Assembly (NCBI GenBank): GCA_916048095.2
Contig: OU696597.1
Coordinates: forward strand, 3,431,550 to 3,495,549
DNA: 64,000 nt
Direction: 5' to 3'
From: Sacculina carcini
Lineage: Eukaryota > Arthropoda > Thecostraca > Sacculinidae
Both the position numbers and the translations under genes were made by a program. Each line of letters opens with the position of its first letter. Within the stretch, counting starts at the first letter, position 1. The notes under the pieces were generated by a model. That model had not been told where the DNA came from and ran no database searches. It saw nothing but the letters and a program-made list of their open reading frames with translations. Of this stretch, positions 1-64,000 are shown piece by piece.

Positions 1-916
1 AGTCATCATACATATAGGAAATTGTACTAAGTGTAAGTGCAAATTTGTCGGTGAATTCAAAATTTGCAATTCCATTTATATGCCAAATTCGCCCACATTT
101 CACTGCAATCAAAGAATATTCTAGTTGAAAATGTGGAAAAATTCCGAACATTTCATTCAACACATGACACATTGTGTGTATGCGCGTGTGTGTCATGCGG
201 TGCGCATGTCTGTGTGTGAGTGGCCGCATGATGTTTGTATGCGCGTGGGTCAGGGTGCATGTGTATGTGTGCGTCCTGGCAGCGAGCGGGCTGAATATTT
301 GCGTGTGTTTGTATGTCTGTATGTGAGAAGTTAGCTGGTACTTGATATTTGATGGATATTGCTCTCGCGTTTGTTGACGCTGCACTTCTGCAGCGTAGTG
401 CGCCGTAACAATGGCAGCGGCACATATATAAATATTCAAATGCATATTTATCACGGGGCCTGTGGGCGCTGGCGTTGTTCGCTGGCGTTGTCCGTTATCG
501 GTGTTCTGTAGGCACACACGCACGCACATACATGTACGTTGAGCTTTATTATTATTGATGTGTTGTGAGTAGACATTCGACCTGAAAAACTGACGGTTTT
601 AAAAAAAATAACGTTTTTTTTCCAAAAAATCCTTGACCAAAAACACGTTTTTTTGTATTTTTTGAAGAGTCATGCAAATAATTCAAATTATGGAAATTAT
701 GTATTTGGGATGTTTAATGAATTATTTTTTATCAACACATGAGTTGTCCATGCTATTAGTGAACCTATCAAATTGATTTATCATTAAATATGCACAATAA
801 ATGGTTATAATGTGTCTGAAAGCCCTAATATCATTGTTTGCACGGTACTCTGCGGCACTGCTATGTACAATACAGTTTTGCATTCAATTATTGAGTTTAT
901 CATTGTGTAAGAAAGC

Positions 917-1166
917 AGGGTTTGAGAACCGTTTTTATGCTGAAATCTGAAACTGTTTAAAAAACAACACCAGGTGGCATATTATATATGTTTTACAATT
1001 AAATATTTTTGAAACGATTACGATTGCTTAAATTAAATTGGTTTATTAAATTGGGTTTTATTTGTAAAATACAAAGTTGTGTTTGTGTGTGTGGGGGGAG
1101 GGGGTCGCCAGGAATTTACCGGCGAGCCAAGGGGGCGCCAGCCTGCAAAAGTTTGGAAACCACTGA
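917..1166. mobile_element. hAT-like non-autonomous element
   Basis: The left end starts CAGGGTTTGAGAACC and the right end, read on the minus strand, starts CAGTGGTTTCCAAAC; both are hAT-type termini. The inside is AT-rich with no coding. Copies lie at 15273-15522 and, split, at 24119-24166 plus 24953-25108. Inverted copies of the right part lie in the B units at 8292-8515, 10996-11220 and 13652-13876. Those share the outside flank 'gtgtatat', so they are inverted segmental copies rather than separate insertions. No clean 8-bp target duplication was found. Confidence 0.5.
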
Positions 1167-1383
1167 TATACACTAATAATAATAGTAATCTAATAGCAAT
1201 AATGTTAATACTTCTGCAATAATGTTAATAATAATAATAAAAAGGCCTGGAATAATAAAAAATCAATTATATTATTATTATACAAGTTTTTTATTATTCC
1301 AGGTCTTTTTATTAGCCAACACACAATGAATACATGAACACGGTACAACAGTACATTGAACAAAACACGGTGAATTCTACACT

Positions 1384-1640
1384 CCACGTTAATGGGATAA
1401 TTCTATAATCCAACAGCCCCTGTCCACCCAGCAGTAAATGATACCAGATATCAGTCATGTGTTGTATCATGCATTCTGGGGAGGTGGCCCTCTCTAATAC
1501 GTCTTCCGTTCTTGTGGCGTCATAGCGTGGAGAGGGTCGGTTCTGCGGTGACAGCGAGCTGCACGGGACACACCTGTGTGTGTTCATAAGCTTCGACTTC
1601 TTCCCGTGTAGCAGCTGTCACTTGAGACCATTAACCTTTT
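1384..1640 (+). repeat. SINE-like dispersed repeat R1 (copy 1)
   Basis: A ~250-bp block running from 'gttaatgggataattc' through 'cacccagcagtaaatgatacc' to 'cagctgtcacttgagacc'. It recurs at 15740-15996 and 25314-25570 (same strand) and at 34912-35140 and 42500-42723 (opposite strand). The 42723 copy has a tRNA-like head on its minus strand joined to the same 'gtaaatg.tacc' body, so the family is probably a tRNA-derived SINE. Short open frames through it are not shared in a protein-like way among copies. Confidence 0.5.
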
Positions 1641-1894
1641 AAATGAGACAACTAGTATGAGGGAGAAAAAGTATAAATTTGATTAAAATTGTATGGATGT
1701 ATAAAGGTTGAGGTAGCCTTGGACCCAGGTGGCTGGCATTGTTGTATGTGTGTCTGTAGAGCCAACCCACACTGCGTGCGTGCAAATGCCCGGGGGTTGA
1801 TATAAAAGACGGTGTTGACTAGGCAGTGGGGATAAGATCATTATAGAATTGGAACAGAGACATTCGAGATGTGACCATATGAGCGTAGTAGGGG

Positions 1895-2480
1895 AGGATG
1901 GAATTAGGACGTTGATAGTCGGATTGTACAGATAGGAGCTGTTTGGCTGTTAATGTCTGACTAGGACTTTTTGCGACACAAGTATAGCGGCTTGTAAGCA
2001 TTGGTATCAAAATAAGATTTCATTTGGATCAAATCAAATTTAATTTGGATCAAGTCAGATCGCAAATGGTATAGTTGTTCTCATACTATCTACATCTTTA
2101 TGGGCGCTTATGCTACATGAGACGACTTCAGGGTGGTAATAATACCTGCACTCTTCCCACGTCACCGTATTTGTCTGTAATTAATAATAATAATTACTGT
2201 TATAATTATAATATGGCACGAAGGAGGTGAAAAACAAGATAGAGAAAGGAGGACTGATTTCAGTCGACTCCACAGCGGTGACATACCAAGACTTGTGGTT
2301 TGATTGTATGGCCGCTTGTCTGGCCTGACGTTTGGTCCGACGTCTGGCCGCCATTCTCGCCTCCAATCTGATCCTCCTGGCCTAAAAACAGATGTTTTTT
2401 CCACAAAAAAGTTACAAGTTTTTGCCAAAAACATCGACCAATAAACATATTCCTTGTGTGTCACACACACACACACATAC
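1895..2480. repeat. Dispersed repeat R2/R3 (copy 1)
   Basis: The block starts 'aggacgttgatagtcgg', passes 'gacttcagggtggtaa' and ends at 'acatcgaccaataaaca' followed by (CA)n. Related copies are at 16251-16850, 20836-21200 (second half only), 22862-23590 and 25828-26500, with a short inverted piece at 34337-34425. The shared (CA)n at the 3' end is compatible with a retroposon tail, but no coding region or target duplication was found. Confidence 0.6.
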
Positions 2481-2926
2481 ACTGACACACCATATTGATA
2501 CAATCGGTCATTTGACGCATTCTAGCCAGTTGTGTTATCTTGTTCTGTTTGTAGAAATGTTATTTGGTTACAGTGACAATAACAATATGTTAATACCAAA
2601 CTTGTTTGAAATGTATCAACCGTTTTCTGCTGAAATGTTTTCCCATGAAAAGATTTATCTTAGTATTTCCCTATTTAATCCATCATCTTATATGTAAATA
2701 TTAAATATTTGTATTCTCATATATTCATATGCTGCTGGTGAATATAAATCCACTATCCAGATCAGTGACAGTGCCAGTTTTTTGCCGGTGGGGGGCTGAG
2801 GGGGAACCAAGAATGTTCATGATCAGGAGTTGGAGGGGGAGTTAAGGGGGTTGGCATATTTTTCGTATACTTCAGCCCTGCAAGCCCCTCTTCTTGGCGC
2901 CACCACTGACTGATAGACCAGATTCA

Positions 2927-4027
2927 TCATATTTTATTGGCGCCGTATAAGAGCGACATTGTCTCACCGTAGCCAACGAGCGTGTGTCGGCATCTGGGGT
3001 AATTGAGACATGGCGCCACATGTTTCCAGCACTGACTGTCCCACATCTCGACGCGATTCACGCTGTCTATATTTGCCTGGCCCTCGTTTCGTCCCAGACC
3101 GCCTACCAGGTATAATTTACCACCGGTCACAATTAGTCGTCCGTGAGAGCAAGATCTCCGCAGAGCTGGATCATCACTCCATCTGTAATGCAATTCCAAT
3201 TGATGGTAAAAATCATCGTAAGACACTGATTGCAAACTGTCTAAATGTCTGTTTGTACCCTATCTCCTCCTAAACCACTGGACAGATTTTGATGAAACTT
3301 GATCCCAAGGGTAAAATGGATGCAAGAAGGTCATATGATAGATTTAGTTTACCTCTTATTGCTATGTGTATCTTCTGGTCACAAATTATTTCATCATTTC
3401 GCTTCTTCTTTACCCGCTTATGTAACATGTCCATAATGTGTAGTTGGTTTAGGATATCAAGGCCGAATTGGGGGTATGCAGCTTTGGATCTGGTTTGTGG
3501 CCAGAAGAAGCTGCACGTCTACTTAATTTGTACTTCGGTCTTTTAATTTGAAAAAATACATGTTCCGAAACGTCAGAGGTATAGAGTAAGCTATTAGAAT
3601 GTTTAAATATTTCGAAGGCAGTTTTATGGAAAATGTAAGGTACATCAGCCAAAGTATATTGGCTTGAAAATTTAAGTTCACTCGATCTTGTTTCCAAATT
3701 TCGCTAATAGCTGCCACTCCAAAATATAATGATTGAAACGAATGGCAGCAATTGAGACATCAAAGTCAATCATACAGAGAGAGAGAGAGCGTACGTTTTT
3801 CTCAGCGGATCGTAGAGGAAGACCGTGGTAGATATGGGACACTTGCTCTGATTGTTGAATCCGCCCACCACTCATATTCTGTGCTGGAAAACCGCACACG
3901 TTAGGCCTGTACGAGGGCACGCAAGCTCGGACATTTCTGTCCAGCTGTCCCGGCGCGGGCAGTACACTTGCACCAGACTCATAGAGTAGCCACAGTCATC
4001 CTGTCCTCCCAGAATATACAAGACTCC
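2927..4027 (-). pseudogene. Kelch-repeat exons, duplicated 3' fragment (A1)
   Basis: Two minus-strand kelch exons are the A1 copies of the gene at 17324-20204. The upstream exon begins at 4027 after the acceptor TTTACAG and reads YILGGQDDCGYSMS, then a W-containing strand and CPRTGLTCAVF. Kelch double-glycine blades are clear: ILGG, VVGG and LVGG. The downstream exon (~3220-2927) reads GGKLYLVGGLGRNEGQ. An in-frame TGA sits just before VVGGFNN near 3870, also present in A2. The (GA)n tract near 3778 is 2 nt longer than in A2. The 5' exons (IQ and first blades) are absent because the duplication ends at 4077. This is therefore a truncated, probably dead copy, though it keeps the frame that A2 loses to a 5-nt deletion. 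Confidence 0.8.
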
Positions 4028-4077
4028 CTGTAAATCAGCCGACAACATCATGTATATATCATATAGACTCTTCATAT

Positions 4078-4496
4078 AGACAAACCAGGATCAAAATTAA
4101 ACCAAATTGGCATTGCGGGTAAACAGTCCAACAGCTTTCATATGATGCTTATGAAGATGATAATTGATGTTTAAGGGGTGCACCGGCCTGCAGACCATAT
4201 GGTATCCCATCTATCATATCGTTGACTAGGATACCGTTTGAATAGCAAGGATAACTTCAATAATCCCGCTTATGGCAGCAGTTGAATTATTCACAGTTCT
4301 CATGTGTGAGAGCACACATGTCGACTCGATATCCATAAATATATATTAGCTCTGTGATAGGGCCTAACAGAATTGATTTTACTAGAGTTGAATGTAGCAA
4401 AATGCAAGCGTCAAGTATCCACGTGTCTACTCATACCATTCTCAGAGCAATCCTACAAAGGCCCATTATACACTATCCATTATGCACGATTGTTCG
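4078..4496. other. No recognised feature
   Basis: Unique sequence after the A1 breakpoint. I see no coding, terminal repeat or RNA motif in it. Confidence 0.5.
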
Positions 4497-4545
4497 CAAT
4501 TGTGTGTGTGTGAGAGTTTATGTGTGTGTGTGTGTGTGTGTGAGT
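4497..4545. repeat. GT microsatellite
   Basis: Runs of TGTGTG, longest near 4520-4541. Part of a wider GT-rich tract reaching 4655. Confidence 0.9.
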
Positions 4546-4666
4546 TGGTGCTGTCGTGGTGTGCTGACGTGTTTTCGTGTGCTCCGTCTGACTATTCAGT
4601 GTTTCCGGTGGTGCGCATACGCCGTGTGTGTGTGCGTGTTTGTATGCGCTTCTGTCGCTAACTGCC

Positions 4667-5208
4667 ATGGTTTGTTACAAGTGTGATGGCGGCTCTGCGG
4701 ATGCCAAATTGGTTAAATGGTCTGTGCAGTCGGTTTGCGCATAAGAAATGTATTGGCATGGGCGGACTGAAGACTGAGAACATCGGCCAAGTGAGGTATT
4801 TATGTGATCATTGCTTTGATGAGGTGACTTCACTCAAAAGGCTCATTGGCTCATCGCCGAATTAAAAACTGGTCTTCAAGATTTTACTGCAAAGGCAGAC
4901 GAGATGATGACGGCAGTCAATAAAAAATAATGAGCTTTGAATTGATTGAAGCTAAGGTGAACGAAGTCGCTACGGATCTTGTTACTGCTGCTGAAGTGTT
5001 CACTGTAGAGGAGCATGCGTCCTCTCCATCGTGGACTCAGGTGGTAAACAGGAAAAAGAAGAAAACACGGCCCGTGAGATCGAAAAGTGATGATGTGCCG
5101 ACTGTCACAAACGAGCATAATAAGTCAGCTCACGCCGAAATGACGGGGCAGCAAAATGTTCGGCAAACAAATGATCGGCAACCGATCAGAAAGAAAAAAA
5201 AATGCTGA
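4667..5208 (+). pseudogene. LINE ORF1-like fragment with PHD-type zinc finger
   Basis: Reading starts MVCYKCDGG at 4667. After a frameshift near 4715 it continues LCSRFAHKKCIGMGGL and YLCDHCFDE. The C-x2-C, C, H-x2-C, C-x2-C spacing fits the PHD-like finger found at the N-terminus of ORF1 in CR1-type LINEs. Further frameshifts follow: LKTGLQDFTAKADEMM is a likely coiled coil, and FELIEAKVNEVATDL leads to a basic tail (SWTQVVNRKKKKTR) typical of nucleic-acid-binding ORF1 proteins. At least two frameshifts and a stop near 4927 break it. No matching ORF2 follows on this strand; the nearby LINE at 5926-7880 is on the other strand. A host PHD protein is possible but less likely given the basic low-complexity tail. 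Confidence 0.6.
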
Positions 5209-5279
5209 CGGGAATGTCTAAATCGTCTAAGCTGCCAACGGTATCACGTTTATACCGGGCAAACGTGTTCGTCACTCGT

Positions 5280-5366
5280 GAAATTCATATTGAATTCATA
5301 AAAAATATGAAATTCATATTGAATTCATAAAAAATATGAAATTCATATTGAATTCATAAAAAATAT
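5280..5366. repeat. 29-bp tandem repeat, three units
   Basis: Three exact copies of a 29-bp unit beginning 'gaaattcatattgaattc', each ending in an A-rich run 'ataaaaaatat'. Confidence 0.95.
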
Positions 5367-5369
5367 GAA

Positions 5370-5925
5370 AAATTAAGAATGAAATAGGGTACACTCATAA
5401 AAATATTAATCAATTGAAAATTCCAATTTTAATCATTTTTATTTCGACAAAATATTTCCCCTCAGTCCGCCTTAGTCATTTTTACACCCGCACGTCGTAC
5501 TGAATAATTCAGAACTCGAACACGATCCGTTCTGGATCTTGAAGTCAAATCCACTGGTTTTGTGTATGGATTAATTCTACAGTGGAAATTGAACGTTCTA
5601 TTGTCTATAGTTGCGTAATTATTTGAAAAAAAAAGTTTTTTAAATGAACCATTTGAAAAAATGAACTAAAATATGGAAACACTTCTTTTTAAACCCGCCC
5701 GTCGTGCGGAACAATTCATACAATAAAATTCATATTATATCCATAACATTTAATGAATACAAATTGAAAAGCAGAAAATTTAACCTATAAATATCTTAAC
5801 CAATAGAAGAGTCTAAATGTGAATATATTTGTTTTTATTTTGACAAATATTATCCATCAACCCACCTAATATATAAATCTGCCCGTCGTGTGGTATAATT
5901 CAGAACACAAACACGAAACAAACAA
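5370..5925. repeat. Degenerate ~200-bp tandem repeat
   Basis: AT-rich stretch with three diverged copies of a block whose landmark is 'cccg.cgtcgt..gga.aattca', at about 5489, 5696 and 5879. Each is preceded by a 'ttttgacaaatatt'-like string (5445, 5848). No coding seen. Confidence 0.5.
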
Positions 5926-7880
5926 TGAAAGATGATGAAATCTTTTCATTAGAATGTTTCCAAACTATATTTATTACTTGGTTTTTAAGTAAGATTACAT
6001 GGTCTAGAGCAGTGATAGTCAACCTGGGTGCATGGTGCACCCCAGGGTGCATGATTTTTTTCAAAGGGTACATGGAAATAATGGGGTACATGGAAATAAT
6101 GGGGTACATGGAGGGGTACATGACAAGGTGTGAGTGAATTGTAAATGTACGTGTGCACGGCTGAGCGTGTCCTTGAGCACGTTACTTGCACTCAGCACTC
6201 ACAGCATTGAGCACTCACATTATTTGTACATTTAAAAATAGAAATACAAAAGGTATACACATATAATTATATTGTTTTATTATACAGTTACCATCTATAT
6301 AATTGTTTAGGACCAAGTAGCTATTTTTTATATTTAAAATAGAGGCCTAATACTTTTATTTATATATTTTCGGTCTTAAAAATAAAAAACAATGTTATTT
6401 TTATTTTATTTTTTTTTGTCGACGGCGCTAGGGTACATGAATTTTTCAAGAGCTCCCGGAAGGGTGCATGATCTTAGAAAAGGTTGAAGAACACTGGTCT
6501 AGAGTATCGAAGGCTTAGGATATGTACAGAAATACTCCCATTACATGCGTACTATTGTCCAAATTTTTATATACTTCGGAGACATAGTTTAGAATAGCTG
6601 TTTCTGTGGAGTATTTTGGTCTAAATCTATATTGATTTTTGTATATTAAGTTATTTGTCTCAACGTAATTGACCAACCTTTTAGCTAGCACTTTTTCAAT
6701 AATTTAGCTGCACGACGGTAACAGTGCTATAGGACGATAATTATTTATGTGAGATATATCCCCTGACTTATATATTGGAATCACTTTAGCCTGATTCAAG
6801 CTATCCGGGAAGACACCGGTGGATATGCTCAGATTCACTATGTGTGTCAGAGGCTGACTTATGTATGGTCGTACCTCCCGTAGGATTTTTGGCGGAATAT
6901 CATCAAATCCCGATGACTCTTTATTGAAGTCGGTCAGATATCCATAAATTTCATTGGGTTCAGTGGGATGTAAAAACATTGATGTTTCCGTGGAGTAGTT
7001 TAAATATCGAGTAAAGTCATAGTTCTTGGTGTCGATATCAGCTGTATTCCCCATTCTCAGAGAATAGTTGTTCAGTTTGTTGGTGATTTCCACATCAGAA
7101 CCGCGTCCGGTCGACAGGTCAGGTTTCACTGCGGAACTTCTTCCTAGCATTGTGTTGATTAATTTCCAGTGATTTTTTGGATTCCCTTGAGCTTCTTCTA
7201 ATATTTTTTTTAAGAAGCTGCTTTTTGCAGCTCTCAACGTTTCAGTTAGAGTAATTCTGTACTTCTTGTAAATACCTCTATGAGTGAGAGGCCATTTACG
7301 TGAAAATTTTTCTAGCTTATGTTTCGTACGAATGCATTTAACCAGATTGGTCGTTAGGTACGGACTCAGTCGATCTTTTTCTCGGATTGTCACGGTTTTG
7401 ATAGGGAATTGTTTTTCAAACTGAGTGTGAATAGCTCATGAAAAATCCCATACGCCTTATCTGGACACTCGCAACTCAATACCGCTGACCAGTCCAATTG
7501 CCCGGTATCTCTCCTAAAATTATCCATTGTTTTTTTGTGAAATTATCGTCGTTGAGTTTTGTACCGGCTAGAAGCATTCGATTTGATTATATTAAACTCC
7601 GAAACTAATGTAATGTGATCGGAAATGTCGCTGTAAATGATGTAATTGGCTGTATTGTTGTGAAAATTCGTTGCCTAAATGTGATCGATCAAAGTGGCTG
7701 AAGTGTCAGTGACTCTAGTGGGTTTAGTTGTGAGTGGGTGCAACGATAGTGAGAACATGCGGTTTCTGAATTCATCGACGTAATTATCCTGACTCAGCAG
7801 GTCTATATTGAAATCACCGAAGACAAAAACACCTGCATATTTATCCTCGTGTGTAATTAACAGTAAGATTTCTCAATTTG
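5926..7880 (-). mobile_element. Non-LTR retrotransposon (LINE) fragment split by a hAT-type element
   Basis: On the minus strand a decayed endonuclease tail (FNIDLLSQDNYVDEFRN, then a SDISDH-type motif, 7850-7600) leads to an open frame at 7393-6704. That frame covers the endonuclease-RT linker and the start of the RT domain (GFDDIPPKIL, KVIPIYKSGD, NNYRPIALL). After a frameshift the RT continues through LVNYVETNNLIYKNQY and a damaged motif A (VFLYIS-stop-AFDTL) and is then cut at 6504. The next codons (DHVILLKNQ) appear on the far side of the 487-bp insertion, below 6001. The N-terminal endonuclease and the catalytic FADD region are missing, so the copy is dead. It belongs to the Jockey/CR1 group by motif pattern; the exact clade was not determined. 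Confidence 0.85.
6010..6496. mobile_element. hAT-type MITE with 8-bp TSD
   Basis: 487 bp bounded by imperfect inverted ends CAGTGATAGTCAACC (left) and CAGTGTTCTTCAACC (right, reverse strand). It is flanked by a perfect 8-bp target duplication GTCTAGAG at 6002-6009 and 6497-6504. hAT elements make 8-bp duplications and use CAGTG/CAGGG ends. The inside is non-coding, with 'gggtacatg' repeats near the left end. It interrupts the RT motif A of the host LINE. Confidence 0.92.
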
Positions 7881-7939
7881 TCAAGGAATAATATGTGTGT
7901 ATGTATATGTATCATGTGTGTATGTGTGTGTTTCCGCAG

Positions 7940-8098
7940 GTCAAGACAGGCGGTGAAAAACAATGGCCGGACAAGGGGTGGGACATCTGCGTCATCGTCG
8001 GCGGTGTGACAATCGTGGCCGCACTATGGTACTACTTGCCGAAGTTGTGGGAGTGCCTGCAGTGCTGGAAAAAGAGAAGGGTATTTGAACACAAATGA
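7940..8098 (+). CDS. Putative terminal exon with one membrane span
   Basis: A GT-rich intron ends TGTGTTTCCGCAG at 7939. The exon reads VKTGGEKQWPDKGWD, then a hydrophobic span (ICVIVGGVTIVAALWYYL), then a basic tail (WKKRRVFEHK) and stop. It looks like the last exon of a single-pass or C-terminally anchored membrane protein with a short basic cytoplasmic tail. No upstream exon was found in the window. The same exon, with changes, recurs in B1 and B2, where the acceptor AG is lost. A different membrane exon at 41826 uses the same intron end. I do not recognise the family. Confidence 0.4.
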   Translation, partial: VKTGGEKQWPDKGWDICVIVGGVTIVAALWYYLPKLWECLQCWKKRRVFEHK

Positions 8099-8649
8099 CT
8101 ACATCAAAGAAATAATCATCCTTAAAACCGGTCTAAAAACGGATTAATAATGAAAACTAACTTGGTACTGGTAACTTGGTAACTTCAATCACAACGAACG
8201 AAACTTTTATTGCCGAAACCGTGCTTCCATCAACGCACGCTTCCAAATTAGCAATGCTCAACTTGAGTGCCAATAAGAGTGTATATCAGTGGCTTCCAAA
8301 CTTTTGCAGGCTGGCGCCCCCTTGGATCGCCTGTAAATTACTGGCGACCCCCCACACAAACACAACTTTGTTTTTTACAAATATAACCCAATTTAATAAA
8401 CCAATTTAATTTAAGCAATCGCAATCGTTTCAACAATATTGAATTGTAAAAAATAAAAAATAGATATGCCACCTGTTGTTTTTTAAAACAGTTTCAGATC
8501 TTAGCATAACTAGCCAGTCCACACCTCAATGTTCTTGCATATAGAGTCGAATTAGGGTCAACATTTAATTTAGGAGACTCACATTATCGGAAATTTATCA
8601 TCAATCCAGTGATGGTGATCTTAAGCCATCTCCGCCCGTGCTGCTGATG

Positions 8650-8800
8650 GTACACACACACACACATTCATACACAAACACACACACATACAAACCCGCA
8701 CACAATACACATACAAACACACAGACATACAACTACACACATACTAACACACACAAAACACAAATAAACACACAATCACAAACACACACACACGCATCAC
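8650..8800. repeat. (CA)n-rich microsatellite (B0)
   Basis: Interrupted CACACA tract. Equivalents in B1 and B2 lie at 11368-11528 and 14024-14184, with a longer pure run in those copies. Confidence 0.9.
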
Positions 8801-9044
8801 ACGGTCGTCTCATTACGGCGTGACCTTGAGAGGTCACACACATGCGGACATGCGCAGCCCCCACACACACACATACACACGCGCATACACACACACTTTA
8901 GAATAATCTCAAAGTTCTGCAATTTTGTAACTAGTATTGAAAATCGCATGTTCGCGAATACTATATGTCATACATACATATAGGATACATATAGGAATAT
9001 ATCATACATACATACATATATATACACATATATACACATATACA

Positions 9045-11399
9045 CATATATCATACATATAGGAAATTGTACTAAGTGTAAGTGCAAATTTGTCGGTGAA
9101 TTCAAAATTTGCAATTCCATTTATATGCCAAATTCGCCCACATTTCACTGCAATCAAAGAAAATTCTAGTTGAAAATGTGGAAAAATTCCGAACATTTCA
9201 TTCAACACATGACACATTGTGTGTATGCGCGTGTGTGTCATGCGGTGCGCATGTCTGTGTGTGAGTGGCCGCATGATGTTTGTATGCGCGTGGGTCAGGG
9301 TGCATGTGTATGTGTGCGTCCTGGCTGCGAGCGGGTTGGATATTTGCGTGTGTTTGTATGTCTGTATGTGAGAAGTTAGCAGGTACTTGGTATCTGCAGA
9401 AGCCCTCTCGTGCGTTTGCGGTTGCTGTGCACATACGACGTGATGTGCATTCACGACGATAGCGGGGCTCTAGTACCATTTGATCCAACATACCATCTGG
9501 TCCAATAGTCGGTGTGCATCTCATCGCAACTTAACACAGTGGCGTACCTGATGACTGAAAATTCCGCGACTAACCATTTGGTCCAATTTCCCATCAGCTG
9601 TATGAACTTCAGTGGTTTTCAAACAAATTAACGTGTACACTTACAATTCAAAGCCTGGATATCGTATATCTTTAGGGACTAGTTGCATTATACGATATGT
9701 TTTCTTTAGCAGAGATTTATTACATAAATGATAGTTTTGATAGTGTTATCCGTCTGCCGAAATAATGAATTACTACCAATTTTGCTATATTACCCACATA
9801 TGCGCAGCACAATTCACACAATAGCCGATAGGTTCAAAAGGTAAATAAACAGGCTTGACAAATCTGTTTGAGAATGGCGGCAGTTTCGAGCAGTTGTAGC
9901 TGCTCGTAGCTGCTTGTATGTGATGCAACAAATATTGCCGTCAACCATTTGCCAAAGTAGGCTGGCTTCACTACGAAGACTCCCAAATTTGTGAAGGCAA
10001 CTTGACGTGAGTGTCCTAGGGGCCAATTTCGAAACGAAATGGCAGCTAGGATTTAGTGTTGATTGTGTTGACATGGTGACTTGTCTTGAACAGGTAAAGG
10101 TGAGTATATTTCGGTAAGTAAGTTGAGTTAAGCTAAGTCGGTAAGTTTTGCATCTCTTCAGGTCAGTTGATATCAGGGGTTCTTAGCGTTTAATTGGTTC
10201 CTTACCTCAAATGTATTGTTGAATCTGGTCCTATACGTCTTTACTTGACTATTCAAATAATTATCACTGATGCTATTGCCAGCGCCAGCGCATTAGTAAC
10301 CTATTTGAAGTTTAATGATACAATGCATGATGAGTAAACATGTCCTGCACTCGTGACGCGACTGGCACAAAGTTCACTATTGAACATGGATAATTACATG
10401 TTGTGTATCTCTGTTGAAAATCAGGAGTTTTAGAAGAAAAAAATTACCGAACAAATTAAATCGACGACTTTCACATGTATCTGTTTTGCTGTATACTCAT
10501 GTCTTTTTCATTACCAAGAGTGCATCAATTCCAAAATAATGTATATGCCACAGTGTATTATTGCTTATTGCTTGTTTATCATTTGAACATGAACATGAAT
10601 GTATGTGTATGTGTGTGTGTATATGTATCATGTGTGTATGTGTGTGTTTCCGCATGTCAAGACAGGCGATGAAAAACAATGGCCGGACAAGGGGTGGGAC
10701 ATCTGCGTCATCGTCAGCGGTGTGTCAATCGCGGCCGTACTATTGTTCTTTTGGGAAAAGTTGTGGGAGTGGCTGCAGTTCTGCAAAAAAGAAGGGTATT
10801 TGAACACAAATGACTACATCAAAGAAATAATCATCCTTAAAACCGGTCTAAAAACGGATTAATAATGAAAACTAACTTGGTACTGGTAACTTCGTAACTT
10901 CGATCACAACGAACGAAACATTTATTGCTCAAACCGTGCTTCCATCAACGCACGCTTCCAAATTAGCAATGCTCAACTCGAGTGCCAATAAGAGTGTATA
11001 TCAGTGGTTTCCAAACTTTTGCAGACTGGCGCCCCCTTGGATCGCCGGTAAATTACTGACGGCCCCCCCACACCAACACAATCTGGTATTTTACAAATAT
11101 AACACAATTTAATATACCAATTAAAATTAAGCAATCGCAATCGTTTCAACAATATTGAATTGTAAAAAATAAAAAATAAATATGCCACCTGTTGTTTTTT
11201 AAAACAGTTTCAGATCTTAGCATAACTAGCCAGTCCACACCTCAATGTTCTTGCATATAGAGTCGAATTAGGGTCAACATTTAATTTAGGAGACTCACAT
11301 TATCGGAGATTTTTCATCAATCCAGTGTTGGTGATCTTAAGTTTTCTCCGCCCGTGCTGCTGATGGTACACACACACACATTCATACACAAACACACAA

Positions 11400-11436
<37 letters not shown>

Positions 11437-11700
11437 CACACAATACACATACAAACGCACAGACATACAACTACACACATACTAACTCACACAAAACACA
11501 AATGAACACACAATCACAAACACACACGGTCGTCTCATTACGGCGTGACCTTGAGAGGTCACACACATGCGGACATGCGCAGCCCACACACACACATACA
11601 CACGCGCATACACACACACTTTAGAATAATCTCAAAGTTCTGCAATTTTGTAACTAGTATTGAAAAATCGCATGTTCGCGATTACTATATGTCAGAATAA
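9045..11700. repeat. Tandem unit B1 (2656 bp)
   Basis: The whole 2656-bp unit is repeated at once as B2 (11701-14356). I saw only isolated differences, for example 'tctgcag' versus 'tctggag' near 9395/12051. No confident gene apart from the exon-like segment at 10656. A 'caggggttcttag' block near 10177-10340 is also found, diverged, at 35645-35830. Confidence 0.95.
10656..10862 (+). pseudogene. Membrane-span exon, acceptor lost (B1)
   Basis: Homologous to the exon at 7940 (VKTGDEKQWPDKGWD followed by a hydrophobic span), but the intron end reads TTTCCGCAT instead of TTTCCGCAG, removing the AG acceptor. The tail is longer because of a 1-nt change, extending to ...ILKTGLKTD. An ATG-initiated frame from within the GT tract is fortuitous. 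Probably not spliced as in B0. Confidence 0.5.
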
Positions 11701-14055
11701 TAGTCATCATACATATAGGAAATTGTACTAAGTGTAAGTGCAAATTTGTCGGTGAATTCAAAATTTGCAATTCCATTTATATGCCAAATTCGCCCACATT
11801 TCACTGCAATCAAAGAAAATTCTAGTTGAAAATGTGGAAAAATTCCGAACATTTCATTCAACACATGACACATTGTGTGTATGCGCGTGTGTGTCATGCG
11901 GTGCGCATGTCTGTGTGTGAGTGGCCGCATGATGTTTGTATGCGCGTGGGTCAGGGTGCATGTGTATGTGTGCGTCCTGGCTGCGAGCGGGTTGGATATT
12001 TGCGTGTGTTTGTATGTCTGTATGTGAGAAGTTAGCAGGTACTTGGTATCTGGAGAAGCCCTCTCGTGCGTTTGCGGTTGCTGTGCACATACGACGTGAT
12101 GTGCATTCACGACGATAGCGGGGCTCTAGTACCATTTGATCCAACATACCATCTGGTCCAATAGTCGGTGTGCATCTCATCGCAACTTAACACAGTGGCG
12201 TACCTGATGACTGAAAATTCCGCGACTAACCATTTGGTCCAATTTCCCATCAGCTGTATGAACTTCAGTGGTTTTCAAACAAATTAACGTGTACACTTAC
12301 AATTCAAAGCCTGGATATCGTATATCTTTAGGGACTAGTTGCATTATACGATATGTTTTCTTTAGCAGAGATTTATTACATAAATGATAGTTTTGATAGT
12401 GTTATCCGTCTGCCGAAATAATGAATTACTACCAATTTTGCTATATTACCCACATATGCGCAGCACAATTCACACAATAGCCGATAGGTTCAAAAGGTAA
12501 ATAAACAGGCTTGACAAATCTGTTTGAGAATGGCGGCAGTTTCGAGCAGTTGTAGCTGCTCGTAGCTGCTTGTATGTGATGCAACAAATATTGCCGTCAA
12601 CCATTTGCCAAAGTAGGCTGGCTTCACTACGAAGACTCCCAAATTTGTGAAGGCAACTTGACGTGAGTGTCCTAGGGGCCAATTTCGAAACGAAATGGCA
12701 GCTAGGATTTAGTGTTGATTGTGTTGACATGGTGACTTGTCTTGAACAGGTAAAGGTGAGTATATTTCGGTAAGTAAGTTGAGTTAAGCTAAGTCGGTAA
12801 GTTTTGCATCTCTTCAGGTCAGTTGATATCAGGGGTTCTTAGCGTTTAATTGGTTCCTTACCTCAAATGTATTGTTGAATCTGGTCCTATACGTCTTTAC
12901 TTGACTATTCAAATAATTATCACTGATGCTATTGCCAGCGCCAGCGCATTAGTAACCTATTTGAAGTTTAATGATACAATGCATGATGAGTAAACATGTC
13001 CTGCACTCGTGACGCGACTGGCACAAAGTTCACTATTGAACATGGATAATTACATGTTGTGTATCTCTGTTGAAAATCAGGAGTTTTAGAAGAAAAAAAT
13101 TACCGAACAAATTAAATCGACGACTTTCACATGTATCTGTTTTGCTGTATACTCATGTCTTTTTCATTACCAAGAGTGCATCAATTCCAAAATAATGTAT
13201 ATGCCACAGTGTATTATTGCTTATTGCTTGTTTATCATTTGAACATGAACATGAATGTATGTGTATGTGTGTGTGTATATGTATCATGTGTGTATGTGTG
13301 TGTTTCCGCATGTCAAGACAGGCGATGAAAAACAATGGCCGGACAAGGGGTGGGACATCTGCGTCATCGTCAGCGGTGTGTCAATCGCGGCCGTACTATT
13401 GTTCTTTTGGGAAAAGTTGTGGGAGTGGCTGCAGTTCTGCAAAAAAGAAGGGTATTTGAACACAAATGACTACATCAAAGAAATAATCATCCTTAAAACC
13501 GGTCTAAAAACGGATTAATAATGAAAACTAACTTGGTACTGGTAACTTCGTAACTTCGATCACAACGAACGAAACATTTATTGCTCAAACCGTGCTTCCA
13601 TCAACGCACGCTTCCAAATTAGCAATGCTCAACTCGAGTGCCAATAAGAGTGTATATCAGTGGTTTCCAAACTTTTGCAGACTGGCGCCCCCTTGGATCG
13701 CCGGTAAATTACTGACGGCCCCCCCACACCAACACAATCTGGTATTTTACAAATATAACACAATTTAATATACCAATTAAAATTAAGCAATCGCAATCGT
13801 TTCAACAATATTGAATTGTAAAAAATAAAAAATAAATATGCCACCTGTTGTTTTTTAAAACAGTTTCAGATCTTAGCATAACTAGCCAGTCCACACCTCA
13901 ATGTTCTTGCATATAGAGTCGAATTAGGGTCAACATTTAATTTAGGAGACTCACATTATCGGAGATTTTTCATCAATCCAGTGTTGGTGATCTTAAGTTT
14001 TCTCCGCCCGTGCTGCTGATGGTACACACACACACATTCATACACAAACACACAA

Positions 14056-14092
<37 letters not shown>

Positions 14093-14356
14093 CACACAAT
14101 ACACATACAAACGCACAGACATACAACTACACACATACTAACTCACACAAAACACAAATGAACACACAATCACAAACACACACGGTCGTCTCATTACGGC
14201 GTGACCTTGAGAGGTCACACACATGCGGACATGCGCAGCCCACACACACACATACACACGCGCATACACACACACTTTAGAATAATCTCAAAGTTCTGCA
14301 ATTTTGTAACTAGTATTGAAAAATCGCATGTTCGCGATTACTATATGTCAGAATAA
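11701..14356. repeat. Tandem unit B2 (2656 bp)
   Basis: Second near-identical copy, directly abutting B1 and followed by the first ~340 bases of a third unit that then turns into A2 near 14700. Either a very recent tandem duplication or an assembly duplicate. Confidence 0.95.
13312..13518 (+). pseudogene. Membrane-span exon, acceptor lost (B2)
   Basis: Identical by eye to the B1 copy at 10656, with the same AG-to-AT change at the acceptor. Confidence 0.5.
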
Positions 14357-15739
14357 TAGTCATCATACATATAGGAAATTGTACTAAGTGTAAGTGCAAA
14401 TTTGTCGGTGAATTCAAAATTTGCAATTCCATTTATATGCCAAATTCGCCCACATTTCACTGCAATCAAAGAAAATTCTAGTTGAAAATGTGGAAAAATT
14501 CCGAACATTTCATTCAACACATGACACATTGTGTGTATGCGCGTGTGTGTCATGCGGTGCGCATGTCTGTGTGTGAGTGGCCGCATGATGTTTGTATGCG
14601 CGTGGGTCAGGGTGCATGTGTATGTGTGCGTCCTGGCAGCGAGCGGGCTGAATATTTGCGTGTGTTTGTATGTCTGTATGTGAGAAGTTAGCTGGTACTT
14701 GATATTTGATGGATATTGCTCTCGCGTTTGTTGACGCTGCACTTCTGCAGCGTAGTGCGCCGTAACAATGGCAGCGGCACATATATAAATATTCAAATGC
14801 ATATTTATCACGGGGCCTGTGGGCGCTGGCGTTGTTCGCTGGCGTTGTCCGTTATCGGTGTTCTGTAGGCACACACGCACGCACATACATGTACGTTGAG
14901 CTTTATTATTATTGATGTGTTGTGAGTAGACATTCGACCTGAAAAACTGACGGTTTTAAAAAAAATAACGTTTTTTTCCAAAAAATCCTTGACCAAAAAC
15001 ACGTTTTTTTGTATTTTTTGAAGAGTCATGCAAATAATTCAAATTATGGAAATTATGTATTTGGGATGTTTAATGAATTATTTTTTATCAACACATGAGT
15101 TGTCCATGCTATTAGTGAACCTATCAAATTGATTTATCATTAAATATGCACAATAAATGGTTATAATGTGTCTGAAAGCCCTAATATCATTGTTTGCACG
15201 GTACTCTGCGGCACTGCTATGTACAATACAGTTTTGCATTCAATTATTGAGTTTATCATTGTGTAAGAAAGCAGGGTTTGAGAACCGTTTTTATGCTGAA
15301 ATCTGAAACTGTTTAAAAAACAACACCAGGTGGCATATTATATATGTTTTACAATTAAATATTTTTGAAACGATTACGATTGCTTAAATTAAATTGGTTT
15401 ATTAAATTGGGTTTTATTTGTAAAATACAAAGTTGTGTTTGTGTGTGTGGGGGGAGGGGGTCGCCAGGAATTTACCGGCGAGCCAAGGGGGCGCCAGCCT
15501 GCAAAAGTTTGGAAACCACTGATATACACTAATAATAATAGTAATCTAATAGCAATAATGTTAATACTTCTGCAATAATGTTAATAATAATAATAAAAAG
15601 GCCTGGAATAATAAAAAATCAATTATATTATTATTATACAAGTTTTTTATTATTCCAGGTCTTTTTATTAGCCAACACACAATGAATACATGAACACGGT
15701 AAAACAGTACATTGAACAAAACACGGTGAATTCTACACT

Positions 15740-15996
15740 CCACGTTAATGGGATAATTCTATAATCCAACAGCCCCTGTCCACCCAGCAGTAAATGATAC
15801 CAGATATCAGTCATGTGTTGTATCATGCATTCTGGGGAGGTGGCCCTCTCTAATACGTCTTCCGTTCTTGTGGCGTCATAGCGTGGAGAGGGTCGGTTCT
15901 GCGGTGACAGCGAGCTGCACGGGACACACCTGTGTGTGTTCATAAGCTTCGACTTCTTCCCGTGTAGCAGCTGTCACTTGAGACCATTAACCTTTT
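15740..15996 (+). repeat. SINE-like repeat R1 (copy 2)
   Basis: A2 counterpart of 1384-1640, part of the segmental duplication rather than an independent insertion. Confidence 0.5.
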
Positions 15997-16250
15997 AAAT
16001 GAGACAACTAGTATGAGGGAGAAAAAGTATAAATTTGATTAAAATTGTATGGATGTATAAAGGTTGAGGTAGCCTTGGACCCAGGTGGCTGGCATTGTTG
16101 TATGTGTGTCTGTAGAGCCAACCCACACTGCGTGCGTGCAAATGCCCGGGGGTTGATATAAAAGACGGTGTTGACTAGGCAGTGGGGATAAGATCATTAT
16201 AGAATTGGAACAGAGACATTCGAGATGTGACCATATGAGCGTAGTAGGGG

Positions 16251-16850
16251 AGGATGGAATTAGGACGTTGATAGTCGGATTGTACAGATAGGAGCTGTTT
16301 GGCTGTTAATGTCTGACTAGGACTTTTTGCGACACAAGTATAGCGGCTTGTAAGCATTGGTATCAAAATAAGATTTCATTTGGATCAAATCAAATTTAAT
16401 TTGGATCAAGTCAGATCGCAAATGGTATAGTTGTTCTCATACTATCTACATCTTTATGGGCGCTTATGCTACATGAGACGACTTCAGGGTGGTAATAATA
16501 CCTGCACTCTTCCCACGTCACCGTATTTGTCTGTAATTAATAATAATAATTACTGTTATAATTATAATATGGCACGAAGGAGGTGAAAAACAAGATAGAG
16601 AAAGGAGGACTGATTTCAGTCGACTCCACAGCGGTGACATACCAAGACTTGTGGTTTGATTGTATGGCCGCTTGTCTGGCCTGACGTTTGGTCCGACGTC
16701 TGGCCGCCATTCTCGCCTCCAATCTGATCCTCCTGGCCTAAAAACAGATGTTTTTTCCACAAAAAAGTTACAAGTTTTTGCCAAAAACATCGACCAATAA
16801 ACATATTCCTTGTGTGTCACACACACACACACATACACTGCCACACACAC
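16251..16850. repeat. Dispersed repeat R2/R3 (copy 2)
   Basis: A2 counterpart of 1895-2480, with a longer (CA)n. Confidence 0.6.
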
Positions 16851-17323
16851 ACATACACTGACACACCATATTGATACAATCGGTCATTTGACGCATTCTA
16901 GCCAGTTGTGTTATCTTGTTCTGTTTGTAGAAATGTTATTTGGTTACAGTGACAATAACAATATGTTAATACCAAACTTGTTTGAAATGTATCAACCGTT
17001 TTCTGCTGAAATGTTTTCCCATGAAAAGATTTATCTTAGTATTTCCCTATTTAATCCATCATCTTATATGTAAATATTAAATATTTGTATTCTCATATAT
17101 TCATATGCTGCTGGTGAATATAAATCCACTATCCAGATCAGTGACAGTGCCAGTTTTTTGCCGGTGGGGGGCTGAGGGGGAACCAAGAATGTTCATGATC
17201 AGGAGTTGGAGGGGGAGTTAAGGGGGTTGGCATATTTTTCGTATACTTCAGCCCTGCAAGCCCCTCTTCTTGGCGCCGCCACTGACTGATAGACCAGATT
17301 CATCATATTTTATTGGCGCCGTA

Positions 17324-18398
17324 TTAGAGCGACATTGTCTCACCGTAGCCAACGAGCGCGTGTCGGCATCTGGGGTAATTGAGACATGGCGCCACATGTT
17401 TCCAGCACTGACTGTCACACATCTTGACGCGATTCACGCTGTCTATATTGGCCTGACCCTCGTTTCGTCCCAGACCGCCTACCAGGTATAATTTACCACC
17501 GGTCACAATTAGTCGTCCGTGAGAGCAAGATCTCCGCAGAGCTGGACCATCACTCCATCTGTAATGCAATTCGAATTGATGGTTAAAGTCATCGTAAGAC
17601 ACTGATTGCAAATTTTCTAAATGTCTGTTTGTACCCTATCTCCTCCTAAACCACTGGACCGATTTTGATGAAACTTGATCCCTAGGGGGTAAAATGGATG
17701 CAAGAAGGTCATATGATAGATTTAGTTTACCTCTTATTGCTATGTGTATCTTCTGGTCACAAATTATTTCATCATTTCGCTTCTTCTTTACCCTCTTATG
17801 TAACATGTCCATAATGTGTAGTTGGTTTAGGATATCAAGGCCGAATTGGGGGTATGCAGCTTTGGATCTGGTTTGTGGCCAGAAGAAGCTGCACGTCTAC
17901 TTAATTTGTACTTCGGTCTTTTAATTTGAAAAAATACATGTTCCGAAACGTCAGAGGTATAGAGTAAGCTATTAGAATGTTTAAATATTTCGAAGGCAGT
18001 TTTATGGAAAATGTAAGGTACATCAGCCAAAGTATATTGGCTTGAAAATTTAAGTTCACTCGATCTTGTTTCCAAATTTCGCTAATAGCTGCCACTCCAA
18101 AATATAATGATTGAAACGAATGACAGCAATTGAAACATCAAAGTCAATCATACAGAGAGAGAGAGCGTACGTTTTTCTCAGCGGATCGTAGAGGAAGACC
18201 GTGGTAGATATGGGACACTTGCTCTGATTGTTGAATCCGCCCACCACTCATATTCTGTGCTGGAAAATCGCACACGTTAGGCCTGTACGAGGGCACGCAA
18301 GCTCGGACATTTCTGTCCAGCTGTCCCGGCCAGTACACTTGCACCAGACTCATAGAGTAGCCACAGTCATCCTGTCCTCTCAGAATATACAAGACTCC
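17324..18398 (-). pseudogene. IQ-kelch gene, 3' kelch exons (damaged)
   Basis: Continuation of the gene at 18619-20204. Exon 4 starts at 18398 after the acceptor TTTACAG, phase 0, matching the donor phase of exon 3, and begins GVLYIL. A 5-nt deletion relative to A1 (near 18330) shifts the frame in the blade after SLVQVY, and an in-frame TGA precedes VVGGFNN. Its donor is uncertain: GTACGC near 18168, or GTATGA after the CT run. Exon 5 (about 17590-17324) carries GGKLYLVGGLGRNEGQ and WKHVAPCLNYPRCRH, ending in GYGETMSL; an acceptor TTGCAATCAG lies near 17591. With two lesions this copy probably cannot give a full beta-propeller unless the TGA lies in an unrecognised intron. Confidence 0.75.
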
Positions 18399-18618
18399 CT
18401 GTAAATCAGCCGACAACATCATGTATATATCATATAGACTCTTCTTGCCTGTAAAACTCATTGAAACCACACTTGATATGTGGCGTGGGTGAGAATGTCC
18501 AATGATGGAATCAGAAGTCAACATTGTCAATCTCTTTTGAATAACATGTTTGTCTTGTTTCATGGAACAAAGGTATAATGTTGTGCGGATTGAAAGAGAT
18601 GCAACGTTTGAACAGCAC

Positions 18619-20204
18619 CATGCAGGCGACAGCAGCGTGGTGTACACTCGGGCACGGCATGTCTGGACCGCGAGTCCATTCGCACGTGTGTAGGTCCAGT
18701 ATCCACATGCTGGCGAGCGCCACGTGTCGCTGAGTGACAGCACAGACATCTACACCTCCTACTACGTATACCTTGCCGTTCATAAACGTGGCGGTCGCAT
18801 ACCTGCGTCTGTCTGGCGTGATGCCCACGAACTCCCACTCATTCTGCAGACAAAACAAGCGTTATGTTAATTCCGTTCTCTTCATGATCAAAATGAGTAT
18901 TGCTTTGAAGCAGTGGCGGCGCCAGGATATTTCCCGTGGATGAATTCAGGGGGGGCTAAGGAAAAAGATGCTTGGGCTTAGCGAAACATGAGGAAATACA
19001 CTGGAAATATCCATGACTAGGATTGTAGGGGCGCTCAGGCGGATGCTTTTTTAGGGGACAAATTAGCATCTCATTTGAGTGTTGATTTCAGTGTTCTCCA
19101 ATCGGAGTTGTATTGTGCATGTATGGTTGTTTGTGGTTTTCACCCTGAAGACGTTGAGACGGCAAATATCGCCCGTAGAGACGGGACGATACCGACGCGG
19201 CTCATACACGTCCACTCCTCCAATAACCAGCACCGTCGTGTCGTCCTCATCGAGAATCCTACTAGTGGACGCCATCATCACCTGATGTCTGGACCAAATG
19301 AAAAGGTGTTAATAAAGCACCTGACTTGAGCGATATCTGACTCAACTGACTTACCACGGATAATGAAGATCCGTGTTACCCAAGATCAGAAGATCAGATC
19401 GAAGATCAGAACAAGCTTGGTTTTACTTTTCATCATTTCATTGTACTCAAAGTATATACAAATATATTTAGGGAGATACATACAGCGATTTCAAATGTGA
19501 TTACTACGAGTTTATATTCGACTTGTGCATGCAATGGACGGTTATTTGTAGCGAGATGGAAAACACGTTTGTTAGTGTGTGTGACTGTCAAGTGAGAAGT
19601 GTGATCCATTGTGTATAAACAGGTGCCTGTCCTGCTGTATGTGCGTGTGTCGATGGTCCTGTAATTGCAGTCCTTGTGACTGGTGTGTATTCGTTCGCGT
19701 ATGCTCTTCCAGACTCTGTATTCTGTTTAGTCAATGTGGTTTTGTGTGTTTCATATTAAACGTGTTTATTGTCCATCGTCAGTGAAATGTATGGTGCAAA
19801 AGCTAGAAAACGTTACAAGCACAATTACTGCAAAATGATATGATCTAACTCACCTTGGCTGAGTACCGCAACGTTGGCGGTACCTGCGAAACGCTCGCTG
19901 AATTTTCACTGCAGCTTCGTTTTTCTGGGTCAGCTGCTTCCTGGTCGGATATCCTCGGAAAACTCTTTGCAGTGTGCCAGCAGAATACTGCAGCCTCTGG
20001 TAGAGGCCTTTGTCGCTGTAATGCACACTGCCATGATTTTTTAATCCAAATGCAGGCCGCTCTGATGCTGCATGTTCTTTCCTGCCAGCTGCTGCATTGC
20101 CAGAACGTCGGCTTCCACTTGCAATGGCACGAGTGTCGTTACCGCCCGGCTGTCGATACTGCATATACCGACTTCGCACGCTATATCCTTCCAGTGCGTC
20201 ATCG
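18619..20204 (-). CDS. IQ-motif plus kelch-repeat gene, 5' exons
   Basis: Three minus-strand exons join in phase. Exon 1, 20204-19854, lies between an acceptor GTGCTTCCAG and a donor AAG|GTGAGT. It holds two IQ-like calmodulin-binding motifs, LQRVFRGYPTRKQL and AAVKIQRAFRRYRQR. Exon 2, 19288-19144 (acceptor GGTCCAG, donor AGG|GTGAAA), continues in frame across a phase-2 junction and carries VLVIGGVDVYEP, a kelch blade. Exon 3, 18843-18619 (acceptor TTGTCTGCAG, donor ATG|GTGCTG), is phase 0 and reads NEWEFVG, RRRYATATFMNGKVYVVGG and WTRGPDMPCP. Together they suggest a protein with an N-terminal calmodulin-binding helix and a kelch propeller, probably an adaptor. No BTB or BACK domain was seen. 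Exons upstream of 20204 are not found; a LINE lies there. Damage in the next exons suggests that the locus may be decaying. Confidence 0.7.
18911..19060. mobile_element. Possible hAT-type element end
   Basis: 'cagtggcggcgccagg' at 18911 matches the end of the MITE at 37051. It lies in the intron between kelch exons 2 and 3. No partner end or target duplication was found. Confidence 0.3.
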
Positions 20205-20215
20205 CTGGAAGCACA

Positions 20216-20620
20216 ACAGCACAACGTTTTACTTGCCATATTGGAATACCATTGGTTAATCCATATATCTTTGAGTTTTCTTTTAACCATATGCATTGTC
20301 CTATCGGGATTATGTATATTCTGTAGTGTCCATAAGCTGCACAGCCCGCGCTCATTACAAATGTTGCGTATATACAATAACCACGGTGCAACGTAGGTTC
20401 CGTCGTTGAACATCTTAAGTAGGCAATTATACATTATATAAGTGAGTTTTGTGTTTTTACCAGATATTATGCGAATCCAGTAGTTGAATGCCATACTTTT
20501 TATATAGATCTCTATGGGGTATATTCCAGTTTCGCCATATACCATATCATTGCATGCCCTCTTATGAACAAATAAAATGTGCTTCAGAAACTTGGTTTGT
20601 ACCAGCTCGATTTCTCTTAT
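20216..20620 (-). mobile_element. LINE 3' coding fragment
   Basis: On the minus strand, VQTKFLKHILFVHKRACND, GETGIYPIEI, SMAFNYWIRIISGK and LKDIWINQWYSNM match the region after the RT domain of a widespread non-LTR retrotransposon type. It is truncated at both ends, with (TG)n just upstream. Its frame stays open through the acceptor of the IQ exon, making a fortuitous continuous reading frame from 20668 to 19850. It most likely sits in the intron upstream of that exon. Confidence 0.75.
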
Positions 20621-20621
20621 T

Positions 20622-20780
20622 ACACACACACACACACACACACAAGCACAAGTCATACACATACACAATCACGAACACACACACACTCACCTACACACAC
20701 ACAAAACAGACAAGTACATACACGCACAAACACAGACATACTCAGAAACACAAAAATACACACGCACACACACATACATA
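20622..20780. repeat. (CA)n-rich microsatellite
   Basis: Interrupted CACACA tract with a pure run at 20622-20644. Confidence 0.9.
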
Positions 20781-20835
20781 TTGAATAAGATAGTCCAGCA
20801 GACATACAGCACAGAAGACAACACAACATTGACAT

Positions 20836-21018
20836 GCTACATGAGACGACTTCAGGGTGGTAATAATACCTGCACTCCATGCAATGAGTGCCCCATTCAT
20901 GGTGGGACCACCGTCGTCTCAGTGCTCTGGTCCTCGTGGACTAAAAACATATGTTTTTTCCACAAAACAGTTACAAGTTTTTACCAAAAAACATCGACCA
21001 ATAAACACATTCTTTGTG

Positions 21019-21054
<36 letters not shown>

Positions 21055-21200
21055 CCGAAAAACACACACACTGACACACTATTTATATATTACGCACTTT
21101 GTGCGGTGATTGTCGCTAGTAGATCCGCACTGCGTGCGTCTCGTAGCTTCGTGGGAATACTATTTGAATAACTTATAAGTATACTTACTCACTTACGTTA
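20836..21200. repeat. Dispersed repeat R2 (3' half)
   Basis: Starts 'acatgagacgacttcagg', passes 'acatcgaccaataaacac' and a pure (CA)n at 21020-21052, and ends with 'gattgtcgctagtagatc' and 'acttataagtatact'. That tail is shared with 23461-23580. Confidence 0.6.
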
Positions 21201-21465
21201 CACCCCTATTAATTTTTTTTAGTGTCAAATGTCGAAAGGAAAACGACAATGTATTTATCGACGCACATATCAATTAAAAGACGGGCGCGTGTGGAAGAGC
21301 GATGTCCCACACGCGTAGAAAAGCATCGGAATTATCGTTCAAGCACCCCGAAGGTACTGCCTTCTGAAATTGTAAAAATATGTTTTGTGAAGAGTCGAGG
21401 CTTTTGCAAATATTACTTTTTACTTACTTTTTAACCGCCCGATGTTGCGGACCCGGCTGGGGTTA

Positions 21466-21683
21466 GCCTGGGATTGGGGCGGGGGTTGGCGGTTGTGGTG
21501 GGGTGGGATTGGGGCGGGGGTTGGCGGTTGTGGTGGCGTGGGATTGGGGCGGGGGTTGGCGGTTGTGGTGGCGTGGGATTGGGGCGGGGGTTGGCGGTTG
21601 TGGTGGCGTGGGATTGGGGCGGGGGTTGGCGGTTGTGGTGGCGTGGGATTGGGGCGGGGGTTGGCGATTGTGGTGGCGTGGGT
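21466..21683. repeat. G-rich 35-bp minisatellite, about six units
   Basis: The unit starts 'gggattggggcgggggttgg' and ends 'cggttgtggtggcgt'. Units are nearly identical; the first has a G for C change and the last 'gcgattg'. Since 35 is not a multiple of 3, several frames stay open on both strands (Gly/Trp-rich and Pro/Ala-rich); these are artefacts. The G-runs could form G-quadruplexes. Confidence 0.95.
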
Positions 21684-21764
21684 GGGGTGCACAAATCACC
21701 GTAAAATTGGTGAGGCGTACGTTGTCTCCTCGGTTCGTGTCCTCGCACCTGAAAGCACACACAT

Positions 21765-22580
21765 TTCATTTTCATTTATTGAGTCATTTGTAAAGCGCAA
21801 TATACACATCATGTCTCAATTGCGCTGATATAAACATTACACATTACACACCACATACATTCATGTACAATCACATGCATATCCAAATATATGTTTCTTA
21901 TTTACAAAGCACGACAAAACAATGCAAGCAGAACACACGCAGACAGACACACACGCAGACACGTAGATACAGATACGAAACCCCCAACACACGCACACTT
22001 AGATAACACAATACATTTTCTATACATGTAGCAACTGTATTTACAATCGTGGATATGCAAAATTTACACCGTGTACTCAGGTTTAATGAGGAGTTTTTCG
22101 CGGTCATAAGATTTTTCAAGTAAATATTTCTTAAGTCTACTTTTGAAAAGTGAGAGAGAGTGAGATCCCCTAATGAACTGTGGCAACTTATTGTACAACC
22201 TGGGGGCCATATACTGAAAACAGCGGTTATAGTGCGAGTGTCTAGAGGGAAATGTAGGTTCGTAAAGAAAATTTTGAGTATTTTGGCGCATATCATAATC
22301 TGGTGAAATTTGTTTGAAAGATAGCAGGTCTTGTAGATAGGCAGGTGTTTTATTTACAAGGACTGAGTGAACTATACAAAGCAGGTTGTACTCAATGTCA
22401 GCCTTGACCGGAAGCCAGGCTTGTTTGATGAGATATTTCACCAGAGAAGTGCATCTAGGCAGGTTGAACACAAGACGACACGACCTGTTCATCAAACTCT
22501 GCAGTTTCCGCAGAGTTCGGTAGTAAATATTGAGTAACAGGGCACAACACATAGGGCGCAACACGCACATAGTCTTACAC
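21765..22580 (-). mobile_element. LINE 3' end with tail
   Basis: Minus-strand frame with LQSLMNRSCRLVFNL, KQAWLPVKADIEYNLLCIVH, PAYLQDLL, SRHSHYNRCFQYMAPRLYNK and SLSLFKSRLKKYLLEKSYD. This is the typical C-terminus of many LINE polyproteins (the LxWLPV...RI.y, YL.dLl, aP.lwN.LP, FK..LK pattern). After the stop near 22064, a 3' UTR ends 'gcgctttacaaatgactc' then 'aataaatgaaaatgaaatg', a likely 3' tail near 21765. The 5' end is truncated inside the RT or just after it, as is usual for LINEs. Confidence 0.8.
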
Positions 22581-22609
22581 ACTGGTGGGTGTAATATATG
22601 CGTGTGCAC

Positions 22610-22860
22610 GTGTTGCCCTGCTGTCTCTTAATGTCTTGCAGTGTATGTGTGTGTAACTAATGCTTCATTGTTGCCTACTATGTTGACAGTGATGTAGGTA
22701 TTTACGCCCTACTTTCTATCCTAACTTCTATCCTATCCTATGCCATATTTAATGCACAACATGCAATACACATTGTACAAAAAAATAAACGATTACTAAA
22801 TTGAGATATAAGAATAAAAGTTATATACAGCACCGCATCAAATATAAAACATTGTTACAG
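22610..22860. other. No recognised feature
   Basis: AT-rich sequence with no coding or repeat match found. Confidence 0.5.
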
Positions 22861-22861
22861 G

Positions 22862-23590
22862 GTGGGATTAGGACGTTGATAGTGGGATTGTACAGATAGG
22901 AGCTGTTTGGCTGTTAATGTCTGACTAGGACTTTTTGCGACACAAGTATAGCGGCTTGTAAGCATTGGTATCAAAATAAGATTTCATTAGGATCAAATCA
23001 AATTGCATTTGGATCAAGTCAGATCGCAAATGGTGTAGTTGTTCTCATACTGTCTACATATTTTGGGCGCTTATGCTACATGACACGACTTCAGGGTGGT
23101 AATAATACCTGCACTCTTCCCCCATCACCGTATTTGTCTGTAATTAATAATAATTATTACTGTTATAATTATAATATGGCAGGAAGGAGGAGGTGAAAAA
23201 CAAGATAGAGAAAGGAGGACTGATTTCAGTCGACTCCACAGCGGTGACATACCCTATCTTCGCTGCCCCATTCATGGTGGGACCACCGTCTTTTAAGTAC
23301 ACTGGTCCTCGTGGCCTAAAAACATATGTTTTTTCCACAAAACAGTTACAAGTTTTTGCCAAAAAACATCTACCAATAAACACATTATTTGTGTCACACA
23401 AACACACACAGACACACACACACAACCGAAAAACACACACACTGACACACTATTTATATATTACGCACTTCGTGCGGTGATTGTCGCTAGTAGATCCGCA
23501 CTGCGTGCGTCTCGTAGCTTCGTGGGAATATTATTTGAATAACTTATAAGTATACTCACTTATGTTATACCCCTATTAATTTTTAGAACA
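22862..23590. repeat. Dispersed repeat R2/R3 (copy 4)
   Basis: Diverged relative of 1895-2500, with 'gtgggaccaccgtc' replacing the central segment, as in the 20836 copy, and the same tail 'cttataagtatact'. Confidence 0.6.
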
Positions 23591-24166
23591 ATACTCAGAA
23601 CAATACTTAATCGTAATCAATATTAGACACTATTCCACAAGTTTTTTGCAGCATTTACAGTAAAAAAAATTCCTTATATAATACACTCTACGTATGTGAC
23701 AATTACAAAACGCACAAGCACACACGCACACACACATGCACGTTGAGCTATATTATTATAGATGTGTAGTGAGTAGAGATGCGACCTAAAAAAAACCTTG
23801 ACCGAAAAGATACGTTTTTTCAAGAGTCATGCAATGAATTCAATTTATGGAAATGATATATTTGGGATGTTAAATTAATTATTTTTATCAACACATGAGA
23901 TATTCATGCTATTAGTGACCCTATCAAACTGAATTATCATTAAATATGCACAATATAATTGTAATAATGTGTCTTAAAGCCCTAATATGTTTATAATATA
24001 TTATTTTATATTATTTTATCAATATAGCCCTAATATATTATTTGCACGGCACTATGCGTTACTTCTATGTACAGTACAGTTTTGTATAAAATTATTGAGA
24101 TAATCATTGTGTAAGAAAGCAGGGTTTGAGAACGTTTTTCATGCTAAAATCTGAAACTGTTTTAAA

Positions 24167-24952
24167 AGTTAGCAATCGCTTAGGGACAATGTTATCGAGG
24201 ATTTATCGAGGTCTCGAGATGATCTATCAGAACAAATATTGCATTTCGTCATTGTCATATTGTACGCGGACAATGTTATCGCGCTGTTCACTGACTGCTT
24301 ATTATGTTGAAAAAATGGATTGGGATTGGCTAGTGGAGAGTATGTTGGCGACAGTGCAGTATTGACACAGCGCTGTGTGTGAATTGCTTCACCCTGACGC
24401 TCGCGTTGCTTTATTTAGATATAGCTTCGAGTAGATATATCAGCCATTGTTCCCTTGCGATGTTGTGCCCGCTCGCACTGCCTGCATCTCTTGCGAAATC
24501 AGCGGACGGTAAATATAGTGTACCTATTGTATGTGTTTGTGTATATGCATGTGTATGTGTGTATGTGTGCATATGCATGTATCATATGCGTGTGTGTGTG
24601 TATGTGTCGTATGCGTGTGTGCATGCGCATGTATGTTTGTGTTGCAATGCTTGCTATACACCAGTGGTTCCCAAAGTGGACGGTACCGCCCCTCTGGGAG
24701 CGGTAGATAGGTCTGGAGGGCGGCGAGAAAGAAAGGGGCGGACGACAGGGAAGCATGAATAACAATTATTTACTTTTTCTCCTTCCCAAGCAAAGAAACC
24801 GGCTGACAATTTGTGACCGCGGGATCCACGACTTCTCAGTGAGTGAGTTCCAGTCTGATGTTGAGATGCTCTCCCTGCAGCTGGCACATTCATCCCATTA
24901 ATTTTCAGTGTGACGAAATTAGGGTTACTGGTGGAGTGTCTATATAGCATTC
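24167..24952. mobile_element. Insertion in A3 with a hAT-type terminus
   Basis: Contains a GT-rich tract (24527-24650), then 'cagtggttcccaaagtgg' at 24663 followed by 'acggtaccgcccc', typical of hAT ends. Downstream, 'gatgttgagatgctctccc' may be a remnant of hAT transposase coding, but this is weak. The opposite terminus was not located. Confidence 0.4.
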
Positions 24953-25313
24953 AATATTGTTGAAACGATTACAATTGCTTAAATTAAATTTGTTTACTAA
25001 ATTGGTTTTTATTTGTAAAATACAAAGTTGTGTTTGTGTGTGAGGGGGTCGCCAGGAATTTAGCGGCGAGCCAGGGGGCGCCAGTCTGCAAAAGTTTGGA
25101 AACCACTGATATACACTAATAATAATAGTAATCTAATAGCAATAATGTCAATAATAATAAAAAGGCCAGGAATAATAGAAAACCAATTTTATTACTATTA
25201 TACACGTTTTTTTATTTTTCGAGGTCTTATTATTAGCAACATGGTCAACACACAATGAATACATGAACACGGTACAACAGTACATTGAACAAAACACGGT
25301 GAACTCTACACTC

Positions 25314-25570
25314 CACGTTAATGGGATAATTCTATAATCCAACAGCCCCTGTCCACCCAGCAGTAAATGATACCAGATATCAGTCATGTGTTGTGTCATG
25401 CATTCTGGGGAGGTGGCCCTCTCTAATACGTCTTCCGTTCTTGTGTTGTCATAGCGTGGAGAGGGTCGGTTCTGCGGTGACAGCGAGCTGCACGGGACAC
25501 ACCTGTGTGTGTGTGCTCATAAGCTTCCACTTCTTCCCGTGTAGCAGCTGTCACTTGAGGCCTTTAACCT
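25314..25570 (+). repeat. SINE-like repeat R1 (copy 3)
   Basis: Same order as copy 1, with a longer (TG)n near 25505 and a few substitutions. Confidence 0.5.
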
Positions 25571-26908
25571 TTTAAATGAGACAACTAGTATGAGGGAGAA
25601 AAAGTATAAATTTGATAAAAATTGTATGGATGTATAAAGGTTGAGGTAGCCTTGGACCCAGGTGGCTGGCATTGTTGTATGTGTGTCTGTAGAGCCAACC
25701 CACACTTCGTGCGTGCAAATGCCCGGGGGTTGATATAAAAGACGGTGTTGACTAGGCAGTGGGGATAAGATCATTATAGGATTGGAACAGAGACATTCGA
25801 GATGTGACCATATGAGCGTAGTAGGGGAGGATGGAATTAGGACGTTGATAGTCGGATTGTACAGATAGGAGCTGTTTGGCTGTTAATGTCTGACTAGGAC
25901 TTTTTGCGACACAAGTATAGCGGCTTGTGAGCATTGGTATCAAAATAAGATTTCATTTGGATCAAATCAAATTTAATTTGGATCAAGTCAGATCGCAAAT
26001 GGTATAGTTGTTCAAATACTATCTACATGTTTTGGGCGCTTATGCTACATGACACGACTTCAGGGTGGTAATAATACCTGCACTCTTCCCCCATCACCGT
26101 ATTTGTCTGTAATTAATAATAATAATTATTGTTATAATTATATGACACGAAGGAGGTGAAAAACAAGATAGAGAAAGGAGGACTGATTTCAGTCGACTCC
26201 ACAGCGGTGACATACCAAGACTTGTGGTTTGATTGTATGGCCGCTTGTCTGGCCTGACGTTTGGTCTGATATCTGGCCGCCATTCTCGCCTCCAATCTGA
26301 TCCTCCTGGCCTAAAAACAGATGTTTTTTCCACAAAATAGTTACAAGTTTTTGGCAAAAAAACATCGACCAATAAACACATTCTTAGTGTGACACACACA
26401 CACAACCGACAAACACACACACACACAACCGACAAACACACACACACACACACACAACAGACAAACACACACACACTGACACACTATTTTTATATTGATT
26501 GTATTGAGTGATTGTCGTATTTATAATGATTGTCGCTAGTAGATCCGCATTATATAGTCAATTAGCGCGTTGGAAGAACATAGCTTGGTGCATTGTCAAC
26601 GTGGGTTTTAACTTAACTCACATACACCGACACATACACTCGTAATGCAGCAACTAACTAAACTACACACCAAACGAGCCATAATAGCTACGCTAACACT
26701 CGCTACAATAACACACGTAATCACACATGAATGACCTCAAAACTCATGACATAAAACTGTCACAAATCAATACAGCAGTCTAAATTTACCCTTCTCCCCG
26801 AAACAAAGCAGAGGAAGATAACGACCAGCTGCAAAAGATGACAAAAGAAAAATCATATAAATCTTCAGATTGTAAATCATTCAAAACGCATTAAAACTGA
26901 ACACTTAC

Positions 26909-27105
26909 CGAAAACAGTGTTGGAAGGATTCATCGAAACTTGATTTTTAGCAGCATCTCCAATGAGGCGCTCAGTATCTGTGAACGCAACATAGGAAGGT
27001 TAAAAAGTGTACGGTTACCCTGGTCATTGGCAATAGCTTAAACTTTGCCGTGCTGGAAAACACCCACGCACGAATAAATGGTGTCCAGATCAATTTCAAT
27101 AGCGT
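26909..27105 (-). pseudogene. HSP70 N-terminal fragment
   Basis: On the minus strand the start of an HSP70 ATPase domain is clear: IEIDLDTIYSCVGVFQHGKV, then an in-frame TAA, AIANDQGNR, a frameshift, then [20 protein letters not shown] and NPSNTVF. The canonical start is IGIDLGTTYSCVGVF, so the phosphate-binding loop has G-to-E, G-to-D and T-to-I changes. The piece ends TTTTCG|GTAAGT, a donor-like site at 26909. The stop, the frameshift and the altered nucleotide-binding residues show a dead fragment of a cytosolic HSP70 gene. I found no convincing continuation of the domain downstream. Confidence 0.88.
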
Positions 27106-27412
27106 AATAATTATAACACCTTCCAGAAAATAGCAGACAACCGAATACAACCAAGAACACGCCAACAAGCTAACAAAATCGTACGGCAGCGTTGCACAGC
27201 GCTATATATAAACTTGGCGCGGTGCGACGGATGATGGTATTATATATTTAGATGTGTGATAATTAGTTGTTGAGAAATAGAGAAAAAGGTAACGAAAATC
27301 GGTCGCCCGAAGTTAAAATGAAATTATGAATGTAGATTGATATTTTATCATTTTTACATCTTTTATATTTAATTTTTGTATATTAATTATAGCCTAACTC
27401 AGGAGCCGTTAG

Positions 27413-27414
<2 letters not shown>

Positions 27415-27472
<58 letters not shown>
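27415..27472. repeat. (TA)n microsatellite
   Basis: Pure ATAT run of about 56 nt. Confidence 0.98.
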
Positions 27473-27473
<1 letters not shown>

Positions 27474-27479
27474 CCGTAT

Positions 27480-28860
27480 AACTCAGGAGAGGAGGAGGAG
27501 AGAGGAGGAGGGGAGGAGGAAACAGGAGAGAGAATACCGCAGAGAATTCAGAGTGGACCACAATGACTTGGAAGAGCGAGAAATGGATGAGTTTGGAGCT
27601 GTAGTAGTTGTTTTTAGCAGCCGAAACAGCGAAAGTGAAAGAGCAAGCGGAGCAGAACAAAAGTCAATCGGAAGAACACAGTGAACGCCTCCAAATACGT
27701 TCAAGACGTCGTTGAAGACATTTAAGTACACGTAACTGAGGAAATGACCAAGGAAGGGAGCGAGAGGAAAATGAGCGAGTGATGATGGGAAACACAATTA
27801 CTTATATGGGAGAGTACCGAAGAGAAATATGCATATCATGACGAGCAAGAGTATAATAGGGAGACAGCAAGATAATAATGAGTGAAATTGGACAGAATCA
27901 AAACATTTGTAGTTACGATATCAGGACGGAGTATGAGAATGAGGACAAGCGAGCGGCAGAGTAGATAACAGGAGACTATGGTCACAGACAGAGGAATCGG
28001 GAGGAAATACAAAGACGTCGGAAGGTACAGGATCAGACGAGAGAAATGGGGACGGAAATAAGACTAGATCAAGTGTATGTCAGATATATGTGTAAAAGGA
28101 GAACGGTAGACAATGGGGATACAAAACTCGTTAAAAGAGGGATCTAATGAGAACTAGGAAATCGAATGAGATGGGAGAAGGAACCAGATTGGAAAGGGAC
28201 AAACTGGAGAGAGTATTGGAGAATATACAGCCAACTCCGCCACCGCTCGCGCGATTTGTGTAGGAATGAGGAACAGGAAGGTAAGTTGGCAGAGAACGAG
28301 AAATATCAGAATCAAGGAGCCAATCAGCTGTACCTTGGCCCAAGTAACAGCAAGACAGAGGATAGACAGAGTATGGGAGGCAAATAGGTGGGATATGTGA
28401 GTGGTTTTATCTCGAGCCGATCTGATGTTGAGAAATACAATCAGAGTAAGACTGTAGACTTTAAAAGATATTTATAGTTAAGACGTGGACTAGATGAATG
28501 GGAGAATGAATAAGGACGGGAGGAACAGGAGAGGAAAGAGAGGGATGAGCGACAGGGAGTTTGAGTTGAAATAGAAAGAGGAAGGGAGAAATAGCTTGAA
28601 GACGATCAATTTGGCATAGGTGAGGAACTAGGGAGTACGGAAGATGGTGACGATGTGGCAGCTATGAGTACGGGCACAAATACAACTGCACACAGCAAAG
28701 AAGGAAGCACAAGTCAACAATAAACGTAACGTATGTAAACAAAGCAAACGTAGACGTACACGTAGACGTGAAGAAAACACAAACGAAGCTATGTCTCATT
28801 AATGGCATAGAAATGTCAAGTGGGCAACAACTATAGACAATAATCAATAGTTTATCGTGA
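27480..28860. other. Long purine-biased tract
   Basis: About 1.4 kb with a strong A/G bias on the + strand (for example 'gaggaggaggagagaggagg' near 27488) and very few C or T runs. The start codes for an Arg/Glu-rich string (RRRREEEGRRKQERE), but the frame closes at 27684 and further short frames are broken by stops. It could be a decayed RE-rich coding region or simply asymmetric low-complexity DNA. Confidence 0.5.
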
Positions 28861-29099
28861 AATATTTAAATATTCTATTTGTTTGAGTTGAATGAAAAAT
28901 CTGGCTGTTTGGTCAAATATCTTGGATTATAACTGTTTTGAGCTAGCTCAAAAAATTAATACTTCCCAACAAATATTTAATGAATATTTTCCAACAGCAT
29001 ATACAGAAACTGATCCAAGAATTAGAAATATTATCATACGAAGACAGACTACAAACAGACTTGGCTTGAACGGAGTCAGGGAGATTTATTAGCTATTTC

Positions 29100-29320
29100 C
29101 AAGTATTTTGATGGGTATGACACATAATTTGACATTTCGGAATACAAACAAAAATATGGAGGCCACAACAGGAAATTAAAGAAAACGAAATACTGCGGCG
29201 ACTTGAGGAAATATGGTTTCCCGTTTAGCTTATTTAACAAGTGGAATTATTTAAGCAATGTTGTGGCGGCCGCAACCATAAGTTCCTTAAAGTTGTTGCT
29301 GGAAAAATGTGACAATTGAG
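29100..29320 (+). mobile_element. CR1-like LINE 3' coding remnant
   Basis: Reading near 29153 gives KYGGHNRKLKKTKYCGDLRK, then FPFSLFNKWNYLSNVV and SSLKLLLEKCDN. This matches the end of CR1-type ORF2 (tRGHn.KL.k..., R..fF..R....WN.LP..VV.A.s...FK..LDk). Stops flank it. The preceding frame at 28892-29092 may be another part of it but is not diagnostic. Confidence 0.6.
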
Positions 29321-29329
29321 ACAGAACAG

Positions 29330-29995
29330 CTCGAGCCATGCTCATTACCCGTAAATTACACTCGGTGATAACAGCTCGATGAGAGCACACAAACACACCC
29401 AAAGCGCGCACACATGCACACTCACGCCATTAATCCATTACGCTGAATTTGTGCGTGACGTGGCTAAATTGATCTGGTGAATTAAAACAACTCACTAATT
29501 CACAAGAATAATTGAATTCCTAAAAATCCTATGGTAAAAAACTTACACAGTCTCTAACCCGATTCCGATATGCACCAAGATGCTAAAATAAGAGTAAACT
29601 GGAGCAGATAAATAGAACAACGAACTGAAATCAAGTAATAACCTCAATATAATCAATCACCTTTCATACACACACAACCTACCAGCAACAAACAAGAACA
29701 GGAAATGCGCAGCATCGTGGATAAGTCGCTTTTCACGCAAAAATGATATGGATCAAAAATACACAATTTTCGAAAATTTATCTGAGAATTCTCATTTTTG
29801 TTTGACACGAACACAAAAAACATTAAAATTTAAATGTTGTTGTTGCTTGGGAGGGCGAGTCGAGTCTAGTACCTTTTAGAAACAAGACGAACTGAACGCA
29901 ACAGCAACAATATTCGACACACAACAACAATATCACGTGCTATTACGTGCAACAACAACAACAACATCAACACGTGCTATTCTGCGTCAATGATG
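29330..29995. other. No gene recognised; (CAA)n near 29900
   Basis: AT-rich sequence with short ACAACAACA runs at 29909-29965 and two copies of 'cacgtgctatt'. No coding signature. Confidence 0.5.
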
Positions 29996-30007
29996 CTTTC
30001 TCATAAT

Positions 30008-31112
30008 TGGATCGAGTTAGAGGTTATTTTATCAGAACCAATGGCTCAAGTCATTCGTGATAATACAAAGTTTTCCTACATGACACCAGTTCAAGCGGCG
30101 TGCATCCCACAGTCACAAGGATGTAGCCGTGGAAGCTGTCACTGGCAGCGGTAAGGCTGTTGCTTTTCTTGTTCCAATTATTGAAGTTCTTCTTTCAAAA
30201 AGTGAAAATATTTCCAGCGGGCGTGTGTACGCCCTGATTATATCGCTTACTCGTGATTTACTCATTCAAATTCATGGTGAATTACAGCGTTTTCTAGTTT
30301 CTAATTCAATGAAACACTTGTGAAATAATCATTCAAATTCATGGTGAATTACAGCGTTTCTTAGTTGAGTTTAACTAGTTTAGTTGTCATCGTTTTATAG
30401 GAGGGACTAGTATGGACTCTGATACGGCCAAAATACTAGTCGCTTCGCGGCGGTTTCATGATATCCTTACTTGAAAAAAAAATTCCAAGTATCTACAGTC
30501 TGCACTGAAACATTTGGAGGTTCTAGTGTTGGATGAAGCAGACAGATTGTTGCATCTTGGATTTGAGAAGAAAATTTCAGAAGTAATTTTGCACTGTCCG
30601 AAGCAACAGAGGACAGGACTTTTTCAGCCACTCAAACAACTGATGTGAAGAAGCTAATACGTGCTGGTCTGCACAATCCGGTATCAATTGTTGTTAAAGA
30701 GAAGTTCAACACACCGCACTCCACAAAATCTTCATAACTATTTCATGGAGTGTAATGCGGTCGACAAACCCAGTTTATTGGCGAGTTTAATGCAAGAGCA
30801 AATTTCACTCGACAATAAAGCTATGTTTTTCTTCTCCACGTGCGTCATGGTGGAGTATTTTTCTCTTGTTGTCAGGGATATTATCGGCGATCAGCCTGTG
30901 CTCAGCATTCACGGCAACAACAGAAAAATCTACAAGAAAGATCATATGTGTGCTGTTGTGTACGGACGTTATGACGCGTGACATTGATGTTGCCGACGTT
31001 CACTTGGTGGTTCAGTACGACCTCCGTCATCAGCTGAGTCTTTTGTGCACCAGTGTGGACGCACGGCCAGAATCGACAACGAAGGTCAGGCGTTGATTCT
31101 CCTGCTGCCAAA
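30008..31112 (+). pseudogene. DDX55/SPB4-like DEAD-box helicase pseudogene
   Basis: Helicase motifs in order, over several frames: the Q-motif region FSYMTPVQAA; motif I as AVTGSGKAVAFLVPI, where the invariant Thr of GSGKT is Ala; motif Ia degraded (LTRDLL for PTRELA); GGTSMDSD; motif [11 protein letters not shown] near 30520; motif III as GLF then frameshift in [30 protein letters not shown]; and motif VI as [11 protein letters not shown]. The residue pattern, especially [23 protein letters not shown] and VLQYDPPSSAxxFVHRxGRTAR, fits DDX55/Spb4, the helicase of 60S ribosome biogenesis. At least four frameshifts and the Walker Thr change make it non-functional. A ~35-bp segment ('attcaaattcatggtgaatt') is duplicated at 30268 and 30333. 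Coding ends LLPNE. Confidence 0.85.
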
Positions 31113-31114
31113 CG

Positions 31115-31205
31115 AACACAATAACACCAATAACATAATAACACCTTCATAACGCCGTCATAACACCATCAAAACACTATCAGAACACCATCATAATACC
31201 TTTAT
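31115..31205. repeat. Degenerate 11-bp tandem repeat
   Basis: Repeats of 'ataacaccatc'-like words just after the helicase fragment. Confidence 0.7.
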
Positions 31206-31304
31206 AAACAGTTCGTTATCTGTTTGCCTGTCTGTTTGCCTGTCTGTATATGTCTGTCTGTGTGTGTGTGTGTCGGTACATGGACACTGTAGGTTGCTCG
31301 ACAG

Positions 31305-31499
31305 ATCTTGTACCACGTGACCGCCGGCCTGCTGTTATTACTGCTCACTGCCGCCGCCAGCGCCACCTATCTCGTTTTTCAGCCATTCATCAAGCCGCTG
31401 ATCTGGGCCTGTGTGGGTCTGGTCGTGTGTATGCTTGGTGTGCTCACCTATTTGTGCTCACCTATTTGTGCTCACCTATTTGTGCATTACGGGATATGA
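31305..31499 (+). CDS. Exon with two hydrophobic segments (TMEM245-like?)
   Basis: After a GT-rich tract and the acceptor GCTCGACAG, the exon reads ILYHVTAGLLLLLLTAAAS, then YLVFQPFIKPLIWACVG and VVCMLG, with a possible donor CTTG|GTGTGC at 31437. The pattern of a hydrophobic helix followed by (L/V)xPFxxPLxWA resembles the N-terminal part of TMEM245, a multi-pass membrane protein. This is from memory of the family and is tentative. The frame then runs into a 14-bp repeat and stops at 31499. No other exon was found. Confidence 0.35.
   Translation: MLYHVTAGLLLLLLTAAASATYLVFQPFIKPLIWACVGLVVCMLGVLTYLCSPICAHLFVHYGI
31437..31484. repeat. 14-bp tandem repeat, three units
   Basis: Three copies of TGTGCTCACCTATT. 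Confidence 0.95.
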
Positions 31500-31529
31500 G
31501 CTTGCGTTCGAGCTGTCCCGTCTCCAAAT

Positions 31530-33190
31530 CATGATTTATCTAGTTTCTCCTTGAACGATTGAATTGTTCTCGCTTTTACTGTTTCACTGTCTGAACTATT
31601 CCACTTTTCTACGCCCCTATAAGGAAAACTGTCCTGTTTGATCTTCTGTCGGCATCTTGTTTTTTTTCAATTTCATACCATGTCCCCTTTGATATCTCTC
31701 ATTCCAAACAATCCAGCCTTTCCGATCCGTTTTTTTTAAATCCTCTCATGTATTTGAAAATGTGTATTAAGTCCCCTCTCTGTCTTCTCTTTTCGAGCTT
31801 GGTCAATCCTAGTTTGTTCAACCTATCTGCGTATTCTAAACCTCTCAAACTTGGTGCGATTTTCGTTGCTGCTCTCTGTATTCTCTCGAGTTTGTCGATA
31901 TGCTTCCTCAAAGACGGAGACCATACCACTGCCGCATATTCCAGTCTTGGTCGAATCATTGTCGTGATCAGCTTCTTCAACATATCCTCATCCATATATC
32001 GAAACGCAGTATATATGTTTTTGACTAGTCTGAGTGCAGATGCTGTGATTTTGTTAATATGTCCTTCCGGGGATAGAGTGTCGCTCATGATTATTCCCAA
32101 ATCCTTTTCTTCTGTCACTTTCTGCAATATTTTTTCTCCCATCTTGTATTTTCCGCACGGCCTATTTCTACTTTTTCCAACTTCCATTACTTTTCATTTT
32201 TCGATACCAAACTCCATTTTCCAGCTCTGACTCCATTTATAAATTGTATCTAAATCATTTTGGAGTGCTGTACAACTGCTGTCATTCTCAATTCTCCTCA
32301 TAATCTTGATGTCATCAGCAAACATGCTCGCGTAGCTGCTCACACTATCAACCATGTCATTCACGTATATGCTGAACATAATCGGGCCTAATACCGAGCC
32401 CTGAGGTACTACACTTTTCACGCTCAACCATTCAGACTTGTTGCCATGAATAACAGTACACATTTGTCTTGCTTGTAGGTAATCTTTCATCCATTCTAAC
32501 AATTTGCCCTGCACTCCTCCATGATGACGCAATTTCCATATCAATCTTTTGTGCGGAACCTTGTCGAATGCCTTTCTCAAGTCTAAGTACACACAGTCAG
32601 CCCAGCCGTCTCTCTCTTGAGTCTCATCAACGAGCCTCGTATAAAAATCCAGCAGATTTGTTGCACATGACCTTTTTTTCTAAAACCATACTGTTCATCA
32701 GCTATAAGTCCATTCCTGTCGAGGTGATTTGTCCAGACATCTTTGATAATTTTCTCACATAATTTGCATACAATACTTGTTAAGGACACTGGTCTGTAGT
32801 TCCCTGGATCCTCACTGCATCCTCCTTTGTGTATGGGTGCTATTTGCGCTTGCTTCCAGATCTTTGGCACTTTCCCACACTTTAAGCTATGTTCAATTAT
32901 AGCATGTACTGGGAGAAGCAGCACCTCTTTACATTCTCTCAAAACCCTTCCAGAAACCCCGTCCGGGCCAGGAGATTTTGTCCCGTCTAACATACTCATC
33001 TTGTCCAGCACTGTTCTCGGTTCAACTTCGAAATCTTGCATCTCCACACAACTATTTACGTTGTCCTCATATTCAACCTCCCCTTCCTCCGTAAATACTT
33101 CCTGAAATTTTCTGTTCATTATCTCTGCTATATCGCGATGATGCTCATAGGTTTTTCCGTCCACCTTTAGTCGGGTAATGCCGTCTCTTT
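31530..33190 (-). mobile_element. CR1-type LINE, RT to 3' end, nearly intact
   Basis: The minus strand runs GITRLKVDGKTYEHH, SPGPDGVSGRVLREC, PIHKGG and NYRPVSLTSIVCKL, then a frameshift in an A7 run (FRKK) near 32690. It continues YLDLRKAFDKVPHKRL, VPQGSVLGPIMF and the catalytic SMFADDIK (FADD, near 32320), then GIEK, a TGA where Cys is normally found, KVMEVGK, EEKDLGIIMSD, RPRLEYAAVVWSP and LNKLGLTKLEKRRQRGDL. The end is degraded, with stops after 31699. Only one indel and one stop interrupt the RT core, so the copy is fairly young. It is truncated at 33190, before the endonuclease. Confidence 0.9.
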
Positions 33191-33194
33191 GTCT

Positions 33195-33365
33195 GGTCTT
33201 TTTATTAATAAATCTATAGAATATTTATGATATTGATATGATATTGATATGATATTTGTGTATATGATTGTGTGTATATATGCTTGTGTTGGTATTTGTA
33301 TGTTTGTGTGTGTGTATGTTTGTGTGGGTGTGTGTATGATTGTGTTGGTATGTGTTTGTATTGTT
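33195..33365. repeat. AT and GT simple repeats
   Basis: 'tatgatattga' three times (33225-33256), followed by interrupted (TG)n. Confidence 0.8.
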
Positions 33366-33371
33366 GATGTT

Positions 33372-34170
33372 ACGTAAAAACTATCACAACAGGACACAGG
33401 CAGCGTTGCCGCGCATGATGGCCAGGCTAATTCGCTCAATTAGCCAGGCAGTTTCACGCTTCTCGCCTGTGCGCTCTGCGATCTTTCGACCGCTGTGCTT
33501 GCACAGTGTCTCGCATGCTGGTCCCAGAACACCGCTGGTCTCCACCGCTACTGGTACGAAGTGGTACCGGTCCGTCAGCGATGCGTATCGCTGGCGCTTG
33601 CGTTGTTCTGCTGCTAGGACTGCTGCGTCGGCGTTGATGGCGCAGTTCAGCGTGTGTGTGTGGTGCTGAATGTGTTTGAACAGGTAGCGTCCCAGACTAG
33701 ACTTTTGCCGCTCGTGAAAGAGTATACGGTTATCCCGTCAGGGCGTCGTCCGTCTCCTCTGTCCAGGCCCCGTGGTTCTAGCACCGCGCCGATCCCAGCC
33801 GCTGCCAAACCGCGATACATATGTGTTTTTGATACATATATGTGTTTATGTGATATATGTGTTTGTGTGTGTATGTATCAGTGTTGGATGTGTGTGGTGG
33901 TATATTTCTGTGTGTTTGTGTTTGTGTGTGTATGTATCAGTGTTGGAGGTGTGTGGAATGGTATATTTCTGTGTGTTTGTGTGTGTATGTATGAGTGTTG
34001 GAGGTGTGTGGAATGGTAGTTGTTGGCGGTGGCATTTTGCTGGTCGTTCACCACATGTCGCCTGGTCTTGCCCGCCTGCTTGCTGGTGTTCGGCCTCGTG
34101 TCGCAGGTGCGCCACTTTCGACGACAAAATTCGGCAGCAGGTAGCAAGCGATTTCCGGCACATCGACTGT
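33372..34170 (-). mobile_element. LINE 3' fragment of a second family, split by a TG tract
   Basis: The minus-strand pieces are in order. SKQAGKTRRHVVND near 34070 corresponds to the C/H-rich region of some LINEs. It is followed by an interrupted (TG)n tract (33840-34015), then AGIGAVLEPRGLDRGDGRRP and KSLVWDATCSNTFS. After a frameshift at another TG run near 33655 come AAVLAAEQRKRQRYASL, YHFVPVAVETSGVLGPACE and LIERISLAIMRGNAA. The block EP.GL.R.DGKRPDG, GKSLxWDATC, VxVETSGVxGP and QRISxAIQRGNA is a recurring C-terminal region in RT-encoding elements of marine invertebrates. Both breaks coincide with TG microsatellites. Confidence 0.75.
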
Positions 34171-34336
34171 ACTTTAAATTAAATTATTTTATTATTATTA
34201 CTTGTAATTGTATTATTTTATTATTAATGTTTAAATTAATGTAATTGTCTTTAATTTTTTTATTAGATTAGGTATTATTGATTCATAATGTATTTGTATC
34301 ATGATTTTATTATTGTTATTATTATTATTATTACAG

Positions 34337-34425
34337 GCAAATCCAGTAGCATGGAAAGGATGTGCAGGCATTATTACCACCCTGCGGTGACCGCATGTAC
34401 TGGAGGCGCCCAAAATGTATAAACA
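34337..34425 (-). repeat. Inverted R2-like piece and (TTA)n
   Basis: The minus strand reads 'ttttgggcgcctccagtaca' then 'gcagggtggtaataatgcct', matching the core of R2 (26029-26090). It is preceded by a TTATTA run at 34306-34334. Confidence 0.55.
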
Positions 34426-34439
34426 GAAATAAAGGGAGT

Positions 34440-34910
34440 TAGAAAATATACGAGTTTAATCAGGAAGATGAAACCTATTAAAACAGACAAAATTCAATCA
34501 AAGTACTGAATATAACGATAAATTAGAATGCATATGCTCTTGTAGCAAATTAAGATTTAATAATGTTGTAAATATGAGTCAATGCATCGTACATATAATA
34601 ATAAAGAATAAAATAGTCAAGTAAAATAAATAAAACTAGAAAAAGGAAAGGCCGTTCAATATATAAGTATGAATAAGCAAAAAGATGATGTGAGTTTATA
34701 AGTTCGGCATATTTGACGCTGTTGGACTTTTATGCACTAACATTGCGCCAATGTGGTGTTTCTTCTGTAGGCAAATGTGAAAATGTAGCGATAAATGTTT
34801 GCACGTGAGTGATGTTTAGTGGATATGTGCCTCATGTAAGCTGCAGTGCAAAATTATTTGTCAATATTGCATAAACAGTGTATGTGAGTGTATATCGAGA
34901 AAGGGTTGGA
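34440..34910. other. No recognised feature
   Basis: AT-rich sequence with no coding, terminal repeats or RNA motif seen. Confidence 0.5.
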
Positions 34911-34911
34911 A

Positions 34912-35140
34912 GCCTCAAGTGACAGCTGCTACACGGGAAGAAGCCGAAGCTTATGAACACACACACAGGTGTGTCCTGTGCAGCTCGCTGTCACCGCAGA
35001 ACCGACCCTCTCCACGCTATGTTGTCACAAGAACGGAAGACATATTAGAGAGCCACCTCCCCAGAATGCATGACACAACACATGACTGATATCTGGTACC
35101 ATCATTTACTGCTGGCTGGACAGGGGCTGTTGGGTCTGAT
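34912..35140 (-). repeat. SINE-like repeat R1 (copy 4)
   Basis: Reverse orientation: 'ctcaagtgacagctgctac' at 34914 through 'gactgatatctggtacc' to 'caggggctgttgg'. Lies just upstream of the kinase fragment. Confidence 0.5.
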
Positions 35141-35204
35141 TTCTGTCTGTATGTTTATTTATGTATCTGTCTGTAAGTCTATATGTGTGTGTATGTGATG
35201 GCAG

Positions 35205-35344
35205 ATTTTCTACACAACGCCGGCGTGATATATCACGACTTGAAGTTGGAGAACGTTCTGCTGGATGCCAGCATGAACGTTCAACTGACTGATATTGACC
35301 TTGCCAAGTGACTACGTCGAGGCTCCCGCACCAACACTGTCTGT
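35205..35344 (+). pseudogene. AGC-type protein kinase exon, catalytic residues lost
   Basis: After the acceptor GTGATGGCAG the exon reads [20 protein letters not shown], then [23 protein letters not shown]. This is kinase subdomains VIb to VIII. The catalytic-loop motif should be (Y/H)RDLK.EN but the Arg is His. The DFG motif is DID. The codon after LAK is TGA (35309) where AGC-family kinases such as the RSK-like group often have Trp or another residue. The Asp of RDLK is kept. With DFG lost and a stop present, this is a dead exon. A possible donor TGT|GTCATA follows at 35345. Confidence 0.8.
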
Positions 35345-35644
35345 GTCATACATGCGTACTGACACACTGACAATGAAGTATTGATACATTGACACTGAAT
35401 ATAGCACTGCATCACAAAGCATAACATTGACATTACATACGCGTATTTGTTTGTTGTGTCAAAGAGTTGTGATTGTCTTGTTAAAGTCAGGTAAATGGCC
35501 TATATTGTACATTTCAGGTCCAATTTCACATTGATGTTTTTCAGTACACTAGACTCAAGCATTCAAACACACACACACACACACACATACATACACACAT
35601 ACATACATATAGTGAAACAGCTATCTCATGTGCATGTCTCGTAC

Positions 35645-35830
35645 AGGGGTTCTTAATCTTTTGATAGTTCTATACCCGAAATGCATTGTTGAATATGCTT
35701 CCATATGCCTAACTTTACTTGACTGTTCACATAATTATCACCAATCATATTATTTGTCAGTATGTCTTCTAGCTGCGCGAATATTTCATCCGCTTGAATT
35801 TACTGTACTAACATACATAACATAATCATT
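35645..35830. repeat. Dispersed repeat related to 10177-10340
   Basis: 'caggggttcttaatctttt' matches 'caggggttcttagcgttta' in the B units, and the match continues through 'tttacttgactgttcacat' and 'aattatcacc'. CAGGGGTTCTTAA is a hAT-like terminus; no second end identified. Preceded by (CA)n at 35570-35600. Confidence 0.5.
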
Positions 35831-35889
35831 GACCATTTTACTATTCATAAATAATTAATAATTTGTGCTATTACGTGTGTGACACGCAG

Positions 35890-36056
35890 GCAGACACACG
35901 CTGGAAAACTTGTGTGGTTTGACGGTGTGGCGATGTGTGTTGACGTACGACGGACTGCCTCTGCCGCCGCCACTGCTACGTCGACTGCTCTACACTGACA
36001 CGCTGGTCAGCCTGATCAAGTTCGGCACCAACCGCTTCTCAACATCGCCGCAGTGA
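35890..36056 (+). CDS. Unidentified candidate terminal exon
   Basis: The acceptor GTGTGACACGCAG at 35889 opens a frame LENLCGLTVWRCVLTYDG, then LPLPPPLLRRLLYTDTLVS and IKFGTNRFSTSPQ, ending at TGA 36054-36056. It is GC-richer than its flanks and reads like coding sequence. It lies 0.55 kb after the kinase fragment but does not look like the kinase C-lobe. I do not recognise it. Confidence 0.3.
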
Positions 36057-36059
36057 CAG

Positions 36060-37050
36060 CTTGTCTGCACTGCTACAGTGAACTGGTGTCAGTCTCAACG
36101 TTCTCAGTGCCTGCTCTCCTTATATACATATACGCGTGTGCTCGTCTCTTGTGCGTGTGTGTTCTGATGGAATGTTTTGTTCGCTGCAGATAATCATCTG
36201 GGCGGTGAAATGGTTTGTGTGTGTCTTTAAATTTACTTAATAATGCAAAATAATGTCGTGTATTTAACGTAACGTAATGTGTGAGTGTGTGAGTCTGTGT
36301 AATAGTGTCTGCTGTGCTGAGGCGTCAGTCAGCTAGTGGCCTAGTACAGTTGCATGTTGAGCTGTGTTGCGTGTGATGGCGGTGTGTTTGTTGAACAATG
36401 CTGCCATTTTATTCAGCTTTTTATTTCTTCTTAGTTTTAGTGGATCAAACATGCAATGTGTGTGTGTGCTTGTGTGTTGCTGAGGGTCGTTGGTTTTTTA
36501 TGTTTTTGACGATATTTTATTGCCTCTATCGTATTGTACTGAGCTTAACACTTGTATAACTTGAGCTGGAGTTGGTGCGTGTGTGTATAACTGTACGTGC
36601 AATATGTGACATGCGACATGTAATATGTATATACATGTATATACATGTATATACATGAAAGAGTGTTCACAGCAAAGCTGTTGAAGTGAAAAACATTGTG
36701 TGCAATAAAATAATGATAACTATATCGCTACCAAATTATATGAATCATCGATTGTTTTTCATTAAAAGGTCTGGCAAGGTCAACTTCGTTCATTAATTGT
36801 GTTCATGAGTTGCACAGGGCCTCTGGGACCATACAGCACCCGCAGTCCATTTAAAGCTAAATTACCTTAAAATCATGGACATGAAGACTGGAACGAAGAA
36901 TTGAATGTGATGGTGAACGAAATGTATGTGAATGCCAGTGAATAAACCTCACTAAGTAATTCTAAAGCACAGAAGCCGTAAACACTAAAAAAGACGGCCA
37001 TTAATGAGCGCCGATTGTTTCTCTCCAAGAACCTCGTCAATAGTCTGAGC
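36060..37050. other. No gene recognised
   Basis: GT-rich, with a 'tatatacatg' triplet repeat at 36628-36657. AATAAA at 36704 could be a polyadenylation signal for an upstream gene. Nothing else supported. Confidence 0.4.
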
Positions 37051-37356
37051 CAGTGGCGGCGCAAAGGTGGAGCTTGGTGCTGGAGACCCCAAAAAGATGC
37101 CAGGCCCCCTAACTCCACCAAAAAGCATAATAATGGATATTACAAGTTTTACCACTGTAAATGAAGCCATTTAATTTTGGTTAAAGTTCGAGGACTGAAT
37201 CAGTGTGCCCCAGTACCATATTATAATATCATGTAGTCAGCGTTCAAGTGTAGCTCAAGTCAAGCTCTTCATGCTTCGCCAAGCCCCCTCAACTTTTCCT
37301 TAGTCCCCATAAGTTTATTCTTAATACCCATCGGAAGAATCTTGGCGCCGTCACTG
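37051..37356. mobile_element. hAT-type MITE
   Basis: 306 bp with ends CAGTGGCGGCGCAAAGG and, on the reverse strand, CAGTGACGGCGCCAAGA. Flanked by GTCTGAGC (37043-37050) and GTCTGAAC (37357-37364), an 8-bp duplication with one mismatch. Non-coding inside. Confidence 0.88.
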
Positions 37357-37744
37357 GTCTGAACAGACCCAAGACAAAGTTGACAGGGCCTTTGAGAATG
37401 ATGGACATTCCACCTGGATGTGTTGCACGGAGAGACGTGCATTACATGCGATACACGTGGGTTCAGGTTGTCCAAGTAGAAGATGGCGATGATAAGTGAG
37501 GTCAACTTGTGTCTATGATTTCATCAAATGATTTATTTCCACCTCATCTGACATTACCATCTGACATATTTTCCTTATAGACAAGATATTGACGAAGTTC
37601 ACCACTGATATTACATTATTTACATTGATGAATTTTTCATTTATTAGGATTTTAATAGATATTACAAATTGACATTTAATTGACATTACAAAGGTCATTG
37701 CTAATCCATGAGCTAATCCTCTGGAAAAATCGCGTACATGCAGT

Positions 37745-38110
37745 TCAGAGAAATTTTGTATTAAGTACATTTATTCAGTACAAGAACACAAGGTTGCAAG
37801 TACAAGAACACAATGTTGCAAGTGCCTACAAACAGGAGCTGTGAGCGCAAACAGGTGTATATGTCACTGAGGGCAGCCCGGCCAGACAAAACACAAAATG
37901 CGTAGCGAGAGAGTCAAACGCAGAGAAGCACTGCCAGAATAACTGCCGTTCACACTTAACACGGGTTTATATAGCTTTATCAGTTAAAAATTCGTTACTT
38001 TCAAGTGTCACAACGCCCCTGATTGGTCGGTGCTTCTTAAACGCTATTTCATTGGTCAAATTATAATTTAATACATTTCAAATGGATTTGAAACGTTCGC
38101 GGAATTCCAG
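37745..38110 (-). mobile_element. Possible solo LTR
   Basis: On the minus strand a TATATAAACCC box (37966-37976) lies ~200 bp upstream of an AATAAA (37769-37774), with a 23-bp direct repeat ('gttgcaagtacaagaacaca') just before the AATAAA. This promoter-to-polyA spacing resembles an LTR. TG/CA ends and a target duplication were not resolved. Confidence 0.3.
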
Positions 38111-38286
38111 TTAGCTATGCTGCAGGCGTCGTTGATGCGTGTCATGTTTAGGGGAGTAAAATTTATTTTGGGGGTGAGTTTTGTTTGAACTACCTCCCGC
38201 CCCGCTCTCTCTCGCTTCGCTTACAACTGAAACAATCGACAAAACAACTGAAATACAATTGAAATACTGGACACAAGTGAAACAAT

Positions 38287-38490
38287 CGGTATCTGTGTGC
38301 GTGTGGAACATACACTCGAACGATTCGGCATGTTTGAAGCAATCTGTGTGTGTGTGTGTGTGTGGAACATACACTCGAACAATTCGGCATGCTTGAATCA
38401 ATCTGTGTGTGTCGAACATACACTCGAACAATTCGGCATGTTTGAAGCGATGTATGTGCGCATGTGTGTAATATACACATGCACCGTTTG
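38287..38490. repeat. Minisatellite with embedded GT run, about 3.5 units
   Basis: Units of ~50-60 bp containing 'acatacactcgaac' and 'attcggcatg', separated by (TG)n of variable length. Starts at 38287, 38341 and 38400, with a partial fourth. Confidence 0.9.
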
Positions 38491-38499
38491 ACACAGTTT

Positions 38500-39480
38500 G
38501 ACACGCACACTGAACGAGTGAACGGTTACATGAAAAAATTGAACATTTGAACAATCGATGACACGCACATGAATGTATAGTCAGTTCACTGAAGTCTTGC
38601 GCATGACAATCAAACGTGATATGCACTCGCAAAATGATTATAATTGTTGTGATTTTTTTCCAAACATAAACTGGAGAATGAGGAACTTTTGACAGCTTTC
38701 GACGCGCCAGTTAGAAGTTTTTTCACATAAACATTTCACATGAAAGACCATTACTCTATAATGAATTACACCCCAGGTACAGTTATGAACATCTCAGAAA
38801 TACTTTGGTGCAGTCAAGCAAACACAAGTTGCAGGACATCACTCTAATTATTGGCAAATATGAGGTGATAAGGGAACCGCTTGTCAAAGTGAAACCCATA
38901 GACGAACACCAAAGTAAAACACTCAAATCAGTACTTAATCTGAGTTTGAGTTACACGGCACTAAACAATACATACTGGGCCATTTCCTTGTGTAATATCA
39001 TGAGGTGTCAGCACAGAGGATCTGACATTGTGATTTCTGTGACATTCAATTAAAACACACGGCCACATAGTAACATGAATGCGTAAAGTAGACAGTCGCT
39101 GATGTTGATAATGCTGGTGGTCTGTCATTTGCTCAATCACAGACAACCACAATGTCAACTAGAGCTACTGTAAGATATTCTATTTTCCAATTGCCCTGTG
39201 AAAGCCAAGCATCGCATAGACAAAGAGCGCGTTTGGTTTCACGCTTTCAACACCAAAGATCGCCTGAAGTGGATGTGAGCGTCTGGGTACATGAAATTGT
39301 ACCCAAGCGTCATGAGGATGGAGTGGGTATAAAGCGTGATTGCCCTGTGTATGTCAATTCCCATTTGTACTTGTGATTGGATTGTGATTGGTATGGTGAG
39401 AGTATGTGTCACTGCCAGGCCTGCTCTTAAGGCCCTTCAGAACCAAAGCAGGGCGGTGACATGAAACCTCTCTTGTAACC
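38500..39480. other. No recognised feature
   Basis: Two short open frames (38805-39053 and 39152-39376) have no motif I can recognise. Confidence 0.4.
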
Positions 39481-39489
39481 CACATTTCC

Positions 39490-41130
39490 CCCTGTCGGTA
39501 CGAGACGAGGTTTCGGCCGAGATTCGTAAACTACAGCAAGAGGGCAGCATTGAGCCAATAGATTATTCCGAGTGGGTGAGCCCAATAGTTGTGGCGCGCA
39601 AGAAAACCGGAGCCATTCGACTCTGCGTTGACCTCCGCGGCGTAAATCAACAGATCGTTGTGGATGCGCATCCTCTTCCCACCATCCAAGAGCTACAGAC
39701 ACAGCTCGATGGAGAGGTTTTTTCGCAGCTGGATCTTCGATCAACCTACCATCAGCTGGAACTGGAGCTTTCGAGTCGTCAATACACCGCATTTCTTACG
39801 CAAGACGGCTTATTTCAATTCAAGAGGCTACCATTTGGGTTAGCATCCGCGGGTGCCGCATTTCAAAGGCTACTCGACAACGTCCTGCGAGGAGTCCACG
39901 GGTGCGTCCACTACATGGACGACATCGTCATTTGCGGACCAGACAAACGTGCGCACGACGAGCGGCTCTCTAAGGTGATGAGTCTACCTCGCCTCGCCAA
40001 CATCACACTCAACCGTGATGATTGTGTCTTTTCCAGACCAGAAGTCCGTTTTTGTGGCTTCATCGTGTCCAGCGGCGGAATTCGCCCCGCTGAGAATCAT
40101 TTGAGAGCAGTACGCGACGCGCCCATCCCGACAAACGCCAAGGAGCTGAAGAGTTTCTTGGGTCTATGTTCGTGGGTTTCGCAGTTCGTGGCCGGCTACG
40201 CTAGCGTTGCTGCCCCACTCTACGAACTGCTGAAAAAGGGGGTCACCTTCACGTGTGAGACGCAGCACACTGAGGCGTGCCGCACCCTGAAGCAGCTCAT
40301 CATAAGCGCTCAGCCACTGCAGCGTTTCGACTCTCGGCGAACGGCGCTGCTGACGTCAGATGCCAGTGAGAAGGGCGCGGAAGCAGTTCTCTCACAGCTC
40401 GATGCGTCGGGCAAGGAACATATAATTGCGTTCTGGAGTCGCCGCTTCTCAGCGAGCGAGGTAAAATATTCCGTGACCGAGCGGGAGGCACTCGCTGCCG
40501 TTCTCGCTTTCGAAAGATGGAAAATGTTTCTATGGGGTCGTCCGTTCAAACTGAGAACAGATCATTCAGCACTTCAGTCCATCCTCTCGGCGAACTTCAG
40601 TGGCAGAGCTGGAGCAAGAATCGCCCGTTGGCAAGCGCGACTGCTGCCATACTCTTACACGATTGAGTATGTGCCTGGAGACCGCATTCCTGGTGCAGAC
40701 GCGCTCTCACGACTGCCGTCAAGAGAGTCAGGTGACGATGAGGCGAATATCAGCGAGGCGGATATTGTCGCGCAGCTGTGTATCGACAGAGGTGTCATCA
40801 CGCACCGAGCTAGACAGTGCGCCTAGAGACGATGAACAACTGGCATCGTTTCGCAAGGCTCTGCGGGAGGGATTTCCACAGTCCGTCAAACATTGCGAGC
40901 CCGCCATTCGTCCCTTTTTTCACGTGCGTCGAGAGTTGTGCATCATCGACAACATCGTGGTGCGAGGAGATGACCAGGTAGTTGTGCCTGCACCGTTACG
41001 TCAAGCATATTTGTCACGCGCTCACGCTGCACATGACGTAACAGTGTCAACAGCACTTCCTGTAAATAAGGGCGCTGGGACGGAGCTGCATTGCGCGGCT
41101 ACCAAAAGACATCGTATGTTAACATCGTAT
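39490..41130 (+). mobile_element. Truncated Ty3/gypsy pol (RT-RNase H)
   Basis: From VRDEVSAEIRKLQQEGSIEP an open frame to 40826 covers RT: SEWVSPIVVARKKTG, RLCVDLRGVNQ, FSQLDLRSTYHQLEL, RLPFGLASAGAAFQRLLD and the catalytic CVHYMDDIVI. RNase H follows (LLTSDASEKGAEAVL, YSVTEREALAAV, LRTDHSAL) and the Gypsy DALSRLP connector. A frameshift near 40795 moves reading to FRKALREGFPQSV and VPAPLRQAYLSRAHAAHD, where the integrase zinc finger should begin. The element is lost after ~41130, so integrase core and LTRs are missing, as are protease and gag. It belongs to a different lineage from the element at 45949 and has no tRNA-Trp-type 5' end in the window. Confidence 0.92.
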
Positions 41131-41270
41131 GTTTACCGGCGGAAGGGCAAACAAACACACCGACATGTGGCCGGCATATGACCGGCACGATCTGAGATAC
41201 CGACATATGACTTATTGAGATATCGACATATGACCGACATATGACCCGCGTGTGGCCACCACCGAGTGAA
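41131..41270. repeat. Short repeats 'ccgacatatgac'
   Basis: Five diverged copies of a 'cgacatatga' word between 41150 and 41245, then GT/CA-rich sequence. Confidence 0.6.
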
Positions 41271-41337
41271 CGTGCTTAGCCCCACATACACATATATACA
41301 CACACAGAAAACCAAGCAGCCATACATACACACGCAC

Positions 41338-41560
41338 ACACGCAACATCGTCGTACGCTTCGACAAGTTCCCTGCGCGCGAGGCTGTTCTGCGTAATGCA
41401 AAAAAATTGAAGGGCACCAAAACCTCGATCTATGAAGACTTGTGCGCTCACTCGGTGGCCCGCAAACAAGAACAAATGCCGAAACTGAAGCAGGCCAGAA
41501 TGGAAGGGAAGATTGCATATTTTCGACACACTCATCTCATCATAAAAGAGAAAATCCATC
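41338..41560 (+). pseudogene. L1-ORF1-like C-terminal domain fragment
   Basis: NIVVRFDKFPAREAVLRNA, KLKGTKTSIYEDLCAHSVAR, MPKLKQARMEGKIAYFRHTH and LIIKEK follow the pattern of the ORF1 transposase_22 C-terminal domain (I.vRF....dRe.iL..AR, i.i.eDl....r.kR, p.lk.ar..g..a.l....L.i). Preceded by CA-rich DNA and followed by frameshifted sequence, so an isolated piece of an L1/Tx1-type LINE. RNA-binding chaperone role in the parent element. Confidence 0.6.
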
Positions 41561-41681
41561 CATCTGCTGCAACATCACCAATCGTCAGCCTGGATACGCC
41601 CGTGGCTACTGGAGCCGCCACTGGGACGAACAGCTTGACAGGTTCAATGACCGCGGCGTGCACGCGTACGAGCACTGATGC

Positions 41682-41790
41682 AACCGAGGCAATACCACCT
41701 AGACTACCTAGACTAGTATCTAGGTGGCGTTGACCGAGGCAATGCCACCTAGATACAACGCCACCTAGAAGTAGTCTAGGTGGCATTGGT
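41682..41790. repeat. Clustered inverted and direct CCACCTAG repeats
   Basis: Three CCACCTAG and two CTAGGTGG words in ~100 bp, and two direct copies of 'accgaggcaat.ccacctag'. The outer arms 'gcaataccacctagactac' and 'gtagtctaggtggcattg' could pair over ~18 bp with one mismatch. Lies just before the intron end used by the exon at 41826. Confidence 0.8.
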
Positions 41791-41825
41791 ATAGGTATCA
41801 TGTATGTATGTGTGTGTTTCCGCAG

Positions 41826-42014
41826 GCCGAGAATGACGCTAGCGGGAGCATTTCATTCGCTTTGGAGGGGAAATTCATGTTCACCGTCAAAGTTGTGATC
41901 GTGGTCGTGGTCACGGTCATCACTAGGCATCACTCGCAGAACAACCCTATTTCTCTCGGTTGTTGTATTTTGTTCATTATGCTGCACTTTCCGTTTGGGC
42001 TCGAGTTGGAGTGA
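41826..42014 (+). CDS. Putative exon with one membrane span
   Basis: The intron end GTGTGTGTTTCCGCAG is the same as that at 7939. The frame reads AENDASGSISFALEGKF, then MFTVKVVIVVVVTVIT (hydrophobic), then basic RHHSQNN, a second hydrophobic stretch and stop at 42014. The protein is not homologous by eye to the 7940 exon, but the intron end is nearly identical over ~30 nt. Family not recognised. Confidence 0.35.
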   Translation, partial: AENDASGSISFALEGKFMFTVKVVIVVVVTVITRHHSQNNPISLGCCILFIMLHFPFGLELE

Positions 42015-42019
42015 TGTTG

Positions 42020-42321
42020 AGGAGGGCAGTAGTGACGTGTGCGTGACACCGGCGGCTCCTTGGTGCAGCACCTCGACGACTCACTATACTAGATCAAGAA
42101 AAGGTTGACGTCATGACAACGTCCAAGGAATCACTAACGACGCTCTTCCACCAGGTTTGCCTCAACGAGACCCACTGCTTATATAGCTCAATGCATTCGC
42201 TGTTTCATGCAGAGCTCACCACACTCTCTTGACAACGATCACCCTCCCGGTGAAATAATTCTACTTACGCCAATGCAATTAAAACTACTCCACTCCATGA
42301 AAATAACACATACAGACGCAT

Positions 42322-42362
<41 letters not shown>

Positions 42363-42499
42363 GAAATTGCGTACGCATTGGTTCTTGGTTCATTCGCTTA
42401 ACTCGCTTCTATATTGAGTCCAGTATACCGCATGGTCTTTGAGAAATCAGTGAATACTTCAACATGGTGAGAGAAGCACAGCATGCTGCCACTAAATGT
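42020..42499. other. No gene recognised; (CA)n at 42327-42360
   Basis: A possible donor CACCAG|GTTTGC near 42153 follows a short frame (VDVMTTSKESLTTLFHQ). Nothing else supported. Confidence 0.3.
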
Positions 42500-42723
42500 T
42501 AAAGGTCTCAAGTGACAGCTGCTACACGGGAATAAGTGGAAGCTTATAAACATACAGGTGTGTCCCGTGCAGCTCGCTGCCACCGCAGAACCGACCCTCT
42601 CCACGCAGAACGGAAGAAGTATTAGAGAGGGTCACCTCCCCAGAATACATGGCACAACACATGACTGATATCTGGTAACATTTACCGCTTGTGAGGCGGG
42701 TGTGCTAACCACTAAACCCCTGA
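42500..42723 (-). repeat. SINE-like repeat R1 with tRNA-Val-like head (copy 5)
   Basis: On the minus strand, 42723-42680 reads 'ggggtttagtggttagcac' then 'cccgcctcacaagcgg', a tRNA 5' half. It has an A-box-like TAGTGGTTAGCAC, an anticodon stem CCGC/GCGG and a loop CTCACAA with anticodon CAC (Val). The T-arm is missing, and the R1 body ('taaatgttaccagatatc' onward) follows directly. This is a tRNA-derived SINE architecture rather than a functional tRNA gene. Confidence 0.6.
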
Positions 42724-42842
42724 GTCAACTGTCGCAAACTGATCAGATGTCATGTAACCTCGCCACGACCACGCAACCATTCATTTGTCACGTGAAAAAC
42801 TGTTTGGTATAGAACACTGCAATTTTGCGTGACATGCTAGAC

Positions 42843-43122
42843 CAGTGGTTTTAAACTTCTTTTTTTCTCTGATTCCCCACTTATTATTGAGCCATCTCTT
42901 CATTTTCCACAACAACACTTGATATTGTTAAATTCGTATTGATAAATTCAATACGTTCAGTTGTTACATCAGAGCAAATGTCAAGAGGAAACAAAAATAA
43001 ACAAATTGGAATTGACAAAAACACACATAGTTGTCCTGTTCTGTCCGATTTTTGGCTTCTCACTTGGCAACTCTTCCATTCTCCACCAGCGAAGGGAATT
43101 CCTCACAGGTTAAGAACCACTG
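42843..43122. mobile_element. hAT-type MITE
   Basis: 280 bp with ends CAGTGGTTTTAAACTT and, reverse strand, CAGTGGTTCTTAACCT. Flanked by TGCTAGAC (42835-42842) and CGCTAGAT (43123-43130), matching at 6 of 8 positions. Non-coding, 55 bp upstream of the transporter exon. Confidence 0.8.
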
Positions 43123-43177
43123 CGCTAGATGAATGGAGTGAGTGGAGTCATTCCATTCTGCGTTTGTTTGCGAGCAG

Positions 43178-44302
43178 GTACTGGCAGTGATCGGAGCGGC
43201 ACAAATCCACGTTACAATCAGCTCTTCAATCGCGTTCGGAGGCGTGTTTATGTCTCAACAGCTGGTCGCGCTGCACCAAAACAAAACCGCAACAAACAGT
43301 AGTGGCAGCGACGCACTGCTTGTGCTGTCCGAGTGGCAGTTATCCATGATGGTGTCTGTGATCAACGTGGGACAATTGATTGGACTGCTCATTTGCTGCG
43401 CTGTCGGTCAACAACTGGGCGCGCGTCGCATACTTCTAGTCTCGGCCGTCATTATCACTGCTGGCTGGACATTGATGGCCATCGCTGGAACACTGCTCAC
43501 CAGTCTGTGGCCGCACGCGCTATTTGTGCTGTTGTGTTGTGGTCGCGTCGTGGTGGGTGTCGGCATTGGTGTCGGCGTGGCTCCCGCGACTTCTTACGTC
43601 AGCGAAGTAGCGTCGCCGCACTTGCGCGGCCGTCTACTCTCGCTGCTAATGATAGTAGCCTGCGCCAGCTACGTGGTGTCGTACGGTCTAGGCGGCGTGT
43701 GTGTGTGGACCTTGCTGTGCTATGTCAACTTGGTGTCGCCATTGTTGCAGTGGGCTATAATGCAGTACCTGCCGCCATCTGCTAAGTGGTTGTTGTCTCG
43801 CGAGTCGCACAACGAGAGGGCAGTGAAGTCCCTGCGATTCTTCCGCGGTCGCAACCACGACCATCGCGCCGAAGTCTCGGCCATCGCTGCGTCCATGAAC
43901 CCCAACACACGACGTCGTTCAGTGGTGCGTCTGTTTGGTCACCGGCACGTGCTAGTCCCGTTATCGATTAGCTGCGCCCTAACGGTCTTCCATGCGTTCT
44001 CGGGAGGCATGGCAGTCACATAGTTTGCACCTGTTATTTTTGACCGTCTGCACGCGTTGAGCGATGGCTCGACCGGCTCAATGATGCTGGATTGTGTGCG
44101 GATGCTGTGCGTGTGCGTGTGCGGTGTGCTGGTGTCGCACGTGAAACGCCGTTCTCTGTTGGTGTTCAACGGAACGGTGGGTGCCGTGACAGCGCTGTTT
44201 GCATCACTCTACTTCTTCTACGAGCAACGAGCAGCGACTAGCACCACACTGCACGCGGGACTATCAGTGGCGTGTTTGGTGTGTGTGCTGGTGATGGTAG
44301 GC
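43178..44302 (+). pseudogene. SLC2/MFS sugar-transporter exon, cut by a piggyBac element
   Basis: After the acceptor GTTTGCGAGCAG (43177, phase 0) a long exon encodes a major-facilitator sugar transporter. It has helix 1 (VLAVIGAAQIHVTISSS), a motif-A-like VGQQLGARR, GRVVVGVGIGVGVAP and YVSEVASPHLRGRL (the sugar-transporter signature), PPSAKWLLSRE (PESPRWL-like) and LRFFRGR. A helix-7-like HAFSGGMAVT follows, where the family has QQxSGxNAv, so the substrate glutamines are absent. A TAG at 44022-44024 ends the frame; repeat copies have TCG there. After the stop the frame resumes through the next helices to the TTAA at 44303, where the element begins. The 5' exons and the 3' end of the gene are not in view. 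Trehalose/glucose facilitators are the nearest family; the substrate is unknown. Confidence 0.85.
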
Positions 44303-44320
44303 TTAACCCATATTATCCCA

Positions 44321-44340
44321 ATGACTACATATGTAGTCAT
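44321..44340. repeat. 20-bp perfect palindrome, element 5' end
   Basis: ATGACTACATATGTAGTCAT, 18 bp inside the TTAA. With the preceding CCCA it forms a 24-bp word that recurs inverted at 44671-44694. Repeated in every unit, for example near 52762, 55600, 58438 and 61276. Likely a subterminal transposase-binding or hairpin site. Confidence 0.9.
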
Positions 44341-44670
44341 GCATTTCAGGAGGCCACCATTCATGATTTAGATATCATTATGGAATTTTAAAGGCATCAA
44401 CATAATTCTGCACTTTTTTCTGGCCTATATATCTCCAAAATAGCGTTCAATTAATATACCCCTTTAATTGTGATAAGAAATAATATCGGTTGTTTTCACG
44501 TTTTCGCGCTTCTGTTACCCTTTCATGTTGAAACCTGCATACTACTGTCGTGAGTACATCAATGGTGGTCTCTTTCACTCAGTTCATTATTGAATATGTG
44601 AGAAAGATTACCTAATGAAAATCCCCCTCATAAATTTCAGAACCTGTTCTTGAGGTAAGTTGAAAAATCC

Positions 44671-44690
44671 ATGACTACATATGTAGTCAT
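44671..44690. repeat. 20-bp perfect palindrome, inverted second copy
   Basis: Same palindrome followed by TGGG, the inverse of the first site. It lies 16 nt inside the putative first intron, after the donor at 44655. Confidence 0.9.
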
Positions 44691-45948
44691 TGGGCAACGT
44701 GTCAACAAATTATATGCATCAGTTGACGACTGGGCTGCTGACTTGTTATGTACTACTAAAAACTACTAATGGTCGTTATGTACTTCTAACCTAACCTATA
44801 TATATCCTTAGTGAATATCGTAGATATACAATATGTATAGTGAAGGTTTGCATGTAACAATCGCACGTGAATTTGGTCGTTCGAGACAACCTATGGTGGC
44901 ATCATCTAGCTAAGTATTGTGTGGGGCATTCTGTGGTCTTGTGCTAGATGAAATGGTATCGCTGGAATTTTGAAATTTGTAGTTTGGTTTGTGATTTTTT
45001 CCCTACAATGTAAGTACATTGAACCTTTTATTTTATTTTTTTCAGGATAGCAGTCTGGATAGTGGAATGTTTCATGAACCAAGGATCAGACCCCACAAGT
45101 TTCTTGGGGATGCCATCGATTTTGCTCAGACCAGGGATGGAGATGTGGACATTGTTATTACTGGTCCACCAAGCGGAGGTGACGACAGTGACATAGAACA
45201 GGTCGATGATGACACACTTGTAGATGTTGGAGGAATGCCAGAAGAAGTGGCAGGAGAGGTTGATGTCATGTATGAAGAATCCGATGCAGACGCTGCAACC
45301 GGTCATGTTTCCAGAAAAAAGCAAAAGCTAAGTGAACCTAAATGGACGAAGAGTCATATTTCTGCACAAGTGGACTTTAAAAAATATGAGAAAACGAATG
45401 CAAAAAAATTGCTCATGAAAATCTCGCCAGATATTATTGAGGCTTCTGAGTGGACTGTGTTTCAAAAAGTATTTGAAGAGATTCTTCAACATCTTGTCTG
45501 TGAAACCAATAGATACGCAGCCAGAGATAAGAATATGCCAGATTTCCAAATTACAGCTGAGGAAATGTATAACTTTTTAGGCTTGCTGATACTTTCTGGT
45601 TATAACATGCGCACGAGTGAGAGAGACTACTGGAGCAAAGCATCTGATCTTTGTTGCCCTGGTTTCGCTGAAACTATGAGTCGCAGTCGGTTTCAAAAAA
45701 TTAAAAGTGTATTGCACGCAGCTGACAACCAATCACTTCATTCAAGCAAAATGGCAAAAATTAAGCCATTATATGATCTACTAAATCAATCATTGCGCAT
45801 GTTTGGTATTCTGCATGAAAATCTAAGCATCGATGAGTCTATGGTGCCCTATTTTGGAAGACATTCTTGTAAACAATTCATACGAGGCAAGCCGATTCGT
45901 TTCGGGTATAAATGTTGGGTGATGAGTAGTTCATGTGGTCTTCCTTAC

Positions 45949-46392
45949 TGTAGCGTGTACTTACTCTTAAACTTCTGATGTGTTTTGCATGTGTTTATTT
46001 GGTTAGGGAAGCGTTATTTTTGTCTACGCTTGACTCATTCTTTTTGGTTGTCAACACCATGTTTGTTTTTGTATAAGCGTATAAATCCCGCAAACATTAA
46101 TTAAATTGTTTTAAATTCGAATTTTGATTTCTTTTTGTATGTCATGGCGTATATCCGTATGTTTCGGTGTTGTACAATCGTGACGCAAATGAAGCAATCA
46201 GTCTCGTGTCACGCTTCTTCTGGTTTTATATATACTTTGGTTCATGCTGACCGTTGGGCTGTATTTGGATATTTTTGTCGTATCTTGGAGTTGAATTATA
46301 TATATATATTTGAGTTTTCCAACGAGCTTGTTTCTTTTCCCGGTATTTCTGGGTTGTTCAAAGTATTTACCGTCTACCCAACAAACACAACA
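45949..46392 (+). mobile_element. 5' LTR of CsRn1-like gypsy
   Basis: Starts TGTAGCGTGTACTTACTC and ends at ...ACACAACA, 444 bp by this reading. The first 66 bp are identical to the 3' LTR remnant at 50625. It is preceded by 'cttac', the expected 5-bp target copy; the matching copy on the other side has been deleted. The right end is inferred from the TG..CA rule and the primer site 3 nt downstream. Confidence 0.75.
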
Positions 46393-46395
46393 AAT

Positions 46396-46413
46396 TGGTG
46401 ACCCCGACGTGAT
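46396..46413 (+). promoter_or_regulatory. Primer binding site, tRNA-Trp
   Basis: TGGTGACCCCGACGTGAT is complementary to the 3' end of metazoan tRNA-Trp (…CACGTCGGGGTCACCA). tRNA-Trp priming is known for the CsRn1/Kabuki lineage of Ty3/gypsy elements. Confidence 0.85.
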
Positions 46414-46419
46414 TTAATC

Positions 46420-47310
46420 ATGGGTAATGACGGTGATGATTCTGTGCAAATCTCAAATTCAGCACCAAATGCTTCATGTCCGGACGTTCGTCCAACTGCG
46501 TCATTTAAGTTGCCGCCTTTCGCGCCTGAAGAGTCTGAGTTGTGGCTGGCTCAGGTGAATTGCGCTTTTGCAGTAGCCGGCATTACTTCGGATGTGACGA
46601 AATTCCAATTTTTAGTGGCTGGATTGCCAATTCCAGTTGCTAGCCAATTGAGAGACCTTATTATGGGTCCTCCCAACTTTGAGGCCTTATGTGTTGGTCT
46701 TCGCAGCAGACTGGCTCATTCCAGAGAGGAGCGGTTGAGTGCTTTACTCAGGAACCAGCACCTCGGTGATCAGCTGCCTTCCCAGCTACTTCGGAGGATG
46801 AAACATGAGCTGACTGCTGCTGGTGACACTCATACAGACACTGGGTTGCTTCGAACATTGTTTTTTCAGCGTCTTCCATCACATGTTCGGGCCGCCATTT
46901 CTTTGTTACCAGAGACAACCACATTGGAGGAGATAGCTCAGGCTGCTGATCGTTTTATGGAGGCTACTAAAGGAGATCTTCCACTCGCTTCTGCTCTTCC
47001 AGCTCCTGTTTGCGCTGTGACTCGGTCTCCACAAGCGGACCCAATGCAGGAGCTAACTGCTGCCGTTACGAAGCTGACAACTGCTGTAACGAAGATGTCA
47101 GAACAACAAACTATGTATTTCAACTCTGGTTATCGTCGCGGAAGAAGTCGTGCTCGCTCCCAGTCTCGTTCTCCGGCCGTTCCTGATGACACGGAACGCT
47201 CAGCTAGCGGTCAAGAAAATCGCCTGTGCTGGTACCATCGCCGCTGGGGCAACAATGCCTCGAGATGTGTCCCTCCATGTGACTTCGAGCATTTAAACTC
47301 CCAGTGCTGA
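46420..47310 (+). CDS. Gag of CsRn1-like gypsy
   Basis: A 296-residue open frame from ATG 46420. The capsid-like helical part spans roughly residues 25-170 (FAPEESELWLAQVNCAF, QFLVAGLP, LLRRMKHEL, LRTLFFQRLPSHVRA and EEIAQAADRFME), followed by a Ser/Arg-rich linker (RGRSRARSQSRS). The C-terminal motif LCWYHRRWGNNASRCVPPC is a C..H..C..C pattern used in place of a CCHC knuckle in this lineage. It packages the element RNA. The stop is TGA at 47308. The last codons hold the slippery site for pol expression. Intact. Confidence 0.9.
   Translation: MGNDGDDSVQISNSAPNASCPDVRPTASFKLPPFAPEESELWLAQVNCAFAVAGITSDVTKFQFLVAGLPIPVASQLRDLIMGPPNFEALCVGLRSRLAHSREERLSALLRNQHLGDQLPSQLLRRMKHELTAAGDTHTDTGLLRTLFFQRLPSHVRAAISLLPETTTLEEIAQAADRFMEATKGDLPLASALPAPVCAVTRSPQADPMQELTAAVTKLTTAVTKMSEQQTMYFNSGYRRGRSRARSQSRSPAVPDDTERSASGQENRLCWYHRRWGNNASRCVPPCDFEHLNSQC
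47292..47298 (+). promoter_or_regulatory. -1 ribosomal frameshift site UUUAAAC
   Basis: The gag frame reads ..CAT TTA AAC.., giving the canonical X-XXY-YYZ heptamer T-TTA-AAC. The gag stop lies 9 nt downstream. Reading after a -1 slip enters the pol frame at 47298 (LPVLSHLAP). Confidence 0.85.
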
Positions 47311-50300
47311 GTCACTTGGCACCTGTCTCAGCTGCTTCTTCAACGCCACTGTTTCATGTCTTAGACAAGTTATCCGGGCATCGATTACTGGTAGACACTG
47401 GTGCTCAAGTAAGTGTGTGGCCAAATTCTAATCTACCGGACAATTCTCAGATCTGTTCGTCTGCCAGTCGATCTCCCAGTCTGCAAACAGCTGATGGTCG
47501 CTGTATCTCTACTACCGGCTCAGCTCTAATTGCTTTAGACATTGGAGACTCCACTAGGCCTTATCAGTGGCGGTTTATTCTAGCTGACGTTCCAGCACCT
47601 ATCCTCGGTGCGGATTTCCTGCAACACCATGGTCTCACTGTGGATCTCAATAACCGCCGGCTTAGTAATAGCATTCAGATCCTGAGCTCCCCGTTGGACA
47701 GCTCCTCAAACTTATTAGCAGCGGTTGGTTTGGCTCCACGTAATGCCGATGTTGAAGCTATTATTGTTAAATACCCATCAGTGACGCGACCGCCGAATTT
47801 TCAACTGCCCGTAAAGCACAATGTCGTCCACCACATATCGACCACTGGCCCGCCAGTACATGCCAAGGCTCGACGGCTGGCGCCAGATCGTCTCGCAGCT
47901 GCCAAAGCTGAATTTCAGCGACTAGAACAGATGGGCATTTGTCGTAGATCAAAGAGTCCGTGGTCGAGTCCACTGCATATGGTTCCTAAGAAGGACGGGT
48001 CCTGGAGGGTCTGCGGAGATTATCGGGCACTCAATGTTATCACTATTCCCGATAAGTATCCCATTCCGTTGGTGCATGACTCCTTCAATCATGTTCACAA
48101 TTGCAAATATTTTTCCCGTCTCGACATTATTCGTGCCTATAATCATATTCCTATTAATGCCGATGACATCCCTAAATCAGCCATCATCACACCATTTGGG
48201 CTTTTTGAGTTCACACGCCTTGGTTTTGGTTTTCGCAACGCTGCGCAGACCTACCAGCGTTTAATGGACACAATTTTCACTGACATGCCATTCTGTTCTG
48301 TTTATATCGACGATGTGCTAATTGCCAGTGAGTCGTACGCGGAACACATGCATCACATCGAAGCTGTGTTTCAAAAGCTGCATCAGCATGGATTAGTGGT
48401 GAATCCCGACAAATGCGTTTTTGCTGTCGACAGACTTTCCTTTTTAGGTCACATGATCTCAGCAAGCGGTATTTCAACACTGCAATCGAAGGTAGAAGCT
48501 GTGAACTCGTACCCTTTGCCTCGAACGGAAGCGGAACTCCGGCGGTTTGTTGGCATGATATCGTACTATCATCGGCTGATACCGCATGCTGCTGCCATAC
48601 TTGCTCCGCTCCATGCATTGATAACCACGCGCAGCCGCAAGTCTAGTCGGCCAGTCACATGGACAGCGGAAACTACGGCAGCGTTCCAACGCGCCAAAAC
48701 CAGCTTGGCGGCGGCCACTCAGCTGTCGTTTCCTGCCGCAGACGCGCCACTCTCGCTACAAGTCGATGCATCGGCCACATGTATCGGAGCAGTTCTCCAA
48801 CAGTATGTGGAAGGTGCCTGGCAACCATTGGCGTATTTCTCCCGTCAGCTATCGCCAACTGAGCGGCGGTACAGCGCTTTTGGTCGGGAGCTTCTGGCGG
48901 TGTATTCTGCGATTAGACATTTTCGGTACGCAGTGGAAGGCCGGAATTTCATTGTATATACCGACCATAAGCCGCTGATTGGTGCACTGAACTCTTCATC
49001 AGACCGTCACTCTCCGCGAGAAGTTCGTCAATTGGACTATGTTGTTCAATTTACCACTGACATCCGTCATGTTCCTGGGTCGTCAAACACTGTTGCCGAC
49101 GCGCTTTCACGGACTGTTTCTATGCTGTCTATTCCGACTCCCAGGCTTGACGATTTTTCAGCCTTGGCAGACGCCCAACATGAGGATGATGATCTGGGCA
49201 AGTTCATCGCCTCCAGTGAACACTCGCTGCAGCTTCGCCATGTTCCGTTGTCCTGTGGTCGAAAATTGTGCTGCGACTATTCGACAGGACAGTGTCGTCC
49301 GCTCCTACCGTCGGCTTTTCGACGTAACTATTTCAACCTGGTGCACAACTTATCGCACCCTGGAGTACATGCCACCCAACGTCTGGTCGCCGATCGTTTC
49401 GTGTGGCCAAATATGCGCCAAGACATCCGTCAGTGGGCTCAAGCTTGTGTAGGATGTCAGAAGGCCAAGGTCCAGCGGCATACGCGTACTCCGCCTGGTC
49501 GTTTTTCTCTTCCAAATTGCCGTTTCGAAGTGCTGCACATCGATTTGGTCGGACCATTACCGCCATCGAACGGGAACGAGTATATTTTGACGATTGTCGA
49601 CAGATACACCAGATGGTGTGAGGCCGTACCACTTGCCACCTCACATACAGAGAGTATTGCCAGCGCGCTCCTGCAGCATTGGGTTGCTCGTTTTGGAGTG
49701 CCGGAGACAATCATTTCTGATCGGGGTTCCCAATTCGAAAGTCGTCTTTGGAAAGCTCTCATGTGTCTTCTTGGCATCTCCAAGCGTCGAACGACCGCCT
49801 ACCATCCAGAAAGCAACGGGATGGTCGAAAGACTTCACCGTCAGCTCAAGGCCTGTCTTCGCGCAGTTGGCTCTTCCCATCGCTGGTCGGAACAACTCCC
49901 ATTGATCATGCTAGGCATCCGAGTAGCAGTTAAGACTGATCTGGGCTGTTCCAGTGCGGAACTCGTGTACGGCACGCCGTTGCGTATCCCCGGCGAATTC
50001 ATCGACTCAAGTTCTCGACCTCTGCCGTTGCCAGTTACCTTTTGCGATCGGTTGAAACAACACATGCGTAAAATCACGCCAGTGCCTCCGCGGACATCTC
50101 GGCGAGCAATTCATGTGCCAGCGGCCCTGAAAAATTGCTCACATGTCTTCCTGCGAGTAGACGCTTCTCACTCGTCATTGCAGCCAGCGTACACAGGACC
50201 GCATCGCGTTTTGCAGCGCACTGACAAGACAGTCACCATTGTAGATGTTCGACGCGGCAAACAGGTCGTCAGCCTCGACAGGTGTAAGGCAGCATTTGAC

Positions 50301-50612
50301 GACAACGCAATCCTTCCATCTGCCATACCAGATTCTACTGCAGTGCGTCGTCATCGCCGTGTTTATTTCACCACTGACGCGCCGACAATTTTGTCAGACA
50401 CTCGCCACTCGGAGAGTTTCACAATTAACACGCCACTCACTGCAGTTCCGAACGCCGAGTCTCCGTCACCTTTGTCTATGACCAACTCGGCACCTGTTCA
50501 ACAACCCCGTCCGTCGTCATCAACATCTCGCCGTCGTCAGCAACGACCGTCTGCGATTCCGGTCCGTACACGAAGTGGACGTGAAGTTCAGCTACCCTCT
50601 CGTTTTCGCTGA
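47298..50612 (+). CDS. Pol of CsRn1-like Ty3/gypsy (PR-RT-RH-IN)
   Basis: Intact frame of about 1,100 residues, in the -1 frame relative to gag. Counting from codon 47304, the protease active site LLVDTGAQV is near 31. RT (about 165-360) has WRVCGDYRALN, FSRLDIIRAYNHIPI and the catalytic SVYIDDVL near 334. RNase H has LQVDASATCIGAVL near 486 and YTDHKPL near 553. The integrase H2C2 finger (HNLSHPGVHATQ ... CVGCQ) is near 680-720 and the DDE core has LHIDLVGP near 746, ISDRGSQFE near 806 and NGMVERLHR near 842. All catalytic residues are present. No env follows. The RT residues and the tRNA-Trp primer site place it with CsRn1/Kabuki. The enzymes could be active, but the 3' LTR is truncated. 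Confidence 0.95.
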   Translation, partial: LPVLSHLAPVSAASSTPLFHVLDKLSGHRLLVDTGAQVSVWPNSNLPDNSQICSSASRSPSLQTADGRCISTTGSALIALDIGDSTRPYQWRFILADVPAPILGADFLQHHGLTVDLNNRRLSNSIQILSSPLDSSSNLLAAVGLAPRNADVEAIIVKYPSVTRPPNFQLPVKHNVVHHISTTGPPVHAKARRLAPDRLAAAKAEFQRLEQMGICRRSKSPWSSPLHMVPKKDGSWRVCGDYRALNVITIPDKYPIPLVHDSFNHVHNCKYFSRLDIIRAYNHIPINADDIPKSAIITPFGLFEFTRLGFGFRNAAQTYQRLMDTIFTDMPFCSVYIDDVLIASESYAEHMHHIEAVFQKLHQHGLVVNPDKCVFAVDRLSFLGHMISASGISTLQSKVEAVNSYPLPRTEAELRRFVGMISYYHRLIPHAAAILAPLHALITTRSRKSSRPVTWTAETTAAFQRAKTSLAAATQLSFPAADAPLSLQVDASATCIGAVLQQYVEGAWQPLAYFSRQLSPTERRYSAFGRELLAVYSAIRHFRYAVEGRNFIVYTDHKPLIGALNSSSDRHSPREVRQLDYVVQFTTDIRHVPGSSNTVADALSRTVSMLSIPTPRLDDFSALADAQHEDDDLGKFIASSEHSLQLRHVPLSCGRKLCCDYSTGQCRPLLPSAFRRNYFNLVHNLSHPGVHATQRLVADRFVWPNMRQDIRQWAQACVGCQKAKVQRHTRTPPGRFSLPNCRFEVLHIDLVGPLPPSNGNEYILTIVDRYTRWCEAVPLATSHTESIASALLQHWVARFGVPETIISDRGSQFESRLWKALMCLLGISKRRTTAYHPESNGMVERLHRQLKACLRAVGSSHRWSEQLPLIMLGIRVAVKTDLGCSSAELVYGTPLRIPGEFIDSSSRPLPLPVTFCDRLKQHMRKITPVPPRTSRRAIHVPAALKNCSHVFLRVDASHSSLQPAYTGPHRVLQRTDKTVTIVDVRRGKQVVSLDRCKAAFDDNAILPSAIPDSTAVRRHRRVYFTTDAPTILSDTRHSESFTINTPLTAVPNAESPSPLSMTNSAPVQQPRPSSSTSRRRQQRPSAIPVRTRSGREVQLPSRFR

Positions 50613-50624
50613 GGGGGGAGGTGG
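50611..50624 (+). promoter_or_regulatory. Polypurine tract
   Basis: GAGGGGGGAGGTGG immediately before the 3' LTR; primes plus-strand synthesis in LTR elements. Confidence 0.9.
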
Positions 50625-50690
50625 TGTAGCGTGTACTTACTCTTAAACTTCTGATGTGTTTTGCATGTGTTTATTTGGTTAGGGAAGCGT
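50625..50690 (+). mobile_element. 3' LTR remnant (66 bp)
   Basis: Identical to the first 66 bases of the 5' LTR, then broken. 'gagggaagc' (50691-50699) repeats the preceding 'agggaagc' and leads directly into transposase sequence. A deletion removed the remaining ~378 bp of LTR. Confidence 0.92.
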
Positions 50691-50698
50691 GAGGGAAG

Positions 50699-52302
50699 CA
50701 AGTTTCTTGGGGATGCCATCGATTTTGCTCAGACCAGGGATGGAGATGTGGACATTGTTATTACTGGTCCACCAAGCGGAGGTGACGACAGTGACATAGA
50801 ACAGGTCGATGATGACACACTTGTAGATGTTGGAGGAATGCCAGAAGAAGTGGCAGGAGAGGTTGATGTCATGTATGAAGAATCCGATGCAGACGCTGCA
50901 ACCGGTCATGTTTCCAGAAAAAAGCAAAAGCTAAGTGAACCTAAATGGACGAAGAGTCATATTTCTGCACAAGTGGACTTTAAAAAATATGAGAAACGAA
51001 TGCAAAAAAATTGCTCCTGAAAATCTCGCCAGATATTATTGAGGCTTCTGAGTGGACTGTGTTTCAAAAAGAATTTGAAGAGATTCTTCAACATCTTGTC
51101 TGTGAAACCAATAGATACGCAGCCAGAGATAAGAATATGCCAGATTTCCAAATTACAGCTGAGGAAATGTATAACTTTTTAGGCTTGCTGATACTTTCTG
51201 GTTATAACATGCGCACGAGTGAGAGAGACTACTGGAGCAAAGCATCTGATCTTTGTTGCCCTGGTTTCGCTGAAACTATGAGTCGCAGTCGGTTTCAAAA
51301 AATTAAAAGTGTATTGCACGCAGCTGACAACCAATCACTTCATTCAAGCAAAATGGCAAAAATTAAGCCATTATATGATCTACTAAATCAATCATTGCGC
51401 ATGTTTGGTATTCTGCATGAAAATCTAAGCATCGATGAGTCTATGGTGCCCTATTTTGGAAGACATTCTTGTAAACAATTCATACGAGGCAAGCCGATTC
51501 GTTTCGGGTATAAATGTTGGGTGATGAGTAGTTCATGTGGTCTTCCTTACCAAGTAACAGTATATGAAGGGAGGACTGAAAAATCATGCAACACTCCTCT
51601 AGGAACTCGTGTTGTAATGGAATGTTTGAAGATATGTGATAAGCCAAGTTCTCACTACATATTTTTCGATAATTTTTTCACATCCTATGATCTCATGAAA
51701 CAGTTGAAAACTCTTGGTTTCAAAGCTACTGGCACTGTGAGGAAAAACAGAATGAAAGGATGCCCACTCAAGACCGATGCAGCTATGAAAAAGAGTGAAA
51801 GAGGCTTTTACGACTACCGTTCAGATGGTGATATAGAGATGGTCAGGTGGAATGACAATTCAGTCGTGACCATGTGCAGCAATGCTATTGGACTAGAGCC
51901 AATTCGGCAAGTGGATAGAAGAGTAAAAACCAAGGGTGTCGTGAGTGTTCCCCAGCCAAATGTGGTCGCTTGCTATAATGCAGGTATGGGAGGAGTAGAC
52001 TTGATGGACAGATCGCTGGCAGACTTCAGGCCTACTATTCTCGGGAAAAAATGGTATTGGACTTTGATAATCAACGCAATAAATATCGCAGTTGTGTACA
52101 GCTGGAGAATTTATCAACTATCAACAAATTATGAATCAAAGCAAAAGGATTTTCGAAGAAGTTTGGTCACCGCTATGCTATATCAGTCTCAACCTAAGCC
52201 AAGATCAGCTTCACGATCTGGGCCTTCATTTTCTGTTCTTGAAGATGTGAGGACTGACAACATAAATCAATGTTGCAGGATTCTCGTTTCGCAAGGCTTT
52301 CG
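50699..52302 (+). pseudogene. piggyBac transposase copy P2 (5' truncated, frameshifted)
   Basis: Begins at KFLGDAIDF, lacking the element 5' end, the intron and the first codons. A 1-nt deletion in 'gagaaacgaatg' near 50998 breaks the frame; the rest (51011-52345) stays open and holds all catalytic Asp motifs. Private changes include KEFEEIL for KVFEEIL and VDRRVKTKG for VNRRVKNKG. It ends at the common junction into transporter sequence. Confidence 0.9.
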
Positions 52303-52743
52303 CACGACCATCGCGCCGAAGTCTCGGCCATCGCTGCGTCCATGAACCCCAACACACGACGTCGTTCAGTGGTGCGTCTGTTTGGTCACCGGCACGTGCT
52401 AGTCCCGTTATCGATTAGCTGCGCCCTAACGGTCTTCCATGCTTTCTCGGGAGGCATGGCAGTCACATCGTTTGCACCTGTTATTTTTGACCGTCTGCAC
52501 GCGTTGAGCGATGGCTCGACCGGTTCAATGATGCTGGCTTGTGTGCGGATGCTGTGCGTGTGCGGTGTGCTGGTGTCGCACGTGAAACGCCGTTCTCTGT
52601 TGGTGTTCAACGGAACGGTGGGTGCCGTGACAGCGCTGTTTGCATCACTCTACTTCTTCTACGAGCAACGAGCAGCGACTAGCACCACACTGCACGCGGG
52701 ACTATCAGTGGCGTGTTTGGTGTGCGTGCTGGTGATGGTAGGC
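52303..52743 (+). pseudogene. Transporter exon fragment M2
   Basis: Copy of transporter 43856-44302. The reading frame is open from DHRAEVSAIAASMNPN through the TTAA, with TCG where the parent has TAG and no deletion in the CVCG tract (though shorter by one GTGTGC unit). It is the only array copy whose transporter frame is intact, but it lacks the N-terminal half. Confidence 0.9.
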
Positions 52744-55141
52744 TTAACCCATATTATCCCAATGACTACATATGTAGTCATGCATTTCAGGAGGCCACCA
52801 TTCATGATTTAGATATCATTATGGAATTTTAAAGGCATCAACATAATTCTGCACTTTTTTCTGGCCTATATATCTCCAAAATAGCGTTCAATTAATATAC
52901 CCCTTTAATTGTGATAAGAAATAATATCGGTTGTTTTCACGTTTTCGCGCTTCTGTTACCCTTTCATGTTGAAACCTGCATACTACTGTCGTGAGTACAT
53001 CAATGGTGGTCTCTTTCACTCAGTTCATTATTGAATATGTGAGAAAGATTACCAAATGAAAATCCCCCTCATAAATTTCAGAACCTGTTCTTGAGGTAAG
53101 TTGAAAAATCCATGACTACATATGTAGTCATTGGGCAACGTGTCAACAAATTATATGCATCAGTTGACGACTGGGCTGCTGACTTGTTATGTACTACTAA
53201 AAACTACTAATGATCGTTATGTACTTCTAACCTAACCTATATATATCCTTAGTGAATATCGTAGATATACAATATGTATAGTGAAGGTTTGCATGTAACA
53301 ATCGCACGTGAATTTGGTCGTTCGAGGCAACCTATGGTGGCATCATCTGGCTACGTATTGTGTGGGGCATTCTGTGGTCTTGTGCTAGATGAAATGGTAT
53401 CGCTGGAATTTTGAAATTTGTAGTTTGGTTTGTGATTTTTTCCCTACAATGTAAGTACATTGAACCTTTTATTTTATTTTTTTCAGGATAGCAGTCTAGA
53501 TAGTGGAATGTTTCATGAACCAAGGATCAGACCCCACAAGTTTCTTGGGGATGCCATCGATTTTGCTCAGACCAGGGATGGAGATGTGGACATTGTTATT
53601 ACTGGTCCACCAAGCGGAGGTGACGACAGTGACATAGAACAGGTCGATGATGACACACTTGTAGATGTTGGAGGAATGCCAGAAGAAGTGGCAGGAGAGG
53701 TTGATGTCATGTATGAAGAATCCGATGCAGACGCTGCAACCGGTCATGTTTCCAGAAAAAAGCAAAAGCTAAGTGAACCTAAATGGACGAAGAGTCATAT
53801 TTCTGCACAAGTGGACTTTAAAAAATATGAGAAAACGAATGCAAAAAAATTGCTCCTGAAAATCTCGCCAGATATTATTGAGGCTTCTGAGTGGACTGTG
53901 TTTCAAAAAGTATTTGAAGAGATTCTTCAACATCTTGTCTGTGAAACCAATAGATACGCAGCCAGAGATAAGAATATGCCAGATTTCCAAATTACAGCTG
54001 AGGAAATGTATAACTTTTTAGGCTTGCTGATACTTTCTGGTTATAACATGCGCACGAGTGAGAGAGACTACTGGAGCAAAGCATCTGATCTTTGTTGCCC
54101 TGGTTTCGCTGAAACTATGAGTCGCAGTCGGTTTCAAAAAATTAAAAGTGTATTGCACGCAGCTGACAACCAATCACTTCATTCAAGCAAAATGGCAAAA
54201 ATTAAGCCATTATATGATCTACTAAATCAATCATTGCGCATGTTTGGTATTCTGCATGAAAATCTAAGCATCGATGAGTCTATGGTGCCCTATTTTGGAA
54301 GACATTCTTGTAAACAATTCATACGAGGCAAGCCGATTCGTTTCGGGTATAAATGTTGGGTGATGAGTAGTTCATGTGGTCTTCCTTACCAAGTAACAGT
54401 ATATGAAGGGAGGACTGAAAAATCATGCAACACTCCTCTAGGAACTCGTGTTGTAATGGAATGTTTGAAGATATGTGATAAGCCAAGTTCTCACTACATA
54501 TTTTTCGATAATTTTTTCACATCCTATGATCTCATGAAACAGTTGAAAACTCTTGGTTTCAAAGCTACTGGCACTGTGAGGAAAAACAGAATGAAAGGAT
54601 GCCCACTCAAGACCGATGCAGCTATGAAAAAGAGTGAAAGAGGCTTTTACGACTACCGTTCAGATGGTGATATAGAGATGGTCAGGTGGAATGACAATTC
54701 AGTCGTGACCATGTGCAGCAATGCTATTGGACTAGAGCCAATTCGGCAAGTGAATAGAAGAGTAAAAAACAAGGGTGTCGTGAGTGTTCCCCAGCCAAAT
54801 GTGGTCGCTTGCTATAATGCAGGTATGGGAGGAGTAGACTTGATGGACAGATCGCTGGCAGACTTCAGGCCTACTATTCTCGGGAAAAAATGGTATTGGA
54901 CTTTGATAATCAACGCAATAAATATCGCAGTTGTGTACAGCTGGAGAATTTATCAACTATCAACAAATTATGAATCAAAGCAAAAGGATTTTCGAAGAAG
55001 TTTGGTCACCGCTATGCTATATCAGTCTCAACCTAAGCCAAGATCAGCTTCACGATCTGGGCCTTCATTTTCTGTTCTTGAAGATGTGAGGACTGACAAC
55101 ATAAATCATTGTTGCAGGATTCTCGTTTCGCAAGGCTTTCG
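52744..55141 (+). mobile_element. piggyBac-type element copy P3
   Basis: Complete 5' region: TTAA and CCCATATTATCCC end, both palindromes, donor GAG|GTAAGT at 53095/53096. The 3' end of the element is missing: no reverse copy of the terminal motif (GGGATAATATGGGTTAA) is present before the junction at 55142. Confidence 0.92.
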
Positions 55142-55184
55142 CACGACCATCGCGCCGAAGTCTCGGCCATCGCTGCGTCCATGA
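53508..55184 (+). CDS. piggyBac transposase (P3), transporter-derived tail
   Basis: DDE_Tnp_1_7 transposase. From Met 53508 (MFHEPRIRP) or, more likely, spliced at the acceptor TTTTTTCAG (53486) from an upstream exon; a TTG-initiated frame from 53460 reads through the intron end and is not credible. Acidic N-terminus (GGDDSDIEQVDDDTLVD), KKQK basic patch, then the core: SIDESMVPYFGRH (Asp near 256), IFFDNFFTSYDL (Asp near 333) and GMGGVDLMDRS (Asp near 444 and 447), the four acidic residues of piggyBac. After LEDVRTDNINH the family normally has a cysteine-rich C-terminal domain. Here the frame continues CCRILVSQGF then, past 55142, TTIAPKSRPSLRP from out-of-frame transporter sequence, and stops. 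Core intact, CRD absent, so DNA end binding is probably impaired. Confidence 0.93.
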   Translation: MFHEPRIRPHKFLGDAIDFAQTRDGDVDIVITGPPSGGDDSDIEQVDDDTLVDVGGMPEEVAGEVDVMYEESDADAATGHVSRKKQKLSEPKWTKSHISAQVDFKKYEKTNAKKLLLKISPDIIEASEWTVFQKVFEEILQHLVCETNRYAARDKNMPDFQITAEEMYNFLGLLILSGYNMRTSERDYWSKASDLCCPGFAETMSRSRFQKIKSVLHAADNQSLHSSKMAKIKPLYDLLNQSLRMFGILHENLSIDESMVPYFGRHSCKQFIRGKPIRFGYKCWVMSSSCGLPYQVTVYEGRTEKSCNTPLGTRVVMECLKICDKPSSHYIFFDNFFTSYDLMKQLKTLGFKATGTVRKNRMKGCPLKTDAAMKKSERGFYDYRSDGDIEMVRWNDNSVVTMCSNAIGLEPIRQVNRRVKNKGVVSVPQPNVVACYNAGMGGVDLMDRSLADFRPTILGKKWYWTLIINAINIAVVYSWRIYQLSTNYESKQKDFRRSLVTAMLYQSQPKPRSASRSGPSFSVLEDVRTDNINHCCRILVSQGFRTTIAPKSRPSLRP

Positions 55185-55581
55185 ACCCCAACACACGACG
55201 TCGTTCAGTGGTGCGTCTGTTTGGTCACCGGCACGTGCTAGTCCCGTTATCGATTAGCTGCGCCCTAACGGTCTTCCATGCTTTCTCGGGAGGCATGGCA
55301 GTCACATCGTTTGCACCTGTTATTTTTGACCGTCTGCACGCGTTGAGCGATGGCTCGACCGGCTCAATGATGCTGGCTTGTGTGCGGATGCTGTGCGTGT
55401 GCGTGTGCTGGTGTCGCACGTGAAACGCCGTTCTCTGTTGGTGTTCAACGGAACGGTGGGTGCCGTGACAGCGCTGTTTGCATCACTCTACTTCTTCTAC
55501 GAGCAACGAGCAGCGACTAGCACCACACTGCACGCGGGACTATCAGTGGCGTGTTTGGTGTGCGTGCTGGTGATGGTAGGC
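55142..55581 (+). pseudogene. Transporter exon fragment M3
   Basis: As M2, but a 1-nt deletion in the 'gtgtgcggtgtgc' tract (near 55405) shifts the frame, giving an early stop (WCRT). M4, M5 and M6 share it, so it arose before they multiplied. Confidence 0.92.
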
Positions 55582-57979
55582 TTAACCCATATTATCCCAA
55601 TGACTACATATGTAGTCATGCATTTCAGGAGGCCACCATTCATGATTTAGATATCATTATGGAATTTTAAAGGCATCAACATAATTCTGCACTTTTTTCT
55701 GGCCTATATATCTCCAAAATAGCGTTCAATTAATATACCCCTTTAATTGTGATAAGAAATAATATCGGTTGTTTTCACGTTTTCGCGCTTCTGTTACCCT
55801 TTCATGTTGAAACCTGCATACTACTGTCGTGAGTACATCAATGGTGGTCTCTTTCACTCAGTTCATTATTGAATATGTGAGAAAGATTACCTAATGAAAA
55901 TCCCCCTCATAAATTTCAGAACCTGTTCTTGAGGTAAGTTGAAAAATCCATGACTACATATGTAGTCATTGGGCAACGTGTCAACAAATTATATGCATCA
56001 GTTGACGACTGGGCTGCTGACTTGTTATGTACTACTAAAAACTACTAATGGTCGTTATGTACTTCTAACCTAACCTATATATATCCTTAGTGAATATCGT
56101 AGATATACAATATGTATAGTGAAGGTTTGCATGTAACAATCGCACGTGAATTTGGTCGTTCGAGGCAACCTATGGTGGCATCATCTGGCTACGTATTGTG
56201 TGGGGCATTCTGTGGTCTTGTGCTAGATGAAATGGTATCGCTGGAATTTTGAAATTTGTAGTTTGGTTTATGATTTTTTCCCTACAATGTAAGTACATTG
56301 AACCTTTTATTTTATTTTTTTCAGGATAGCAGTCTAGATAGTGGAATGTTTCATGAACCAAGGATCAGACCCCACAAGTTTCTTGGGGATGCCATCGATT
56401 TTGCTCAGACCAGGGATGGAGATGTGGACATTGTTATTACTGGTCCACCAAGCGGAGGTGACGACAGTGACATAGAACAGGTCGATGATGACACACTTGT
56501 AGATGTTGGAGGAATGCCAGAAGAAGTGGCAGGAGAGGTTGATGTCATGTATGAAGAATCCGATGCAGACGCTGCAACCGGTCATGTTTCCAGAAAAAAG
56601 CAAAAGCTAAGTGAACCTAAATGGACGAAGAGTCATATTTCTGCACAAGTGGACTTTAAAAAATATGAGAAAACGAATGCAAAAAAATTGCTCCTGAAAA
56701 TCTCGCCAGATATTATTGAGGCTTCTGAGTGGACTGTGTTTCAAAAAGTATTTGAAGAGATTCTTCAACATCTTGTCTGTGAAACCAATAGATACGCAGC
56801 CAGAGATAAGAATATGCCAGATTTCCAAATTACAGCTGAGGAAATGTATAACTTTTTAGGCTTGCTGATACTTTCTGGTTATAACATGCGCACGAGTGAG
56901 AGAGACTACTGGAGCAAAGCATCTGATCTTTGTTGCCCTGGTTTCGCTGAAACTATGAGTCGCAGTCGGTTTCAAAAAATTAAAAGTGTATTGCACGCAG
57001 CTGACAACCAATCACTTCATTCAAGCAAAATGGCAAAAATTAAGCCATTATATGATCTACTAAATCAATCATTGCGCATGTTTGGTATTCTGCATGAAAA
57101 TCTAAGCATCGATGAGTCTATGGTGCCCTATTTTGGAAGACATTCTTGTAAACAATTCATACGAGGCAAGCCGATTCGTTTCGGGTATAAATGTTGGGTG
57201 ATGAGTAGTTCATGTGGTCTTCCTTACCAAGTAACAGTATATGAAGGGAGGACTGAAAAATCATGCAACACTCCTCTAGGAACTCGTGTTGTAATGGAAT
57301 GTTTGAAGATATGTGATAAGCCAAGTTCTCACTACATATTTTTCGATAATTTTTTCACATCCTATGATCTCATGAAACAGTTGAAAACTCTTGGTTTCAA
57401 AGCTACTGGCACTGTGAGGAAAAACAGAATGAAAGGATGCCCACTCAAGACCGATGCAGCTATGAAAAAGAGTGAAAGAGGCTTTTACGACTACCGTTCA
57501 GATGGTGATATAGAGATGGTCAGGTGGAATGACAATTCAGTCGTGACCATGTGCAGCAATGCTATTGGACTAGAGCCAATTCGGCAAGTGAATAGAAGAG
57601 TAAAAAACAAGGGTGTCGTGAGTGTTCCCCAGCCAAATGTGGTCGCTTGCTATAATGCAGGTATGGGAGGAGTAGACTTGATGGACAGATCGCTGGCAGA
57701 CTTCAGGCCTACTATTCTCGGGAAAAAATGGTATTGGACTTTGATAATCAACGCAATAAATATCGCAGTTGTGTACAGCTGGAGAATTTATCAACTATCA
57801 ACAAATTATGAATCAAAGCAAAAGGATTTTCGAAGAAGTTTGGTCACCGCTATGCTATATCAGTCTCAACCTAAGCCAAGATCAGCTTCACGATCTGGGC
57901 CTTCATTTTCTGTTCTTGAAGATGTGAGGACTGACAACAGAAATCATTGTTGCAGGATTCTCGTTTCGCAAGGCTTTCG
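55582..57979 (+). mobile_element. piggyBac-type element copy P4
   Basis: Same structure as P3. Shares with P5 'gtttatgattttt' before the acceptor and 'gacaacagaaatc' (Arg for Ile near the C-terminus). Confidence 0.92.
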
Positions 57980-58022
57980 CACGACCATCGCGCCGAAGTC
58001 TCGGCCATCGCTGCGTCCATGA
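56346..58022 (+). CDS. piggyBac transposase (P4), transporter-derived tail
   Basis: Same protein as P3 except RNH for INH just before the junction. All four catalytic Asp kept, no stop or frameshift. Same uncertain start (acceptor at 56324). Confidence 0.92.
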   Translation: MFHEPRIRPHKFLGDAIDFAQTRDGDVDIVITGPPSGGDDSDIEQVDDDTLVDVGGMPEEVAGEVDVMYEESDADAATGHVSRKKQKLSEPKWTKSHISAQVDFKKYEKTNAKKLLLKISPDIIEASEWTVFQKVFEEILQHLVCETNRYAARDKNMPDFQITAEEMYNFLGLLILSGYNMRTSERDYWSKASDLCCPGFAETMSRSRFQKIKSVLHAADNQSLHSSKMAKIKPLYDLLNQSLRMFGILHENLSIDESMVPYFGRHSCKQFIRGKPIRFGYKCWVMSSSCGLPYQVTVYEGRTEKSCNTPLGTRVVMECLKICDKPSSHYIFFDNFFTSYDLMKQLKTLGFKATGTVRKNRMKGCPLKTDAAMKKSERGFYDYRSDGDIEMVRWNDNSVVTMCSNAIGLEPIRQVNRRVKNKGVVSVPQPNVVACYNAGMGGVDLMDRSLADFRPTILGKKWYWTLIINAINIAVVYSWRIYQLSTNYESKQKDFRRSLVTAMLYQSQPKPRSASRSGPSFSVLEDVRTDNRNHCCRILVSQGFRTTIAPKSRPSLRP

Positions 58023-58419
58023 ACCCCAACACACGACGTCGTTCAGTGGTGCGTCTGTTTGGTCACCGGCACGTGCTAGTCCCGTTATCGATTAGCTGCG
58101 CCCTAACGGTCTTCCATGCGTTCTCGGGAGGCATGGCAGTCACATCGTTTGCACCTGTTATTTTTTACCGTCTGCACGCGTTGAGCGATGGCTCGACCGG
58201 CTCAATGATGCTGGCTTGTGTGCGGATGCTGTGCGTGTGCGTGTGCTGGTGTCGCACGTGAAACGCCGTTCTCTGTTGGTGTTCAACGGAACGGTGGGTG
58301 CCGTGACAGCGCTGTTTGCATCACTCTACTTCTTCTACGAGCAACGAGCAGCGACTAGCACCACACTGCACGCGGGACTATCAGTGGCGTGTTTGGTGTG
58401 CGTGCTGGTGATGGTAGGC
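57980..58419 (+). pseudogene. Transporter exon fragment M4
   Basis: Carries the shared 1-nt deletion and also Asp-to-Tyr (FYRLHAL), shared only with M5. Confidence 0.92.
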
Positions 58420-60817
58420 TTAACCCATATTATCCCAATGACTACATATGTAGTCATGCATTTCAGGAGGCCACCATTCATGATTTAGATATCATTATGG
58501 AATTTTAAAGGCATCAACATAATTCTGCACTTTTTTCTGGCCTATATATCTCCAAAATAGCGTTCAATTAATATACCCCTTTAATTGTGATAAGAAATAA
58601 TATCGGTTGTTTTCACGTTTTCGCGCTTCTGTTACCCTTTCATGTTGAAACCTGCATACTACTGTCGTGAGTACATCAATGGTGGTCTCTTTCACTCAGT
58701 TCATTATTGAATATGTGAGAAAGATTACCTAATGAAAATCCCCCTCATAAATTTCAGAACCTGTTCTTGAGGTAAGTTGAAAAATCCATGACTACATATG
58801 TAGTCATTGGGCAACGTGTCAACAAATTATATGCATCAGTTGACGACTGGGCTGCTGACTTGTTATGTACTACTAAAAACTACTAATGGTCGTTATGTAC
58901 TTCTAACCTAACCTATATATATCCTTAGTGAATATCGTAGATATACAATATGTATAGTGAAGGTTTGCATGTAACAATCGCACGTGAATTTGGTCGTTCG
59001 AGGCAACCTATGGTGGCATCATCTGGCTACGTATTGTGTGGGGCATTCTGTGGTCTTGTGCTAGATGAAATGGTATCGCTGGAATTTTGAAATTTGTAGT
59101 TTGGTTTATGATTTTTTCCCTACAATGTAAGTACATTGAACCTTTTATTTTATTTTTTTCAGGATAGCAGTCTAGATAGTGGAATGTTTCATGAACCAAG
59201 GATCAGACCCCACAAGTTTCTTGGGGATGCCATCGATTTTGCTCAGACCAGGGATGGAGATGTGGACATTGTTATTACTGGTCCACCAAGCGGAGGTGAC
59301 GACAGTGACATAGAACAGGTCGATGATGACACACTTGTAGATGTTGGAGGAATGCCAGAAGAAGTGGCAGGAGAGGTTGATGTCATGTATGAAGAATCCG
59401 ATGCAGACGCTGCAACCGGTCATGTTTCCAGAAAAAAGCAAAAGCTAAGTGAACCTAAATGGACGAAGAGTCATATTTCTGCACAAGTGGACTTTAAAAA
59501 ATATGAGAAAACGAATGCAAAAAAATTGCTCCTGAAAATCTCGCCAGATATTATTGAGGCTTCTGAGTGGACTGTGTTTCAAAAAGTATTTGAAGAGATT
59601 CTTCAACATCTTGTCTGTGAAACCAATAGATACGCAGCCAGAGATAAGAATATGCCAGATTTCCAAATTACAGCTGAGGAAATGTATAACTTTTTAGGCT
59701 TGCTGATACTTTCTGGTTATAACATGCGCACGAGTGAGAGAGACTACTGGAGCAAAGCATCTGATCTTTGTTGCCCTGGTTTCGCTGAAACTATGAGTCG
59801 CAGTCGGTTTCAAAAAATTAAAAGTGTATTGCACGCAGCTGACAACCAATCACTTCATTCAAGCAAAATGGCAAAAATTAAGCCATTATATGATCTACTA
59901 AATCAATCATTGCGCATGTTTGGTATTCTGCATGAAAATCTAAGCATCGATGAGTCTATGGTGCCCTATTTTGGAAGACATTCTTGTAAACAATTCATAC
60001 GAGGCAAGCCGATTCGTTTCGGGTATAAATGTTGGGTGATGAGTAGTTCATGTGGTCTTCCTTACCAAGTAACAGTATATGAAGGGAGGACTGAAAAATC
60101 ATGCAACACTCCTCTAGGAACTCGTGTTGTAATGGAATGTTTGAAGATATGTGATAAGCCAAGTTCTCACTACATATTTTTCGATAATTTTTTCACATCC
60201 TATGATCTCATGAAACAGTTGAAAACTCTTGGTTTCAAAGCTACTGGCACTGTGAGGAAAAACAGAATGAAAGGATGCCCACTCAAGACCGATGCAGCTA
60301 TGAAAAAGAGTGAAAGAGGCTTTTACGACTACCGTTCAGATGGTGATATAGAGATGGTCAGGTGGAATGACAATTCAGTCGTGACCATGTGCAGCAATGC
60401 TATTGGACTAGAGCCAATTCGGCAAGTGAATAGAAGAGTAAAAAACAAGGGTGTCGTGAGTGTTCCCCAGCCAAATGTGGTCGCTTGCTATAATGCAGGT
60501 ATGGGAGGAGTAGACTTGATGGACAGATCGCTGGCAGACTTCAGGCCTACTATTCTCGGGAAAAAATGGTATTGGACTTTGATAATCAACGCAATAAATA
60601 TCGCAGTTGTGTACAGCTGGAGAATTTATCAACTATCAACAAATTATGAATCAAAGCAAAAGGATTTTCGAAGAAGTTTGGTCACCGCTATGCTATATCA
60701 GTCTCAACCTAAGCCAAGATCAGCTTCACGATCTGGGCCTTCATTTTCTGTTCTTGAAGATGTGAGGACTGACAACAGAAATCATTGTTGCAGGATTCTC
60801 GTTTCGCAAGGCTTTCG
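58420..60817 (+). mobile_element. piggyBac-type element copy P5
   Basis: By eye identical to P4. Confidence 0.92.
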
Positions 60818-60860
60818 CACGACCATCGCGCCGAAGTCTCGGCCATCGCTGCGTCCATGA
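59184..60860 (+). CDS. piggyBac transposase (P5), transporter-derived tail
   Basis: Identical by eye to the P4 protein; intact frame and catalytic residues. Confidence 0.92.
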   Translation: MFHEPRIRPHKFLGDAIDFAQTRDGDVDIVITGPPSGGDDSDIEQVDDDTLVDVGGMPEEVAGEVDVMYEESDADAATGHVSRKKQKLSEPKWTKSHISAQVDFKKYEKTNAKKLLLKISPDIIEASEWTVFQKVFEEILQHLVCETNRYAARDKNMPDFQITAEEMYNFLGLLILSGYNMRTSERDYWSKASDLCCPGFAETMSRSRFQKIKSVLHAADNQSLHSSKMAKIKPLYDLLNQSLRMFGILHENLSIDESMVPYFGRHSCKQFIRGKPIRFGYKCWVMSSSCGLPYQVTVYEGRTEKSCNTPLGTRVVMECLKICDKPSSHYIFFDNFFTSYDLMKQLKTLGFKATGTVRKNRMKGCPLKTDAAMKKSERGFYDYRSDGDIEMVRWNDNSVVTMCSNAIGLEPIRQVNRRVKNKGVVSVPQPNVVACYNAGMGGVDLMDRSLADFRPTILGKKWYWTLIINAINIAVVYSWRIYQLSTNYESKQKDFRRSLVTAMLYQSQPKPRSASRSGPSFSVLEDVRTDNRNHCCRILVSQGFRTTIAPKSRPSLRP

Positions 60861-61257
60861 ACCCCAACACACGACGTCGTTCAGTGGTGCGTCTGTTTGG
60901 TCACCGGCACGTGCTAGTCCCGTTATCGATTAGCTGCGCCCTAACGGTCTTCCATGCGTTCTCGGGAGGCATGGCAGTCACATCGTTTGCACCTGTTATT
61001 TTTTACCGTCTGCACGCGTTGAGCGATGGCTCGACCGGCTCAATGATGCTGGCTTGTGTGCGGATGCTGTGCGTGTGCGTGTGCTGGTGTCGCACGTGAA
61101 ACGCCGTTCTCTGTTGGTGTTCAACGGAACGGTGGGTGCCGTGACAGCGCTGTTTGCATCACTCTACTTCTTCTACGAGCAACGAGCAGCGACTAGCACC
61201 ACACTGCACGCGGGACTATCAGTGGCGTGTTTGGTGTGCGTGCTGGTGATGGTAGGC
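60818..61257 (+). pseudogene. Transporter exon fragment M5
   Basis: As M4, including the Tyr change. Confidence 0.92.
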
Positions 61258-63655
61258 TTAACCCATATTATCCCAATGACTACATATGTAGTCATGCATT
61301 TCAGGAGGCCACCATTCATGATTTAGATATCATTATGGAATTTTAAAGGCATCAACATAATTCTGCACTTTTTTCTGGCCTATATATCTCCAAAATAGCG
61401 TTCAATTAATATACCCCTTTAATTGTGATAAGAAATAATATCGGTTGTTTTCACGTTTTCGCGCTTCTGTTACCCTTTCATGTTGAAGCCTGCATACTAC
61501 TGTCGTGAGTACATCAATGGTGGTCTCTTTCACTCAGTTCATTATTGAATATGTGAGAAAGATTACCTAATGAAAATCCCCCTCATAAATTTCAGAACCT
61601 GTTCTTGAGGTAAGTTGAAAAATCCATGACTACATATGTAGTCATTGGGCAACGTGTCAACAAATTATATGCATCAGTTGACGACTGGGCTGCTGACTTT
61701 TTATGTACTACTAAAAACTACTAATGGTCGTTATGTACTTCTAACCTAACCTATATAAATCCTTAGTGAATATCGTAGATATACAATATGTATAGTGAAG
61801 GTTTGCATGTAACAATCGCACGTGAATTTGGTCGTTCGAGGCAACCTATGGTGGCATCATCTGGCTACGTATTGTGTGGGGCATTCTGTGGTCTTGTGCT
61901 AGATGAAATGGTATCGCTGGAATTTTGAAATTTGTAGTTTGGTTTGTGATTTTTCCCTACAATGTAAGTACATTGAACCTTTTATTTTATTTTTTTCAGG
62001 ATAGCAGTCTGGATAGTGGAATGTTTCATGAACCAAGGATCAGACCCCACAAGTTTCTTGGGGATGCCATCGATTTTGCTCTGGACCAGGGATGGAGATG
62101 TGGACATTGTTATTACTGGTCCACCAAGCGGAGGTGACGACAGTGACATAGAACAGGTCGATGATGACACACTTGTAGATGTTGGAGGAATGCCAGAAGA
62201 AGTGGCAGGAGAGGTTGATGTCATGTATGAAGAATCCGATGCAGACGCTGCAACCGGTCATGTTTCCAGAAAAAAGCAAAAGCTAAGTGAACCTAAATGG
62301 ACGAAGAGTCATATTTCTGCACAAGTGGACTTTAAAAAATATGAGAAAACGAATGCAAAAAAATTGCTCCTGAAAATCTCGCCAGATATTATTGAGGCTT
62401 CTGAGTGGACTGTGTTTCAAAAAGTATTTGAAGAGATTCTTCAACATCTTGTCTGTGAAACCAATAGATACGCAGCCAGAGATAAGAATATGCCAGATTT
62501 CCAAATTACAGCTGAGGAAATGTATAACTTTTTAGGCTTGCTGATACTTTCTGGTTATAACATGCGCACGAGTGAGAGAGACTACTGGAGCAAAGCATCT
62601 GATCTTTGTTGCCCTGGTTTCGCTGAAACTATGAGTCGCAGTCGGTTTCAAAAAATTAAAAGTGTATTGCACGCAGCTGACAACCAATCACTTCATTCAA
62701 GCAAAATGGCAAAAATTAAGCCATTATATGATCTACTAAATCAATCATTGCGCATGTTTGGTATTCTGCATGAAAATCTAAGCATCGATGAGTCTATGGT
62801 GCCCTATTTTGGAAGACATTCTTGTAAACAATTCATACGAGGCAAGCCGATTCGTTTCGGGTATAAATGTTGGGTGATGAGTAGTTCATGTGGTCTTCCT
62901 TACCAAGTAACAGTATATGAAGGGAGGACTGAAAAATCATGCAACACTCCTCTAGGAACTCGTGTTGTAATGGAATGTTTGAAGATATGTGATAAGCCAA
63001 GTTCTCACTACATATTTTTCGATAATTTTTTCACATCCTATGATCTCATGAAACAGTTGAAAACTCTTGGTTTCAAAGCTACTGGCACTGTGAGGAAAAA
63101 CAGAATGAAAGGATGCCCACTCAAGACCGATGCAGCTATGAAAAAGAGTGAAAGAGGCTTTTACGACTACCGTTCAGATGGTGATATAGAGATGGTCAGG
63201 TGGAATGACAATTCAGTCGTGACCATGTGCAGCAATGCTATTGGACTAGAGCCAATTCGGCAAGTGAATAGAAGAGTAAAAAACAAGGGTGTCGTGAGTG
63301 TTCCCCAGCCAAATGTGGTCGCTTGCTATAATGCAGGTATGGGAGGAGTAGACTTGATGGACAGATCGCTGGCAGACTTCAGGCCTACTATTCTCGGGAA
63401 AAAATGGTATTGGACTTTGATAATCAACGCAATAAATATCGCAGTTGTGTACAGCTGGAGAATTTATCAACTATCAACAAATTATGAATCAAAGCAAAAG
63501 GATTTTCGAAGAAGTTTGGTCACCGCTATGCTATATCAGTCTCAACCTAAGCCAAGATCAGCTTCACGATCTGGGCCTTCATTTTCTGTTCTTGAAGATG
63601 TGAGGACTGACAACATAAATCATTGTTGCAGGATTCTCGTTTCGCAAGGCTTTCG
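61258..63655 (+). mobile_element. piggyBac-type element copy P6
   Basis: Same structure. Private changes: 'gttgaagcctg' near 61484, 'gactttttatg' near 61696, 'tatataaatcc' near 61752, one T fewer before the acceptor (61952), and 'gctctggacc' near 62081. It has 'agtctggatag' like P1, not 'agtctagatag'. Confidence 0.92.
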
Positions 63656-63698
63656 CACGACCATCGCGCCGAAGTCTCGGCCATCGCTGCGTCCATGA
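62021..63698 (+). pseudogene. piggyBac transposase (P6), frameshifted near the N-terminus
   Basis: The normal frame from ATG 62021 is broken by a 1-nt insertion at 'gctctggacc' (about 62081), within DFAQTRDGD. Downstream of it the frame is open to 63698, with all catalytic Asp and the INH form of the tail. The long frame from 62016 (GTG) only bypasses the shift by reading the N-terminus in another frame. Confidence 0.88.
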
Positions 63699-64000
63699 AC
63701 CCCAACACACGACGTCGTTCAGTGGTGCGTCTGTTTGGTCACCGGCACGTGCTAGTCCCGTTATCGATTAGCTGCGCCCTAACGGTCTTCCATGCTTTCT
63801 CGGGAGGCATGGCAGTCACATCGTTTGCACCTGTTATTTTTGACCGTCTGCACGCGTTGAGCGATGGCTCGACCGGCTCAATGATGCTGGCTTGTGTGCG
63901 GATGCTGTGCGTGTGCGTGTGCTGGTGTCGCACGTGAAACGCCGTTCTCTGTTGGTGTTCAACGGAACGGTGGGTGCCGTGACAGCGCTGTTTGCATCAC
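63656..64000 (+). pseudogene. Transporter exon fragment M6 (cut by window end)
   Basis: Has the shared 1-nt deletion but Asp (FDRLHAL) like M3. The array continues past the window. Confidence 0.9.

Follow-up and report, generated by a model that had tools for sequence, protein, structure and literature searches.

The window, a stretch of 64,000 nucleotides of Sacculina carcini DNA on contig C31, ends in a head-to-tail array that joins part of a sugar-transporter exon to one end of a piggyBac transposon. The features of the window described here lie on the + strand. The array adjoins the truncated 5' part of the exon (43142..43855), which is not repeated within it. The open frame at 43142-44023 matches Sugar_tr (PF00083, E=1.5e-30), a full-length paralogue of 617 aa is found on contig C35, and the database matches of the transporter are at most 34% identical. 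The repeat unit is 2838 bp long, and consists of 440 bp of the exon that end at a TTAA, then 2367 bp from the start of a piggyBac element of ~2851 bp, and lastly a 31-bp filler. A chance repeat is ruled out by the near-exactness of the 2.8-kb copies.

The first unit is split into two parts (43856-45948 and 50699-52302), on either side of a Gypsy-type LTR retrotransposon (45949..50698; Pfam RVT_1, RNaseH, rve and RVP on frame 47304-50612). By sequence comparison, the host part of this unit, A1a (43856..44302), ends at TTAA 44303-44306, and retains a 7-bp stretch that also occurs at loci C and D and in the first unit of locus B. It is followed by the piggyBac 5' end and the start of the transposase (44303..45948), which the Gypsy-type element interrupts. 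The 3' LTR of this element, read by eye, stops after ~65 bp, and ~10 bp lie between it and unit position 1234. Here the partial unit A1b (50699..52302, unit positions 1234-2838) resumes the repeat ~852 bp upstream of the point where A1a ended.

Four full units follow. A2 (52303..55141) has its TTAA at 52744-52747, piggyBac sequence to unit position 2807 and the filler at 55111-55141, with an open transposase frame of 558 aa (53508..55184) whose stop lies in the host part of the next unit. A3 (55142..57979), used as the reference unit, has TTAA 55582-55585, filler 57949-57979 and transposase frame 56346-58022. A4 (57980..60817) has filler 60787-60817 and frame 59184-60860. A5 (60818..63655, filler 63625-63655) is frameshifted, and its transposase frame ends after 38 codons. 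The start of a further unit, A6a (63656..64000), reaches the end of the window.

The array goes on past this edge, from 43856 to ~82.2 kb (~82227 in extended coordinates; C31 ~3513776). In total it holds 7 full and 6 partial units with 9 junctions, and there is no N across the 124 kb read. The seven full units are 99.6-100% identical to A3. An earlier note on this DNA had described a 2838-bp unit repeated at least five times with identical junctions and with a single transposon end per unit, and both statements hold: the five fillers in the window (starts 52272, 55111, 57949, 60787 and 63625) are identical, and the units have the 5' end TTAACCCATATTATCCC (the motif was checked in three units, the others by alignment) and lack the terminal 484 bp of the element, and with them its 3' end. 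The units therefore do not have the two ends of a mobile piggyBac unit. The host piece had been called the 3' part of the exon up to the TTAA. It does end at the TTAA, but it is the middle part of the exon, starting at 43856.

The founding element belongs to the piggyBac superfamily, since the A2 frame matches DDE_Tnp_1_7 (PF13843) with E=6.5e-73. The native transposase carries IDE, FDN and GGVD motifs, which we take to hold the catalytic Asp. Across these motifs it aligns with piggyBat and piggyBac chains (PDB 6x67/6x68, 9c0f). A passage of PMC11707139 names the active-site residues of piggyBat. Dispersed copies of the same family are near-identical. We examined six of the 13 near-full-length copies listed, and all six are 2848-2853 bp long, are flanked by TTAA on either side and have CCC...GGG ends; an open frame of 574 aa is present in three of them. 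Two element SNPs, 586 and 917, set the array and locus B units that cover them apart from all six dispersed copies compared. This sequence pattern points to one founding insertion, or to one type spread by conversion. These shared founder SNPs support the proposal that the interior of an element was aberrantly joined back to upstream host DNA.

The intact transporter copy on C35 shows the state before insertion, with the TTAA empty and the exon uninterrupted through the breakpoint. At its left edge, the array follows the native upstream exon without a break, just as the exon runs in this intact copy. The junction also occurs at C31:4288033 and C31:4318436. This second locus, locus B, bears SNPs of its own and has two copies, each with a single full unit; the 30-kb pair has 5 mismatches in 19,177 bp. 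Between loci A (the array) and B, the piggyBac interior shows 7 differences in 2236 bp, against 85 in 7341 bp in the flank (Fisher p=1e-4; with A1a, 7/1515, p=0.012). Since the interior differs less than the flank, the junction may have passed between the loci later, rather than being inherited by both.

The 3' half of the exon is present at eight places on C31. We found no piggyBac match in nine short loci covering these eight places with ~1.5 kb on each side, which rules out that the missing piggyBac 3' end adjoins the missing exon half there. C31 bears further tandem duplications, including this other half of the transporter exon. On the evidence of C31 itself, where other sequences are tandemly duplicated too, the cause of the duplication may thus be regional.

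The filler of the first junction (GTTGCAGGATTCTCGTTTCGCAAGGCTTTCG, 52272..52302) has 11 copies in the 264-Mb assembly, all exact and all on C31, in a search that permitted up to 3 mismatches and in which a backwards control pattern gave 0 matches. Nine copies lie in the array and two at locus B, 0.8 Mb away. The filler as a whole fragment existing elsewhere in the assembly is thereby rejected. Pieces shorter than the whole filler were sought in local DNA, and 15 of its 31 bp, in the middle, match exactly and on the same strand a possible template at 40846..40860, 3 kb upstream of the array. This was the best match among four source sequences tried. Mononucleotide shuffles of the filler gave a match of at least 15 bp in 2/1000 cases in the 8-kb flank, and in 0/300 in the whole 43.9 kb upstream. 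The matched segment sits in a retroelement-like frame, so that the piece could have come from a different copy of this repeat. The upstream match suggests that a template switch may have founded the junction, one of the two routes (circularisation or template switch) named in the earlier note.

Circularisation is the basis of a rival, in which host piece and truncated piggyBac formed an extrachromosomal circle sealed by the filler, and this circle was amplified by rolling circle and integrated as a finished array. Head-to-tail units with one junction are compatible with any circle, and a passage of PMC9659126 proposes an anomalous rolling-circle origin with re-integration for the Bari1 clusters of Drosophila. 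Against this, the left edge of the array runs unbroken from the native upstream exon, and all 11 fillers were found on C31 beside homologous host flanks, with none at an unrelated site. The recombinant unit variants and the higher-order repeat described below also count against it, and we consider this origin unlikely. As a first step, a circle may have returned to the original site by homology; the outcome would be indistinguishable from a tandem duplication.

The piggyBac transposase could also have produced the duplication directly, by alternative transposition (reversed-ends or sister-chromatid). Ac ends yield direct tandem duplications, according to part of PMC3744419, and the near-identical dispersed copies, three of the six compared having an open frame of 574 aa, would fit such activity. 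However, the junction lies 484 bp inside the element and has a filler, instead of joining an element tip with TTAA, which leaves this route with hardly any probability.

The unit variants have a fixed order, which two blocks spaced by 19,800 bp share, forming a 19.8-kb higher-order unit. A1b equals A6b, A2 equals A7 and A3 equals A8; A4 and A9 are one site apart, and A5 is close to A10. Over 18.4 kb, the two blocks are separated by 13 mismatches, to which the A1a/A6a pair contributes 10, and by 2 gap openings. The Gypsy-type arrangement is likewise repeated at 65742-70491 of the extended contig, with one difference in 4750 bp. All four combinations of variants occur at three site pairs (141/1129, 187/1129 and 187/1195). 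Ordered unit variants together with recombinant combinations point to stepwise unequal exchange or conversion. The suggested growth by unequal exchange is supported by the higher-order repeat and the four-combination site pairs. For rolling-circle amplification, also suggested, we found nothing specific, and alone it would not give ordered, recombinant variants. The array shows the concerted variation of a satellite (head-to-tail units, a higher-order repeat and recombinant variants), and with seven full units falls short of the high copy number of long satellite arrays.

Near-identical blocks, such as the two 19.8-kb blocks and the 30-kb pair of locus B, are typical places for assembler failure, and one or two real units might have been multiplied by the assembler. 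Yet the units differ by distinct, ordered variants, by indels and by the inserted Gypsy-type element, the second locus has the same junction with its own SNPs, and there is no N in the 124 kb. As an account of the whole array, an artefact is quite improbable, slightly more so than the finished circle. An assembly or haplotype artefact could account in part for the number of units and for the second 19.8-kb block, which is near-identical to the first.

We consider it highly probable that a piggyBac insertion, one aberrant join, and then unequal crossing over and gene conversion made the array. We infer the order of events, and the template switch, as follows. A complete piggyBac would have inserted at the TTAA in a chromosomal copy of the transporter exon. 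A single error of repair or replication would then have linked a point 484 bp before the end of the element back to the exon, at a position 440 bp upstream of the insertion, by way of the 31-bp filler, perhaps partly templated. This would have given a direct tandem duplication with a single element end in its internal copy. The repeats would next have grown in number and been reshuffled by unequal crossing over and gene conversion, one unit would have received a Gypsy-type element, and a 19.8-kb block of units would later have been doubled by unequal exchange.

In terms of coding capacity, we found eight open frames of 558 aa, six in the array and two at locus B. Beyond residue 534, the open frames of the array depart from the native transposase: its C-terminal 40 residues give way to a host-derived tail of 24 residues. 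The lost part holds the C-terminal Cys-rich domain, which both the native 574-aa form and the eight relatives aligned (of 1459 matches) have, with some Cys replaced in P0012. This domain binds a palindrome in piggyBac (in a passage of PMC7351741), and array proteins lacking it are expected, by homology, to be poor at transposition or incapable of it. Its loss is not decisive for superfamily membership, because PGBD1 and PGBD5 lack it too (a passage of PMC11707139).

We compared eight rows (A1a, A1b, A2, A4, A5, A7, A9 and B1u) with A3. All 13 distinct coding changes in array and locus B units are nonsynonymous, where 78% are expected (P=0.04); six of them occur only in already broken frames, and in open frames the proportion is 7/7. 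The six dispersed copies have 21 changes, and 18 of these are nonsynonymous. The array frames have few changes and no visible constraint or purifying selection, and nothing further is shown by these counts. Higher transposase dosage, which the earlier note had drawn from intact frames, is unlikely, because the frames lose the Cys-rich domain and give no sign of purifying selection. We therefore rejected it as the main reading.

We infer that the array has no selected function. Very improbably, it could serve as a reservoir of catalytic-core transposases without the Cys-rich domain. Every one of them has a 5' element region to itself, and by pairing with full-length transposase they would check a still young family, as a repressor born of tandem duplication; or else transcription of the repeats would supply small RNAs against the family.

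The array is a local duplication turned repeat array, and not a new kind of element. Stages of array birth occur in one genome: a gene with an empty site, two-ended relatives, a locus with one full unit, a junctionless locus, and lastly the expanded array and its higher-order repeat. The steps from accidental duplication to satellite-like array can be read there, and open transposase frames in such an array need not imply greater transposase activity. Among the titles and abstract openings listed from one open-access collection, we found no description of a host-exon/piggyBac array.

McGurk and Barbash reportedly described in 2018 how double TE insertion seeds satellite DNA, with a dimer first and then expansion by unequal exchange. 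That course from dimer to exchange is common to both cases, whereas here the second copy is a duplication that runs from host DNA into the element. The Bari1 clusters of Drosophila melanogaster, as outlined in part of PMC9659126, are alike in having many head-to-tail DNA transposon copies at one place, but here each unit has host exon DNA and one transposon end, with a non-homologous join and filler. Duplication by alternative transposition of Ac ends (part of PMC3744419) is likewise a transposon-linked tandem direct duplication; unlike it, the junction here is not at an element tip and has no target-site duplication. Finally, with the piggyBac and piggyBat transposases, as presented in passages of PMC7351741 and PMC11707139, this family shares the TTAA target, the DDE core (PF13843) and a palindrome near the element end. 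The C-terminal Cys-rich stretch is common to them and the native protein, while the array-encoded transposases have exchanged it for the host-derived tail.

The window covers positions 3431550-3495549 of contig C31 in a 264-Mb assembly of 43 contigs. From window position 43856 onward we found a 2838-bp unit repeated head to tail. Each unit comprises, in order, 440 bp from an exon encoding a sugar transporter (Sugar_tr match, E=1.5e-30), a TTAA, the initial 2367 bp of a piggyBac element with that TTAA as the start of the count (DDE_Tnp_1_7, E=6.5e-73), and a 31-bp filler leading back to the same exon position. Sequence was read for 60 kb past the window end. The right edge of the array lies at ~82227 (extended window coordinates). 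There the last unit breaks off at unit position 1462; a 127-bp piece (unit positions 1707-1833) comes next, and the DNA beyond it is unrelated. As assembled, the array contains seven full units (A2-A5 and A7-A9), the partial units A1a, A1b, A6a, A6b and A10 with the 127-bp piece, and nine junctions. The repeat of exon plus piggyBac described in the earlier note is borne out, and its extent is enlarged to this edge. Unit number and the second 19.8-kb block are given as assembled and are provisional. A search of the whole assembly for the filler, with up to 3 mismatches, returned 11 matches, all exact and all on contig C31, nine in the array and two at a related copy of the exon region, locus B. 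The whole filler was absent outside these 11 junction copies at that threshold, and the reversed filler, used as a control, gave 0 matches.

As for the source parts, six of the 13 near-full-length dispersed piggyBac copies listed were examined. All six carry both ends with the TTAA and measure 2848-2853 bp, so the array unit lacks the last 484 bp of the element. On contig C35 lies a paralogue of the exon, locus D, in which the TTAA at the corresponding place is empty and an open frame of 617 aa reads across it. At unit positions 586 and 917, the array and locus-B units that cover these sites differ from all six dispersed copies compared. A single founding insertion is the simplest reading of these two SNPs, and conversion spreading one type would look the same. 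Three other copies (C15:4484258-4486007, C15:4587935-4589685 and C30:3125085-3126834) all have an internal gap at unit positions 1831-2505, which hints at a non-autonomous derivative, or at copies of such a derivative.

In terms of growth, the unit variants follow a fixed order that comes round a second time: A1b equals A6b, A2 equals A7 and A3 equals A8, with A4 and A9 one site apart. A5 and A10 have eight variant sites in common against A3, the interior reference unit, and four A5/A10 sites (671, 883, 941 and a deletion at 1133) are unique to them among the copies compared; an insertion and change at 1265-1266 occurs in A5 alone. The assembled sequence forms a 19,800-bp higher-order repeat with 99.9% identity over 18.4 kb. 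Across its 2086 bp, A6a matches the interior reference at every position, whereas A1a has 10 differing positions and retains a 7-bp stretch common to the first B unit and loci C and D. This contrast is expected if the 19.8-kb block doubled through an exchange that paired A1a with an interior unit.

A Gypsy-type LTR element lies inside units A1 and A6 (window 45949-50698 and extended 65742-70491). It interrupts A1 at unit position 2086 and the unit resumes at 1234, so that 852 bp of unit sequence are present on both sides of the element; its 3' LTR, read by eye, is broken off after ~65 bp. A6 shows the broken arrangement again, differing only once in 4750 bp, and the element therefore predates the 19.8-kb duplication.

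All four combinations occur at each of the site pairs 141/1129, 187/1129 and 187/1195 in ten array rows and one B row. Rows A7-A10 mirror A2-A5 and are non-independent, but the combinations are already complete within A1a-A5. These pairs indicate that units exchanged parts with one another. Unequal crossing over with conversion would account for the ordered, recombinant variants. The two shared SNPs, the higher-order repeat and the recombinant site pairs support the aberrant join and unequal exchange proposed earlier. The rolling-circle route, also proposed there, is not needed, and a single burst of such copying by itself leaves the exchanged unit parts unexplained.

Locus B consists of two near-identical copies 30.4 kb apart at C31:4287-4322 kb. 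This duplication (C31:4286533-4322780) shows 5 mismatches in 19,177 bp compared, which points to a very recent event or to a haplotype artefact. Besides the exon flank, the locus holds a single full unit bearing the array's junction, plus another unit truncated at position 571. Position 571 is also where the unit of locus C (C31:4414 kb) is cut; C shares the flank but has no junction. Flank mismatches, gaps apart, are 85/7341 between the array (A) and B, 79/7365 for A-C and 45/7285 for B-C, so B and C look like sister loci. Either locus C lost one unit through recombination, or locus B acquired a unit from an A-type array. A lower divergence of the piggyBac interior would favour the gain at B: A and B differ there at 7/2236 positions against 85/7341 in the flank (Fisher p=1e-4), or at 7/1515 when A1a takes the place of A3 (p=0.012), although this gap may also stem from different mutation rates.

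The frame from the conserved ATG is open for 558 codons in six of the seven full array units and in both B copies. It is broken in A5 (stop after 38), in A1a and A6a (at 303, inside the Gypsy-type element) and in A10 (at 96). Three of the six dispersed copies examined have an open 574-codon frame, the native form. The open array frames have its first 534 residues, single changes apart; beyond these, a 24-residue host-derived tail replaces the Cys-rich end present in the native form and eight aligned relatives. The piggyBac Cys-rich domain is described as binding a palindromic internal repeat adjoining the end and is reported to be required for activity, and in vitro integration is reported to have risen after removal of its binding site from the right end (PMC7351741). 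That of piggyBat is likewise described as binding a palindrome, and domesticated PGBD1 and PGBD5 as being without the domain (PMC11707139). Here, five of six copies have an 18-bp palindrome, TGACTACATATGTAGTCA, at 19, 369 and ~2697 bp from the element start; the sixth has it at two of the three. Two sites are left per unit in all three units checked. With the Cys-rich domain gone, the array proteins retain the core but probably cannot bind these sites, by homology with piggyBac and piggyBat. Every distinct coding change in the list for array and B units is nonsynonymous (13/13 vs 78% expected, P=0.04), and 6 of the 13 occur only in frames already broken; with little power, these changes give no sign of selection for keeping the protein. 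Raised transposase dosage, suggested in the earlier note, is unlikely on both counts. In all three units checked, a donor-like motif, GAG|GTAAGT, and an acceptor-like one, TTTTTTCAG|GA, are kept ahead of the transposase ATG at unit positions 790-1185 (window 55931-56326 in one unit) and suggest a putative 5' UTR intron.

The other exon half (3', from the TTAA on) lies at eight more C31 sites, mostly ~10 kb apart, in two clusters outside the window (C31:3200774-3235760, plus strand, and C31:3782839-3803946, minus strand). These copies are separate from the 5' half, the two halves having been amplified apart, and nine short loci read at the eight places gave no piggyBac match. The window also holds a tandem pair at 9050-14705 (2656-bp period, 99.8%) and a direct duplication at 1-18444 (14.4-kb spacing, 98.7%), and locus B also carries tandem duplications. 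Together with the 3'-half clusters, these duplications mean that, judged from C31, amplification may be tied to this part of the chromosome and not to the transposon itself.

Finally, the founding step would be an aberrant join of the element interior to the upstream exon, via template switching or end joining. The middle 15 bp of the filler equal positions 40846-40860, on the same strand and 3 kb upstream of the host breakpoint. Shuffled fillers, preserving base composition only, reached 15 bp in 2/1000 cases in the 8-kb flank and in 0/300 in the whole 43.9 kb upstream. The match was drawn from four source sequences tried and sits in retroelement-like DNA that may exist in other copies, so we grade it as suggestive only; it would fit template switching or end joining with templated insertion. 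Alternative transposition, known for maize Ac, could also be proposed as the origin of the duplication, but the array junction is not at the element tip, unlike the form described in PMC3744419, which argues against it. The array is a well-preserved case of a known kind, a transposon-containing tandem duplication turning into an array.
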